Assembly (NCBI GenBank): GCA_022606425.2
Contig: JAHDVF020000136.1
Location: forward strand, 62,001 to 126,000
Length of the DNA: 64,000 nucleotides
Direction: 5' to 3'
Origin: Lepidostoma basale
Lineage: Eukaryota > Arthropoda > Insecta > Trichoptera > Lepidostomatidae
Position 1 is the stretch's first letter. Each line of letters begins with the position of its first letter. Positions 1-64,000 of this stretch are shown here, piece after piece. The notes beneath the pieces are model-generated. The model ran no database searches, was not told the origin of the DNA, and saw only the letters and a program-made list of their open reading frames with translations. The translations under genes and the position numbers were made by a program.

Positions 1-234
1 GTATAACCTTTTTGTGATGGTGAGTTGTCCTGGGATGGTGATGCCCAGCCATCTCTCTTCTCTTTTTGGTGGCTTTCCTGGTAGTCTCTTGCTGCTTGGG
101 TTTTCATCTATAACAATTTGAGATATTTTTGTATTCTCCATGCGGTCCACGTGGTCTCTCTCTGCTTCTTCCCCATCTTACTATGTCCTCAACATCAGAG
201 TTTATTGTTTATCTTCCGATCCGATCTCTGAGGG
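1..234 (-). mobile_element. LINE 3' fragment (family 2), cut by window edge
   Basis: On the minus strand this reads as the C-terminal tail of a non-LTR reverse transcriptase protein, with degenerate forms of VRWGR, WRDHVDRM, ENPSSKRLPGRPP and WxxSSQD. The same tail recurs at 1650-1962 and 18895-19268 on the minus strand, and a relative lies at 29698-30185. It is 5'-truncated, frame-broken and non-functional. The assignment to a LINE C-terminus rests on the motifs and the repeat copies; the clade is not resolved. Confidence 0.6.
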
Positions 235-1055
235 TATAAAGATATTAAAAATATTATAAAATGGTTTACAAATATGATCAGTTTTGACAGATGTTATAAA
301 GATTTATTTTGGAACGTTTATGCTTTTGTTATAACAAAATAAATTAAAAATTCTTATTGGGGTTCAGGTAATTACTTACAACTAAGGAAATAAATCAAAG
401 ATTGGACTTGACGTTAAATTTATTTGATTATTTTTAATATTTTCTTTATTTTTAATTGCTTTTTTAATTTATAAAATTTCGAGATTGCTCAAATTTACAT
501 ATTTATTATTATTGACATGCAAAATTTCAACGCCATTATCTTTATTAAATGAATGATTTTTTTCAATGAGGTATAAGAGAGACATCTTATTTGCTCTTTT
601 ATTCTTAATTTAAAATTACGCTTTGTTTTACGTTGAGAAAATTTGTCTTCCTTGTCTTTATTATTTTTTATTAATTTACTTAAATTATTGTTTGTATAAA
701 ATGCGGGTCTAATTTGTTCAAAGAACAAAACATATTAGCGCGATATTTTGCATTTTTTGCTATTAAATTACCCGCTATAAATAATAGTACCTAGGATATT
801 TATTACAGATGTTTCGTTGTGGTGGAAAACGCCTATAATTAAAGATAATAAAATTATTACCATTCTATAAAGTACGAGTGCAGGCGTTTAACCTACCATC
901 GCTGAACCTGAACCTGAGACACTACAAAAACCGCACGATTATCTGTCATAAACGTGCTATACAATAATCCTTCAAGGAATTTGAAGAGTTGTATTAGCCA
1001 GGATGAATGCTTCTCCAATATAAGTAATGAAAACTTGTAATGAAAACTTGATACT
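235..1055. other. AT-rich sequence, nothing recognised
   Basis: Long T- and A-rich runs with scattered stop codons in all frames. The short minus-strand reading frame at 495-728 is low-complexity (Lys/Asn/Ile-rich) and looks like chance. No exon, RNA gene or terminal repeat was found. Confidence 0.5.
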
Positions 1056-1059
1056 CTTC

Positions 1060-1140
1060 TTCTTCCACTTCTTCAGATTATTACCGTCCACTCCTGGACA
1101 ATGGCCTCCTCCATTCATTCTTCGATACTCAAATGCCTAA
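1060..1140 (-). mobile_element. short LINE 3' relic
   Basis: A run of CTT repeats followed by text meaning 'accgtccactcctggacaatggcctcctcc', related to the segment at 54304-54390. This phrase is typical of the minus strand of insect LINE 3' ends. Only about 80 bp remain. Confidence 0.4.
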
Positions 1141-1269
1141 AAAACTGCCTAAATCATCTTTATTTTTATAAATTTATTTATTTAAAAAAGATGCAATTTT
1201 TAAAACTTTATATATTTTTAATACAACACATACGTTGTAATAGTTAAAACATAGAAAGGCAGAAAATAC

Positions 1270-1400
1270 ACTTATAATAAATTTACACTTAGGAAATTGA
1301 AAATAACTTTGTTTAATCTTCAAAATATTAAAAAAATATTAAAAAAACACAACATTTTTCGTAGAATTTCTCCATCTTCGTAAGTTAAATTTTCACCCAT
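1270..1400 (-). repeat. foldback half-element, family G, degenerate hammerhead
   Basis: The minus strand matches the family G half-element at 31575-31690: 'cttaggaaattgaaaataactttgtttaat', an A-run, then a ribozyme-like block. Here the core has decayed (ACGAAGA for CUGAAGA, GAAAAATG for GAAACATG), so it is a dead copy. Confidence 0.55.
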
Positions 1401-1479
1401 CGTCAGGGAGAATTCGCAACTGACAATATCTTCAAACGCCAATATAAATAATCAATTGTGAACATAATTTAAAACTAGT

Positions 1480-1640
1480 ACAAACGAAAATGTATGTTTT
1501 CTAAAAAATATATTATAATTTATGGAAATGACATGTCTCGCCTTTCTAAAGCATTATCAAATGCTTCATTGAAAATGCCTTAGAAAGGTAAAACACGTCA
1601 TTCATCGAGTTTTACATCATTGTTCAAGGAACAATAATTA
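1480..1640. repeat. foldback element, family B (short hairpin copy)
   Basis: Two arms face each other: 'catgtctcgcctttctaaagcattatcaaat' and its inverted partner 'aaatgccttagaaaggtaaaacacgtcatt'. It ends in the usual family B flank 'gagttttacatcattgttcaag'. Family B recurs more than ten times in the window. Confidence 0.75.
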
Positions 1641-1649
1641 ACATGATTT

Positions 1650-1962
1650 CTTCTTCTTCTTCTTTTCCCTCTTAGTTTAGGTCGTATTACTTGTTTGTTA
1701 CGGTGGGTTGTCCTGGTATGATGATGTCCAGCCATCTCCCTCCTTCTTTTTGGCGGCCTTCTTGGTAGTCTCTTGCTGCTTGGGTTTTCATCTTTAACAA
1801 TTTTTGTAATTTTTGAATTCTCCATGCAGTCCACGTGGTCTCTCCAAAAGCTCCTTTTTCTGCTTCTTCCCTCATCTTACTGTGTCCTGAAATCCACAGA
1901 CAGACCTTATCGTTTCATTACTGATCCGATCTCTGAGGGTTTTGCGAACGATGGAGCGTAGG
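1650..1962 (-). mobile_element. LINE 3' fragment (family 2)
   Basis: The minus strand encodes a frameshifted LINE C-terminus: a WTAWRIQKL-type stretch, then ENPSSKRLPRRPPKRRREMAGHHH. It is co-linear with 1-234 and 18895-19268. The CTT-rich run at 1650 is the 3' tail read on this strand, so the copy is 5'-truncated and ends near 1650. Confidence 0.65.
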
Positions 1963-2700
1963 GTAAACATCATTTGTGTTGATATATTATAATATATTGA
2001 TTTTCCGTCTTCGTTTTTCATAAAGTTTTAAATTATTGAGGTCCAACGATTTGCAATAACGACTTTTATAAGTGACTGGTTTCAACCTGCTTTGACATGA
2101 TGACGTTCTGAAGTTGAAGCATATCAACTACCAAAAATTACATTTCTTATTCTTACATATAAATCCTGTAAACATCAAGTTTCACATTATTGATTAAGAA
2201 AAAATAAAAATCGATATGTTAACGCGTAAAAAACCTTAAAGGTTGCAGCTAGGTCAAATAAATTTGTTTAAAACCAATTATTACCCATATACATATAAAT
2301 ATGTTTTTTTTTTATATTCAACTACAAAATATTATGATATTTGATTTTATTAGTATACACTTTGTGGTCACATAATATAACAAATTCTATGTTTTTTTGT
2401 TTTTGTTTTTTTAACCACTGAATATGTTTTACTGCCGACTTGCAGAAAAACAAACCAATAAAACAATTTTGATATTGCTATAAAAGTAATCGTTATAATT
2501 TATTACCAAATCCAATAAAAAATCTGTAATAGGAACCCATCAGGGCTTCCCTCGGAAATTAAACAGCGATATACTCGTATACGAGTATTATTCTTCTCTA
2601 AGTGCCGTCTCCTCTGCGAAGGTTGGCGATCATCAGGGCTATTTTCACCTTGTCGACTGCGGCTCTGAACAGCGATGTGGTGCTTCTTCCGAATCACGAC
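1963..2700. other. no gene recognised
   Basis: AT-rich and without an exon-like frame. At 2600-2680 a short GC-richer segment resembles minus-strand LINE debris ('gccgtctcctctgcgaaggttggcgatcatcagg', a variant of the phrase at 21460-21500), too short to classify. Confidence 0.4.
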
Positions 2701-2707
2701 GCTGTAT

Positions 2708-3523
2708 CAAACTGATTCTTCGAATAAACTAAAATTAAACCCATCAAAAACAGTTTTTTTTTGGATTGCTTCTACGAAGCGCCAAAACTTAATTGATCGC
2801 TCCCCAGTATCTACATCCGACACAGATATCCCTCTAAAAATCAATAAAACTTCATGAGGTCCATCTAGAGACGAATCTTTCATTGAAAACTCAAATCAAT
2901 AAAACATTCAGCAATTGCTTTTTTCATCTAAGACAATTAAGATCCATAAAATAAATATTCCCGATACAGTTTTAAAACATTAATCAATTCCTTCGTCGTG
3001 TCCCGACTAGATTATTGCAATGGAGTCTACGCCGACATCCCCAAACAGCAAACTAATAAATTCCAGTCTGCATTCAATGCAGATAATAGCAAGACAGCTA
3101 AGGGGTGTACCAAAAGGTTGTCACATAACACAGCATCTTAAGCTCCACTGGCTGAAATGTCCAGAAAGGATACAATACAAACTCTGCTGGACAGTCTATA
3201 AGGCGTTGCATGGAATGGCACCAGCTTATATATCTGAACTCTGCATCAACGAGAACCCGAATGCCAGACAGTCTACATTGCGATCAGCTAAGTCTTCGGC
3301 GATCGGTAGATTGACTGAAAAAACGCTGTCCAAGCACAAACTTTGGCGACCGATCCTTCGCGGTAGTCGGCCCTTCAGCCTGGAACAATCTTCCAGCAGA
3401 CCTTAAGTGCATAGATTATAAGTCAGAGTTTATATCGAGACTCAAAACGCACCTTTTCAAATTATCATTTTCTGGTAGGAAGGGCTGAACGACTACGTCA
3501 GGTGCAGCCCTTATACTAAACAC

Positions 3524-3554
<31 letters not shown>

Positions 3555-3671
3555 TTTTGTTTTTATATATTTCTTTATCTAGTTCATAAAACGGAGCATT
3601 TTCTACAGCGCCCTTGAGATGAGTAATTCATAAAAATGGCGCTCTATAAATTATACAATTTATTATTATAT
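2708..3671 (+). mobile_element. CR1/L2-like LINE, 5'-truncated and broken copy
   Basis: Plus-strand frames match the C-terminal third of the intact LINE protein at 55024-58185: [10 protein letters not shown], the RLDYCNG block in altered form, [39 protein letters not shown] and RSAKSSAIGRL. Frameshifts and stops break it into pieces (2675-2857, 3020-3406). The 3' UTR keeps the paired block gcgcc...ggcgc seen at 58274 and 12848, then an (ATT)-rich end near 3671. Divergence from the intact copy is clear, so it is an older subfamily member. Confidence 0.85.
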
Positions 3672-3826
3672 AACTAACTAACTAACTAACCATCACGCCG
3701 TCTCCCCGAAGGGGTAGGCAGAAAGAATGGACTGCCATATTTTCATTCGACACTCTATCATACACAGAGTATCACACATTCGTCTAAGAGATCTCATTTC
3801 TACTGCATTTATTGTACTTTCATCCT
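3672..3826 (-). mobile_element. RTE-type LINE 3' fragment with internal deletion
   Basis: It starts with the minus-strand tail (CTAA)n, then the conserved 3' end 'ccatcacgccgtctccccgaaggggtagg'. About 250 bp that other copies have are missing after the first 60 bp. The tail abuts the end of the CR1-like copy at 3671. Confidence 0.8.
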
Positions 3827-4212
3827 TTTTTATTATTATTATATTATTGTCTTCAATTGTGCAGCCAAAAGTTTTTTCTCCGACCTGATCCGATTATATT
3901 AGGTTAGATAATTCCAACGCAAGCAAAATTAATTGTGCTGATTTCTCTGCATTTTGCATCAGACAGACTAAATGCAATTGTAATACAGGTGTAAGATAAC
4001 ACCTGCGACGTTTGAATAATAATATCATTTCAGAATTCGTAAACTCTAAATTGAAAATAATATATTAAAAAATAACTCCAGTCTTAATCGCATAAAAATA
4101 AGAAAACGTGAAATAGTCCTTTTTGACCCAATTCCTTCACAAAAATTTATGTGCATATCTATTATATTTATTTTCATGACACGTGAATTATTTATATATC
4201 GCCATTTTAATG

Positions 4213-4382
4213 AAAATGTCAAATTTCTAGAATTTTTATTATATTTTATGTGAATCACATATTTCGCCTATCTAAGGTATTATCAAATGTTTGATCCTGC
4301 CTAAGACATGCGAAACTTCTCATTCACATAAATAATAATAAAACTTATAGAAAACGGACGTTTTTATTTGTATTAACGGTGC
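4213..4382. repeat. foldback element, family B
   Basis: Inverted arms 'tttatgtgaatcacatatttcgcctatctaagg' and 'cctaagacatgcgaaacttctcattcacataaa', with family B flanks 'ctagaatttttatta' and 'aaaacggacgtttttat'. The hammerhead-like core is decayed. Confidence 0.75.
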
Positions 4383-4397
4383 TTCAAACAGAAACAT

Positions 4398-5262
4398 TTA
4401 ACTAACTAAACCATCACGCCGTCTCCCCGAAGGGGTAGGCAGAAATAATGGACTGCCACACTTTTCTTTCTTGACATATTTCTCTCGCTTTCTCAACATT
4501 CATACATCGTGTCATGTACGCGCGTCGATTTCTCTGACTCCTCACGTGGCCGACATTTAATATTTGATTTATTTGATCGTGCCACGTTTTCCCCGATCTT
4601 CCTCTATTTCTAGTTCCATTTACATCGTTAACATTTTCTTTTTTTAACCATTCTTTCTTCATTCATTCTTTCCATGTGTCCAAAACCATCATAATGATCC
4701 TTGTATTATTTTGTTCATTACACCATCATGCGCACCGCATTCAATTCTTATATTTTCATTCGACACGTCTATCATACACAGAGTATCCACACATTCGTCA
4801 AAGAGATCTTATTTCTATTGCATTGATTCTACTTTTATCATTCTTTTGCCAATTCCATGCTTCACTTCCATACATAAGGTTCGGTACAAGAACACCATTG
4901 TGCACTGCCATTTTAGATTTTGGATAGGTTTTTGTTTGCGATGACAACTTTAAGTGCACCTATTTACTTTGTTGCCTGCCCCAACCGTTCTTTCAATATC
5001 CCTCTCCACTCGGCCATCTCTTGTAAACATACTTCCTTAATACACGAACTCATCTACTTGCTCCGAATTTTCACCATTCATGCTAATGTTGCAGACTGTC
5101 ATGATTTCTTCTTTTTTTCTAAAATTATTACCTTGGACTTATTAACATCCATTATCAGATCATTTCGCATGCATACCTCATACATACTATTCATCAGGAC
5201 TTGTAAGTTCATGCTCGTTGTCTGCAAGTAGGACTGCGTCATCCGCATTCAAGAGGCTTTTA
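4398..5262 (-). mobile_element. RTE-type LINE, 5'-truncated copy (long)
   Basis: One of the longest copies of the dominant LINE here. Minus strand, from the tail inward: (TTAG)n, the CCCCTTCGGGG hairpin, the C-terminal protein tail ([25 protein letters not shown]), the [14 protein letters not shown] block, and then the part just after the RT catalytic motif (frames resembling ENEHELQVLMNSMYEVCMRN and QVDEFVYLGS). Many frameshifts make it non-coding. Confidence 0.85.
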
Positions 5263-5459
5263 ACATAGTTATATTTAAAGTTTATTTACAAGTATCGCAC
5301 CAATTGCGCTCAGAGCGCGGCAATGTACCGAATATGCGACACTTATAACAAATCTTTTAATGCAAACGATGTTTTTCACCTAAACGCTTATGATTTTAAA
5401 AAATAGTTGTAGCAACTTTTTCAATATTTAATACTTTTATAAATTTAAATACACTAAAT

Positions 5460-5525
5460 TCGTATGTTTTAGACAGGCGAAAAATGACTTCTAGAAAACA
5501 GATGTTTTAATTCACATTAACAGTG
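5460..5525. repeat. foldback family B, right arm only
   Basis: The segment 'tttagacaggcgaaaaatgacttctagaaaacagatg' equals the right arm of family B without its partner. Confidence 0.55.
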
Positions 5526-5610
5526 TTTTAAACTGTAATTTAATAAAATATAATTCAAAAAAATTCGTATGTTTTATGCCATTAAGAAAGAACAAAATAT
5601 TTTTTATATA

Positions 5611-6165
5611 ACTAACTAACTAACCATCACGCCGTCTCCCCGAAAGGGTAGGCAGAAAGAATGGACTGTCACACTTTTACTGATGCGGCACTCCATCCTT
5701 TTCTTTTCGCCCCGCGGGAGACGCGGTGTGATGGGTTGCGAACCTCATCGCCACCAATAGGCATCTCCCGCGCACACTTCGATCTTCCAACATCCACAAA
5801 ATAAATCTAAAACAAATAATATAAAATACAATGATATAAAATAAAATAACAAAATAAAAATAATTTAATACAAAATGTTATTTTTAGATGGTGCACATTT
5901 GTCTATTTAATTTATGTTCCACGAATCCACCGTTTTTTAAATTAAGCACATAATGTAATAACACATAATGTTTTTCCGATGTTGCACATGTTGACATGGA
6001 CGATCCGGACTTTTGTGTTTATTTAATTTATGTTACACGTATCCACCGTTTTTTAAATTAGCTGTTATATGATTGAATTAATGTTCCACGTATCCACTTT
6101 TTTTATTTGGCAGTAATTAGGCACTTAAAACCAACCAACACCAGCAAGAACTTTAAAAGAATATT
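5611..6165 (-). mobile_element. non-autonomous retroelement using the RTE 3' end (copy 1)
   Basis: The minus strand is nearly co-linear with 43010-43567 (+) over its whole length, and 15755-16052 is a shorter copy. The body has no coding potential. It carries a degenerate internal repeat, 'aaacggtggatacgtg', three times. The last ~70 bp (ccattctttctgcctac, hairpin, ggcgtgatgg, TTAG tail) are those of the RTE-type LINE. A shared 3' end of this kind is the mark of an element mobilised by the LINE's reverse transcriptase. Its 5' boundary is where the two long copies diverge (6165 / 43010). Confidence 0.8.
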
Positions 6166-6169
6166 TTTT

Positions 6170-6585
6170 ATATTGTGTATCAAATCGTCTGAGAATCATC
6201 TATTCGATTGTTATCGAGTTTGTGAATAAATTATCCTCTCTGCGTGATCATTATTGTTGCAGAACACTTGTGTTTATTTAATAAATGATATAACGTTTTA
6301 CATAATCCATCGTGACACCCTTTAAAAAAAAGAGGTCAAATATTCATATTTATAATTAATATAATATATTTATAAATCTTGAATCCTGCTATTACTAATA
6401 TATTGTGCACGTCCGCGTTCATAATTATTATAATCGTGCAAAATAAATCTTTGCATACATAACTACAGCGTGAGCATAATCGACGATTGGCAGATGGAAA
6501 TGAAAGGAAAAATATGTAAAATATTTATTGTTTCTTGAACGATGATGCAAAACTCTATATTAAATAATAATTTCAATATAGGTTT
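6170..6585. other. AT-rich, nothing recognised
   Basis: No exon, repeat partner or terminal repeat was found; at about 6480 the base composition becomes slightly less AT-rich without a coding frame. Confidence 0.4.
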
Positions 6586-6586
6586 T

Positions 6587-7077
6587 CCATACATAAGGTC
6601 GATGTTCTTCTACCGACCCTTATGTATGGAAGCGAAGCATGGAACTGGCAAAAGAAGGATGAAAGTAGATGTGTGGATAAATGTGTGGATACTCTGTGTA
6701 TGATAGAGTGTCGAATGAAAATATAAGAAGTGAATGCGGTGCAAATGATGGTGTCATGAACAAAATAATGAAAGGATCATTAAGATTGTTTGGACATATG
6801 GAAAGAATGAATGAAGAAAGAATGGTAAAAAAATTATATGTTAATGATGTAAATGGAACCAGAAATAGAGGAACCGAGGAAAACGTGGCACGATCAAATA
6901 AATCAAATATTTAATGTCGGCCATGTGAGGAGTCAGAGAAATCCACGCGCGTGAATGACACGATGTATGAATGTTGAGGAAGCGAGATAAATATGTCGGG
7001 AAAGAAAAGTGTGGCAGTCCATTCTTTCTGCCTACCCCTTCGGGGAGACGGCGTGATGGTTAGTTAGTTAATTAGTT
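6587..7077 (+). mobile_element. RTE-type LINE 3' fragment
   Basis: The plus-strand frame gives pieces of the C-terminus ([20 protein letters not shown]) and ends in gcgtgatgg plus TTAG repeats. At its 5' end 'ttccatacataaggtcg' is repeated inverted 12 bp later ('cgacccttatgtatggaa'). That small inversion is consistent with twin priming during insertion. Confidence 0.8.
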
Positions 7078-7315
7078 ATTTCAATATATCGCCTCTTTGC
7101 GAGAATAACGTGACATTTCGAAAATCAAATCGGACGTGTTCAACTTTATTTTCTACAAAAACATGGTATTTTTAAAGTGAAAAGCAGAGAATTTATGAGG
7201 GATAGAGACAACACAACAGTGGTATATTGTTTTCAGACGGGTATCTTGCTTCATTATTAAATTTTTCAATTTTTCGAGATAGCACGTTATTCTCGCAAAG
7301 AGGCGATATATTCAA
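7076..7315. repeat. MITE-like element with ~35-bp inverted ends
   Basis: The left end 'tatatcgcctctttgcgagaataacgtg' is inverted at the right end 'acgttattctcgcaaagaggcgatata'. The ~170-bp interior has no coding frame. It sits directly behind the TTAG tail of the preceding LINE copy. The superfamily is not identified. Confidence 0.7.
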
Positions 7316-7317
7316 TA

Positions 7318-7440
7318 ACTAATACCAATGAAAACGTTTGTTTTCTAAAACTTTTATTATAGTTTATGGAAATTACATGTTTCGCCTTGCTAATAATCAC
7401 ATTTGATAATAAGCAATATTTGATAATTTGGAGTATTTTC
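7318..7440. repeat. foldback family B, half copy
   Basis: 'aatgaaaacgtttgttttctaaaacttttattatag', then 'acatgtttcgccttgctaata', is the left arm of family B. The right arm is missing. Confidence 0.6.
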
Positions 7441-7519
7441 CTCTAGTATGATAGCCCTTCAAATTGACTTGATAAAGAAGGAATAGGTTATTCAGTTTTT
7501 ATTTAATTATTCGGGGTTT

Positions 7520-7895
7520 AATACAACCACGTGCAAGTTGTAGGAATTGATTGCATCCAGGGTATTCCAACATGTCTGTTAAGGTCATCTTTCCACCATA
7601 GTTGCGGTCGACCTGCACTTCTCTTTGTCGTCCACGGTTTTCAAGTCAGCAGTCTTCTTGTCCATTTTTCGTCCGAACTACGTGACCTGCCCATTGCCAT
7701 TATAGAGTCGCTACCAGGTGGATGATGTCAGTGACCTTTGTTTTTTCTATCACCGTATCGTTTCTGACTCTGTCTCTTAGGCTTATTCCTAACATGGCTC
7801 ATTTCATGGATCTTTGGGTCACTCGAAGTTTCTCGGCACTTTGTTTGGACAATGTTATAGTTTCAAGCCCATAAGTAGCAACTGTTGGAGGAATT
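7520..7895 (-). mobile_element. LINE 3' fragment (family 4)
   Basis: The minus strand reads as a decayed LINE C-terminal domain, including phrases that translate to GxVTRxxDLQV, HPPGSDSIxAMGR and ExKWTRRLLTWKPWTTKR-like text. Related debris lies at 43605-43930 and 54304-54460. It ends 28 bp before the gene A exon at 7924. Confidence 0.5.
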
Positions 7896-7923
7896 AATTA
7901 TTAATAATTGGATGTTATTTCAG

Positions 7924-8018
7924 GAAAGCTGGGAATGGCATCTCTTGTGCTATGGTCCGAACCGGAGTCCAATAGTGAGGAAGACAAAAGTATTGCGGAA
8001 AGGAGTTTGGAGTTTTCG
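7924..8018 (+). CDS. gene A, exon encoding GKLGMASLVLWSEP (95 bp)
   Basis: Preceded by 'ttatttcag' and followed by 'gtaagtaac'. It enters in phase 1 (the first Gly codon is split) and exits at a codon border. The 95-bp length and both phases equal those of gene B exon 42272-42366. It encodes the strand-loop after the acid/base motif in GH1 proteins, with the acidic run EPESNSEEDKS. Confidence 0.9.
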
Positions 8019-11000
8019 GTAAGTAACTCTAATAATTAAAATCTGTAATTTTTTTTTAAATGCGCAAGTCTTCAAAAATAAATGTACACAAATATATTTT
8101 TTTCTATTATTTTATTGCTCAAAGATTTGAGCAAAACTGATCAAGTCAATTAAGTCCCTGTTCACGGAAATCACTGCTAGTGTTAGAGTAAATGGAAGTG
8201 TTGCAGCCTGGTTTAATATCAATTAAGATGTTAAATAGGGTTGTGTGTTCCCATGTTGTTTTATCTATATATGGACTTAGGTGGTATGAATATAGGTGCC
8301 AAAATGAGCGGAGTGTCAGTAAGCTTTCTGTCATATACGGATGACGCTGTTCTACTTACAGACAACTGAACTATAAATCCTGGTGTCTAGTATGTATGAG
8401 GTATGCATGCGATATGATCTGATGATGAATGTGAATAAGTCTATTTTTGAAAAAGAAGAAAGACAGTCTGCAACATTAGCGTGAATGGTGAATATCTGGA
8501 ACAAGTGTAAGAATTTGTATATTTAGAAAATGTGTTAACAAAAAATGGTCGAATGGAAAGGGATATTTAAAAAAGGGTTTGGGCAGACAATAAAGTAAAT
8601 GGAGCAATATAAATGGTTGAGATATTAGTTTTGTTAAACTCACTAATGTTAAACTTTCGTATGAAGCACTTAATTTGCGGTGTGACATTATTAAATAAAA
8701 TAATAATACACTTCACGTATTTGCATCAACACTATTTTATTTGGTAACACCAACCGGTTTCGCTCCCGCCGGAACTTCGTCAGGGGGAGAGAGTAAGCAG
8801 TTTAATCTTTCACCCTGACGAAGCTCCGGCGTGAGCGAAACCGGTTGGTGTTACCAAATAAAGTGGTGCTGATACAAATACATAAAGCATTTTATTATTT
8901 TATTTACTCACTAATGTTGGTTTGAGAATGCCCTCGTAAGCCGAAACAAATTTGTCACTACTATATATATAATTTATTATATAAATTAAATCCAAGTTGA
9001 ACCATTTAACAATCGTGTTTACTATAATAAATAATGCATTTAATGTTGTGAGTCCAAAAAAAACGAAAAAGCTTAGATGACAGTGTACACTGGTGATTTT
9101 GTACCGACTCTTATGTATGGAAGTGAAGCATGGAACTTGCAAAAGAAGGATGAAAGTAGAGTAAATGCAGTCAAAATGAAATCTATTAGACAAATGTGTG
9201 GAAAAACTGTGTATGAAGGAGTGTCAAATGAAAATATAATATGTGAATGTGGTGCGAATGAAAGTGTTATGAACAAAACAATGATATATACATCGAGATG
9301 CTTAGGACACAATTAAATAATGAAGGAAGAAAGAATGGTTAAAAATGATATGTTAACGATGGACCTTGATATAGAGAAAGATCGAAGAAAACGTGACACG
9401 ATCAAATAATTAAAAAAATTGATGGATGAGGGAAGATAATGGTTAAAATAATATTTTCAAGTAGTGGGAATAGAAAAGGAAGTTGAAGAAGATAAAATCA
9501 ATGAATTTTTAAAAGACGACAGATATGATAGAGTGTCGAATAAAAAATATATGAAGTAAATGCGATGCGAAAGATAGTATTATGAACAAAATAATGAAAG
9601 GATCATTTAAATGATTTGGACACATGGAAAGAACGAATGAAGAAAGAATGGTAAAAAAAACTATATGTTTAAGATGTAAATGGAACTAGAAATAGAGAAA
9701 GACCGAGGAAAACGTAGCCCGATAAAAATAAATCAAATATTGAATGTTGGTCATGTGAGAAGTCGGAGAAATCGATGCGTGTATGAATGTTGAGGAACGA
9801 AAGAGATACGAGTATGTCAGAAATAAACAGTGTGGCGATACGCTTTTTCTGCCAACCCCTGCGGGGTGACGGCGTGATGCTAAGTTAGTTAGTTTTCAAC
9901 GATTTGTCTTGATCAGTTTTAATTCAAGGATATATTCACTTTAGTAGATATAAATATATTAATTAATTAGAATTGCATGTACACAACGATAACTAATTAA
10001 ACTGTATAAAAATAACATTTATACAACAGTGCACGATTTATATTTTCAATAGCCTACACGTCTAGGGAAGATGTAATAAATCACCTTGCATTTATATGCA
10101 CGAGCTTTTTATTGTCTTCCGTGACATTATTCATACAATTTGAAACTCACTTAACGAAGGGGTAGCCAGAGGGGATGGACCGCCATACTGCTCTATCCTG
10201 ACACAACACTTAACCCTCTTCTACATTCATACATTGTGATCCTCGTCGATTTTTCCGATTTCGAACATGGCTATCATTTAAAAATTTATTAATTTCATCT
10301 TCTTAGACTACTTTTTGTATTCACACCACTTTTAAATATAATTTTTTTATCATCCATTTGTTACTTATGTCCAAACCATCTTAGTGTCCCTTATTTTATT
10401 AATTTAGGGCGCATTTTTCTAACATTCTGTCTTCGGTCTGGTATAGAATTCAATTGACTTATTATCTAACTATCACATATAACGAGAGCCTTCGTGGCCT
10501 AGTGGTAGATGCTTTGACTGCGACCCCCAAGGTCCCGGGTTTGATTCCGGTGATAGTAGTGTGATTGTCACATAATGACAGGTCATAAGTCCTGTAAGCG
10601 CCTCGGCCACCACATTCTGTTCCCAGAAAAAACAATTAAGATCTTCGTCTCTATTGAGAGACAATTTATTCTTATAAAAAAAAAAATATCCGCAATTGGT
10701 AAAATCCAGTATTTGTCTACAAGAATTTGTATAAATTCAAAATGTTGTATACTATATTTTCAACATTTTGAATGTATACAAAAACTTGTAGACAAATACT
10801 GGATTTTACCTATTGCAGATAAATTATTTTTTTATAAGGACTAACTATATTTTCAATTAAAAAAGCGAGTGCTGTAGGATATACATATAGTTGAATAGCA
10901 ATTAAATATTAATGGGTCCTTGTTTGACAAAAAAAGCTTCGTTTAATTAATTGCGCTCACTGAAATCAATTGCTTTGTCTGTATTTTTTTCCTATACAAT

Positions 11001-14000
11001 AAAATAGTTTTCTAATAAAGAACATTTAAATGCACACCGTTTTGTAGATTGATTAATTGGCTAATCGACTTTAGTGCAAAAAAGTTATATCACTGAAGCT
11101 AATAAGAAACCCGGCGATTTTTTTCACGCGTTCTTTTATATGTTAATTAATTTATATAGATGTCTACATAGATGGCCAACATACATAGATGTCTACTAAA
11201 CTACATAGATGGCCAACTAAAACTGACACGTGAAGATAGATATGGATTTGAAGTATATATACATCTTCCAAAATTTGTCATGCATGATCATAATAACAAT
11301 GGTGGAATGGGGAATGTTGTAATTACATAAAGCGTGCGCTTAACCCAACCAATGACAGGTCATAAGTCCTGTAAACACCTTGATCATCCATATTCAGTTT
11401 GCGTCTTCGTCTCTATTGAGATACAATTAAATTTGAATTAACCACCCTTTGGTGAAAATCCAGGATTTCGTATACAAGTATAAGTATACATTCACAAATA
11501 TTTGTAATTATTCTGGTCAATTCTTTGGCATATAGAATGGAATAATACTCCTGGCGGCTTCTAACAATACGTTAATAGGCGACAGCCTTCGCATTGTGTT
11601 AATAAGGTAGTTTGCTAAATGCTGAAAATCATTCTCCATAGATGGCGTTAGTGGGTCGGTTGTATAGGTTAATCTTGAAAAGATTCACAAGTGCAATCAA
11701 ATCTACATAGATGGCCAACTAAAACTGACACGTGAAGATAGATATGGATTTGAAGTATATATACATCTTCCAAAATTTGTCATGCATGATTATAATAACA
11801 AAGGTAAAATGGGGAATGTTGTAATTACATAAAGCGTGCGCTTAACCCAACCTATAAGTCCTGTAAACACCTTGATCATCCATATTCAGTTTCCAGTTTG
11901 CGTCTTCGTCTCTATTCAGATACAATTAAAGTTAATTAATTACATTGTAAACTGCAGTATCAGAAGATCGGGAATACACGCCGAGTGATAATATGTTTTA
12001 TTGTTATTTTAGAGCAATTGGAATGCCAAATCAATTATACAAGTGTAAAAAAGTTAACAACGGAAAAAACAGATTTAGTTAGTTTGTGAAAAAAAGGCAA
12101 TTAAAGCACCGATTATATAATACATGGAGATCGATTATTGCTGATATGCGTGGGCCTTTGCCTTAACCTTGATTTTCAATTTTGACCGTGACTTTCAATA
12201 TAGATTCAAGCCACGTCACACAGAGTAGGTGACTTGAAGGTGAACAGTGTATTTTGGATGAAAATTATCGTTTCATAGGGTTCTTTCACTTCACGTTCAA
12301 CAAAATAAAAAATAAAACAGGATTGTTGCACTTTTTTTTTTTTTTTTAAATTGTGCTTTCATCATGACAGCATGAGCCAAATCGATGTAAAGAGTATTAT
12401 AGCTATCATAGTGATTCCCGCGACATGTGATAGGTAGCTAATCTATCGCCATTTTATTGTCAAGTGAACTCTACACCAGACCAAAGAAAGTGTGACAATC
12501 ACACTGCCCTCGCCGGGAATCGAACCCGAAACCTTCGGGGTGACAGTCAATGCACTTATCACTCAGACACGAAGGTCGTCAAGGTCGTCTCTTGTAGTAA
12601 GGTGCATTGTATTTTTTTATTAGTGAATTCTGTTACAATCATGATTCAGCTGTTAAGCCCCTTTTATTATATTTATTATTTAAATAATGTTTTATTATAT
12701 TTATTATTATTTAAATAATATTATTTAAATACCATATTTCATATTTCATACCCAATTTAAACATTTATACTTTGTTCTACTATACTTTTAAACCGATCGT
12801 TTTTTAAGCGGTCACATTTAGATTTTTAAGATTTAAAACACGTCTTAATGCGCCCTTGAGATGATTACATCACAAAAACGGCGCTTTAAAAGTTAGCATA
12901 TTATTATTATTATTATTATAATGATTTTTTTAAACTCCTTCCACTTTTGTCTTTGTTTCGCCAGGCTCGCTGGCATCGACAGACTGGTTTCTTCGACGAC
13001 ATCGGTAGACCCAGTCTGTCGATGCCAGCGAGCCTGGCGACACCGGTCGCTGTCGAAATAAAGACAAAAGTGGAAGTAGTTAAAAATACATAATTTTATT
13101 TCATTATTATTTAAAATGTACTTCCATCAAGAGATTTCAGTAAAATCATTTGGTTAAATTCTTGATTTTTGAATATTATATTTGAATGAAGGCGTCTATT
13201 TTCTAGAACATTTATTATATTATATGTGAATGATATGTTTCGCTTATCCAAAGCATTTTTGATAATGCTATTAGACATTTGATAATGCCTTAGACATTTG
13301 ATAATGCCTTAGACAGACGAAATATGTCATTCACATAAATTATAATAAAACTTCTAGACTATATAACTTTTCATTCTTATAGATTATAATATTTTATATG
13401 GTGTTTTATATGACGACCTTCGTGGCCGAGTGGTAAGTGCATGACTATAAAACCGAAGGTTCCTGGTTCGACTCCTTGCAATGGCAGTATGATTGTCACA
13501 CTGTCATTGGTCTGGTAAAATTCACGTGACAATAAAATGGCGATAGATTAGAATCACGAGAATCAATATGATCGCTATACCCTTTACGTCGATTTGGCTC
13601 ACGATGTAATGATATAAAGAGCGATTCAACAAAATAATAATAATAAATTTTCCATAAGTAATTAATACAGTAATATAACATTGAGATTATCAACACAAAA
13701 TGGTATCTAAACAGCTGATACACGTTTAAAACGCTAACATTGTTTATTTGTTATAATATATATTTTTTATGGTTTGCTAATATTTCCACGACAAGAATGA
13801 AGGATACCCTATATACTTTATATAACATTACAATGTGAGGACAAGTGTATATACATGGCAAACATATGCACTGCAGTAATTACGCTTTATCGTACCGTGA
13901 GGTACGTGGACCGATCGTGACTATACAAATATGTTCAGGCCTGGAACCAAACCGAAGTGCTGTATAACGAATAAGGTAGTCTAGTTAACTGAAGGAGTAT

Positions 14001-17000
14001 TATGATTGTTATTCTGAAAGTGAGGGATGTCTTTTTCTATATCTAATGAAAAAGAGATCAATGAACTTGAACGCTATTTAAAAAAGGTAATTCTCTTTAT
14101 GTTCACGAACAAAAAAACGCACAGGCAAATGGTATGTGACTTTATTAAAAGGGTAACGAAAACAAACCATCGTCTACACCCGAGGTTCCCGAACTTTTTT
14201 GTCTTTTTTGCCCCTTGCCGATTTTTTTCTAATTCGTGTAGACCCCCTGCTTTCCTAATTGATTTTTAGAATTGATTGCTTCGAATCGTTTTCGATCGTT
14301 CAATTTTCGCCATGAATTTAAAAAATATATTTATTTTTTATATATTTTTTAAAACCCTTTATTGTTTTTTAAAACCTTTCATGGTTGTCTCTTCTTAAAA
14401 ATAAATAATTTAAACGGAACAAGATGGAAGAGCGAAGAAAACGTCGCAAACGACTATCATGATAAAATCAGTCAAATATTAAACGTCGTGAGAAAGCAAC
14501 AGCTATCGCCAACGTCGGGGTACCTGACAAGGCACTATTAGAAGACGATTACATGTCTGCCACGTGAGGAGTCGCAGAAATCGACGTGCGTGTATAACAC
14601 GACATAAGAATGTCGAGGAGTCGAAAAAAGTACGCGAGGAAAAACCTGTGTGGCGGTCCACTCTTTCTGCCAACCCCTTCCGTAAAACCGATAAAGCAAT
14701 TGCGTTTTCATTATAATTTATAAATGGAGTTTACAAAATAAAAATTACATAATAAATACTCTCAGTGTTATTTTTGGTTAAAATTTATTAGAGATACTCG
14801 TAATTATAAAGTGCAAACAGTGTGTCATAAAATTCTTTAAAAATATCGTATATTGAATTCGAAAAAGGTCCCTCCAGAGGGATTTATGCATGTTTATGTC
14901 TGAAATGAGGGCGTAATAGTTTGAGAAACAATGGTATCTATAAAAATAAACGTTTAAGAGGGCCTTCTCCGAGGTACTAAAAAAGGTATTTGAATTAATC
15001 CTGCGGGCTATTAAAAAAAATACATCCTGTAATCACTAAGGTTGTTAATTTTTTATGCATTGTATTGTACAGTTTGGGTCTAAGATAATAATGTCTATGT
15101 GCGAAAGAAGGTTTAGACTTTAGTTATGTATAGCTAGGTCTTTTAAGAGTGCTGTACCTACGTTTGTAGAAAATTTTCAGTTTGACCTTAAAGTTGAAAC
15201 CCATATAACAGCATCTCGAGCCCTTGATACAGTGATTTAAACAAATTGAATAATAAATAATTAAAATTTCTACAATATTCATAAATATTATCTTGACCTA
15301 GGTGTCTCTTCTGTGATAAAGACATTTTGATTCGAATAGACATAGTGATTTTAAAATAGGCATTAAATAATCCTGGGATCCGATATTCTCTGATGGTGGA
15401 GCGACTGCAGAAAAAAATTCTGCGCTTTCTTTACCTCAGGGAGCGCGGTTATTACCTGTGTCTCTTTCCGACTGAATACTTGCTAGGTATGCTAAGCTAC
15501 CAATCATTAGAGAGAAGGAGGAATATCTGCAAACGATCTGGAATTATATGCCTGTCATGTTTGTAATTTTTATTAAAATAAATGAAATGAAATCCTTTGT
15601 TTTGGAGATCCACTTTAATATTTCAACATTCATATCTGTTTAAATAAAAACACTATGATAATATAAGAACAGTTGATTGTAAAATCTAACGATGCTAACG
15701 TCGGTTAGCGAAATAGCGGTCGTGACAATTTCGAAAGAAATTTAATCAATGGTATAACATTTGCGCCATCTAAAAGAACATTATTTGTCATATTATTTTT
15801 ATTTTGTTATGTTATTTTATACCTTTGTATTTTATATTATTTATTTAAGATTTATTTTGTGGACGTTGGACGATCGAAGTGTGCGCAGGAGATGCCTATT
15901 GGTGGCGATGAGGTTCGCAACCCATCACATCGCATCTCTCGCGGGGGCGAAAAGAAAAGGATGGAGGGCCGCATCGGTTAAAGTGTGGAAATCCATTCTT
16001 TCTGCCTACCCCATTCGGGGAGACAGCGAGATGGTTGGTTAGTTGGTTAGAAGGTGGTATTTATTTTCTTTTAGAACATGACCCAAATATAAAACCTTTC
16101 TAACCTTCAAACTAAACAACAGCTGATAAAAAGGAAACTAACTAACTTAACTAACTAACTTACCATCACGCCGTCTCCCTGGAGGGGTAGGCATAAAGAA
16201 TGGAACGCCACACTGTTCTGCCCTTACATACTTCTCTCGATTCCTCTACATTCATACATCTTGTCATGCACGCACGTCGATTGCTTCGATTCCTCACGTG
16301 ACCGACATTCAATATTTGAATGATTTGACCTGCCACGTTTTTCTCGGTCTTCCTCTATTTCTAGCTCCGTTCACGCCGTTTACATATACCTTCTTTACCA
16401 TTCTGTCTTCACTCATTCTTTCCATGTGTCCAAACCATCTTAATGACCCTTTCCTTATTTTGTTCATAACACTTTCATTCGCACCACATTCACTTCTTAT
16501 ACTTGCATTTGTCACTCTATCATAAACAGATTTGACACACATTCGTCTTAGAGATCTCATTTCTACTGCATTTATTATACTTTTATCCTTATTTTGCCAG
16601 TTCCATGCTTCACTTCCATACATAAGGGTCGGCACAAGAACACCTTTGTGCACTGCCATCTTAGCTTTTTTGGATAGGCTTTTGTTTGCGATGATAATCG
16701 GAAAAATAAAATTTATTGAAAAGGTTTTTTTTTATTTCACAGACTGGCTGGTTTTTGAATCCTATTTTCGCTGAGAAAGGCGACTATCCTCAAATAATGC
16801 GCGACGAGATAGACAGGCTGAGCAAGGAACAAGGCTTCCAGCAAACCCGGCTCCCGGTGTTCACTCCTGAAGAGGTCCAGGCACTGAAGGGAAGTTCCGA
16901 TTTCATGGGGGTCAACTACTACACGTCCGTTGTGTACAAGAACACGGGGAAGAGGCCCGATAGGGATGTGCCTTCCCACGAGAACGATCTGGGGTACTTG

Positions 17001-20000
17001 TACTACCAACCCGAGGAATGGGAAGTCGGCGGCTCCACCTGGTTGAAGGTATGTAATTACTTATACAAGAAAACATGTTTGCTAATTGATCTATTTATCG
17101 ATACCATTATTACGCTTCATATTTTTTGTATCATTAGCATTGTTAACCTTTTACGTTTTTGAAGTATCGATTATTTAAAGTAACACATATTTCTTTTTAA
17201 ACAATTCACACTGTATGTATTTTTATATCTTGTTTTCCTCGTATTTAAATTCATCTTTAAATCAATCAAATGATTTTACTGAAATCTCTTGATGGAAGTT
17301 TATTTTAAATAATAATTAAATAAAAAAATGACGACCTTCGTGGCAGAGTGGTTAGAGCTCTGACTTCCATTCCGAAGGTCCCGGGTTCGTTTCCCGGCGA
17401 TGGCAGTGTGATTGTCACACTGTCTTTGGCATGGTGTAGAATTCACGTGACAATAAAATGGCGATAGATTAGCTACTTATCACATGTCATGTGAATCATC
17501 AATATAATATAATAGCTAAAAATAAAAAGTGTATACAGTAATTGGGTTCAGACGACCTGTTGTAAACAAGAAAGAAAAAAAAAACGATGTTTTTTTCACT
17601 ACTTCCACTTTTGTCTTTATTTAGACAGCGACCGGTTTCGCCAAGATCGCTAGCCAAGATCAAGAGCCTAGCGAAACCGGTCGCTGTAGAAATAAAGACA
17701 AAAGTGAATGTAGTTATAAAAAAGCTCGTTTTATTTAATCATCTTTAAATAATATATATTTTTTATTTTTCATGATTAATCTCTCTTTACATATTTTTTT
17801 TGTTTTGATTGTAATATTTCTGAGTTGAAAGATTTTTTTAACCTTAGAATATCTAAACATGTCATTCCTAAATTCTGTTAATTTTTTATTATTTAATTTA
17901 TTTAGTTAAAACATTTCTTACAACTAATATATAACATTTTAAATAAATTTGTTATAATAGTAAAAATATTTAATAAAATACAAAAAGGCAGAATACACAA
18001 AAATAAGAAATTTAATTAAAAAAGATCCCTCAAAAACTTGGTTCCGGAACTTGTGAACATATTCAGAGTCTTTCATGACTTGCGGCAAGTTATTAAACAC
18101 TTTTTAACCCTTATAAACTAAAATAAAACTTCATTTACAAGGGTGTCAGAGTGTTTAAATTCGTTTCAATCATTTAATATGGATTTTAACATCACGAAAC
18201 AAAAAATAATAATATAACACTTTGTAGCAAACCAATCTGTAGGATTGAAACATGAAAAAAACCGAACAACCTTCATCCACAAGTAAAAATTTACCGTTAT
18301 TAATAATTATTGTTTGCGTATTTTTGATACTGGCAATATCTATGGAGGTGTGTCTGTGTGGTGTTTACATTTTTTTTACATTCGCAGTAATAATTACTTT
18401 AATATTATGTAAATCATTGCTGGACCGAAAATAATAATGATATCGACTATAAAACTCCCCACAGCAACATATAATCCAAGTAGTATAATCATCTATTTTT
18501 TTGGTTTTTAAAAATATTGTGTCTGTTTTCAATTTCAAGTTTTTTAATCAGATCCGTGTCATGTTTTCTAATCAAAATCAAAGGGTAAAATATATTTATA
18601 TTTCGAAGAATTGTGATACTTGATAGGTTTTGTTTTTTAATCAAATTATATTTGATAATTCTTAAGAAAGACGAAACATATCATTCTCATAAACTATAAT
18701 AAAACTTCTAGAAAAAAAACTTAAATCCCCCTCGCCCTCTTAAGGAGGGACACTCCGGGTCATAAATTTAGCCCCATCATAAAACAAATACCAAATCACA
18801 TTCCAACAATGTTTGCTACAGACGTAAGAGGAATAGCCATTAGAGCTGAACCTCTATAAGCCAGAAGATTCAAGTGCATGTCCAAGTCCAGACGTTTTTT
18901 TCTTCTTCTTATTCCTCTTAGTTAAGGTCGTATGACCTGTTTGTGACGGTGATTTGTCCTGGGATGATGATGTCCAGCCATCTCTCCATCTATTTGGCGG
19001 CCTTCCTGGTAGTCTCTTGCTGCTTGGGTTTTCACCTTTAACCATTTTTGTAATTATTATATTATTCATGCGGTCCACGTGGTCTCTCCAAAAGCGCCTT
19101 CTGCTTCTTCCCCATCTCACTATGTCCTCAACACCACAGACAGACCTTGTGTTTTTATTTCTGATCCGATCTCTGGGGGTTTTGCTTGCTGAGTGTAGGG
19201 TTCGCATTTCTGCTACTCTAAGAAAGTTTTTAGTTCTATCGGCTCTGACCTCTATTCTATATGTTTATATCTTGACTTTACTTTGCAGACGTTTTCATTC
19301 ATATTAATTATTTAATATAGAGTATTACATCATTGTTCAAGAAACAATAAAAATGTATTTTTTTCCCTTTTCTACTTCTTCTTCTTCTTCTGGGCACTAC
19401 ATTCCGATGTGGGATTTGGCCTCTTCAACAGTCCTTCACTGGTTCGTGGTCGCGAAATATAAAAAAAAGACCAATTGGCATCAAAAACTATTATTTTACT
19501 TTTTGTACATACTTGGTACCTTTGTAAGGTACAGCCTTCAATTAATAATGTTGAAGTATCATAGTGTTTCGGCCAAAACAATGGACTCTCATTAATTTTG
19601 TTATAATTTGTATGTGATGAAGCTATTACCATTTATTAATCTGCTTTGCTACCTGGCATCAGTGTAATAAACCGTATATTGATTTATAAACATTCCATCT
19701 ATTATCTAACCGATACGATATTTTTATATAGATTCGTCCTCACGGTCTGCGTGACATGCTCAACTGGGTGAAGGGTAAGTACGGCGACATGGAGGTCTAC
19801 ATCACAGAGATCGGCTACTCCTCCAAGCAAGGCTATATGGACGAGGAGAGGGTCAACTTCATTCACCAGCACCTGGATGCCACCTTGGACGCCATTGACG
19901 ACGGTGTAAACGTTTCCTGCTTCACGGTCTGGAGTCTCATGGACAACTTTGAATGGAGCAGCGGATACCAGTAAGTAACTATTTCATCTTACGAACATGC

Positions 20001-23000
20001 ACGGGTACATGTCGTTTACAGGAGGCTGTTATAGGGCGCAGCGGCCCCCTTTTGTCAGCCTCACTCGTTCACTTTCTAGGCCTCCCGGTCCATCCAGGAC
20101 TGACATTAACAGTTATATTATTTAAGAGAATCAAAGGAGACACTAGGCGATATTTGAGCAACTCTATTTTTCCCCTATGCTCAGCACTCATACATAACAC
20201 TTAACCTTTCCCTTACGGTGCTAAAATAAAAACGTGCGTTCCGGTGTAGGGTAGTAGTACGCGTTAAAAAATTTGCGATTTTAAATCGGAAAAATAGGAA
20301 AATTCATAGCTAATCCCCTTATATAATTATAATTGAAGTCAAAAATTAGAATAATTGAGATTTAATTGCTAAAAACATTAAAAAACCATCATGCAACGCT
20401 CACGGAAAGGGAATAGACCTGCTCTGGTTGCAAGCCCGAAAGCGACTGCCACCACTGCTGGCGTGGCGGGACGGCGAGAGTGAGAACACTGAGCTAGGAC
20501 ATATGCAAGAGTGAGATGCGAATATAGTGTGGCGCACTGAAAGCGCTGTTTATACGCGACTTTGTTTTCGATTTTCACAAAATACCTCCGATGTACCCGA
20601 TAAATTCTGATTATTATTAATATTATTTTTTAAATCAATTCGTAAATATATTATGGAGGAATACCTTAAATCTTAACCTTGTATTTATTATATTTATAGA
20701 GATATTGATGGTTTTTAGAAGCAACGCGTAGAAGATACCCATCATAGGGAAGGGAGGGTTTAAGCACTTTATGGTATATAACAACATCATTCATTATATA
20801 GCAATGATACTTTCTTAATGTTAAAATTTAAAACACTGTTATAATATCACAATTTATTTTTATTCACTGAGAGTGCCGCGACAGCTATTTCGCCAACCGA
20901 TGTTGGCTGTAAATAATGGACTATTTAATAATACTTTGGTCATTTTATTAATAAGGCACAAATCCGCATTTTAATATAATTTTATAACGTTTGACTATCA
21001 GAAGGACTAACATTATTTTCACTCAAGCTGTTTCGGGGTTCTATTTAGAACTCTTTTATTCTGGAGCCAATATGTCTATTTGTCGCGGATAGTTACCTCC
21101 GTCAACGCCGACATCAATTGTCCTACAGTTGTTTATTTTCTAGATTATCATTGTTTGTTTTCTAGAAGTTTTATTATAGCTACAGCTGTTTTGCCAACCT
21201 ATATTGGCATCACGTGTTACAGACGACTTGTTTGTAACACCAACCTCACAACAGCATAAGTTGGTAAAACAGCTGTTGCGACAATCTCATAAAAATTAAT
21301 AATTACAGTGTTTCAAAATTAAAACATTTAATGTTTTTTTTTATATACTCGTAGTATCTTAAGGCCTGATTTGTTTTTACAATTAAAATTTACCAAAGCA
21401 ATTTTCTATTTACATTATTCATTTTGTTTCATACAGCCGTTATTCTTCTTCTTCGCGTGCCGTATCAAGTCCCCCCGACGTTGGCAATCACTCTGGCGAA
21501 GGTTTCTCTATCTTGCGCAACCCGGAACAGCTCCCCCACATGTCGCATCCCGGTCCAGTCTCTTATGTTGCACAGCCATGACGTTTTCCTTCTACCAGGA
21601 CCACGCTGCCCCTCAATTTTTCCCATTAATCTCCCCGCAGAATGTGACCCAGATATGAAATTTTACTGACCCTAACGTCCTTTAGCAGTTGTCTACTACA
21701 ATTGGGTCTCCTCAAAACCTCCAAATTGCTGACGAAAACTGTCCACGGTATGCGAAGCATTCTCCTGTGCAATCACATCAAGAATGCTTCCAACCGGTTC
21801 ATAGTGTGCACTTTCAGGGTCCAAGTCTCCCAGCCATTGAGTGATACAGACCAGACATAGCACTTCAACATTATCTGCCTAAGTTTCAAGTTCAAGTTGT
21901 CATTGCAGTCTGATTTGTTTTTACGATTAAAATTTACCACAACAATTTTCTATTCAAATTATTCATTTTGTTTCATGCAGCCGTTATTAACATAATCATA
22001 AAGTTTTCAGATTAGCAATAAACAATATGTTTACAATATGCACAAGTGTTTTATGCATTATTTGCATTTAGTTAGCCAATCTTAATTCAGCTTTTTCAAC
22101 ATAAGCGAATAAATGTAATACAAAATAAAATATCCATGAAATGTTTTTTTTCTATAGCGGTCCTTACACGATTAATATTATTGACAATACCAGAATTGCC
22201 AATAATAATGATATATTATATGATAATGCTTTAGAAGGGCGAAACATGTCATTCCCATAAAATACAGGGTGAGGCATAATAACTTCCTTTTTTAAATGCG
22301 CGCCATTCAGTCGGTTGATGTCGTAACGGAGCGCTAGTAATCTCGTTCGAGAGGCGGAACTATAAAGTTTTTTCCCGACACAGTTTCGTCGGTATCATGC
22401 GTTGGAACAGTGAGGAGCGTGCGTTTGCCGTTGAGGCCTACTTTTCGAACGGATGTTCAAGGGTGCGGCAGCATAACTTCCTTTTTTCAAAACTTAATAA
22501 AACCAATTCACAGTGGAGTTCTGGTTCCAACCCTTATGTATGCAAGCGAAGCATGGAACTGGCAGAAGAAAGATGAGAGCAGAATAAATGCGGTAGAGAT
22601 GAGGTCCCTAAGACGTATGTGTGGTAGAACGATGTACGACAGAATCTCAAATGCTGATATTAGGAAGGAATGTAGAGCGAAAGAAGGTATTATGAACCAA
22701 ATTATGAAACGTTCGCTGCGTTGGTTCGGACATATGGAGCGCATGGGTGAAGAAAGAATGGTTAAAAAAGTATACGTTAACAATGTAAATGGAGTAAGAA
22801 GTCGAGGTAGACCGAGGAAAACATGGCATGACCAAATTAATCAAATATTAATAGTTGGTCATGTCAGAAGCCGGAAGAATCGACGTGCGTGTATGACTCG
22901 ATGTATGAATGTGGAGGAAGCTAGAGAGGTGTGCCAGGATAGAGTAGTGTGGCGGTCCATTCTCTCTGCCTACCCCAGCGGGGAAACGGCGTGATGGTTT

Positions 23001-24102
23001 GTTGTTGTTGTTATAAAACCAATTGAATGAATCCGAAAATTTGTTTCACTCAAAGTCATTACCGCAAATAGAAATATACCGACTGAAGCAAAGATGGCAG
23101 TGCACAATGGAGTTCTAGTCCCGACCCTTATGTATGGAAGTGAAGCTTGGAGTTGACAGAAGAAGGATGAAAGTAGGATAAATGCCGAAGAAATTAGGTC
23201 ACTAAGAAGAATGTGCGGAAAAACAATGTATGATATAATATCTAATGATGAAGTAAGAAATGAATGTAAGGTGGATGAATGCGTGATAAATAAAATTAAG
23301 AAAGGGTCACTAAGATGGTTTTGACATATGGAACGAATGGATGAGGGAAGAATGGTTAAAAATATATATGCAAGTAGTGTGAATGAGAAAATAAGTCGAG
23401 GAAGGCCAAGGAAGACATGGCATGACCAAATAATCCATTACTGAAAGGCGGCCATGTTAGAAGTAGGAACAATCGACGATCGTGCATGTCACGATGTGTG
23501 AATGGATAGATACACAGGATAGAACAAGCGGCGATCCATCCTCTCTGACTTGATGGTTAGTAAGTTAGTTGGTTATTTAATAATATTGATAAAAGCGTCT
23601 GTTTCCTGTCAGTTTTACTATATTTTATGTAAGTGACATTTTTCGCTTTGTTAGGACATTATAAAATATTTGAACTTTGGCAAGGCAAAACACTACCAAG
23701 AAAAATACTTCTAGAATATTGACGTTCTCGTCAAAATTTTATATTTAATTCCATCATTATTCAATAACCAGTAAATTAAAACTTGAAATTTTTTGCAGGG
23801 ATTCATTTGGACTATATCAAGTGGACTTCTCGAGTCCCCAGAAGACAAGGACTCCCCGTATGTCCGCCATGGTCCTCAAGGAAATAACAAGCTCCAGAAC
23901 TCTGGACTTCAACTACAGGCCGGAGTTCGAGGAGCCTATCACAGTCGTCGAATACGACGAGTATCCAATCAAGATTGTCGCCCTGGCAATTATCATTGCT
24001 TTTCTCATCATCGTGTCTGTAATACTAACCATCAAATACATTTCTTTCAAGAGAAAATATGAGCTTCTTAAACAGTCATCGAAACCTAATAGCATCTTTT
24101 AA
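7924..24102 (+). CDS. GH1 beta-glucosidase / myrosinase-like gene A (3' four exons)
   Basis: Family 1 glycoside hydrolase (retaining beta-glycosidase, (beta/alpha)8 barrel), partial because the 5' exons lie left of the window. Coding exons are 7924-8018, 16743-17048, 19732-19970 and 23799-24102, all with GT/AG borders and matching phases (entry phase 1, then 0, 0, 2). They give 313 residues plus a split codon. Recognisable parts are GKLGMASLVLWSEP, GWFLNPIFAEKGDYP, DFMGVNYYTS, the nucleophile motif ITEIG (usual form ITENG; Glu at 19807-19809) and WSLMDNFEW. The protein ends in a ~24-residue transmembrane helix (about 23970-24045) and a basic cytosolic tail (KRKYELLKQ). It is therefore probably membrane-anchored with the enzyme outside the cell or in the gut lumen. 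The substrate cannot be read from sequence. Gene B, 13 kb downstream, is its tandem paralogue. Confidence 0.9.
8218..8612 (+). mobile_element. RTE-type LINE, RT-domain fragment
   Basis: Broken plus-strand frames give LSYTDDAVLL (a variant of the RT catalytic YADD box), then MYEVCMR-like and NISVNGEYLEQV-like stretches. These match the order of the minus-strand copy at 4398-5262. No 3' tail is present. Confidence 0.65.
8748..8787 (-). ncRNA. hammerhead ribozyme-like motif (family E, left arm)
   Basis: Minus strand: CUGACGA, one extra A, stem II GUUCC/GGAGC with loop GGCG, GAAA, self-complementary stem III CCGG, then UU as the cleavage dinucleotide and GGUG. Stem I pairs for only two base pairs (CC/GG) here, less than in the right arm, so activity is doubtful. 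Confidence 0.65.
8811..8850 (+). ncRNA. hammerhead ribozyme (family E, right arm)
   Basis: All conserved positions are present. Stem I CACC (8811-8814) pairs with GGUG (8847-8850). Core CUGACGA is 8815-8821, an extra A at 8822, stem II GCUC/GAGC closes 8823-8836, and GAAA is 8837-8840. Stem III is the self-complementary CCGG, and cleavage is expected after UU at 8845-8846. With a 2-bp stem III, dimers or end-to-end copies would probably be needed for efficient cleavage, as known for short-stem-III hammerheads of retroelements. Confidence 0.75.
8925..9035. repeat. foldback family F, right half
   Basis: 'gtttgagaatgccctcgtaagccgaaacaaatttgtcac' and the following 'taaattaaatccaagtt...acaatcgtgttta' match the right arm and flank at 47474-47580. 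Confidence 0.7.
9078..9895 (+). mobile_element. RTE-type LINE, two fused 3' fragments
   Basis: Frames give LMYGSEAWNLQKKDESRVNAVKMKS and SVMNKTM, then after about 9430 the C-terminal part starts again and runs to the end hairpin and GTGATGCTAAGTTAGTTAG tail. It is a composite of two copies or one rearranged copy, with many frameshifts. Confidence 0.75.
10155..10440 (-). mobile_element. RTE-type LINE 3' fragment, decayed
   Basis: Minus-strand copy starting at 'cgaaggggtagccagaggggatgg' and running through the 'cattcatacattgtgatcctcgtcgattttt' block. The (CTAA) tail is missing and it is more diverged than most copies. Confidence 0.65.
10485..10680 (+). mobile_element. tRNA-derived SINE with foldback family A body
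   Basis: A-box-like TGGCCTAGTGG and B-box-like GGTTTGATTCC show a tRNA-derived pol III promoter (10497-10545). After GTGTGATTGTCACA the sequence changes to the family A body 'aatgacaggtcataagtcctgtaa...tcgtctctattgaga'. It ends in an A-run. Either a chimera or a SINE interrupted by family A. Confidence 0.75.
10684..10835. repeat. head-to-head junction of two family A ends (hairpin)
   Basis: Inverted arms of ~65 bp ('ccgcaattggtaaaatccagtatttgtctacaa' versus 'ttgtagacaaatactggattttacctattgc') separated by only ~18 bp. The same sequence forms the end segments of other family A copies. Confidence 0.8.
11160..11940. repeat. foldback family A, two overlapping/nested partial copies
   Basis: The block 'ggccaactaaaactgacacgtgaagatagatatggatttgaagtatata' plus 'aagcgtgcgcttaacccaacc' occurs twice (about 11200-11440 and 11705-11935), separated by 'tctggtcaattctttggc...'. 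The two blocks are nearly identical. Confidence 0.75.
12330..12582 (-). mobile_element. tRNA-derived SINE, full-length with A-tail
   Basis: Minus strand: head GACGACCTTCGTG...GAGTG (A box), B box GGTTCGATTCC, then TGTGATTGTCACAC, 'caataaaatggcgatagattagc', and a 16-nt A-tail (T-run at 12331-12347). The same body occurs at 13412 and 17331. The tRNA-related head and pol III boxes define it as a SINE, not a functional tRNA. Confidence 0.85.
12736..12916 (+). mobile_element. CR1/L2-like LINE, 3' UTR-only insertion
   Basis: Almost identical to the 3' UTR of the intact element (58165-58346), with only a few base changes over ~175 bp. It ends in (ATT)n. It keeps the gcgcc...ggcgc stem. This is a severely 5'-truncated and recent copy of the same subfamily as the intact LINE. 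Confidence 0.9.
12925..13165. repeat. foldback element, family C, hammerhead-like
   Basis: Palindrome with arms 'tccacttttgtctttgtttcgccaggctcgctggcatcgacagactgg' and the inverse (13010-13075), then the outer flank 'acttccatcaagagatttcagtaaaatcattt'. The right arm on the plus strand has stem I CAGU/GCUG, core CUGUCGA (A6 changed to U), stem II GCCAG/CUGGC, GACA in place of GAAA, CCGG, and UC. It is probably inactive. Confidence 0.8.
13182..13385. repeat. foldback element, family B
   Basis: Hairpin arms 'attatatgtgaatgatatgtttcgcttatccaaagcattt' and the inverse. The segment 'acatttgataatgccttag' is present twice in tandem (about 13275-13315), a small internal duplication. The right arm carries UUGAUAA, stem II and GAAATAUGUC. 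Confidence 0.8.
13412..13625 (+). mobile_element. tRNA-derived SINE
   Basis: Head GACGACCTTCGTGGCCGAGTGG (A box TGGCCGAGTGG), B box GGTTCGACTCC, then GTATGATTGTCACAC and 'cacgtgacaataaaatggcgatag'. Its 3' part matches 12362-12430 inverted, including the 'gatttggctca' end. Confidence 0.8.
13630..14420. other. no gene recognised
   Basis: A 60-bp frame at 14027 (MSFSISNEKEINELERYLKK followed by GTAATT) looks exon-like but no partner exon or family was found. At 14160-14270 a C/T-rich segment contains the inverted pair gtctacac/gtgtagac about 60 bp apart, possibly a small element. Confidence 0.35.
14425..14690 (+). mobile_element. RTE-type LINE 3' fragment, rearranged
   Basis: Pieces of the C-terminal block in plus orientation ('gaagagcgaagaaaacgtcgcaaacgac', 'acatgtctgccacgtgaggagtcgcagaaatcgacgtgcgtg', 'tgtggcggtccactctttctgcc'). 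About 60 bp of foreign or duplicated sequence interrupts the middle. Confidence 0.65.
15370..15540 (+). mobile_element. LINE RT C-terminal relic (family 5)
   Basis: Decayed plus-strand frames give WDPIFS, ERLQKKILRFLYLRERG and FPTEYLLGMLSYQSLERRRN-like text, typical of the region after the RT domain in Jockey/CR1-type LINEs. No 3' end is visible. Confidence 0.5.
15755..16052 (+). mobile_element. non-autonomous retroelement using the RTE 3' end (copy 2)
   Basis: It matches the 3' ~300 bp of 43010-43567: 'ttgtggacgttgg', 'gatgcctattggtggcgatgagg', 'cgcatctctcgcggg', then the RTE end with hairpin and GGTT(A/G)G repeats. The hairpin loop here is CATTC, more diverged than the UUCG of other copies. 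Confidence 0.8.
16137..16692 (-). mobile_element. RTE-type LINE copy just upstream of a gene A exon
   Basis: Minus strand: (TTAG)n, 3' hairpin, C-terminal domain with a readable 116-codon stretch at 16309-16659 ([37 protein letters not shown]). The 5' truncation lies ~50 bp before the splice acceptor at 16741-16742, so the branch-point/pyrimidine region of that exon is set by what follows this insertion. Confidence 0.85.
16743..17048 (+). CDS. gene A, exon encoding GWFLNPIF...NYYTS (306 bp)
   Basis: Acceptor TTTCACAG, donor GTATGT, phase 0 at both ends. It encodes 102 residues with GWFLNPIFAEKGDYP, RLPVFTPEEVQALKGSSDF and the GH1 signature NYYTS whose Tyr contacts the nucleophile. It aligns along its length with gene B exon 51561-51869 (one codon shorter). 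Confidence 0.92.
17272..17760. repeat. foldback family C interrupted by a SINE
   Basis: The outer flank 'atgattttactgaaatctcttgatggaagtt' (17272-17320) is followed by the SINE 17331-17551. The family C palindrome ('cttccacttttgtctttatttagacagcgaccggtttcgcc' and inverse) then resumes at 17590-17720. The plus-strand arm keeps GAAACCGGUC and GCUG but has lost the CUGANGA core. Confidence 0.75.
17331..17551 (+). mobile_element. tRNA-derived SINE (best-preserved head)
   Basis: A box TGGCAGAGTGG at 17341, B box GGTTCGTTTCC at ~17382, the paired GTGTGATTGTCACAC, then 'acaataaaatggcgatagattagctac' and 'gtatacagtaattgggttc' at the 3' end. It lacks a long A-tail. The 3' part recurs at 35308-35430 and inverted at 50473-50520. 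Confidence 0.85.
18130..18434 (+). other. short frame with a hydrophobic segment, uncertain
   Basis: A 60-codon frame (18252-18434) starts MKKTEQPSSTSKN and contains two hydrophobic stretches (LLIIIVCVFLILAIS and FTFAVIITLIL). No family is recognised, no RNA support can be judged, and it lies in a gene A intron. It could be chance in AT-rich DNA. Confidence 0.2.
18640..18715. repeat. foldback family B, right arm
   Basis: 'atttgataattcttaagaaagacgaaacatatcattctcataaact', then 'aataaaacttctagaa', equals the right arm; the left arm is absent. Confidence 0.6.
18722..18893 (+). mobile_element. Jockey-type LINE, 3' UTR fragment
   Basis: Matches the 3' end of the Jockey-like copy at 31870-32312: 'gggacactccgggtcataaat', 'atcacattccaacaatgtttg', 'gacgtaagaggaatagcca', 'gctgaacctct', 'gccagaagattcaagt'. 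Confidence 0.8.
18895..19268 (-). mobile_element. LINE 3' fragment (family 2), longest readable copy
   Basis: A 117-codon minus-strand frame reads RIRNKNTRSVCGVED, IVRWGRSRRRFWRDHVDRM and ENPSSKRLPGRPPNRWRDG, then SSSQD. This is the conserved C-terminus of a LINE protein. The 3' tail is the TTCTTC run at 18898-18910. Confidence 0.75.
19732..19970 (+). CDS. gene A, exon with nucleophile motif (239 bp)
   Basis: Acceptor TATATAG, donor GTAAGT; phase 0 in, phase 2 out. It encodes IRPHGLRDMLNWVKGKYG, then VYITEIGYS with the expected catalytic nucleophile Glu at 19807-19809 (Asn of the usual TENG is Ile), and WSLMDNFEWSSGYQ with the sugar-binding Glu at 19951-19953 intact. Length and phases equal gene B exon 59134-59372. 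Confidence 0.93.
20000..20600. other. unclassified, partly GC-rich intron sequence
   Basis: Between gene A exons. At 20020-20110 and 20385-20560 the base composition is well above the local background ('gggcgcagcggcccccttttgtcagcctcactcg', 'ccaccactgctggcgtggcggg'). No coding frame or repeat partner is seen in the window. Probably part of an unidentified element. Confidence 0.35.
20825..20920 (-). repeat. foldback family D, partial
   Basis: 'aaacactgttataatatcacaatttatttttattcactgagag' plus 'cgcgacagctatttcgccaaccgatgttggc' matches the left arm at 30980-31060; it is cut before the CUGAUGA core. Confidence 0.7.
21150..21300. repeat. foldback family D, decayed palindrome
   Basis: Arms 'acagctgttttgccaacctatattggcatcacg' and 'cataagttggtaaaacagctgttgcgaca'. 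The hammerhead core reads GUGAUG and AAAA, so it is dead. Family B text lies immediately left. Confidence 0.65.
21366..21444. repeat. 79-bp target-site duplication, left copy
   Basis: A 79-bp segment (ctgatttgttttta ... gccgttatt) repeated in the same orientation at 21910-21988 with about six mismatches. The two copies flank a 5'-truncated LINE exactly, so they are best read as its target-site duplication. Confidence 0.8.
21445..21909 (-). mobile_element. (GAA)n-tailed LINE 3' fragment (family 3)
   Basis: The CTTCTTCTTC at its left edge is the 3' tail on the minus strand. The interior carries the decayed C-terminus (MNRLEAF.MWLHRRMLRIPWT and SYLGHIL) followed by the conserved end 'gtgattgccaacgtcggggggac'. 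Relatives are at 27482-27951, 30622-30772 and 50600-50782. Confidence 0.8.
21910..21988. repeat. 79-bp target-site duplication, right copy
   Basis: Partner of 21366-21444; the two differ at about six positions. Confidence 0.8.
22266..22504 (+). mobile_element. internally deleted Tc1/mariner-like element
   Basis: Contains the phrase MRWNSEERAFAVEAYFSNG (22397 on), like the N-terminal helix-turn-helix start of an IS630/Tc1/mariner-type transposase. About 25 codons later it jumps to non-coding sequence. 'gcataataacttcctttttt' near the start and 'gcataacttccttttttcaaaa' near the end are direct, not inverted, so the ends are uncertain. Confidence 0.5.
22505..23015 (+). mobile_element. RTE-type LINE 3' copy with (TTG)n tail
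   Basis: The best-preserved C-terminus in the window. The frame runs unbroken from [23 protein letters not shown] to [14 protein letters not shown], ending at 22994. The 3' end reads gcgtgatggtttgttgttgttgtt: the tail is (TTG)n instead of (TTAG)n, as at 32655. It marks a young subfamily. Confidence 0.88.
23088..23575 (+). mobile_element. RTE-type LINE 3' copy
   Basis: Plus strand from 'atggcagtgcacaatggagttctagtcccgac' to 'tgatggttagtaagttagtt'. It has several stops (e.g. in the SEAW block) and a shortened end hairpin. Confidence 0.8.
23585..23750. repeat. foldback family B, decayed
   Basis: 'agcgtctgtttcctgtcagttttactatattttatg', then 'ttcgctttgttaggacat', and a short inverted remnant 'ggcaaggcaaaacac'. 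The arms no longer pair well. Confidence 0.5.
23799..24102 (+). CDS. gene A, terminal exon with membrane anchor
   Basis: Acceptor TTTTTGCAG; the first base completes the Gln codon split from 19970. It encodes DSFGLYQVDFSSPQKTRTPR, an acidic linker (about 40 residues), a transmembrane helix rich in Ile/Val/Leu/Ala (IVALAIIIAFLIIVSVIL) and a cytosolic tail KRKYELLKQSSKPNSIF, ending at TAA 24100-24102. The tail is 60 nt longer than in gene B and unlike it. Confidence 0.92.
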
Positions 24103-24188
24103 ATAGTACCTACTTTCATTTTTATCATAAAAAAGTTCAATAACTCAGTTGTATTTCACTAAGTTTATTATTTGTAATAATTCTAGTG

Positions 24189-24194
24189 AATAAA
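24189..24194 (+). promoter_or_regulatory. probable poly(A) signal of gene A
   Basis: AATAAA 87 bp after the stop codon. Confidence 0.6.
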
Positions 24195-26650
24195 AAAATA
24201 ATATCTGTAATTCAAACATTTATATAATGATGTCATGTAAATGATTTGTGAAAAAATGTATAATTTTTTACTTCTATAAACATATGATAAAACTGATCGG
24301 TTTCGACAATTTGTTAACGTTGATTTATGTCTCTAATCTAAACATGATTGAAGACGATTGAAATCTGAATCTAATGAAACCGGTAGCATTTATATTTTAC
24401 TTTTGTCAGTTTACTTTTTTTATTTTTTTATTCTAATATTTTTTAGCTTATTTCTCATTTTGAAATTTCAGGACAATATTTCAGAAAAATCATTAGAGTT
24501 ATTACTTACTTATGATTTATTTTTAGGACAATATGATTTGGTTTACGAATGATAAAATTAACTTTACATTTTGAACAAATTAGGTTTAAAATAAATAATA
24601 AATAAACACACGTACGAAATGGTAAAAACATAATAATTTAACAATAAAAAAACACAGTTTCCAATTAATCTCTCGATATCAACTTTAATCGATTTTAAAG
24701 ATATTAATAAAATTAGTTTTTCAAGTATTAAATCGACATTTTTAGAGCATGTTTATGAGCTTTTGTGATATTTACCATAGATATTCAGTTTATTATATAA
24801 TGATAGATTATGAATTTGAATACTGGTAACATTGATTCTTCAGGTAGGTACTATTTAAAAAGAACGCCCTATATGTAATTAAGTATAATTTAAGGTTTCG
24901 GTTCAATTATTTGTAATTAACGTTCCTAACCAATTACAGGCCAATCAATATTTTTTTTAAAAATTATTAATTCTTGGTATATAAAAAAAAACTGCGAATT
25001 TTTTTGTAATCGACCTGATTGATATACCGGAAGCACTATATACTATAATTATATGTTTGGTAATTAAGTTTTGCAAAAAAAGTACTGAAGAATAAATAGT
25101 TATTCAAGTGAAAAGAGGCTGGTACTCTTGAAAAGCTTTCGCTTATTTTAAGAGCACGATAGTTAAAAAATCACTTTATTATATTAGGAATATGAAATAA
25201 GATTTTTTTGTTTTTATTGGAGTTCAAAAAAGATTTTTATTCACATATTACTGCCTCAGTTTTGGTATATTAATACAATTCAAAATACTTCCTTAGGTTC
25301 AAGACGTTTTCGATAATTAAAACTAGTTTTCAAGTTTTTAATTAAAATTTCACTTAAACTATTATATTTAAAAAAAAGTAAAATTGATAATCCATAAACG
25401 TTGCCGTAGTACTATGTTATTAACTGTTTTTATTTTGAAACACTCTTATAATACATCTTCCAATTTATTAGTTAATTTCTATGATATTGTCTATGATATT
25501 TCTAATTTCTATCAATTTTCTAATGTCTGTGAAATTTCTAATTTCTATAAAGTTTCCAATTTCTTTCTAATTTCTATTTATTTTTAATTTCTAATGTCTA
25601 TGAAACACCTGATGATGCCTTTACAAATTTACGAAACAAATCTACTAAAAAAAATGGCGAAACGTTTCATAACTGTACTTCAAAATGAAGAAAGTTAATA
25701 TTAAACAATTAAAAAAATTACATTTATTATTTGATATGTCAGTAGTGCTTGCAAGATTTTATAGTAAACATTTTAATTTGAACTTATCTTTGAAATTGAA
25801 CCTATGTTTGAAATTGAACCAATGTTTGAAATTGAACGTATGTTTGAAATTGATGTTTCGATTTATTTTAAACAACTTTGAACCTATGTTTGAAATTTAT
25901 GTTTTGGTTTAGTAGTTTTGCTTTAAATTTTTAACAAATAATTCATCTTTTAAACTGCATATACACCACAGTGAAATTGAATTATAGGGCGTGTTCATAA
26001 CTTCTAATACAAGCACCAGTATTTACTCTGTAGCTTTTATAACATGGGTAAGGAATATGCCAAGACTGGGGTATAAGAATATCCGTGTCCATGTTAATTT
26101 GACTCTACCAAAATATATATAAAAAACAATTAGGTTATTCAAATCTCTTTGTAGTTCTGCAAATATTATTTTCATCGTTCTCGGAATAAGTTGATCGGTA
26201 TCACTCAAGTACTACCAATACATATTTTTTGCTTCTAATCTTACCACACGCCACAATTATCAATATTATAATTTACACTTTATTATTATTATAGTATTTA
26301 ATGTTCCTTATATGTATAATTTAAGTATTTAAAATTAACTATAGGATAATAATAGTAATTAATCGATTTACTTTAAAAGACAGGTACAGGGATAACTACT
26401 CGTATATATCTAGAAAACAGACGTTCTCATTCGTATTAATTACACAAGATTGTCTTTGAAATATATTTTCATTTTTATTTTAAATTAAGTTATAATAGAT
26501 AATTTCAGAAATACAATTGTTTAACAAAGGGATACACTCTATTTTGAATTTGAATAATTGAATGTTAAATGATACTTTTTAAAGTTTGTTGGTATAAGCA
26601 TAAAAAATTATATTAGTTCCATATTTTGACGGCTACTATTAAATATTTTT
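24195..26650. other. AT-rich intergenic, low-complexity
   Basis: No exon of gene B or of another gene is recognised. Runs of 'aatttct' repeats fill 25470-25605. The plus-strand frame 25685-25912 is the translation of a minisatellite and not a gene. At 26400-26460 a family B flank is visible ('ctagaaaacagacgttctcattcgtattaatt'). Confidence 0.5.
25786..25905. repeat. 18-bp minisatellite
   Basis: Unit close to 'ctatgtttgaaattgaac', about four adjacent copies (25786-25858), plus one more at 25880-25900. Confidence 0.8.
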
Positions 26651-26654
26651 TCTT

Positions 26655-26915
26655 CGTGTTTTTTGGGATCTTGGGAGAATCCAGACTGACGTTTTGGAGA
26701 TCTCCATCTTCAGGGTAGTTATAAATATGTGGTGGGGAACTTATGCTTAACTCTTTCTATGCTGTGCCGTGTCGCCGGCAGTGTGGGTGAATGAAACATT
26801 CGCGCTTTGTTCTCCGAACTATAAGCACACGAGATGGAGACTGTAACGATCTCCGAAACGTCGGTCCAGAAAGAATATTTACACAGATTTTCCCAAGATC
26901 CTAATAAAATCATTT
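26655..26915. repeat. foldback element, family H, hammerhead-like arms
   Basis: Outer arms 'gggatcttgggagaatccagac' (26664 on) and 'gattttcccaagatcct' (right end, inverted). The left arm on the minus strand reads CUGAAGA, U, GGAG-AU-CUCC, AAAA, CGUC (26681-26716). The right arm on the plus strand keeps GGAGA...UCUCC-GAAACGUC (26829-26863) but has lost the CUGANGA box. Each arm is broken at a different place. Confidence 0.65.
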
Positions 26916-27404
26916 TGCTACCAAACGTGAAAATTCACGCAATTATTTTGTTTTTCATTTTAATCATTGGTGTTCATATTGAATATCGCTGATGATAATT
27001 GAAGAAATATAATGTAATTGATCAAAAATAAATAAACATATATAATTTGCATAATTTATTATTAATGATAAATATTACAAATGTCGTAGAAAATAAATAA
27101 ATTAACATTATTTTATTAATTATCTTGGATTAATTATAGAGTTTCACACTTTTCAATATGGTAGACAGCTCAAGTTAATTACTGGATTTTTTCTGCTCAT
27201 ACATGTATGTACAATAATGATAAAAAGTATATCATATCAAGGACTAAAAGTTCTTATAAATTCGTAAAAATAATTACTTTGTACGTAATAAAATATATTT
27301 TATCAATGAGGAAGACATGATAAAAGTGCTATTAGGTCTCCATTAGATTGAACAATTATTTATTATTTCTTGAACATTGATGTAAATGTCAAATTAAATA
27401 ATTA

Positions 27405-28085
27405 TTACCAATGAAAACATCTACTTTCTAGAAGTTTTATTTCAATTTATGTGAATGGCATATTTCGCTTGTCTAAAGCATCTTCTTCTTCAAGTGCCCT
27501 GTCGGGTCCCCCCAACGTTGGCGATCACCTCGGCGAACCTATCCCTGTTTGCGCCGCTCGGAACAGCTCCTCCACACTTCGGATGCCGGTCCACTCCCTC
27601 ACGTTTCGCAGCCAGGACATTTGTTTCCTACCGGGCCCTCGGCGTCCCTCAATTTTCCCTTCTAATATCAGTTTGAGAAGGTGGTACTTTTCCCCACGCA
27701 GTATATGACCCAGATGTGAGATCTTTTGAACCTTGATAGTTGATACAGTTCCCTGTCAACTCTAACTTGCTTCAGGACTTCGGTATTGGTAACCATGTCT
27801 GTCCAGGGAACTCTGAGCATTTGGCGATGGAGCCACATTTCAAATGCTTCCAATCTGTTCATTTAGTTAACTTTTAAGGTTCAAGTTTCACACCCGTACA
27901 ATAAAACAGACCACACATAGCATTTGATCATTCTCTGGCGGAGTTCAAGCCGTCTAAAGCATAATAAGATACTTTAATTTACATTCGATAGATATTTGAT
28001 AATACTTTAGACATGCGAACTTTGTCATTCACATAAGTTACAATAAAACTTCTAGAAAATAGACGTTTTCATTCGTATTAATTAT
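27405..28085. repeat. foldback family B split by a LINE insertion
   Basis: Left arm 27405-27481, right arm 27952-28085 ('gatatttgataatactttagacatgcgaac' and 'cataagttacaataaaacttctagaaaatagacg'). The LINE 27482-27951 sits in the loop, flanked by an 11-bp duplication GTCTAAAGCAT. Confidence 0.85.
27482..27951 (-). mobile_element. (GAA)n-tailed LINE 3' fragment with 11-bp TSD (family 3)
   Basis: TSD GTCTAAAGCAT at 27471-27481 and 27952-27962. The minus strand encodes [32 protein letters not shown] before frameshifts, then the end 'gtgatcgccaacgttggggggac' and the (GAA)n tail. Confidence 0.85.
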
Positions 28086-28889
28086 TAAAAATTTAAACTT
28101 ATACATGTATATCTTCCACTGTTTTTTTCTCAAAATCACTATTTAATAAAACATATATTATCCCTTTTCCATTGTTTTAAATTAAATAATTAACTTGTTA
28201 TAATCTCTCAATTCTAAATAATTAGTACAAACGGGAATTAAGTGTTTATGATATTTTAACTTACATTCGATGGAAAAACTATTTTTGAACACTGTATGAA
28301 TTAAATTTTGATGATTCAGTCTATTCTTACAATATTTTTTAGTTATTATATAATTTAATATGTATTAACATGTGATCAATGAAAAACTGATAGAAGAGAG
28401 ATCTCAAAAGGTTCAAATGTTTTTTTATTGATTAATCCAACTTTGAATCTCTTGAGACCTTTTATTGCTCAGTATAGATTATAAAAACTTTTCATTTAAG
28501 CTAATTGAAATTAGAATTATGTTTTATAAGCTAGTTTTACATGAATTTAAGCTGGCTAGAGTTATTTAAATAGATTTTATGGTTAGATTCGTGAGATTTA
28601 AACCTGACGTACTTATTACTAAGCAGATTGGTATATCTAAAATACTATTAAGTAAACGGTTTGGTTCCGAATTTTGCAGAATTAATTATATTAATTTATT
28701 CACTCAAATGTAATTGTTTCAATCTAGAGTTTTACGTGAAACTAATTTCATATTTTATAAACGAAAATATATTCTGGTCCCCTGAAATTGACACAACTAT
28801 TTGATTGAAAGAAATTACCTCTAAGATAATTTTGAATATTTTCATTTTCGGCGAATTGTAACATCAAAAAACAATAATTGGTATTTTTA

Positions 28890-29065
28890 TTGTTTCTGGA
28901 ACAACGACGTAAAACTCCATATTAAATAATTCATACGAATGAAAACGTCTGTTTTACATTTTTTAATGCATTAGACAGGCAAAATATGTCAGTTTCATAA
29001 ATTATAACACAACTTCTAGGAAACAGACGTTTTCATTCCTATTAATCAAATGGTTTATTTAAAAA
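28890..29065. repeat. foldback family B, decayed
   Basis: 'acgacgtaaaactccatattaaataattcatacgaatgaaaacgtctg' followed closely by the right arm 'cattagacaggcaaaatatgtcag' and 'aacttctaggaaacagacg'. The left core arm is lost. Confidence 0.65.
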
Positions 29066-29402
29066 TACAGAAATATTTTTTTTATAGGCATTTTGAACAT
29101 CTGCGTACATTTTTTAATTTATTTTGTACATGATTATTTATCATTGCCGAATGAACTCTATTTGATTTTTATCACAATTCGGAATAATACCTTACAAGTT
29201 TGGTACTGTATGTTAGTCTTATATATTAATATAATTTAATGTATGCTTAAATAAACATTTTATTTTTCAAACAAATCGTATTTTTTTAGATTATCACCAA
29301 GGATTTAAAATCCATTGTATTAGAATTTATTTTGTAATCTTATAACGAGCAGAAACTAGCTCATTATTATTATGAAGAAGGAATCCGATCGTGTCCAGGT
29401 TT

Positions 29403-29697
29403 GGTTCAAAAGACAATCATAATTCAATGACTCCCCTGGTTCAAAAGACAATCATAATTCAATGACTCCCCTGGTTCAAAAGACAATCATAATTCAATGA
29501 CTCCCCTGGTTCAAAAGACAATCATAATTCAATGACTCCCCTGGTTCAAAAGACAATCATAATTCAATGACTCCCCTGGTTCAAAAGACAATCATAATTC
29601 AATGACTCCCCTGGTTCAAAAGACAATCATAATTCAATGACTCCCCTGGTTCAAAAGACAATCATAATTCAATGACTCCCCTGGTTCAAAAGACAAG
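29403..29697. repeat. 35-bp minisatellite, eight identical units
   Basis: Unit starts GGTTCAAAAGACAATC and is 35 bp. Eight full units (29403, 29438, 29473, 29508, 29543, 29578, 29613, 29648) show no difference by eye, followed by a 15-bp partial unit that stops where a LINE fragment begins. The lack of any divergence means recent expansion or homogenisation. Confidence 0.95.
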
Positions 29698-30185
29698 TCA
29701 CAGGTAGATAAGGTTGCAGCGGTTGCAGGTTGCCTGAAAGATGTCATATGGAGAAACAAGGACATGAGGACTGACAGCAAGGTACGCATCTATAAGACCT
29801 GTGTGCGACCAATCCTCACATATGGCATTGAATCGAGGGCAGACACTGTCAAGACAAAGAGCATGCTCAGGACAACCGAGATGAAAACACTTCACGCTAT
29901 AGCTGGCAAGACCCTACGTGATCGAGTTTAGGAATACAGCAATCCGAGAAATCTGCGAGGTCGAAGATGTGGTCAGATGGGGACGTCAAAGACGGCGATA
30001 CTGGCATCAACATGTAGAAAGGATAAGCTCAAATAGGATACCACACATAGCTCTCCATGGAACGCCAAACGGACAACGCCGACCAGGAAGACCCCCGAAA
30101 CGGTGGAGAGAAAACTGGAGTTCAGCATCTCAAGAGAACCCGCCTGAAATAACAGACTCCTGAGTCTACCAAAAGTGAAATAGAA
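29698..30185 (+). mobile_element. LINE 3' fragment (family 2 relative)
   Basis: Plus-strand pieces: AAVAGCLKDVIWRNKDMR, IYKTCVRPILTYGIESRAD, RNTAIREICEVEDVVRWGRQRRRYWHQHV, then RRPGRPPKRWRENWSSASQE and a stop. It shares the RNxxIRxxCxVEDxVRWGR block with 18895-19268 but is a distinct subfamily. Two frameshifts are visible. Confidence 0.75.
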
Positions 30186-30464
30186 GATAAAAAATATATT
30201 TCTTTGCACTTTATCCCATAGTTACTACAATTACAATTATGACATTTTTGTCATATGTCTAAAAAATAGTTTTCCAGTAGTGAACGCTGGAGCTTTCCAG
30301 GGGGGGTGGTAACGGGTCCAAAGATAATGGGAGCTTTGGGAAAGTCAAGCCTTGGCAAATTATTATATTATATTATAATCATAGTTATCAAATTATTCGA
30401 AATTACTATTTTCTCGGATAAACCATTTAAAAAACTGTCTAAGTTTACTGAAAGGAGACTGGAT

Positions 30465-30535
30465 ACATAAGGTACAAGATAGGAATATGTGGAGATGTAT
30501 AATATGAAGGCAGTGGATGACATCGGTTGTATTAT
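30465..30535 (+). mobile_element. tiny LINE relic
   Basis: 'ataaggtacaagataggaatatgtggag' reads KVQDRNMWRC, like the last residues of RTE-type C-termini. Too short for classification. Confidence 0.3.
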
Positions 30536-30621
30536 TGAAAGCTAAGTAATCTTACATTTCTGATATATTTGATAATTATTTTATTTTAAACTTTGTGATA
30601 ATACACGTAAAAATATATGAT

Positions 30622-30772
30622 ATTGACAAATGTCCTGGCTGCGAAACGCGAGGGAGTGGACCGGCATCCGAAGTGTGGAGGAGCTGTTCCAGCTGTTGAC
30701 AGGGACAGGTTCACCGAGGTGATCGCCAACGTTGGGGGGACCCGACAGAGCACTTGAAGAAGAAGAAGAGTA
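30622..30772 (+). mobile_element. (GAA)n-tailed LINE 3' end (family 3)
   Basis: SWLRNAREW-like frame, 'gaggagctgttcc', 'ggtgatcgccaacgttggggggacccgac', then GAAGAAGAAG. A ~150-bp insertion, truncated to the last part of the family. Confidence 0.75.
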
Positions 30773-30969
30773 CACATTTAAACATATTTTAATTCCATAA
30801 GGGCGATTTTTTTATTAATTAAAATACTGATTTTACCACTTTTAAAAAGGTTCGCCATATAAATATTTGAGGATCGATGCAATTTTTTTTCTTGTCAAGG
30901 GGGCAATGGTCTAACACAATTATATTTCATTGTTTTGGCCGAAACACTATGATACTTCAACATTATTAC

Positions 30970-31190
30970 TGTTAACATTTGAAACACTGTTATAATATCA
31001 CAATTTCTTTTTACTCACTGAGAGTATCGCGACAGCTGTTTCGCCAACCGATGTTGGCATCATCAGGTGTTACAATAAACTAGTTTAAACTAGTTTATTG
31101 TAACACTTGATGATGCTAAACAGCTGTCGCGACACTCTCAGTGAATAAAAAGAAATTATGATATTATAACAGTGTTTTAAATTTTAACAG
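30970..31190. repeat. foldback element, family D, near-perfect palindrome
   Basis: Symmetric about ACTAGTTTAAACTAGT (31079-31094). The arms read outward as 'cgacagctgtttcgcc...' on the left and 'aaacagctgtcgcgacactctcag' on the right. The right arm has lost the stem II/GAAA part of its ribozyme; the left arm is intact. Right and left ends match over 'aacactgttataatatca'. Confidence 0.9.
31028..31070 (-). ncRNA. hammerhead ribozyme-like motif (family D)
   Basis: Minus strand: core CUGAUGA (31060-31066), extra U, stem II GCCAAC/GUUGGC with loop AUCG, GAAA (31039-31042), self-complementary CAGCUG, then UC. All core bases are intact and stem II is perfect. Stem I pairs at the first position (G-C) but poorly after that. 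Confidence 0.72.
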
Positions 31191-31574
31191 TAACTATTAT
31201 TATATATTTGTTGATCTTTTTGCTAGGCGGTAGCTATCCTGCTGTGATCTCTTATATTTTTTTCCTTTTCAAGATAAGATATACCAATTTCGAATCGATA
31301 GACTCGAATAATGAGTTAAAAATATTATTTGGCAAGTCAAGAAGTCTACAGAAGCTTATTCGCATAGCTCTTATTTCTCCTAAATAGTTATCAACAACTG
31401 AATGTTCTTAAATGGCACTGAAAGTTAAAGATAATAATTTATGTAAATTAACAAAGGAACGCTGCAGCATTCATCTGACATTTCAATTAAATAATGCTTT
31501 TAACAATTTAGTACCCTATTTCAATATTTATTAGTATAAATGGGGTCGAGAAACAGAATTACTATATTGATATA

Positions 31575-31700
31575 GATATAATTTACTTAGGAAATTAATA
31601 ATAACTTTGTTTAATCCACTAATTATTTAAAAAATACAAAAAAAAACACGACATGTTTCGGAGGATACACTCCATCTTCAGGTGTAAAAATATAATAAAA
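31575..31700 (-). repeat. foldback family G, half element with intact ribozyme
   Basis: Minus strand: ribozyme, A/T-run, then 'ggattaaacaaagttattattaatttcctaag'. The same order occurs at 44254-44345 (+) and 1270-1400 (-). No inverted partner is seen, so this is a monomer. Confidence 0.8.
31646..31685 (-). ncRNA. hammerhead ribozyme, complete motif (family G)
   Basis: The cleanest candidate in the window (minus strand, 40 nt). Stem I ACAC (31682-31685) with GUGU (31646-31649); core CUGAAGA (31675-31681); extra U; stem II GGAG/CUCC with a 6-nt loop; GAAA (31656-31659); self-complementary stem III CAUG; cleavage expected after UC (31650-31651). All three stems and every conserved core base fit the hammerhead consensus. 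Confidence 0.82.
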
Positions 31701-31869
31701 ACCAAACAAAGAAAGACTAATATAAACACGCATTTAAAATTCGATACAATAAGTCAAATTTAAAAATTTACCTAGGCTATTAAGTTCTAATTATTTTTTT
31801 TTTAAACAGTAAGAACTACTAAACAATAATAAATAATTATAATACATGATGATAATATAAAAAAATACT

Positions 31870-32312
31870 TATGCAGCCCCAATCTGGGGCTATGCAGCTT
31901 CGAGTCACATACAAAAACTCCAAATCCTGCAAAATAAGGCTATCCGTTTATCGCATGGTGCGTCTTCATGGACCAGGATTACACAACTGCACCTAGAATC
32001 GGGAATCCCGATGATAGATGAATTCATTCTGAAACTTGCTGAACGTTTTTACAAAGGACTCCCTTCACATCCCAACCCCACAATAAAAGACTTCTCAAAT
32101 TACGACCCAAACACTTCCAGCCGCCACAAGCCCCCAAAATCGATTCTCCTTCAGAGGAACACTCCGGGCCACACAAATCATGTCCCCGAATAAACTAACA
32201 ACCCACCAAATCGCCTTCCAACAATGTTCCCATTAGACGTAAGAGGAATAGCCACATGAGCTGAACCTCTGCAAGCCAGAAGATCCAAGTCCAAGTCCAA
32301 TATAAAAAATAT
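31870..32312 (+). mobile_element. Jockey-type LINE, 3' end of RT ORF and UTR
   Basis: The plus-strand frame reads APIWGYAASSHIQKLQILQNKAIR, then ITQLHLESGIPMIDEFILKLAERFY and SNYDPNTSSRHKPPKSIL*, the typical last 110 residues of Jockey-clade RT proteins. The stop is at about 32193; the UTR is as at 18722-18893. Confidence 0.85.
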
Positions 32313-32329
32313 AATATTAAAAAAAATAT

Positions 32330-32655
32330 AATTATGTATGAAGAAAGTATTAAGAACAAAATATGAAAGCTTTGCTGAGTTGGTTTGGACAAATGAAGCG
32401 AATGGATTGATTAAAAAAGTATACATTTACGATGTGAATGGAGTACGGATTCGAGAAAAACATGGCATAGCCAAATTTAAATTTTATAGATCGGCCGTGC
32501 TAGAAGACGGAAGAATCGATGTGTGTGTACGACTCGTTGTATATATGTGGAGAGAATTGGAGAGGCGTGTGAGGAAAGAGTAGTGTTGCGGTGAATTTTC
32601 TCTGCCTATCGTTGCTGGGAAACAGCGCAATGATTTGTTGTTGTTGTTGTATATT
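32330..32655 (+). mobile_element. RTE-type LINE 3' copy with (TTG)n tail
   Basis: Decayed C-terminus ('gcatttacgatgtgaatggagtacgg', 'gaagaatcgatgtgtgtgtacgactcg', 'ctctgcctatcgttgctgggaaacagc') ending in GATTTGTTGTTGTTGTTG, the same tail type as 23000. Confidence 0.75.
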
Positions 32656-32980
32656 AAAACTATTTATATAATAGTATTGCAGTTCGTAATACACGTTCTA
32701 TGACAACTGTGTCCTTAAACTTTGCAATAGCAATAGTGAGACATTTCTAGATATAATTAATACTTCTCTACTCTTATTTCATAACAAGTCTACAATTCCA
32801 TTATAAATATCCTCGAACTGAAAATAATTGATTTATTTACGATTTGTAAAACAGTTCTATATTTCCAATGAAAAATAACAAATGTTTCAGCCTTGGTTTC
32901 ATTAATTCAAATCATTAAATAATTATAAATGGTTAAATTAAACAACTTTGCTTTATGTATCATAATTGTACTTTATTTTA

Positions 32981-33022
32981 CGCGACAGCTGTTTCGTCAA
33001 CCTATGTTGACATCATCAGGTA
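32981..33022 (-). ncRNA. hammerhead ribozyme-like motif (family D, half copy)
   Basis: Minus strand: CUGAUGA (33013-33019), extra U, stem II GUCAAC/GUUGAC with loop AUAG, GAAA (32992-32995), CAGCUG, UC, GCG. Compared with 31028-31070, stem II changes on both sides (C-G to U-A), a compensatory change that supports selection on the fold. Confidence 0.72.
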
Positions 33023-33058
33023 TAACAATAATATATCAAATGTCAAAATTTAAAATTT

Positions 33059-33240
33059 TGGAAATAATGAATGAAGAAAGAATGGTAAAAAAAGTATATG
33101 TTAACGATGTAAATGGAACCAGAAATAGAGAAAGACCGAGGAAAACGTGGCACGATCAAATAAATCAAATATTGAATGTCGGCCATGTGAGGAGTCAGAG
33201 AAATCGACGCGCGTGCATGACACGATGTATGAATGTTAGC
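33059..33240 (+). mobile_element. RTE-type LINE fragment cut by a mariner remnant
   Basis: [48 protein letters not shown] is readable, then it stops at 'gaatgttagcagg'. The expected 3' hairpin and TTAG tail are missing. Confidence 0.8.
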
Positions 33241-33269
33241 AGGCGAATGTTAGATCGCTGTTACGTGTG

Positions 33270-34078
33270 ATCCGGTAACACTGGATCATATCTTGATCTT
33301 CCTCCTCCACATCTCTACCCAGCTGAACTCGCTGCGACGCTCAGTGTCGGTTTGGCAGCCGTAAAGAATGGAGCTCCCGATCGCATCGCCCGCGAGGTGT
33401 GAAGTACGCTCCGTGATTCGTTTTTTGTGTGCTAAAGGCCATTCGGCGACGGAAATTCATTCTCAACTGACAGAAGTGTATGGAAAAACGTGCATGAGTG
33501 TTCAAATGATGAACAGCGGTCCGGACGGCGATTGGTCAGTGACGAAACGATTGCGAAAGTGGAAGCAGCAATGCTGGCAGATCGAAGACTGATGGTTCGG
33601 GAGCTTCGGGGTGAGTTCGGGAGCGAGATGATCCTAGATGTCAGCAAGACAACTATAGACAAGATCCTAACAGAACATTTAGGTTATTCTAAGGTTTGTG
33701 CAAGGTGGGTGCCTAGGATGCTTACGGAGGATCTTATCTTAATATGCTTATGGGAGATCGTCCTACACCCACCATATGTCCGTACTTGGCCCCGAGTGAC
33801 TACAATCTCTTCCCTGATTTGAAGAAACACCTCGGTGGAACGCATTTTGCAAACGAAGAGAAGCGAAAGAAGAGGTTCTGAGCTACCTTTACCTACGGCC
33901 TGGCGGGAGACTTCTATGACCAGGGAATCAAAAAGATGGTGACCCGGATGAAAAAGTGCAGAAAAGAATGTGCATGTAGAAAAATAGCTGAAAATCTAAG
34001 CTTTCCAATGATGTATTGCTCGTTGTAAATAAAAATGATTTTCATTGTGATAAAAAATAGGGAACTTTATTTTACGGA
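33270..34078 (+). mobile_element. mariner (SETMAR-like transposase) remnant, internally deleted
   Basis: Begins with MELPIASPARCEVRSVIRFLCAKGHSATEIHSQL, a mariner helix-turn-helix. After a frameshift come RSGRRLVSDETIAKVEAAMLADRR and ILTEHLGYSKVCARWVPRMLTED. Next, most of the catalytic domain is missing and the frame resumes near HPPY.R.WPRVTTISS / LAPSDYNLFPDLKKHLGGTHF. The 3' end 'gggaactttattttacggacaac' looks like a terminal repeat. It is a dead copy: the DDD/E core is deleted and frames are broken. Confidence 0.82.
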
Positions 34079-34086
34079 CAACACTC

Positions 34087-34175
34087 GTATTTTTAACCAT
34101 TCTTCCCTCATCCGATCGTTACATATGTCCAAACCATCTAAGTGACCCTTTCTTAATTTTATATTGTATTATACT
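34087..34175 (-). mobile_element. RTE-type LINE fragment
   Basis: 'ttaaccattcttccctcatccgatcg...tgtccaaaccatctaagtgaccctttcttaattt' equals the minus strand of the [11 protein letters not shown] block. It sits directly after the mariner remnant. Confidence 0.7.
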
Positions 34176-34179
34176 GCAT

Positions 34180-34720
34180 TTTATTGTATTATGCAATAAT
34201 TTTGCCAATAGTTTAAATTCCAATCAAAGGTGGGGCAAGGTACATAAATTATGACCCACCTGGTCAAGTAATACTTGTAACTTCTACGATTTTATATAAT
34301 CTTAGCATTGAGGAAAATATACTCAATCTTATCCCGATTACTGTGCAAATTTTCAAAAACAAAGTCATCTATCGCATTCTGTAATAAGTATCGCTTCAGT
34401 CGAATCTCTTAACATGTAAGCAAACAAAACATTTTATCAACTTCATAAATGCCTTTCAAATACCATCTGCCTCACTATCATTTTTTTGTTCTCAGCAGGT
34501 AATTCTGCTGCAATATTCTTACCTGTAAAATACTTCAAATATTAGCTCAGTATATCTGACGGTTACTACAGCATGGTTTGATAAGAATTCCACTCTTGTC
34601 TTTATTCATTATCTACACCATGCCTAAAAAGTGTTGATTAAAACACCAACTTTTGCCGAAAAAAAAGATAACAGAATAATAAAGATACATTACTTTAAAA
34701 TTAACTAACCTTAATATTTA
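34180..34720. other. no gene recognised
   Basis: AT-rich intergenic sequence without repeat partners in the window. Confidence 0.4.
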
Positions 34721-35300
34721 TGACTGTATCCAAAGTGATGGTATTTGAAAAAGAAGAATTTATGATAATTTGTGAGATAAGCGCGAACGGTGAGGAACTT
34801 GAGCAAGTTACCGAATTTATTTTTCTGGGAAGCATGTTTACAAGAGATGGAAAAATATCGAAAGAGGGGTCGGTCCTGGGAACAAAATTAATTGCGCCCT
34901 CAAAGTAATCACTGCAAATATAAATATTTCAACAAAAGCAAATATGGCAGTACATAATGGAGTTCTAGTGGCAACCCTTATGTATGGAAGTGAAGCTTGG
35001 ATCTAGCAAAAATGATGAAAGTAGGATAAATGCCCTAGAAATGAGATAACTGAGAAGATTGTGCGGTAAACGATATATGATAGAATACCGAACGACGAAA
35101 TAAGGAAGAAATGTAAGGCAGATGATTGCATCATAAGTAAAATTAAAAAAAGGATCCCTGAGATGGTTTGGACATATGAAACGAATGGATAAGATAAAAA
35201 TGGTTAAAATGTTGTATACAAGCAGTGTGAGTGGGAAGAGAAATCGTGAAAGATCAAGGAAAGCATGGCGAGACCAAATTAATCAAATACTGAAATACGG
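34720..35300 (+). mobile_element. RTE-type LINE copy, longer 5' part
   Basis: Starts in the post-RT region (EKEEFMIICEISANGEELEQVTEFIFLGSMFTRDGKISKE, intact for 62 codons), then [17 protein letters not shown] and the C-terminal block with frameshifts. It is cut before the 3' end by the SINE at 35308. Confidence 0.82.
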
Positions 35301-35307
35301 CCACATA

Positions 35308-35430
35308 CGGTCTGGTGTAGATTTCACGTGACAATAAAATGGTGATAGATTAGCTAGCTACCTATCACATGTCATGAGAATCAATATTAAAGCTAAAAAC
35401 AAATTGTATACAGTAATTGAGTTCTAAGAT
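35308..35430 (+). mobile_element. tRNA-SINE, 3' part only
   Basis: 'ggtctggtgtagatttcacgtgacaataaaatgg...gtatacagtaattgagttc', equal to the 3' part of 17331-17551. The tRNA-like head is absent (5'-truncated). Confidence 0.75.
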
Positions 35431-35504
35431 AAGTCTTTTGTTAATTTTTTTGTATTAAAAAAAACTAATTATATACATAAACAAAAATAAGAAATTGTCT
35501 TGAA

Positions 35505-35955
35505 AAACTAACTAACTAACAAACTAACCATCACACAGTCTCTCCGAAGGGGTAGGCAGAACGAATGTCTGTCACACTTTTCTTTCCTGACATATTTCTC
35601 TCGATTCCTCAATTTCTGGTTCCAATTTCTGGTTTTCCTCTATTTCTGGTTCCATTTACATCGTTAACATATGGTTTTTTATACCATTATTTCTATATTC
35701 ATTCTTACCATGTGTCCAAATCCTTTCATTATTTGTTCATAATATCATCATTCGCACCGCATTCACTTCTTATATTTTCATTCGACACTCTATCATACAC
35801 AGAGTATCAACACATTAGTCTAAGAGATCTCATTTCTATTGTTGTTGTATCATTTATTCTCCTTTCGTCCTTCTTTTGCCAGTTCCATGATTCAATTCCA
35901 CACATAAGGGTCGGCACAAGAATACCACTATGTACTGCCATTTTAGCTTTTTAAA
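35505..35955 (-). mobile_element. RTE-type LINE 3' copy
   Basis: Minus-strand (TTAG) tail at 35505-35528, hairpin CTCCGAAGGGG, and the GSEAWNWQ region near 35880-35930. The C-terminal domain is shortened by an internal deletion and a local duplication of 'ctctatttctggttcc'. Confidence 0.8.
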
Positions 35956-36329
35956 TATATAAATTGTGATATGTAACAGTGTTCTAAATTAAACATTGCC
36001 TCCAAAATACTTATTGTAACTGTCACAAATCCTGTATATTGCCGCGATTTGAGCGTAGTTAGTGCGATAAACAGGGAGATGGAAAACTTGTCTTGCGGTG
36101 TGTCTTTTTGCGAGATGTAGGGGTATTGAGTGTCAATTTGCAAAAAAGTTCAGAGTTATCAATTTTATAGTGAATGATTTTGTGAAGCAGCATCATATTT
36201 ATCATTGAGCGTACGTCTATTTTCGAGAGAGTCCAAGGAATGAAATATTAGAGCAGATTGGTAATCCGAGAACGATTTGAACATTTTAAAATATGTGTTT
36301 CTGCCAAAACAATAGATTTTTACAATATT

Positions 36330-37000
36330 TTGAATGTATACAAATACATGTACGAGTAGACGAACAACTGGATTTCACCCATTGCGGGCTATCAATTCAA
36401 GAATCAATTGTATCTCAATAGAGACGAAGATGCAAATTGGAAACATAATATGGTTGATCAAGGTGTTTACAGGACTTATGACCTGTCATTGGTTGGGTTA
36501 AGCGCACGCTTTATGTAATACAACACTCCCCATTCCACATTATTTTTTCTTGTGACCACCATGGCTGACAAATTTTTTGGAAGTTGTAATATGTTAATCT
36601 GAAACACCACCCTTTGCATGGTAGTATATTCAATCTACACATAAAGGCCATCTATGAAGATTGTATTTTAAGCATTAGGCAGAATATCTTTTTAAAATAC
36701 AGAATATCTTTTTAAAATATCTTAAAATACGATCTTCATAGATGGCCTTAGTGTGTAGATTGAATATACTACCATGCAAATGGTGGTGTTTCAGGTTAAC
36801 ATATATACAACTTCCAAAAATTTGTCAGACATGGTGGTCATAAGAAAAAATAAGTGGAATGGGGAATGTTGTATTACATAAAGCGTGCGCTTAACCCAAC
36901 CAATGACAGGTCATAGGTCCTGTAAACACCTTGATCAACCATATTCTGTTTCCAATTTGCATCTTCGTCTCTATTGAGATACAATTGATTCTTGAATAGA
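36330..37000. repeat. foldback element, family A, ~600-bp palindrome
   Basis: Two ~300-bp arms (36395-36670 and ~36725-36997) pair almost end to end around a ~50-bp centre with 'cagaatatctttttaaaata' twice. The arms contain the family core 'aatgacaggtcataagtcctg', 'taagcgcacgcttta' and 'ggaatggggaatgttgt'. Outside the left arm, 36340-36394 carries the family A end segment 'gaacaactggatttcaccc'. No coding frame. Confidence 0.9.
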
Positions 37001-37404
37001 TTTTTAAGTTCATTTCACGACACAATATCATATAAGAATCGACGTTGTCTTTTTTTTATGTATTATATATTTTTATTGTTACTGTTTGCACTTTGTAAAT
37101 GTTCCGTGTAAAATAAAAATGTAATAATACTACATATGCGTCGTATTTCTAAAATTTCTTTATTTCTTAGTTCACTGTGTTGTTTATAACGTTCTTGTAG
37201 TGTAATAATCTACAGAGATAATGGTAAATACTGTAATACCCGAGCAATTTCAGACTTCTGGAGTGTACATATTCGGTTGCTGCCATTTTGAACATGGGCT
37301 ACATGTGTGGCGATATGCTTCTCCATATTTTATGTAGACCCGCTTCGGGTATTGAAGTTAGTGGTGCATTTTTATTTTCCTTGGTTTATAAGTGAATTTT
37401 AAAC
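37000..37404 (+). other. upstream region of gene B
   Basis: 400 bp between the family A palindrome and the start codon. It is less repeat-like than its surroundings and probably holds the promoter and 5' UTR. No convincing TATA box or initiator can be fixed by eye; TTTATAAG at 37385 is too close to the ATG to be a TATA box. Confidence 0.4.
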
Positions 37405-37454
37405 ATGGCGTCCTTTTTCGTTAACGCTTTAATATACATTCAACTTTTTATATG
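37405..37454 (+). CDS. gene B exon 1, signal peptide
   Basis: AAACATGG start context; [16 protein letters not shown] plus two bases of Cys, followed by the donor GTATGT. The hydrophobic core continues into exon 2 (C-I-T-T-S-A-N-G), giving a plausible cleavage site after SA. The exon is chosen because the phase (2) matches exon 2 exactly and the peptide is a textbook secretory signal; it is inferred, not proven by transcripts. Confidence 0.75.
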
Positions 37455-40400
37455 GTATGTATTCACTATGTGTTATTGCTGTTTATAATCCAGCATTACA
37501 TGAATTTTAATAATCATAATTAACTAAGATAACACGTGACACTTTGCTACTGGATAGTTATCTAGTAGCAATATGTCACATGTTTCACAACATTAAACAA
37601 TTATATTTAACTAACTAACTAAATATAGGAAATGAATGCGGTGCGAATGATGGTGTCATAAACAAAATAATGAAAGGATCATTAAGATGGTTTGGACACA
37701 TGGAAAGAATGAATGAAGAAAGAATGATAAAAAAAAAATATGTTAATGATGTAAATGGAACCAGAAATAGAGGAAGACCGAATAAAACGCGGCACGATCA
37801 AATAAATCAAATATTGAATGTCGGCCGTGTGAGGAGTCAGACAAATCGACGCGCGTGTATGACACGATGTATAAATGTTGAGGAAGCGAGAGAAATATGT
37901 CAGGAAAGAAAAGTGTGGCAGTCCATTCTTTCTGCCTAACGGAAGGAAACGGCGTGATGGTTAGTTAGTTAGTTAGTTTAACTAACTAACAATCACGCCG
38001 TCTACCCGGATGGGTAGGCTGAAAGAATGGACCGCCACACTGTTTGGGCCTTGATACTTCTCTCGCTTCCTCTAAATTCATACATCTTGTCATGCACGCG
38101 CGTCGATTTCTCTGACTCCTTAAGTTACCGACATTTAATATACGATTGATTTGATCGTATCACGTTTTCGTCGGCCTTTCTCTATTTCTAGCTCCGTTCA
38201 CTTCGTTTAAATATACCTTCTTCACCATTCTGTCTTCACTCATTCTTTCCATGTGTCCAAACCATATTAACGACCCCTTTCATTATTTTGTTCATAACAC
38301 TTATGAAGGTGTAAAATCTTCGAAACATGTCGAGAAGAATAAACACGACTAATAAAGAAGTATTTAAATAAAAAAAATTATGGCAAGAAAAGGATGAAAG
38401 TAGGATAAATACCGTAGAAATAGATCACTGAGAAGAATGTGCGGGAAAACGATATATAATAGAATACCGAACGACGAAATAAGGAATAAATGTAAGGCAG
38501 ATGGTTGCATCATAAGTAAAATTAAATAGGATCCCTGAGATGGTTTGGACATATGGAACAAATGGACGAGAGAACAATGGTTAAAAGGTTGTATACAAGT
38601 GGTGTTAGTGGAAAGAGAAGGCGTGGAAGACCAAGGAAAACATGGCATGACCAAACTAATTAAATACAGAAAGGCGGCCACTTTCGAAGTTGGAAAAATC
38701 GACGAGCGTGCTTGTTACGATGTATGAATGTGGAGGAATCTAGAGAGGTATGTCAGGACAGAACGGTATGGCGGTCCATCCTCTCTGCCTACCCCTCCGG
38801 GAAACGGCGTGATGGTTAGTTAGTTAGTTAGTTTGTTACATATGAATAAAAAAAACTGATAAACCGATAAAGCAATGGCTTTTTCATTATAATTTAATTA
38901 CTATTTATATATTATAAATTATTGATTAGTTTAATTATTTTCTATAATCTTTCAATTAGGAAGTATAATATAGGATAATCTATTTTGGCATACTACGACC
39001 TTAATGATGTACGATAATTTAGTTTGATTTACAATTAAAAGAAACTATTTCTGGAAATACTTTGTTTAATGTCAATATTAAACGTTATGAAGGTTATTTG
39101 AAGAAATTTATTTTCGATGGTGTAATTTGTATTTGTTGGTAGTATCACAACATCTGCCAATGGAATTCAAAACATTCCGAAGAATTTCAAGTTTGGAGTG
39201 GCTACCTCGGCTTATCAAATAGAAGGAGCCTGGAAGTCTGCAGGTAGGTGGAATTATTTCTAAATCAGTATATTATTTAATAATGTTTATCGTCATATTT
39301 CAATCAGCGATGATCTGAATCTCGATCTTATCCCAATTTGCGATGATCTGAAATTATTCCTAGAAATTAACAATCTTGACGACTGTCTAAACCTCCAGAC
39401 GGACATTAATAATATTGTTAACTGGAGTCACAGTAATCAAATGCAAATCTATGTCTCTAAGTGCGTCATGCTATACTTTATTATAGCATTGAGAACTGTG
39501 TATCATAGATACACAATGAACAACCAGCAACTAGCACATGTATCTACGATGAGACATCTCGGGATCGTCTATGAGTGGCACTACACTTAGGATGTTGGGC
39601 TTCATCGTCCGAACCAGAAGAGTTTTCAGAGATCCTCATGTGCTCATAAGTCCTATACAACGCATTGGTTTGGAGCAGACTCAAAAGTGGTTCTTTGAGA
39701 TGGAGTCCTCACGAGGCGATATATTCCGTTATACTGGAGAGGGTTCAGGCATGGGCATCTCATAACCCATTTCTTTAGATTCTTCACGGGATATTTCGAG
39801 AACTCGAGAGGTTTTTCGAGAGGGTGTTCGGCTTTTTGCCCCTGATAAATATCTCCGACAGCGACAGCATAGATTGTTTTACCTTCAATCCATGTCAGAT
39901 GACACTAGTATGAGTGGTTTCTGGGTCATAGTGCGGATCTCTTATTTGCTCGTATGGCTTCAAGCTCTAACAGCATCAAGCTGCAACACTTGGTTTAGTC
40001 TCCAATATCTTTCTTAAGATCTTACTCTCAAACTTGTAGATTATTTGTTGTTCTTTGAGAGGTGTTGCAAAGTGTTTCTTTTGTCATAACTGAGGTTCGT
40101 GTCCATCCCGTAAACTATCCCCCATGGCTATTCATGTACTCCTGTCGCTGGTCAATCTACTGAGAGGTCAGTCACCTCCGGCTCGGTGACCATCCTTGTG
40201 GTCGCGTTCCCTCTTCTCTTCCCAGCCTCGAAATGTTCAATCCAGAAACCAACCTTCAGCCTCGAAAAGGTCATAATATTATTAAAGTAAAGTGGCTTTT
40301 GATGGTGTTATAAATAGCTTGTAATTTAGGAACCTATTCATTGAGGTCGCAGAACATATATCTTTCTTAACTGTGAAAAAAATCTTTTAAGCCTTAATAA

Positions 40401-43400
40401 GAAACTTGTTATTTTTTAGATAAGTCTCAAAATATTTGGGATAACTTCACGCACGAGAAACCCTCGAAGATATCAGATGGAAGCACCGGAGATGTAGCGT
40501 GTGACTCTTACAATCTCTACAAAAGAGACGTGGAGATGCTGAGGGAACTCGGTGTAGATTTTTACCGCTTTTCCATCTCTTGGTCGCGGCTTCTTCCCTC
40601 TGGCTTCGTGGATAAAGTCAGCCGCGATGGCTTGAAATACTACAACAGCCTTTTGGACGAACTTCTGTTACATAACATCACGCCACACGTCACACTCTAC
40701 CACTGGGATCTACCGCAAAAATTACAGGAACTAGGCGGATGGAGCAATCCGCTTATGGTCAACTATTTCATCGACTACGCGAGAGTTGTGTTTGATAGCT
40801 TTGGGAGCAAGGTGAAGGTTTGGATCACGTTCAATGGGCCGACTCTGATGTGCACGAATGGCTATGGTACTGATAAGGAGTACGCGCCTTCTGTCAGCTT
40901 TCCTGGAGTGATGGAGTACCTCTGTGGACATCATGTATTGCTGGCTCACGCCGGAGTGTACAATCTGTACAAGAATCAGTTTAAATCCAAGCAAAATGGT
41001 AAATTTCATGTTTTTATTACTAAATATACACATATTTGTATGACGGTGCGTTTAGTTGTTCCCTGAATCTGGTCATAATTAATTAACACACTTAATTCTA
41101 CTTTTCAAAAAGTTATAATTTAACTTTTTATACGGATTAATTGTATCTCAATAGAGATGAAGATGTACATTGTTTTGGAAACAGAATATGGTGGTCGAGG
41201 CGTTTTACAGGACTTATGACCTGTCATTGGTTGGGTTAAGCGATCGCTTTATGTATTACAACATTCCCCATTTCGCCCTTCTTTTTATAACTTTACATGG
41301 CGGTTTGTTCTAATATGATACATCCATTAGTTTTTTGAATGTAGTTTCTTGAACAATGGTGTAAAACTCCATATTAAATCATTAATAAAATACATATATT
41401 AGTACCGAATCCATACACTACTCGCTTATTCTAATTGTAATCTAAACATTGATATTATCGATTTAGGATTTTGGAACTGTATACAAATTCTTAAGAGAAA
41501 AACAGTAGTTTATAGATTATAAAAAAACTTAGTCGATGTCAAAATTAACACACGATCAGAAAAAGTCCGAATGATCAAAAACGCAAACAATCTTTTTAAT
41601 TATTTCATTTCTACAAGAATGAGTATGGTAGCTAACCGCGGCTCTATCCCACCATTTCTTTTGAGAATGTTGGGGACCAATTATCTGCAGCTTTGAAGAA
41701 ATTGGTTTCTCATGACCAATTTCATTAGATTAGGGGATATTTCAAGAACTCATCCATGTTGTTGGGTGTGAGTATTTTTGTTCCTGATAGATATCTCCGA
41801 CAGCGCCAGTATAAATTTATTTTATCTGCCAGTCATAAGAACCAACCTGCCTTTGGTGATGCCGGTGGGAAGAGCAATCAATCTGCTCAACATGAACATC
41901 GACGTCTTCCAATAGTGAAAGTACATTCAGGAGACAAATATTATCAAACCATTAGTCAAACCATTTATTTAATATAAATTTAAGGGGTTATCACTATGCA
42001 ATTCCACAATAACGAAATTTTATGAATCAAAACACTGCTTAAATACATTTAAAAAATCGTCATTATGGATTTCCACGTTGAAAAATACAGTGTTTTATTT
42101 TATAAAAAAATGTCAAATCATCTCATGCTTTTCTGCTATTTGACCTTTTCCACATAGATGCCTTAAACTATTATATAAATATGTTTCTTGTGTCTTTGAG
42201 AAAATGAATTTATTTGATTTGATTTCTACGTAAATAAACACGCTGTACAAAGTAGTTAAATTTACTTCCAGGGCGTGTGGGAGTCTCTTTATATTCGCCG
42301 TGGATTGAGCCTTTCTCTAACAGCACAAGGGACCAGGAAATATCTGAAATCGGAATGCAGTTTGCTGTAAGTAGCACTTCGACCTAATAATAAAAAAGAT
42401 CTCAATTGTTCCAGTTTTCCCTTTCACCTCCTTCAGCTGTTTAATCGAATTGACCTTCGCAAAAAATGACAAGTTTACTTCTAGAATTACGTAAGTACTG
42501 TGTACTATCTCATATTAATCTCGTATCAAATATCTTGAAACAATACGTACAAAAAATGTCTATTAATACTTGTAACGATATGGCAAATCTAAATTAAAAT
42601 GAATGTACCATATAAGATACATATGAACTTGTAAGTAATAGTATATTTCATGGCTCGATACTAAATTAGGTAACTCAATTTTTCTGTTTTGAGTTATAAT
42701 ATATTAACATCAATGTATTGTCCATCGAAAGGGTTTTTCAATAATATAAATATATTACTAATTCTGATTTTGGAAATTTGGTTTGGTTCATTTGGTGTTC
42801 CCGTGAATTTGGAGAAATTACGTGTATAAGTGAATTGTTTTGGTCATTTTGATTGTTGCCGCACTTTATAATAGTTAATTGTGACACGTAATACGTTTGT
42901 ACTGTTTTGATGTCAAAATTATACAAGTTTTTTCGTTTATATAAAGAATTTTGACAGGTGTAAAATTAAATTTTTCATTTGTTCCAATGACAATTTGAAT
43001 AATTTCTTCAATATTCTTTTAAAGTTCTTGCTGGTGTTGGTTGGTTTTAAGTGCCTAATTACTGCCAAATAAAAAAAGTGGATACGTGGAACATTAATTA
43101 AATCATATAACAGCTAATTTAAAAAACGGTGGATACGTGTAACATAAATTAAATAAACACAAAAGTCCGGATCGTCCATGTCAACATGTGCAACATCGGA
43201 AAACATTATGTGTTATTACATTATGTGCTAAATTTAAAAAACGGTGGATTCGTGGAACATAAATTAAATAGACAAATGTGCACCATCTAAAAATAACATT
43301 TTGTATTAAATTATTTTTATTTTGTTATTTTATTTTATATCATTGTATTTTATATTATTTGTTTTAGATTTATTTTGTGGATGTTGGAAGATCGAAGTGT

Positions 43401-46400
43401 GCGCGGGAGATGCCTATTGGTGGCGATGAGGTTCGCAACCCATCACACCGCGTCTCCCGCGGGGCGAAAAGAGAAGGATGGAGTGCCGCATCAGTAAAAG
43501 TGTGACAATCCATTCTTTCTGCCTACCCTTTCGGGGAGACGGCGTGATGGTTAGTTAGTTAGTTAATAAATATATAAAATAAAAATAAACATTCTTCTAC
43601 GTCTTCTTCTTTAACCGTCTCTCTACTGCGGATGCAAGCCTCTTAAAACTTTGTCCATTTTTCATCCATCTTCTTCCCCCGAGTGGAATTAGATCATCAG
43701 CCCATCTTTTTAGGTTCGATGCTCCTTTTTTCCTCCCACGGTCTTCACGTCAAGACTCTGGGTGCCCATCTCTCTGTTCCCTGTCTGGCGATATGTCCTG
43801 CTTATTTACACTTTAGTTAGGCAACATGGTCCATTATATGACAAGCTTTGTTCGGCGTCTGATTTCGGTATTAGGTATTTTGTCGTCTTTCACTCTTTCG
43901 TCTTTCACTCGGAACAGCTTGTGTCACTCAAAAAAACCCGATCTACCCATGGCAGCATCACCTAAGGCCTCCTTAATCATACCGTGAGTCTCTTTGCTCG
44001 TTTTACCAAGCTTAACACAAAAAATGATCGCGTATCGCTGTTCCAGTAAACGCTCTATGATTCTCCGTGACGAGGCGTTTCGACAGGGGTTCGCAGTACA
44101 AGCGACCTACTCTCTTCAACTGCCGACTTTTCCCAGCGTTCCTAATATCCCCCTCCACTGATCCTGCGCATGCAGACCACCTCTCGTCCGCCCGATCGCC
44201 CAGGAAAAAAACAGTCCTACTACTTTGAGAAAAGACCCTGTATATATATATTTACACCTGAAGATGCAAGTTTCCTCCGAAACATGTCGTGTTTTTTAAT
44301 ACTTTGTAGATTATAAACAAAGTTATTTTCAATTACGTGTATCACTATGGAATTCTACAATGTTAATGCTTTAGCTTTCAATAACTTTTAACTAATTATA
44401 AACCACTTTATTGATTTAGATGCGCCAATCGGTTTCACTCTGTAGCGAGATTCATCAGGGCTATACACAAATTAAAACTGAGTAAACCGGTTCGAAACTA
44501 AAACATCAGTCAATTGTATCTCAATAGAGACGAAGATGTAAATTGGAAACAGAATATGGTTGATCAAGGTGTTTACAGGACTTATGACCTGTCATTGGTT
44601 GGGTTAAGCGCATGCTTTACGTAATATAACATTCCCCATTCCACCTTATTTTTCTTATGACCACCATGTCTGACAAATTTTTGGAAGTTGTATATATGTT
44701 AATCTCCAACACCACCCTTTACATGGTAGTATATTCAATCTACACACTAACGCCATCTATGAAGATTGTATTTTAAGTATTAAGCAGAAGATCTTTTTAA
44801 CGCAATTTGAAAGGCTACCGCCATTTACCGCATTGCTAGAAACCGCCTAGAGATGTCACTCCAATCTATATGCTATAATTTTGACCAGTTTTTGTTTTTT
44901 TACAACATTTTAAATGTATACAAATACTTGTAGACGAACAACTGGATTTCACCCATTGCGGGCTATTAATTCAAGAATCAATTGTATCTCTATTGAGATA
45001 CAATTGATTCTTGAATTGATAGCCCGCGATGGGTGAAATCCAGTTGTTCGTCTACAAGTATTTGTATACATTCAAAATGTTGCAAAATATCAGTTTTTGT
45101 TTATGTATAGCCCTGATGAAGCTTGCTCAAGTGAAACCGGTTGGCAATACTAACTTAATAAAGTAGTTTATGCTAAGTAAAATGTGTTAAATTGTATTTT
45201 TTTTATATGTCAAACCACAAAGTAATGGCTTCCTATCAAAGATGAAATGAAATGTTTTTCAAGCAGAGCTTCATCTAGGTAACAAAACAAACTAAAGATA
45301 ATGGTATAAAGAATATAAAAAATATTGTAAACTGAGTTAATTAGCATTTTTAAAATAAAGTAATTTGTATACCTGGAAAGAAAATAATGTTTAAAGTATT
45401 GTACGAGTATGTCTGAAGTTACTTACTTGTTTTGAGTTGAACCCAAAGTATATCTGAATTTTTGGCATAAGATGAGTTTTGGCATAACTCATCTTATGCC
45501 AAAAATAGATTGCCAAAGATTGAGAACTTCACTTCTCTAGTTATAGTACATACGCGTGGTTTTAATGTGAACTCCATACTAATAACGCCATTTTCTCAAA
45601 ATTGAGAAATTTTGGTTGCCTAATTTTAGTATTGCGCCCATGATTGTATGTCGTTTTCCTATACAATAGGGGGCTCATATTTCTTTAAAATTTTACGCTT
45701 TTCAAGCTGATGCTGTTTTATTGTTCAAGCCATTTTCTTCTATAATATATTCGCCGCCACTGTGTGTTGTTAAATCATATTAAACTTTATAATCATAGCC
45801 ACTTATTTAATCATTTAGCACATGTTTCCAATGGTTACCATCCTTCCTCGGTGTAAATTAAAGATGGTAATAAAAAAATAAAAAGGTTCAGATATGTGTG
45901 TAATACTTACTTAAATGACGTTTGTTCAAATCGGTTCGTTTGATGTAATAATTTTTAAAACCTTACAAAATGTACAATATTTAAACAATTGGTTGTTAAT
46001 GTACTATTTTGTCAATTTTCATTTCTGCATTTCACGTTTAAGATATAGTCTAAACGTTACGTGATGATATTCAATTGAGGTATATAATTAATTGCTGTAT
46101 GTCTCGAAAACACTATAAATAGCAGTGGACTTCAAGAATCCTCTTGACCTCTTGACAGATTAATTCTTATTAGCCTTCCATAAGAAAATTAAAAGTAGTT
46201 CAAAATGGCAGCAGCTAGTTATAACGACTTCTAATTGACGCTGAAACGTAAACGCAGGTTATCTATGTAGGTTGGCCAGCGCCTATAAACTTGGAGGCGA
46301 TAAAAGTACGGTAATTATATAACGTGAGTGCCTTTATTACTATGTAAGAGGTATATGAACATCATTGATAAAATAATGTTTAAAATACGTATGTTGCGAC

Positions 46401-49400
46401 CTTCGCTAATATTAAATATTTATTATTGTATCGCTAGATCATTTTATAATAAGATACGTCGTCAGTTTATCGTTAGATTCGTCGTAAAGTCGTTCGTCTT
46501 TAGTTAGAAAGTTTCAATCCTGGGATTGGTTTGCAGCGATTTCTTCTATTCTTCTCTTCCATTCATCCTTGTATTGTGCGGCTCTTTTGAAATCTGCATA
46601 TGATGAGCAGCGCACGTCCACCAATAGGTCCTCCAGGTACTATCGGCGTGGGCGTCCCCTAGAGTTTGTCCCTTCGGTCATACCCTCCATTATGGCATGC
46701 AAGAGACCTTCTTGACGTATTACATGGCCGATCCATCTTGTACGCCTTTCGGACAAGGTCCTGAGCAGGTGCCTTCCTCCTTCGATTCTTTGAAGAATCT
46801 CCTCATTCGTAATGTGGTCTCTCCAGGAAATTCCTAATAGTCTTCTATAGGACCACATCTCAAAAGCCTCCAGTCTCCGTTTATCTCTTTCGGATAGGCA
46901 CCATGTCTCGCAGCCGTACATCAAGATACTCCATACATAGGTCTTAATGAGGAGTATTCTCAGTTTTAGGTATATATTATTTGATTATATTATTTTCGAC
47001 CTTTTATTAAATGCAAGCCTAGCCTGATGTATACGGCTGTCGACCTCGCTCTTAGACCGACGTCCCATGTTATTTCGCTCCCAAGAAACTCCCTGGAACT
47101 CCTGACATCACTACACTCTTCTGATGTTGCGACCGGCCTACAGTCAGCAGCTTTGTTTTGCAGCTCGTTCGTCTTTTTATCATAAAATCCATCGTCAGTT
47201 TATCGTTAGATCCGTCATCATTTTACCTTAAAATCCTTCGTCAATTTATCATAAGGTCCATCGTCGGTTAATCGTTAGATCCGTCGTCAATGGGCAATAA
47301 ATTCTATCGACAATTTATCACGAGATCCATCTTCAGTTTTTAGTAAAATCCTTCTACAATTATCATAAGACCCATCGTTCAGTAATTTAACTTAGATTAA
47401 ATGTATATAAATTATATTAATTGTGACAAATTTGTTTCGCCTTGCTAGGGCATTCTCAAACGTAGTCAGGGAGTTTGAGAATGCCCTCGCAAGCCAAAAC
47501 AAATTTGTCACAATTTATGTAATTTATACAAATTAAATCCAAGTAAAACTACTAAACAATCGTGTTTTCTATTATAAATTAATAATGGAGTTTTACAAAA
47601 TTAATACGTTAACCATCAATAAGTAAAAATAATTCTTGACATAGTGGTAACACAGTATAACAGCATTTAGTTGTCAAAAAAAAAACAGAAATATAATGTC
47701 AATTTTACATAACTCTGATAAATCAAAGTAAAAAAAGGAAATATAGTATAGCTTATTTTAATAAGTCTCAATCTTACAGTATGGATTGAAAAAATGATGA
47801 TACATTGAAAACGTTCGTTTTCTAGTAGTATTGGTTTAATGGGAAGTTAAATGATTTTTTTCATATATCTAGATTTGAAATGAAAAAAAAAAGTATGATG
47901 ACTTAGTAAACAAAACATGTGATTCTCTTACCATATAATGAAGCTTTTAGAAAATAGACATTTTTATTCGTTCCCATTAATTGAAATGCAGTTTAACATC
48001 ATTGTCCAAGAAACTATATACTTCTAATATCAACATCATATGCGTATAGTGATCCCAAAGTATAAAACTGCTAGTCTGTCTCATGGCATGCTCATCTAGC
48101 CATAATTATCGGAAAATGTCAAACATTCCTATTTACATAAAACAAGTTGTATTAATGATGTAGAGCGTGTGACCTAGATTTCAGATGACATAATACATTG
48201 TATCTATAAGTAAAAATAAATTAAATGTATTGACCACATGTTATTTAAAAAAAAACCTATCCAAAAAAGGCTAAGATGGCAGTGAAGAGTGGTGTTCTTG
48301 TACCGACTCTTATGTATGGAAGTGAAGCATGTATCTGTCAAAAAAAGGATGAAAGCAGAATAGTTAAATGCAATAGAAATGAAATCTCTTAATCGAATGT
48401 GTGGTAAATCAGTATATGAAAGAGTATGAATTGCAAATATAAAAAGTGAATGTGGTGCGAGTAAAGATCATTTAGATGGTTTGGATACATCGACTGATAA
48501 AGAAAGTATATGAAAATGACGTAAACTGAACTAGAAATAGAGGAAGTCCGAGAAAAACGTGGCAGATCAAATCAATCAAATATTAAAAGTCGGCCATTTG
48601 AGGAACTAGCAGAGTGAATGAAAAAATAAGAGGACGGCCAAGGAAAACATGTCAAGACCTAATTCATAAATTAATTTTTGATAATCTTAAGGCGTTAATA
48701 CTGTATTATTGATTGTATCTCAATAGAGACGACGATGTATTTTTTTTTTGAAACAGAATATCGAAGTCGAGGCGTTTACAGGACTTATGACCTGTCATTG
48801 GTTGGGTTAAGCGATCACTTTATTTTAACAACATTCCCCATTCCGCCCTTCTTACGACCACCACGTCTGACAAATTTTTGGAACTTGTATATACGAGCAT
48901 GCTACTATTTTAAATAACTTCACATTTTTTAGGTCAATCTACACTAGCGACATCTATTAAGATTATTTGTAAGCATGTCTATTGAGATACAATTATTAAT
49001 CCTTAAAAAATTATATCTTCGGCTCTATTGAGATACAATTAATTCTTAAAAAATGATTAACCCGCAATGGGTAAAATCCAGTATTTGTATACATTCGAAA
49101 AAACAAACTGTAGAATTGCTATGTAATGATGAGATTTTTTTATTAAAAATCTTAACGTCATTAATACAAGTCCAATTACAAAAAGGTGAACTTACGTTCG
49201 AAGTCATAAAAATAGACGAGTGTGCATGCTATGGTGTATGTACCAGTATATAGATAATACTCGAGAGATATGTCAGGATTGAGCAGTATCCATCTTCTCT
49301 GCCCACCCCTCCGGTGAAATGGCGTCATGGTTGGTTTTCTGAATATCCGTGTGACGTTCTTTGAAAATGTTTCTCACCTGTTTCTCTGAACCAGCTGAGA

Positions 49401-52400
49401 GGACAGCGTTTATATTCAAATATACGTAGATCAACTGAAATCAATATTTCTGTAGATGCCTCGTGGTAATACGAAATTCTTTAATCAATATCATCTGTTA
49501 TACAGTTCACAGCTGTTATGACATCATCTAATTGCATTGAGTGTTTGAATTTTATTATTTGTTTTATATCCACAATAATAAATACAGGTCTGTATTTCAT
49601 GCTGGTGGTTGGATGAGAAAGGCACAAGAAGGGAATATGTGGAGAAGTATGGGAATGGCTTTTTGTCCAGCAGTGGACGACAACGACTACTTAATGAGAG
49701 TATTTCTTATTGCTGTAATTTAGTATTTTAACTATGCAAAAACCAACAAACAAACCATCACGCCGTTTCCCCGCAGGGGTAGGCAGAGAGAATGGACCGC
49801 CACACTACTCTATCCTGGCAAACCTCTCTAGATTCCTCCACATTCATACAACGAGTCATACACGCACGTCGATTCCTCCGACTTCTAGCATGACCAACCT
49901 TTAAAATTTGATTAATTTGGTCATGGCCATGTTTTTATCGGTCTGCCTCGACTTCGTACCCCATTTACATCATTAACGTATACTTTCTTAACCATTCTTT
50001 CTCCATCCATGCGTTCCATATGTCCGAACCAACGCAGCGATCCTTTCATAATTTTGTTCATAATTTCTTCTTCCGCTCTACAATCCTGTTTAACTATGCA
50101 GAACTAATAAAATACAGAATGAAGTTGCACGAACTGCATTTAATAAAATGAGAACCTTCTTTTGCAACGATAATCTCAACTTGAAACTCCGACAAAGAAT
50201 GATTAAATGTTATATATATGGTCTGTTCTACTGTATGGCTGCGAAACCTGGACTCTAAAAGTGAATGTAATGACCCGGTTGGAGGCGTTTGAGATGTGGA
50301 TATACCGCAGAAAGCTCCGTACACCGTGGACCGATAGGGTTAGTAATGCAGACGTACTACAGAGAGCCAGAGCCAATAGAGAGCTGTTGTTGAGTGTGAA
50401 AGTTAGAAAGGTTGAGGATATTTGCGTTGTGTCTATAACATATTGTGCATTTTTTTGTATGCAACAGGTCTAGTGAACCCAATTACTGTATACAATTTGT
50501 TTTTAGCTATTTATATACAGTTGTTAAGGGGAAAAAATCGTTTCATGTTCAGTTGCTTAGAGGAGAATAATACCACCTCCTTCAACTGATATTAATGGGT
50601 AAAGTGGAGGGACGTCAGGGTTGGTAGAAGACTGCTGTATCGGCTGCGAAACATAATAGAGTGGACAAGAATTACAAAAGTTCCGAACCTGTTTCAAAGG
50701 GCGCGGGACCGAGCTGCCTTTGCTGCAGTGATCGCCAACGTAAGGGGGACCTGACACGGCACCGGAAGAAGAAGAAGCATTTTAACTGTTAAATTATAAA
50801 ACTCTATTTATGTTTTATTTTTTGCGACAGCTGTTTCGTTAACCTATGTTGACATCATGAGGTGTTCAATAATTTATAAACTGTTGAAATTAAAATTTAA
50901 TTTCAAAAACTTACTAACTAACATACCATTACCCCGTCTCCCCGAAGGAGTAGGCAGAAATAATAGACTCTCACACTTTTCTTTCCTGACGTATTTCTCT
51001 CGTTTCCTCAACATTCATACACTTTTCCTGATATATTTCTCTCGATTCCTCAACATTCATACATCGTGTCATGCACGCGCGTCGATATCTCTGACTCCTC
51101 ACGTGGCCGACCGACATTCAATATTTGATTTATTTGATCGTGCCACGTTTTTCTCGGTCTTTCTTTATTTCTAGTTCCATTTACATCGTTAACATAATAT
51201 ATTTTTTTACCATTCTTTTTTCATTCATTCTTCCATGTGTCCAAACCATCTTAATGATCCTTTCATTATTTTATTCATAATACCATCATTCGCACCGCAT
51301 TCTCTTCTTATATTTTCATTCGACACTCTATCATACACAGATATTCACACATTCGTCTGAGAGATCTAATTTCGACTGCATTTATATTATACTTTCATCC
51401 TTCTTTTGCCAGTTCCATGCTTCGCTTCCATGCATAAGGGTCGGAACAAGAACACCATTGTGCACTACCATTTTAGCTTATATTCAAGTATTATATTACG
51501 AGTATGTTTAATGATTAATCTTAGAGGTCTTATTATTTGTTTTATTACTTGTAATTACAGCTTGGCTGGTTTGCTAATCCCCTTTTCTCAAAAACTGGGG
51601 ATTATCCTGAGGCGATGAGATCAGCCGTGAGGAACAGAAGTATCCAGCAGGGATACACCGTCTCCCGGCTTCCTCAGTTCACCCCGGAGCAGACCCAGCT
51701 TCTGAACGGGTCCGCTGACTTCCTGGGCATCAACTACTACACCTCCCTGATATGCAAAGAGTACCTTGGGCAGAGACCGCACTTTCCGGAGCCTTCCGTG
51801 GCGGATGATATCGGGTTTGAGTCCTTTCAGTCAAACGACTGGGAACCTTCCTCATCAAGTTGGCTACGAGTAAGAAAATTTTAATTAATTTGATATTTAC
51901 AACAACAAATAAGGTTTTTGGCGAGTATGTGTCATTTATAATAATAGCGCTTGATTTGAGTATTCAAATAAAATGCAGAATTGAAGTGTCATTTGCTGCA
52001 TTTAATAAAATGATAACCAAGTTTTGTAACGATAATCTAAACCTGAAACTACGCCAAAGATGGTAAAATGCTATATATGGCTTTGTTACTTGGACTCTGA
52101 AATGGAATATGATGAACCGGTTGAAGGCTTTTGAGATTTGGAATGTTTAAATTCTTAAAAAAAAGTTTTTGTTTTTGTTAACTTTTTAGGTTAAATGTAT
52201 AAAAAACATATTATTATTACATAAAAAATTAATATAAATGAATATATCTTCTAGGAGTTTTATTATGTTTTATATTGAATGACATGTTTCGTCCTTCTAA
52301 GACATTATCAAATGTCCAATTAACATTTGATAATGCCTTAGTAGGGCGAAACATGCCATTCTATTATATATAAAACTCCTAGAAGACAGACGTTTGCATT

Positions 52401-55400
52401 TATATTAATTATATAATATGGAGTTTTACATCATTGTTCAAGAAACACATATTTTTTGTTTTCTTTTTTCTAAGTTTTAATTCGATGGATTGGTTTGCAG
52501 CAAAGTCTAATATCTTTCCTGGTTCTTTGGATGCCAATTGGGCATTTAATGTGGTAGTTTCTTTTCCGTTGCTTTTTACATTTTTGTATACAAAATGTTA
52601 TTTAATCCCCATACATTTTTAGCTATTGAATACCAAATACAGCATGGCATTTTTTTTCACATATTATCGCCGGGAATCGAACCCGAGACCTTCGGTGGGG
52701 CTGACATGCCTGTTGCCACTCTCTCAAGAAGGCGGTTAGGTTTAATAAATATATTTTCTTCTATATTCGCCCTGAGGATTTATATTTGAAATAATAGATA
52801 AGCACTTTGTATTATCACAAAACTTTAATATTTTTTTAATTGCAGACATGTTTCAGTCCTAATTCTGTGCACAAATTTTAACAATAAATAAAAACAGAAC
52901 TTTTTGCACACAGAAGAAAAACCGAAACAAGTCTCTAACTAAAAAATCAATAAAGCGTTGTGATTATACAAAAATATTAAAATTTTTATAAACAAATAAA
53001 CATCATATTTGATTGTTTTTTGTTTTAAACGTCTACTTCTCCGGTGTTACAACCCTCGGTGGGTCTTAGCCTCCTCTACGAAACATCTCCATCCCATCCT
53101 GTCTCTTGCCGCCACCTCCCAGTCTTGCTGCTCCAGGATCCGATAGTGTGCCACGGCACCATCCAACATCCTACTGGATTATCATACAACACTCTTTTTC
53201 GTAGATTCAGATCCCCCATGCGGTGCAAGTGCTCCAGCCAGCGCAGTCTGTTAATCATTATAAACTTGACCACGCTGACGTCCTGGTATAGATCGTAGAG
53301 CTCTGTGTTGTATCTCCTTCTCCACGTCTGACCATCCTTAATGGTTCCAAAGATTCTGCGGCGGATCTTCCTTTCGAAGCAGCTTATCTTTATTTCATCT
53401 AGATACTTGAAGGTCCTGACCTGTTACCAACTCATTTAATAAGTAATTTAATGTTTCAGACCAAACGTTTGTGGAAGTAATGTTTTTTGATTCTTATTTT
53501 TTATTCGCTTTGATGCAATTCAGTATTAAAAATATTTGCATAAAAATGCAACGCATACTTCGTATTTATGTAGGTTCTTTGTAACTGCAATTGAATCAAC
53601 ATGTTAAGAGGTAATTCACACATTAATTAATGCAATGCGAATGGATGTTGACCTGAAGGCATTGCTTTAATACATGTAAGTGAAAAATGCTATACGATTT
53701 GTAATTGTGATGATATACAAGTTAAATGTTGGCTTTAAGTTTAAATTTGTTAACAAGAAAATATATAATTTACTAGCGGACCCGACAGTCGATGTCCTGC
53801 CCGAACGAAAACATTTTGTTTTCCTAGAACCAGAACATAGTGCCACCTACCGAGTCCAAATGTGAATCTGTAACATCCAGGGACCCACTCCGTTTAGGAG
53901 GAGTTTAACTACATATGCCCATACAAAATAATTATATAGACATATTATTATATAGATATATTATTATAAGATATGAAATAGGCAAAAACTGGATGTCATA
54001 AAACAAGAGAACTATAATAATTTGAATATTAGAGAGTGAGAGAGAAATACTTCGAGGGTTCTTTGCGAATACCTGTGAACAAGCGACTATGAAATACTTC
54101 GAATACGCATCGCGCATGTCCGATTATTAGTGCGCATGCTCGGAACGCCATTTTGAAATTAGTTTGCTTTATAACAGTCAGAATACAAGTTAATTAACCA
54201 ATTTTTAAGAGTAAAAAGAGAACCGTTCGTGGAGCACACAAGTTAAATTTATTACTGTTTACGATTGTACACTTAACCAAGTTTTTGAAGGGTAGAAAAT
54301 CTTTCTTTTTCGGTCTGTTCCCGTCCACTCCAGGACAAAGGCCTCCTCCATTCGCTTCCTCGCCACTGTCTTGTGCAGACTGCATCTAGGATATTCCGAC
54401 ATGTATATTCAGGTCATCCTTCCATCGTAGTGGCGGTCACTCTGCACTTACTTCCGTGAATATTTTACGGGTTGCAACTAGTAATTAATATAAACGATCA
54501 TTCTTAAAAAAGAGTTGGATGGAGTAGGATCCTCGAGGTTCTATAGACAACAGTGTGCTCGGAGAAGAAGTATTCAACAATTGTCTATCAACTTTTCATA
54601 ATCATTTATCTTCTCTCAGTATTAATTTCACTTTCTCTTACGCACATAACAGATTACTTGGAATTTTACCCGGAATAATAAGAGAACCTACAGACATGTA
54701 ACGTGTGTCTACACACAAAGTATGAATATTCATAGTTATATATGTTGCGAGATCTTACGGAAATGCGTATAATATGGAAATGTAATCATTGTAGCATGCT
54801 AATAATGTATGCACATATTGCACATATTCGTAACAGTTCCCTATGAATGTGATAACATTACATATAATTTTACTAGCTACTCTGTATACCTATGTGTTTT
54901 AATAAATAATAGTAGATTACTCTTTTGAGTATATTAATAAAAATAAAATCTACCATATTTTTATACATTGTAAATTCTTACACATAGAAAGGACATCTGT
55001 GGTTCGAAACATGTTTATGAAAAGTGCAAAAATGTGTTTATGAAAAGTGCAAAAAAGAAACACAATCTATTTTGGATTCCCCATACATAAAAAAAATTCT
55101 ATGTATATACATAAAATTATATACGTGTAACGTGAATAATCATAATATCCTAATATCTCTTAATATTCTTCGTCAACCTGATGAAGATGTTAAGAAGATA
55201 AGACACAGAGGATGTCGTGCTGGCAGGAAAGTGAAACGACCACCTCTCGCCGTATCAAGTGCAGAATCGACGAAAGGGAACCGGGTATCAGACTCTTTCC
55301 GGGAGAAACACATTGGAATTGGAAGCTGGAATGCTCGGTCAATTAGAAATAAGGAAGATGAAATAGATAATATCTTCAAAACGCAAAACCTACATCTATT

Positions 55401-58400
55401 CACCCTAACAGAAACGTGGCACGAAAGCTCCGATTCTATATGTCTAAAAAATATGCAAGCTCTTGGTTATGTGACGGTAGATGAAGCGAGACCCATAAGA
55501 AAAGAAAAATCAAGGGATAACCTTAATTTTACAAACCATGGTGGTATTGTCACCATCGCCCGGCAAGGCTTGCATATTGAGAGAATTAAAATCGGAGTTT
55601 TCGAGACGTTTGAACATCTTGGGTGTCGCGTGTCATCGGGAAGAACATCTTTCACCCTTATCACTATTTACCGACCAGGATCTAAATCAACCTGCGTTAA
55701 ATTTTACGAAGAATTCTCGGAACTGCTACAATTCGCGGCCAGCCTCTCTGAACATTGGATGATTGTTGGAGACATCAATATCCGATTAGAGAGAACCTCA
55801 TCGTCTAGTGATAAATTCCTAGACATGATGGAATGCTATGGGTCCAAGCAATGGGTTACCGAGCCAACACATACCGCAGGTGGATTACTGGATATCCTCA
55901 TCTCCAACAAAAATGCTGTTAACACTCCGGCAAGTGTTATAGATATTGGACTCTCGGACCACAAAATGATTCGTACGGAGATCCCTTTCCATCCACCACG
56001 ACCCGTGTTTCAAACTTTCACTTCACGTACATGGCGCTCTTTCAATTTTGAAAAATTTGAAAGAGACTTGATGAACTCACATGTTTGTGAAAAATATAAT
56101 AACAATACCCTCGAAATGTCATTAGATGAATTAGTTCAAACCTACTACAATGTTTTTACTTCTCTTCTCGACAAGCATGCTCCACATTCGACAAAAACAC
56201 TCCGGGTGCGAGTGTCCAATGCATGGTTTGATGAAGAATGTCGTAGAAACAAGAGACTAATGCGTAGGTTTGAACGTATGTACCGAAACACAGGCCTAAG
56301 TTCTTCAAGAGAAGCCTGGGTGAGATCGCAGAATTCTTTTAGAGACCTGATCAAGAAGAAAAGATCGGAGTACTGGAAATGTAAAATTGAATCGGAAAAG
56401 GAAAATCCCCGACATCTATGGAATTCCGTTAAATCAGTACTCGGAAATAATCAACAAGAAAAGGCCTCTACCAAGTTATCTCCTCAGGACTTCGCCCAAT
56501 TCTTTGAAGATAAAATCGCTGTGATTCGTGCAACGACTTCATCTACAACACCACCAACTTTCACGACATATGAGGGAAAACTTCTAACTAAATTTAATAT
56601 CACAACACCTCAAGAAGTGATTAAACTTATCTTAAACGCACCTAATAAACAGTGTTCGCTTGATCCGATTCCGACATGGCTTCTCAAGAGATGCTGTCAC
56701 CATGTTGCTCCATTTTTAGTCAAAATTTTTAACAAATCTCTTCTAACAGGACAAGTCCCCTTTTTGCTCAAGAAAGCTATTGTTTCTCCCATATTAAAAA
56801 AACCTCAACTAGATTCCGAAAATCTTAGTAACTTCCGGCCCGTCTCAAATCTACCTTTCATCTCTAAAGTTCTTGAAAAAATTGTAGCCTCCCAAATTTC
56901 TAATCACCTTTCGACAAATAATATTTTGTCTAAATTACAATCCGCCTACAGACGTTTCCATTCAACGGAGACGGGATTGCTTAGAGTCATGTCAGATTTA
57001 GTACTGGCAAACGAATCGGGCAAATTGGCACTGCTCTCCCTTCTGGACATGAGCGCTGCGTTTGACACAATTGATCACTCATATCTTATCCAACGATTAG
57101 CGATCACGTATGGTTTTAGAGGTAATGCCATAGACTGGCTAAATTCATATCTGTCGGATCGTTCACAAGCTGTGCAGCTAGCAGGTAAAAAATCCTCATT
57201 TACTAATATCCAATCTGGTGTGCCACAAGGCTCTGTTTTAGGACCCCTTTTATTTATCATGTTTACAAATGACGTTGCCAAAATAATAGAATCCTTTGGC
57301 CTCCTCTCACATTGCTATGCTGATGATCAGCAACTTTATTTTTTCTGCAACCCTGATGACACCAAACATCTTACGTCAACAACGGTCAACTGCATTGATG
57401 CCATATCCAGATGGATGGCATCAAACAAACTTAAACTAAATCCATCCAAAACGGAATTTCTCTGGACTTCTTCCGCAAAGCGCCAACATCTTATCGATCA
57501 TTCCTCAATTTCAACAGCTGACAATGATATCGTTCCCAAAAACTCCACAAAGCTTCTTGGTGTTTATCTTGACGCAAATCTGTCTCTAAAATCCCAAATT
57601 AATAACACGGTCAGCGCTAGTTTCTTCCACCTAAGACGATTAAAATCCGTCAAAAGGAGTATTCCCCACGACACTTTCAAAACTCTTGTAAATTCATTCG
57701 TTGTGTCACGACTTGATTATTGTAATGGAATTTATGCAAACATTCCAAAACAACAAATAAACAAACTTCAATCTGCGTTCAATGCAGCAGCAAGGCTCAT
57801 TAAAGGCATTCCAAAAAAGTCTCATATAACACAACATCTCAAAGAACTTCACTGGCTTAAAAGTCCAGAAAGAATCCAGTATAAACTCTGCTGGACAGTC
57901 TTCAAAGCGCTACATGGAATGGCACCAAGTTATATATCTGAACTCTGTATAACGGACAGCCTAAATTCACGGAAATCCACACTTCGCTCGGCGAACTCCT
58001 CAGCAATAGGAAGATTAGTTGAGCCGAAGCGTTGCCCCAGTACAAATTTCGGGGATCGAGCGTTCGCGGTAGCCGGTCCATCAGCTTGGAACAATCTCCC
58101 TTCACACCTTAGATGCATAAATGATCCGACAGATTTCAGATCTAAATTGAAAACCCATCTTTTTCATATTTCATACCCAATTTAAACATTTATACTTTGT
58201 TCTACTATACTTTCAAACCGATCGTTTTTTAAGCGGTCACATTTAGATTTTTAAGATTTAAAACACGTCTTAATGCGCCCTTGAGGTGATTACATCACAA
58301 AAACGGCGCTTTAAAAGTCAGCATATTATTATTATTATTATTATTAATAAGGTATATGATTTAATAAATACAAAAATGCACGATAACTTTTTTTTGTTTT

Positions 58401-61249
58401 TAAAAAAAAAATATCAAATAAAAAATTGATTCGAATAATCTAGTAATGTGAGGTAGAAACTCTAATAATACTTTTGTATGCTTCAACGGTCATTTAACAG
58501 ATGGCTCTCACATCGGATAATATGAAAAATAAATTAAAAATTCAAAGTTTTAAGCTATGTAAGCGTACGAGTAAAATTCAGTGTAATTAATATAAATGAA
58601 AACGTCTATCTTCTAGGAGTTTTATTTTATTTTAGATGGAATGAAAATGACGCCCTTTTGAGGCATTATCTTCTTCCGTTTTCCTCGGTCTGCCTCGACT
58701 TCGTACCCCATTTACATCATCAACCTATACTTTTTTAACCATTCTTTCTCCATCCATGCGTTCCATATGTCCGGACCAACGCAGCGATCCTTTCATAATT
58801 TTGTTTATAATACCTTCTTCCGCTCTACATTCCTTTCTTATATCAGCATTTGAGATTCTGTCGTATATCGTTCTACCACACATACGTCTTAGGGACCTCA
58901 TCTCTACCGCATTTATTCTGCTCTCATCCTTCTTCTGCCAGTTGCATGCTTCGCTTCCATACATTAGATAACAATACATTTGATAATGCCTTAGGAGGGC
59001 CAAACATGTCATTCCATCTAAAATATTATAAAACTCTTAGAAGACAGACGTTTTCATTCATATTAATTGTTAAATATGAAGTTTTACATCATTGTTCAAG
59101 AAACAATAAATAAAATTCAGTGCCTTCTTTTAGATTAACCCTCCCGGAATTAGAAAAGTATTGTCGTGGATACGTCATCATTACGGCAATCCTGAGGTGC
59201 TGGTGACGGAGGCAGGGGTGTCCACCGGTCCCGGGCTGCTGGACCTGGGCAGGGTAGCACACCTGCAGCAGACCCTAACGCAAGTGGCCCTGGCGGCTGA
59301 AGAAGGATGCAATGTGACAGCCCTGGCTGTCTGGTCCCTCATGGATAACTTTCAGTGGACTAGCGGGTATACGTAAGTATTTTTCTTAAAATAATAAATC
59401 CAATTTTTCATACAATGAAAACAAAATTATATATATAATTAAAATGTGTCTTTGTTATTATATAATTAAAATGTGTCTGCCGGTTTCGGCAGCTAGCTGT
59501 CGAAACCGGTCGAAGACACAAAGATCAGTGGATTTTAACTAAATTTACATTTTAAAAAGATTTTTTTTCATTATTTTTTTATTTCATTATTTATAATACA
59601 ATGAACTTCTACCATGACATTTCAAATTAACAATTTTTTTTATAATTAAACTCCTAGAAGACAAACGTTTTCATAAATATTATTTATATACGTTATTTAC
59701 GTTATCATACCTGTATTAATTATTAAATATGGAGTGTTATATCATTTATTTTTGTGAATATAATACTTAAACTTATACTTGTATACAACTTCCAAAAATT
59801 TATCATGCATGATCATAAAAACAAAAGGTGGAATGGGGAATGTTGTAATTACATAAAGCGTGCGCTTAACCCAACCAATGACAGGTCATAAGTCCTGTAA
59901 ACATCTTGATCATCCATATTCAGTTTCCAGTTTGCGTCTTCGTCTCTTTTGAGATACAATTAAATTTGTTATATCATTGTTCAAGAAACAATAAATATTT
60001 TGTACATGTACTTACACTATTGCCAGACTCCCTAGGAAGTCGTAAGAAGAACGTCTATATCTTTGGTATGCTCGTGTCACATGGTATTCTTAAATGACCG
60101 GCGTTTTGGAAACCGTTGCAGACTCCATCTTATGTGTTGATCATGAAGTTCGACTACTTTTAAGATGGAGTCTGCAAAGGTATCTGATACATCGGTCGAA
60201 GTATATACTATTGTATTAGTCCCAATAAATATAAATATGAATTTTTCAAAACTAACAAACAAACTAACCATCACGCCGTTTCTACAGAGGGGTAGGCAGA
60301 GAGGATATACCGCCATACTCCTCTGTCCTGACATACTTCTCGAGCTTTCTGTACATTCATACATCGATATGCGCGCTCGTCGATTTTCCTGATTTCGAAA
60401 ATAGCCACTTTTTAGTATTTTAAAGATAATCAAGTGATTTTACTGAAATCTCTTGATGGAAGTTCATTTTACAAACTGATCCAGTCTGTCGATGCCAGCG
60501 GGCCTGGCGAAACCGGCCGCTGTCGAAATAAAGACAAAAGTGGAAGTAGTTAAAAACATCGTTTTATTTTATTATTATTTTAGTATTTGATTAATTTTAT
60601 TATGGCATGCTTTCCTTGGTCTTTCACGGATTTTCTTTCCACAAACGCTGCTTGTATACAACATACCCAAGTTGTATAATTGTAACTATCAAATTATAAT
60701 AAAACGCCTATTTTCAATATATCTAAACAAGTAAATTAATAATATTCCACAAATTTAATATTGATAATCTTTTTCATCTTCGTCCTGTCAAAGGCAAGCT
60801 AATTTGTAGCGGTGGCCTTAAAAATAACTATATTTCTCTTTTCTTGCACTGTGGTGGAAGGTTTGGCCAACTTTGTGGTGTTTTTATGGGTGCAGAATAT
60901 GATTACTAATAATAATGACGATTGTCATAATAACAATTATTTAAATAATATTTTTATTTAATGCAAATTTATGTTTACATACTAGTATGTATTTTTTTTT
61001 TACAGAGAACGCTTTGGACTTTACGAAGTGGATTTCCGAAGCAGCAAGAGAACCAGAACTATCAGGATTTCTGGTTTAGTGTACAGGAACATCATAGAAA
61101 CCAAAGTCATCAATCCTTTCTACTCTCCGACCATTCCTGGACACCCTTACGCTTCAGCTGCATCCCGTTCTCTGTCATTCCAGATAGCCACAATGTGGGC
61201 AGTGACTTTTATAACCTTATCAATTCTAAGGTTTATTTTTAACAGTTAA
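37405..61249 (+). CDS. GH1 myrosinase/beta-glucosidase-like gene B, altered active site
   Basis: Complete GH1 gene, seven coding exons: 37405-37454, 39143-39243, 40420-40998, 42272-42366, 51561-51869, 59134-59372, 61006-61249. They sum to 1617 nt (538 residues plus stop) with all junctions GT/AG and in phase. Order of motifs: signal peptide (residues 1 to about 22), [16 protein letters not shown] (Q42), [20 protein letters not shown] (acid/base Glu replaced by G190), NYYTS, VTEAG (nucleophile E404), WSLMDNFQW (usual Glu replaced by Q452), hydrophobic C-terminus. Length fits the family (about 500). Known GH1 enzymes need both glutamates for normal hydrolysis; plant myrosinases lack the acid/base one (Gln) yet act on glucosinolates. 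So B may be a specialised hydrolase or a pseudoenzyme; activity is not established. Introns total 22 kb and hold an intact LINE. Confidence 0.9.
37624..37976 (+). mobile_element. RTE-type LINE 3' copy in gene B intron 1
   Basis: [36 protein letters not shown] is readable; it ends TTAGTTAGTTAGTTT. Its tail meets the tail of the next copy. Confidence 0.85.
37977..38303 (-). mobile_element. RTE-type LINE 3' copy, tail-to-tail with previous
   Basis: Starts TTTAACTAACTAAC, then 'aatcacgccgtctacccggatgggtaggc'. The two TTAG tails form a 'ttagttagttagtttaactaactaac' palindrome. It is more diverged than its partner. Confidence 0.8.
38303..38350 (+). ncRNA. decayed hammerhead motif
   Basis: CUUAUGA (G5 to U), A, a weak stem II, then GAAACAUGUCGAG. 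The CAUG stem III and the GUC site are present, but the core is mutated. Confidence 0.4.
38386..38832 (+). mobile_element. RTE-type LINE 3' copy
   Basis: Plus-strand C-terminal block with stops, ending 'cccctccgggaaacggcgtgatgg' and TTAG repeats at 38815-38832. Confidence 0.8.
39143..39243 (+). CDS. gene B exon 2 ([16 protein letters not shown])
   Basis: Acceptor GTTGGTAG, donor GTAGGT; the first base completes Cys17. Encodes the N-terminal GH1 signature with the glucose-binding Gln (Q42) and Glu44. It ends after one base of the Asp51 codon. Confidence 0.92.
39330..40020 (+). mobile_element. LINE RT relic (family 5)
   Basis: Translates, with breaks, to [35 protein letters not shown], the sequence just after the catalytic FADD box of a non-LTR RT. 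C-terminal text related to 41630-41990 follows ('gataaatatctccgacagcgacagc'). Non-functional. Confidence 0.65.
40420..40998 (+). CDS. gene B exon 3 (acid/base region, G190)
   Basis: 579 bp; acceptor TTTTTTAG, donor GTAAAT; enters with two bases and leaves with one. Encodes [50 protein letters not shown] and VWITFNGP. The codon at 40836-40838 is GGG where GH1 enzymes have GAG/GAA; one transition explains the change. The rest of the exon is undamaged and in frame, so this is not general decay. Confidence 0.93.
41130..41300. repeat. foldback family A, one arm
   Basis: 'attgtatctcaatagagatgaagatg', 'acaggacttatgacctgtcattggttgggttaagcg', 'acaacattccccatttcgcc'. No inverted partner nearby. Confidence 0.75.
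41630..41990 (+). mobile_element. LINE C-terminal relic (family 5)
   Basis: Shares 'tgatagatatctccgacagcgcc', 'atttcaagaactc' and neighbouring text with 39780-39900. The ordered similarity shows a second decayed copy of the same LINE in the next intron. Confidence 0.55.
42272..42366 (+). CDS. gene B exon 4 (95 bp)
   Basis: Acceptor ACTTCCAG, donor GTAAGT. Encodes [18 protein letters not shown], then [14 protein letters not shown]. Same length and phases as gene A 7924-8018, where the corresponding start is GKLGMASLVLWSEP. Confidence 0.92.
42367..43009 (+). other. start of gene B intron 4 (9.2 kb)
   Basis: GTAAGT donor, then AT-rich DNA. The short minus-strand frame 42738-42926 is Asn/Tyr-rich and probably chance. 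Confidence 0.5.
43010..43567 (+). mobile_element. non-autonomous retroelement using the RTE 3' end (copy 3)
   Basis: Full-length by comparison with 5611-6165. 5' end 'aatattcttttaaagttcttgctggtgttgg'. Three internal copies of '(a)cggtggatacgtg..aacataaattaaat' lie at about 43070, 43125 and 43240. A central segment 'gatgcctattggtggcgatgaggttcgcaaccc' follows, then the RTE 3' end with the hairpin ACCCTTTCGGGG and (TTAG)3. GGTTCGCAACC weakly resembles a pol III B box but no A box is placed properly. Confidence 0.82.
43605..43930 (-). mobile_element. LINE 3' fragment (family 4)
   Basis: 'accgtctctctactgcggatgcaagcctc', 'catcagcccatctttttaggttcgatgc' and 'ctgtctggcgatatgtcctgc' follow the minus-strand order of insect LINE C-termini. 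It is badly decayed. Confidence 0.5.
43935..44232 (-). mobile_element. mariner-type transposon, 5' end fragment
   Basis: The minus strand starts at TA-CAGGGTCTTTTCTC (44231) and, ~200 bp in, encodes [21 protein letters not shown], then [15 protein letters not shown], the N-terminal helix-turn-helix of a mariner transposase. It stops abruptly at ~43935 where LINE text begins. The catalytic domain is missing. Confidence 0.72.
44254..44292 (+). ncRNA. hammerhead motif, stem II weakened (family G)
   Basis: Stem I ACAC/GUGU, CUGAAGA, U, then stem II GCAAG...CUCC that no longer pairs properly, GAAA, CAUG, UC. The core is intact, so the loss lies only in stem II. Confidence 0.6.
44254..44345 (+). 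repeat. foldback family G, half element
   Basis: Ribozyme motif followed by 'tttttaatactttgtagattataaacaaagttattttcaatta', the mirror of 31575-31690. It directly follows the mariner end at 44232. Confidence 0.75.
44424..44461 (-). ncRNA. hammerhead motif, left arm
   Basis: Minus strand: GCC, CUGAUGA, A, U, CUC-loop-GAG, U, GAAA, CCGA, UU, GGC. Core intact and stem I GCC/GGC pairs; stem III (CCGA) is no longer self-complementary. Confidence 0.6.
44512..45092. repeat. foldback element, family A, with a 90-bp terminal hairpin
   Basis: One family A arm (44515-44770) and then an almost perfect hairpin (44907-45090) whose arms read from 'acaacattttaaatgtatac' inward to 'caattgtatctc' and back. 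The two end segments are head to head with a loop of a few bases. Confidence 0.85.
45110..45145 (+). ncRNA. hammerhead ribozyme, right arm
   Basis: Stem I GCC (45110-45112) with GGC (45143-45145); CUGAUGA 45113-45119; extra A; stem II GCUU/AAGU with tetraloop GCUC; GAAA 45133-45136; CCGG; cleavage after UU 45141-45142. All core bases fit. Confidence 0.75.
45170..46430. other. intron sequence, no gene
   Basis: AT-rich; the only structure seen is the small palindrome at 45458-45506. Confidence 0.45.
45458..45506. repeat. 21-bp perfect inverted repeat
   Basis: ATTTTTGGCATAAGATGAGTT and its exact inverse, separated by 7 bp. No relation to the larger foldback families. Confidence 0.9.
46437..47385. 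repeat. 23-bp minisatellite split by a LINE
   Basis: Unit close to 'ccatcgtcagtttatcgttagat', about nine diverged copies at 47180-47385 and two or three at 46437-46505. The LINE 46520-47160 lies between; 'cgttcgtcttt' occurs on both sides (46491, 47166) as a probable TSD. Confidence 0.8.
46520..47160 (-). mobile_element. LINE C-terminal fragment (family 3 type)
   Basis: A 94-codon minus-strand frame: [66 protein letters not shown]. Typical post-RT region of an insect RTE/Jockey-type LINE. Only the last part of the element remains. Confidence 0.75.
47423..47460 (-). ncRNA. hammerhead-like motif with U3-A8 (family F)
   Basis: Minus strand: UUGAGAA (C3 to U and G8 to A), U, stem II GCC/GGC with extra pairs, GAAA, self-complementary CAAAUUUG, UC. 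Position 3 and 8 changes would still form a pair. Confidence 0.5.
47474..47512 (+). ncRNA. hammerhead-like motif with U3-A8 (family F), right arm
   Basis: UUGAGAA, U, GCC...GCC (stem II broken by one change), AAAA for GAAA, CAAAUUUG, UC. More decayed than the left arm. Confidence 0.45.
47600..48255. other. intron sequence with family B remnants
   Basis: At 47815 and 47945 the family B flanks 'cgttcgttttctagtagta' and 'gcttttagaaaatagaca' are recognisable; the hairpin core is lost. Confidence 0.45.
48260..48620 (+). mobile_element. RTE-type LINE fragment
   Basis: 'ctaagatggcagtgaagagtggtgttcttgtaccgac', 'tatggaagtgaagcatg', then the C-terminal block with deletions; no tail. Confidence 0.75.
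48705..49110. repeat. foldback family A, partial copies
   Basis: One arm at 48705-48900 and end segments at 48960-49100 ('tattgagatacaatta', 'acccgcaatgggtaaaatccagtatttgtatacattcg'). Confidence 0.7.
49190..49340 (+). mobile_element. RTE-type LINE 3' end, short
   Basis: 'cgaagtcataaaaatagacgagtgtgcatgc...ctctgcccacccctccggtgaaatggcgtcatggttggtt'. Only the last ~150 bp. Confidence 0.65.
49580..49705 (+). mobile_element. LINE C-terminal relic
   Basis: [23 protein letters not shown] resembles the final residues of RTE-type proteins (RAQDRxxWRxxxEA). Confidence 0.4.
49748..50090 (-). mobile_element. RTE-type LINE 3' copy
   Basis: 'aacaaaccatcacgccgtttccccgcaggggtagg', then the C-terminal domain on the minus strand to 'ccgctctacaatcctg'. 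The hairpin loop is CCCCGCAGGGG. The tail reads (TTTG)n. Confidence 0.8.
50205..50410 (+). mobile_element. LINE C-terminal fragment (family 3)
   Basis: [26 protein letters not shown], then [23 protein letters not shown]: a clear post-RT block, 5'- and 3'-truncated. The SINE fragment at 50473 follows. Confidence 0.75.
50473..50520 (-). mobile_element. tRNA-SINE 3' end fragment
   Basis: 'gaacccaattactgtatacaatttgtttttagct' is the inverse of the 3' end of 17331-17551. Confidence 0.6.
50600..50782 (+). mobile_element. (GAA)n-tailed LINE 3' end (family 3)
   Basis: 'gggacgtcagggttggtagaagactgctg', 'gtgatcgccaacgtaagggggacc', then GAAGAAGAAG. The 5' portion is strongly diverged. Confidence 0.7.
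50822..50865 (-). ncRNA. decayed hammerhead (family D)
   Basis: Minus strand: CUCAUGA (G5 to C), U, GUCAAC/GUUAAC, GAAA, CAGCUG, UC. The core mutation should abolish cleavage. Confidence 0.5.
50914..51478 (-). mobile_element. RTE-type LINE copy just upstream of a gene B exon
   Basis: Minus strand from the (TTAG) tail and CCCCGAAGGAG hairpin to the start 'ctaccattttagctt' at 51478. An 'acacttttcctgatatatttctctcg' duplication lies near 51020-51060. Its 5' end is ~80 bp before the exon acceptor at 51559-51560, parallel to 16137-16692 in gene A. Confidence 0.85.
51561..51869 (+). CDS. gene B exon 5 (GWFANPLF...NYYTS)
   Basis: Acceptor GTAATTACAG, donor GTAAGA; phase 0 both sides; 103 codons. 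[36 protein letters not shown] and INYYTSLI are typical GH1. It aligns with gene A 16743-17048 with one extra codon. Confidence 0.93.
51870..52228 (+). other. intron 5 start with LINE debris
   Basis: At 52020-52150 'aacctgaaactacgccaaagatgg...ctatatatggc...gttgaaggcttttgagatttgg' is a decayed copy of the segment at 50165-50300. Nothing else. Confidence 0.4.
52229..52450. repeat. foldback element, family B, best hairpin
   Basis: Near-complete arms (52240-52310 and 52324-52395) around 'aatgtccaattaacatt', then the family 3' flank 'aatatggagttttacatcattgttcaagaaac'. The right arm reads UUGAUAA, U, GCC...GGGC, GAAACAUGCC; the left arm is its inverse. Confidence 0.9.
53044..53425 (-). mobile_element. 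LINE C-terminal fragment
   Basis: Minus strand: [39 protein letters not shown], then [28 protein letters not shown] typical non-LTR post-RT domain, here of a lineage not otherwise seen in the window. Confidence 0.7.
53430..54300. other. intron sequence, nothing recognised
   Basis: AT-rich with a short GC-richer patch at 53770-53900. No exon fits between the gene B exons 51869 and 59134, whose phases join directly. Confidence 0.45.
54304..54460 (-). mobile_element. LINE 3' fragment (family 4)
   Basis: 'cggtctgttcccgtccactccaggac', 'gactgcatctaggatattccgacatg', 'tcaggtcatccttccatcgtagtggcggtc' match the text at 7540-7610 and 1080-1120. Confidence 0.6.
55024..58185 (+). CDS. intact CR1/L2-type LINE endonuclease-reverse transcriptase
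   Basis: A 1053-codon open frame inside a gene B intron, same strand. Domains: ~80-residue N-terminal stretch of doubtful origin (the true start may be downstream, e.g. near the [10 protein letters not shown] basic motif); apurinic-type endonuclease with SWNARSI, LTETW, IVGDINI and GLSDHKM (about residues 95-325); reverse transcriptase with [25 protein letters not shown] and the catalytic CYADDQQLY (about 560-800); C-terminal domain ending HLFHISYPI. All catalytic motifs are intact and there is no frameshift, so the element was active recently and might still be. Clade placement (CR1/L2/Crack-Daphne group) is by motif style only. Confidence 0.93.
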   Translation: MQKCVYEKCKKETQSILDSPYIKKILCIYIKLYTCNVNNHNILISLNILRQPDEDVKKIRHRGCRAGRKVKRPPLAVSSAESTKGNRVSDSFREKHIGIGSWNARSIRNKEDEIDNIFKTQNLHLFTLTETWHESSDSICLKNMQALGYVTVDEARPIRKEKSRDNLNFTNHGGIVTIARQGLHIERIKIGVFETFEHLGCRVSSGRTSFTLITIYRPGSKSTCVKFYEEFSELLQFAASLSEHWMIVGDINIRLERTSSSSDKFLDMMECYGSKQWVTEPTHTAGGLLDILISNKNAVNTPASVIDIGLSDHKMIRTEIPFHPPRPVFQTFTSRTWRSFNFEKFERDLMNSHVCEKYNNNTLEMSLDELVQTYYNVFTSLLDKHAPHSTKTLRVRVSNAWFDEECRRNKRLMRRFERMYRNTGLSSSREAWVRSQNSFRDLIKKKRSEYWKCKIESEKENPRHLWNSVKSVLGNNQQEKASTKLSPQDFAQFFEDKIAVIRATTSSTTPPTFTTYEGKLLTKFNITTPQEVIKLILNAPNKQCSLDPIPTWLLKRCCHHVAPFLVKIFNKSLLTGQVPFLLKKAIVSPILKKPQLDSENLSNFRPVSNLPFISKVLEKIVASQISNHLSTNNILSKLQSAYRRFHSTETGLLRVMSDLVLANESGKLALLSLLDMSAAFDTIDHSYLIQRLAITYGFRGNAIDWLNSYLSDRSQAVQLAGKKSSFTNIQSGVPQGSVLGPLLFIMFTNDVAKIIESFGLLSHCYADDQQLYFFCNPDDTKHLTSTTVNCIDAISRWMASNKLKLNPSKTEFLWTSSAKRQHLIDHSSISTADNDIVPKNSTKLLGVYLDANLSLKSQINNTVSASFFHLRRLKSVKRSIPHDTFKTLVNSFVVSRLDYCNGIYANIPKQQINKLQSAFNAAARLIKGIPKKSHITQHLKELHWLKSPERIQYKLCWTVFKALHGMAPSYISELCITDSLNSRKSTLRSANSSAIGRLVEPKRCPSTNFGDRAFAVAGPSAWNNLPSHLRCINDPTDFRSKLKTHLFHISYPI
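58186..58347 (+). mobile_element. 3' UTR and (ATT)n tail of the intact LINE
   Basis: A 160-bp UTR with the paired block gcgcc...ggcgc (58275-58310) and a terminal ATT microsatellite. The solo copy at 12736-12916 and the older copy ending at 3671 share both features. The stem is a likely RT recognition structure. Confidence 0.85.
58590..59110. repeat. foldback family B split by an RTE fragment
   Basis: Left arm 58590-58667, right arm 58971-59110 ('acatttgataatgccttagg', 'aaacatgtcattccatctaaa', 'ctcttagaagacagacg'). The loop holds 58668-58970. Confidence 0.85.
58668..58970 (-). mobile_element. RTE-type LINE internal fragment inside a hairpin loop
   Basis: Minus-strand frame [32 protein letters not shown] and [20 protein letters not shown]. 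It lacks the 3' hairpin and tail although it begins next to a CTTCTTCC run, so the copy is 3'-incomplete or rearranged. Confidence 0.8.
59134..59372 (+). CDS. gene B exon 6 (nucleophile E404; NFQW)
   Basis: Acceptor TTCTTTTAG, donor GTAAGT; phase 0 in, phase 2 out; 239 bp as in gene A. Encodes [29 protein letters not shown] (nucleophile Glu at 59209-59211; Asn of TENG is Ala) and [14 protein letters not shown] (Gln at 59353-59355 in place of the sugar-binding Glu). Confidence 0.93.
59455..59535. repeat. family C-like short palindrome
   Basis: 'gtgtctgccggtttcggcagctagctgtcgaaaccggtcgaagacac' is self-complementary around AGCTAGCT and carries GAAACCGGUC without the CUGANGA box. Confidence 0.6.
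59775..59965. repeat. foldback family A, one arm
   Basis: 'acaacttccaaaaatttatcatgc', 'ggaatggggaatgttgtaattac', 'taacccaaccaatgacaggtcataagtcctg', 'cgtctcttttgagatacaatta'. Confidence 0.75.
60080..60210. repeat. family H-like palindrome, decayed hammerheads
   Basis: Arms 'gaccggcgttttggaaaccgttgcagactccatctta' and 'taagatggagtctgcaaaggtatctgatacatcggtc'. The order U-GGAG...UCC-AAAACG is that of the left arm at 26681, but no intact core is left. Confidence 0.55.
60258..60430 (-). mobile_element. RTE-type LINE 3' fragment
   Basis: 'aaactaaccatcacgccgtttctacagaggggtagg' to 'cgctcgtcgattttcctgatttcg'. Short and diverged. Confidence 0.75.
60432..60585 (+). repeat. family C half element with hammerhead-like arm
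   Basis: Outer flank 'gtgattttactgaaatctcttgatggaagttcatttt', then stem I CAGU (60482-60485)/GCUG, CUGUCGA, U, GCCAG/CUGGC, GAAA, CCGG, CC. A6 is U and the cleavage-site U is C. The missing left arm makes it a monomer. Confidence 0.7.
61006..61249 (+). CDS. gene B exon 7, terminal, hydrophobic C-terminus
   Basis: Acceptor TTTTTTACAG; the first base completes Thr from AC|A. Encodes [20 protein letters not shown], a linker with [19 protein letters not shown], and a final ~20-residue hydrophobic stretch ([19 protein letters not shown]) ending NS-stop. Small residues before a C-terminal hydrophobic tail suggest a GPI-attachment signal; a tail anchor is the alternative. Confidence 0.9.
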
Positions 61250-61302
61250 TTTCATTGTGTTTCATAGTAATAACTTCTTCTACCAACGAACAAATCTATG
61301 TA

Positions 61303-61308
61303 AATAAA
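61303..61308 (+). promoter_or_regulatory. probable poly(A) signal of gene B
   Basis: AATAAA 54 bp after the stop codon. Confidence 0.6.
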
Positions 61309-61499
61309 TATCTTTTAGCACTAACAGCTTTCTTCTTTCTAAATAAGTCATATCAAATGTTCATAACGAAACAAGTCATTCTAATAAACTTTAATAAACC
61401 CCTTCTATATTCGCCATAACTTTGTGTTGTAGATGTTAAATGTTTTTGATATGTCAGGCCAAAACTGACCACATTTGTAAAAAAATATATAGTATTTTA

Positions 61500-62175
61500 A
61501 ATAATTAATACGAATGAAAACGTCAGATTTCTAGAAGTTTTATTATATTTAATGGGAATGATATGTTTCGCCCTTCTAAGGCATTATCGAATGTGACGAA
61601 ACTTCAACTCGTTGCAGTTTATAAACACAAGTAAATGGAGCAGAATATGGTAAATAACGAAAATTTATGTGACTTCATAAATTTTTAACGTCAATTGAGT
61701 CTACGCGCACAGGATGGCGATTTTATTTTATATATAATACTTAGAGTCATTAGTCACCTTGAAATATGTAAAATCATTTGTAAACAATTTGTAAAAATAT
61801 GTTTCTCTTAGAAACACTTTATTTTTTTCCTACCTCAAATAACTTATTTTTGATCTATTCAATATCATTCCCCTAACAATGTAACCATTGTTATAAAATT
61901 TCTTAACGAGTTCCAAGAAACACTTTCCAATATTTCTGGACCTACCCTCTTGGTTAAAAATGTATAAAGTCACATTTCGTTAATTATCATATAATGCTCC
62001 ATTTACTAGTGTATATAAACTGCAACGAGTTGAAGTTTCGTCACATTTGATAATGCCTTAGAAGGGCGAAACGTGTCATTCCCATAAAATATAATAAAAC
62101 TTCTAGAAAACTGACGTTTTCATTCGTATTAATTATTTAATATGGAGCTTTACATCATTGTCCAAGAAACAATAA
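61500..62175. repeat. foldback family B with a second inverted repeat nested in its loop
   Basis: Outer arms 61505-61591 and 62047-62130 are family B. Inside, 'tgtgacgaaacttcaactcgttgcagtttata' (61591 on) is inverted at 62010-62046, with 'aagtaaatggagca'/'tgctccatttact' as further pairing. The ~370-bp interior is unrelated AT-rich DNA. Confidence 0.85.
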
Positions 62176-62206
62176 ATAAGTATTTTAAATTTTTTTTGTG
62201 AATGTA

Positions 62207-62885
62207 TAGGTACTTATACTTGTATACGAATAATGGATTTCACCCATGGTGGGTAATTAATTCATGAAATTTAATTGTATCTCAATAGATACGAAGATGC
62301 AAACTGGAAACTGAATATGGTTGTCTTTTTGTCTTACATTGTTTTGTCTTACATTGAGATATAATTAAATTTCATGAATTAATCACCCACCATGGGTGAA
62401 ATCCAGTATTCGTATACAAGTATAAGTATACATTCACAAAAAAATATTGTAATCATTCTGGTCAATTCTTTGGCATATAGATGAGTGACATCTCCAGGCG
62501 GCTTCTAACAATGTGCTAATGGCGATAGCCTTCACATTGTGTTAATAAAGTAGTTCTGCTAAATGCTAAAAATTAATCTCCATAGATGGCATTAGTGTGT
62601 GGATTATATAGATTAATCTTAAAAATTAACATATGTAATCAAAATCTACATAGATGGCGTATTAAAACTGACATGTGAAGTTAAGCATAGATTTGTAACA
62701 TATATACAAACTCCAAAAATTTGTCTTACATGGTCATAAAGAAATAGGTGGAATGGGGAATGTTGTAATTACATGAAGCGTGCGCTTAACCCAACCAATG
62801 ACAGGTCATAAGTCCTGTAAACACCTTGATCAACCATATTCAGTTTCCAGTTTGCATCTTGGTTTCTATTGAGATACAATTAAAT
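62207..62885. repeat. foldback element, family A, long copy
   Basis: Starts with a ~100-bp-arm hairpin (62208-62430, 'atacttgtatacgaataatggatttcacccatg...' and inverse). It continues through 'cttctaacaatgtgctaatggcgatagcc' and 'gacatgtgaagttaagc', and ends with the core 'cccaaccaatgacagg...tattgagatacaattaaat'. Confidence 0.85.
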
Positions 62886-62910
62886 GAGAGTATTTTAAAT
62901 ATTTATATTT

Positions 62911-62960
62911 ACATAATATCACTGATGAAGGGCTTGTTAGTCCGAAACATGTTATGTATT
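62911..62960 (+). ncRNA. hammerhead ribozyme-like motif, monomer
   Basis: CUGAUGA (62922-62928), extra A, perfect stem II GGGCU/AGUCC with loop UGUU, GAAA (62944-62947), self-complementary CAUG, UU. Only stem I is weak: AUGU after the site could pair with ACAU at 62911-62914 across an internal loop. Downstream 'aataaagtgagtg' resembles the flank of the family at 45150. Confidence 0.6.
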
Positions 62961-63044
62961 TAATTGTTATTTTTTAATAAAGTGAGTGTTGTATACTTAG
63001 TACATAAAAAAGGTAAATTTTATAAATCCTATTATATTATAATA

Positions 63045-63076
63045 TTAGGTCCTTACATATGAAATTGGCGTTTTGC
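63045..63076 (+). repeat. probable left terminal repeat of the mariner
   Basis: TTAGGTCCTTACATATG directly after a TA dinucleotide (63043-63044), the target of mariner insertion. The right terminal repeat is outside the window, so the pair cannot be compared. Confidence 0.6.
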
Positions 63077-63234
63077 CGTACTGGCAACTTTGATCTCAAA
63101 TATCTTCTCTTTGGTTAGGAATTCCAAATTCAAATTTATACAGCTATTTACTCAAGTATTTGTGTTTTGAAAATTATAATTCATTTGTTTTTTCCTCAAT
63201 TGCTTTTTTTTCTTTGCGTCACTCAGTTTACAAA

Positions 63235-64000
63235 ATGGAAAACTTGAAATATCGCGTTATTTACGAGTACGAGTTCCACCGTGGCATCAGTGCTGCAGAA
63301 ACGGCTCGAAGGATTAATGATGTGTATGGCGACAGTGCCGCAAAAGAAAACACAGTGCGTTTTTGGTTCCAACGTTTTCGTTTTGGAAATTTCGACCTGC
63401 AGAACAAGCCCCGTGGACGGCCGGAGACCAAAGTTGATAATGAAGAATTGAAGGCTATTGTGGAAGCGGATCTATCGCAAACCACGTCCGAGTTAGCTGC
63501 AGGCTGCGGTGTTAGTGATAAAACTGTTTTAATCCACTTGAAGCAAATTGGGAAGGTGAAAAAGCTTGAAAGGTGGGTACCTCACGAATTGAGTGAAGCA
63601 AATCAACAAACGCGCGTTGACTGCTGCGTTGCATTACTCAACCGGCACAATAATGAAGGGATTTTGAATCGAATCATTACCTGTGATGAAAAATGGATCC
63701 TGTATGATAATCGGAAGCGCTCGTCGCAATGGCTGAACCCTGCCAAACCAGCCAAACCATGCCCCAAGCGAAAATTGACTCCAAAAAAGTTACTTGTGAG
63801 CGTTTGGTGGACTAGTGCTGGTGTCGTTCACTACAGCTTTCTTAAATCTGGCCAGACGATTACGGCGGATGTCTATTGTCAGCAACTGCAAACCATGATG
63901 GAAAAGCTAGCTGCTAAACAACCGAGGCTGGTTAATCGCTCTAGGCCACTGCTGCTTCATGATAACGCTAGACCACACACTGCACAACAGACGGCTACCA
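63235..64000 (+). CDS. mariner transposase, intact N-terminal 255 codons (runs off window)
   Basis: ATG at 63235, open without any stop or frameshift to the window end. Residues 1-110 form the paired helix-turn-helix DNA-binding domain (EYEFHRGISAAETARRIN, NTVRFWFQRFRFGNF, RGRPETKVD). Next come GKVKKLERWVPHEL (the mariner WVPHEL linker), CDEKWILYDN with the first catalytic Asp, and LLHDNARPHTA with the second. The third catalytic Asp lies beyond the window. The motifs fit the cecropia/Hsmar1-like branch. The undamaged frame suggests a recent insertion. Confidence 0.92.
   Translation, partial: MENLKYRVIYEYEFHRGISAAETARRINDVYGDSAAKENTVRFWFQRFRFGNFDLQNKPRGRPETKVDNEELKAIVEADLSQTTSELAAGCGVSDKTVLIHLKQIGKVKKLERWVPHELSEANQQTRVDCCVALLNRHNNEGILNRIITCDEKWILYDNRKRSSQWLNPAKPAKPCPKRKLTPKKLLVSVWWTSAGVVHYSFLKSGQTITADVYCQQLQTMMEKLAAKQPRLVNRSRPLLLHDNARPHTAQQTAT

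Follow-up and report, generated by a model that had tools for sequence, protein, structure and literature searches.

The window, that is, the whole 64-kb stretch of Lepidostoma basale DNA analysed, harbours seven repeat families (D1, D2, E, Ep, H, F and G) that have the layout of a hammerhead ribozyme, together with a LINE whose open reading frame (ORF; 55021-58185) encodes the sole reverse transcriptase among the ORFs scanned. The best relative of the LINE ORF is 44% identical and stems from a metagenome. A scan of 36 of the 63 ORFs with at least 85 aa revealed neither a reverse transcriptase of Penelope-like elements (PLEs) nor a GIY-YIG domain. PLEs encode the former and, in most cases, a GIY-YIG endonuclease as well, but non-autonomous copies can lack such an ORF. 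A sequence-only reading of this DNA had proposed that several repeat families share such a layout, and this was borne out. Under a strict descriptor (CTGANGA, stem II, GAAA, a self-complementary stem III, a U-H site and a stem I of at least 3 bp), three units passed, at 8815(+), 31681(-) and 45113(+), which are the three cores that had been named as best (8811-8850 (+), 31646-31685 (-) and 45110-45145 (+)); second-order Markov controls yielded 0.03 units per window (60 controls) and, under looser scoring, 0.05 (20 controls). With the stem I requirement dropped, all six fixed bases of CTGANGA were present in seven units (GAAA at 8761-, 8837+, 31042-, 31659-, 32995-, 45133+ and 62944+) as compared with none in 20 shuffled windows. 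The extra nucleotide noticed after CUGANGA was likewise verified, as an A or U lies between A9 and helix II in 18 of 18 tabled units. The core CUGANGA plus GAAA with a U-H site is present in D, E, Ep and H units; F and G units, contrary to the proposal that CTGANGA occurs in all families, deviate at positions 3 and 8 jointly (TTGANAA). Nor is the motif confined to the interval proposed (8748-62960), as G reaches out to 1.5 kb.

Public hammerhead models (Rfam), put forward earlier as a check, scored at background: zero hammerhead families were found in the whole 64-kb window at the gathering threshold and at E up to 10, or in three separate stretches (81, 81 and 86 bases) at E up to 10. Several of the Rfam miRNA matches in the window sit on palindromes. 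Single-strand folds of isolated units were no more stable than shuffles in five of six. A pattern scan for the motif gave zero matches in a collection of genome contigs, and scans of a collection of viral contigs returned 13, 0, 0, 2 and 5 stretches, all 20 of which were judged by eye to be chance. By sequence, the hammerhead layout of these repeat families is confirmed as real, while cleavage itself is only predicted from the motif.

Foldback D1 (8651-8905) consists of two arms (8692-8796 and 8802-8906) with a tail of ~41 nt on the left arm only (8651-8691), and is enclosed by a 13-bp target-site duplication (TSD) at 8638-8650 (shuffle P 0.003) and, at the arm end, 8906-8918. Its right unit (8809-8852, +) has the core CTGACGA and the stem III CCGG, and its left unit (8746-8789, -) the same core. 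Foldback D2 (44384-45243; outer ends approximate) contains a nested foldback (44893-45092) and is tailed on its right arm only, from ~45200; both its right unit (45107-45148, +; stem III CCGG) and its left unit (44421-44464, -; stem III CCGA) have the core CTGATGA, and a search for a TSD at D2 found none. The units E1 (31644-31687, -; stem III CATG; partner arm not found) and E2 (44252-44294, +) are single and have the core CTGAAGA, and the Ep unit (62916-62959, +) has CTGATGA and CATG, with stem I pairing only from position 3. In foldback H1 (30966-31193), the unit lies in the left arm (31025-31072, -; core CTGATGA, stem III CAGCTG) and the hairpin is deleted from the right arm; in the H2 unit (32978-33025, -), one stem II pair is compensated relative to H1.

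Foldback F1 (47374-47560) has the core TTGAGAA (U3-A8) and the stem III CAAATTTG in both arms (units 47421-47460 (-) and 47474-47513 (+)), with a tail that runs rightward; F2 is a single arm (8921-8960, +) with the same core. G is the commonest family, and 14 of 16 G units have the TTGANAA core, in which C3-G8 is replaced by U3-A8; stem I is 2 bp in the tabled G units. Seven G foldbacks were delineated: G1 (1527-1640; units 1527-1562 (-) and 1568-1603 (+); right-arm tail, outer limit on the left not fixed), G2 (4209-4368; 4252-4287 (-) and 4290-4325 (+)), G3 (13173-13387; 13228-13263 (-) and 13297-13332 (+)), G4 (27357-28089; 27453-27488 (-, truncated) and 27995-28030 (+); left-arm tail), G5 (52215-52451; 52277-52312 (-) and 52326-52361 (+), TTGATAA; tail on the right arm), G6 (58584-59110; 58639-58674 (-, 5'-truncated at the core) and 58979-59014 (+, TTGATAA); right-arm tail of 42 nt) and G7 (61503-62178; 61556-61591 (-) and 62046-62081 (+); only the right arm tailed). 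Repeat-like sequence lies between the arms of G6, one stem II pair is compensated in the left unit of G5, and G3 has at its centre three copies of a 19-bp stretch of the unit (13258-13315). TSDs of 12 bp enclose G6 (58572-58583 and 59111-59122; shuffle P 0.003) and G7 (61491-61502 and 62179-62190; shuffle P 0.007). A single G unit (22219-22254, +) has the core ATGATAA.

The units are arranged as outward-facing pairs in 11 foldbacks, with no inward pair, and paired units account for 22 of the 32 units entered in the count. Set aside from this count were matches of E (38297+, 26827+, 26723-, 1385- and 45856-), of H (50865-, 21220-, 20918- and 15683+) and 15 weak ones of G (edit distance 8-12). 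The omitted E matches 26723-/26827+ would add one outward pair. The proposal that palindromic copies hold outward-pointing units therefore stands for the 11 pairs, but not for E1 (31646-31685) and E2 (44254), which are single; and foldback repeats as such are a hammerhead type only in part, as among the 25 longest inverted repeats 13 lack such a pair. Seven of the 11 foldbacks are compact (at most 40 nt between the two cores), and in four the arms are separated by hundreds of bases.

Exactly one arm is tailed in G1, G4, G5, G6 and G7, alignment places a one-arm tail in D1, D2 and F1, and a search of G2 and G3 detected no tail. The tail begins with ATGGARTTYTAC in E2, F1 and G, and with ATGTCA in D1 and D2. 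As a count, one-sidedness is not significant in G (five tails, zero double-tailed pairs; P 0.34, by hand) and is compatible with chance when D1, D2 and F1 are added (P ~0.13, by hand). TSDs of 12-13 bp were found at the ends of three of the 11 foldbacks (D1, G6 and G7), and the search at the other eight gave nothing significant over shuffles; in all three with TSDs one end is longer than the other, by 35-42 nt. In G, the two arms of a foldback are more alike than re-paired arms (P 0.02).

Base pairing in the hammerhead layout is maintained across families. Under a structure set in advance, pairing reached 85.7% as compared with 56.1% (0 of 500 shuffles; some rows are related), and exact permutation with one unit from each of the seven families supported covariation in both stem I (P 0.006) and stem II (P 0.001). 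The compensatory changes asked for by the sequence-only reading are thus evident when families are compared but are not seen from one G copy to another, where paired columns show no covariation above shuffles. A covariance model (R1) was trained on D, E and Ep units; H was left out because MAFFT misaligned its units. The best match of R1 outside the training set was H2 (17.2 bits, E 0.01), and 7 of 28 non-training matches lay on G units, as compared with 0.18 by circular shifts. A stretch assigned to no family (2601-2642(-)) scored 14.5 bits, above H1 (13.2 bits), and zero matches fell on F units in the search of the window. Eight of the 20 viral-contig stretches were reused as a control, and their best score was 13.1 bits.

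The motif, its orientation, the covariation across families, the one-sided tails and, in three cases, the TSDs are features observed in the window. The foldbacks are, with good probability, short ORF-less insertions of Penelope-like type, in which a hammerhead RNA was copied in trans into head-to-head copies and for which cleavage is predicted. The template would be a small RNA that carries a minimal hammerhead of type I close to its 5' end and a tail region at its 3' end; a PLE reverse transcriptase/endonuclease acting in trans would copy it. Synthesis of the first strand would begin within the tail, and either both strands of the target would be nicked to start it or the second strand would prime itself, such that a single insertion would yield two head-to-head copies with their 3' ends, and hence their hammerheads, outward; one copy would usually retain extra tail, and 12-13 bp of the target would be duplicated. 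The hammerhead would be cleaved as a dimer formed via its self-complementary stem III; the RNA cut would be a tandem or multimeric one and not the foldback's own transcript.

Such an origin is consistent with the anatomy of PLEs, whose inverted pseudo-LTRs (pLTRs), optional 31-bp tail on one inverted pLTR, TSDs of 8-10 bp and most commonly head-to-head arrangement are described in excerpts of PMC3846280. The first of these features corresponds here to the 11 outward inverted pairs and the second to the short tails of the eight one-sided foldbacks, and the pairs would face outward because insertion is head-to-head, as in the anatomy excerpted there. For one PLE protein, reverse-transcription start sites are the same on both strands and explain the tail (PMC11167929), and PLE hammerheads are described as usually minimal, without helix III (PMC6155905, in part). 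Of the RNA-mediated origin proposed earlier, PLE-like or retrozyme-like, the former part is supported by the inverted layout, one-sided tails and TSDs, as is the coexistence of several divergent families within a single window; as a whole, that interpretation is partly supported.

Several other origins have to be weighed. DNA elements that move by cut and paste and end in long terminal inverted repeats (MITEs), in which the hammerhead layout is due to chance or was borrowed, would account for the strong palindromes and for some having TSDs, and the 13 long inverted repeats devoid of pairs may be ordinary MITEs. For the hammerhead foldbacks this is nevertheless unlikely: matching ends on both sides are not what D1, G6 and G7 have, and their difference of 35-42 nt is not what a transposase working on terminal repeats would produce; a covarying ribozyme layout common to divergent families, the truncation of the arms G4L and G6L at the core, and the wide separation of the arms in four foldbacks also argue against it. 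That an insertion became a foldback only later, through another, independent insertion or through inverted duplication in place, is very unlikely, since in D1, G6 and G7 the TSDs enclose the whole foldback and the arms within a G pair are more alike than re-paired ones, even though family copies are dense and parts were lost from some arms (H1).

Retrozymes, that is, tandem hammerhead repeats moving via circular RNA, were the other half of the earlier proposal and are most improbable here. Axolotl retrozymes do have a weak palindromic helix III and cleave better as dimers (excerpts of PMC7229834), yet the pairs in the window are inverted, and Tandem Repeats Finder detected no array of whole units in it, its sole relevant repeat being the three copies of part of one G unit in G3. 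Moreover, a read-through RNA of D1, the one foldback so modelled, is predicted to fold into a hairpin of -131.8 kcal/mol that would bury the ribozyme.

Within the Penelope-like explanation, F and G raise a question of their own. U3-A8 is a rare natural hammerhead variant that here forms the consensus of a mobile family that has been amplified. Tentatively, and with the odds somewhat against it, F and G could represent a PLE-type lineage that spread with C3-G8 wholly exchanged for U3-A8, either as an active, possibly protein-assisted dimer ribozyme or with the fold kept for packing RNA into a PLE particle rather than for cutting. There is not quite an even chance that F and G are catalytically dead, the fold serving the PLE particle in a structural role or in dimerisation, or else being a passenger; this reading concerns F and G only and is compatible with the Penelope-like explanation. 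Consistent with it, the activity of a type III hammerhead was rescued only by a C3G/G8C swap, covariation in G units does not exceed shuffles, tabled G units have the 2-bp stem I, and in one PLE assayed in vitro the hammerhead cut was not required, catalytic mutants leaving insertion unaffected (PMC11167929). On the other side, the two altered core positions are exact pairing partners, several natural hammerheads show a covariation of C3-G8 to U3-A8, and activity in vitro is reported for ribozymes whose bases covary at positions 3/8 (PMC3088659).

A 2020 review (PMC7761336, in part) describes the function of PLE hammerheads as a mystery. Natural comparisons are offered by one window in which standard-core families lie beside an amplified family whose catalytic pair is exchanged, and the rare swapped pair in an abundant family could help reveal what PLE hammerheads do; should the lineage have spread with U3-A8 as proposed, it would split fold from chemistry and make their role testable. 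The foldbacks also suggest that insertions which repeat libraries might file as palindromic MITEs can be reverse-transcribed PLE debris, which alters how foldbacks are classified and dated.

Among known systems, animal retrozymes, as excerpted from PMC7229834, are likewise non-autonomous with a type I hammerhead (and, in axolotl, a weak palindromic helix III), but are tandem direct repeats with circular RNA, in contrast to the inverted pairs here. The Penelope families of Adineta vaga resemble the foldbacks in their head-to-head inverted pLTRs, short tail on one inverted pLTR, short TSDs, palindromic junctions and unrelated sequence captured between solo pLTRs; relative to what the excerpts of PMC3846280 describe, the copies here differ in that no PLE ORF was found, TSDs are 12-13 rather than 8-10 bp, and seven of 11 foldbacks are compact. 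Minimal type I PLE hammerheads share the core, the short stem II and a self-complementary stem III fit for dimers; measured against their partial descriptions in PMC6155905 and PMC7761336 only, the U3-A8 of F and G sets the present units apart, and the extra nucleotide between A9 and helix II may do so. The double exchange in F and G is identical to that of natural U3-A8 hammerheads (PMC3088659), which are several individual ribozymes, whereas here it characterizes an amplified repeat family.

A strict hammerhead descriptor returned three cores in the window against 0.03-0.05 expected, and these were the same three, with no others, that the sequence-only reading had ranked as its best. Dropping the demand for stem I raised the number of full cores to seven, whereas 20 controls yielded none. 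The repeat families owning full cores (D1, D2, E, Ep and H) share one unit order: CUGANGA, one extra A or U, a short helix II, GAAA, a stem III segment, and U followed by C or U. The self-complementary segment after GAAA is CCGG, CATG or CAGCTG, with CCGA in the left arm of D2.

The Rfam hammerhead models, put forward by the sequence-only reading as a check, matched nothing in the window; thus the hammerhead pairing was fixed in advance and then counted. Across seven units from D1, D2, E and Ep (three row pairs are related, which the shuffles ignore), 85.7% of cells were paired versus 56.1 ± 5.3 in shuffles (0/500), two-sided changes numbered 14 versus 5.7 (0/500), and slid structures paired at most 46.4% of cells. 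The safer test, exact permutation of 3′ strands with one unit from each of seven families, gave low P values for both helices (stem I, 0.006; stem II, 0.001). The anticipated compensatory changes were therefore found across families, yet not among copies of family G, where pairing (80.0% versus 80.9% in shuffles) showed no covariation beyond chance, as expected of dead genomic copies. Stem II differs by one compensated pair between H1 and H2, and likewise between the left arm of G5 and other G units.

A covariance model (R1) trained on D, E and Ep units only recovered H2 at 17.2 bits (E 0.01), the top score in a control of 93,734 bases of phage being 13.1 bits; H1 scored 13.2 bits (E 0.18), below 2601-2642 (− strand). 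Among its 28 non-training matches, seven coincided in register with G units (19 in total), where circular shifts predict 0.18 (P 0.0002), though no G match was significant singly (E 0.65 or more). Two others lay on H and none on F. The 2601-2642 (−) match, ranked second (14.5 bits, E 0.071), lies outside every described family and contains CCCTGATGA, partly matching stem I on its flanks, without GAAA. Another foldback family (12928-13086 and 17590-17722; weak R1 matches of 9.6 and 9.1 bits), with GAAACCGGTC-like ends, is perhaps a decayed hammerhead family: by eye, the right unit at 12928-13086 reads CTGTCGA for CTGANGA, with A6 changed to U, and has GACA at the GAAA position.

Family G, the most numerous (majority sequence TTTGATAATGCCTTAGAAAGGCGAAACATGTC, 16 units), and family F (best arm TTTGAGAATGCC...GGCGAAACAAATTTGTC) retain U4, G5, A6, A9, G12, A13, A14, A15.1, U16.1 and C17, with U3 replacing C3 and A8 replacing G8. 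Positions 3 and 8 are pairing partners in the folded ribozyme. U3-A8 is formed in 14 of 16 aligned G units and in all three F units, and the 3-8 pair is Watson-Crick in all seven family representatives (P 0.048; a common origin of F and G would weaken this). Stem I is 2 bp in the tabled G units. The exchange is already known, as C3/G8 covary to U3/A8 in several hammerheads (Perreault and colleagues, PMC3088659), and that paper states that ribozymes with covarying nucleotides at these positions were previously shown active in vitro. When positions of a type III hammerhead were mutated in pairs, the G-C swap was the only rescue and all other motif mutants were low (PMC9901934), which counts against activity of the U3-A8 core in F and G.

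All 11 foldbacks (inverted-repeat insertions) with a unit in both arms are oriented outward, bearing out the outward-facing pairs of the sequence-only reading. Seven are compact (≤40 nt between cores), whereas D2, G4, G6 and G7 hold 306-654 nt, the G6 stretch being by eye akin to other window repeats. The G alignment runs from the hammerhead through a conserved 3′ part to a tail on only some arms: by local alignment, exactly one arm in G1, G4, G5, G6 and G7, neither arm in G2 and G3, none of five single arms, and both arms in no G foldback. Target-site duplications (TSDs) flank D1 (ACTCACTAATGTT, 13 bp; shuffle P 0.003), G6 (TAAAATTCAGTG, 12 bp; P 0.003) and G7 (AGTATTTTAAAT, 12 bp; P 0.007), each abutting the shorter end at one side of the insertion and the outer edge of the tail, which adds 35-42 nt, at the other; end duplications in the remaining 8 of 11 did not exceed shuffles. 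Tails, TSDs and family sizes all derive from this single window.

The D1 tail is similar to that of D2. Both (8651-8691, − strand; from about 45200, + strand) start with ATGTCA and by eye align in frame, MSHRKLSASYES against a 12-residue counterpart, while E2, F1 and G tails start with ATGGARTTYTAC (MEFY). Since the pseudo-LTR (pLTR) of a Penelope-like element (PLE) reportedly contains the ORF start (PMC3846280), the two tail types may be what remains of the start regions of two PLEs. At the G3 centre (13258-13315), 19 bases of the G unit, spanning its core and the 5′ half of stem II, stand in three copies, as if from template slippage at the palindrome.

The window is eukaryotic in character, with GH1 exons, a LINE ORF (55021-58185; endonuclease and reverse transcriptase domains) and many repeats. 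The GH1 exon at 40401-41066 best matches PDB chain 8in1_A (371.8 bits; next 260.6), a sea hare enzyme. No PLE reverse transcriptase was found in the 36 of 63 window ORFs scanned. A perfect tandem array (35-bp unit × 8.4, 100% match) occupies 29402-29696. Long near-perfect foldbacks at 36391-37001, 44893-45092, 62211-62428 and 10676-10832, related by eye and without a hammerhead unit, are apparently ordinary palindromic repeats. A tRNA-Gly-like sequence at 17334-17405 (33.5 bits), with degraded lookalikes near 10490 and 13420, suggests a tRNA-derived SINE.

D1 foldback RNA is predicted as a single hairpin (−131.8 kcal mol−1), so a foldback's own transcript should remain uncleaved; on this folding model, hammerhead cleavage here would require two sense copies. 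Among the matches listed (titles and abstract openings), no report of hammerhead-bearing foldbacks appeared beyond the works cited. The Penelope-like reading agrees with the foldback anatomy. In Adineta vaga Penelope elements, the insert is completed by an inverted pLTR, one inverted pLTR optionally bears a 31-bp tail, TSDs are 8-10 bp, head-to-head is the commonest repeat arrangement, and solo pLTRs enclose unrelated sequence (PMC3846280); the window foldbacks show the same inverted arms and, in part, one-sided tails and inter-arm sequence, with TSDs of 12-13 bp at three of 11. For an anole PLE protein, it is reported that reverse transcription begins within the RNA at two adjacent sites explaining the tail, that start sites do not apparently differ between top and bottom strands, and that hammerhead cleavage required the protein while insertion in vitro was independent of cleavage (PMC11167929). 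PMC6155905 describes PLE hammerheads as mostly minimal forms without helix III. By analogy with this published anatomy, the strand-neutral starts and the minimal hammerheads, the outward hammerhead pairs are an expected by-product of PLE insertion and no new device.
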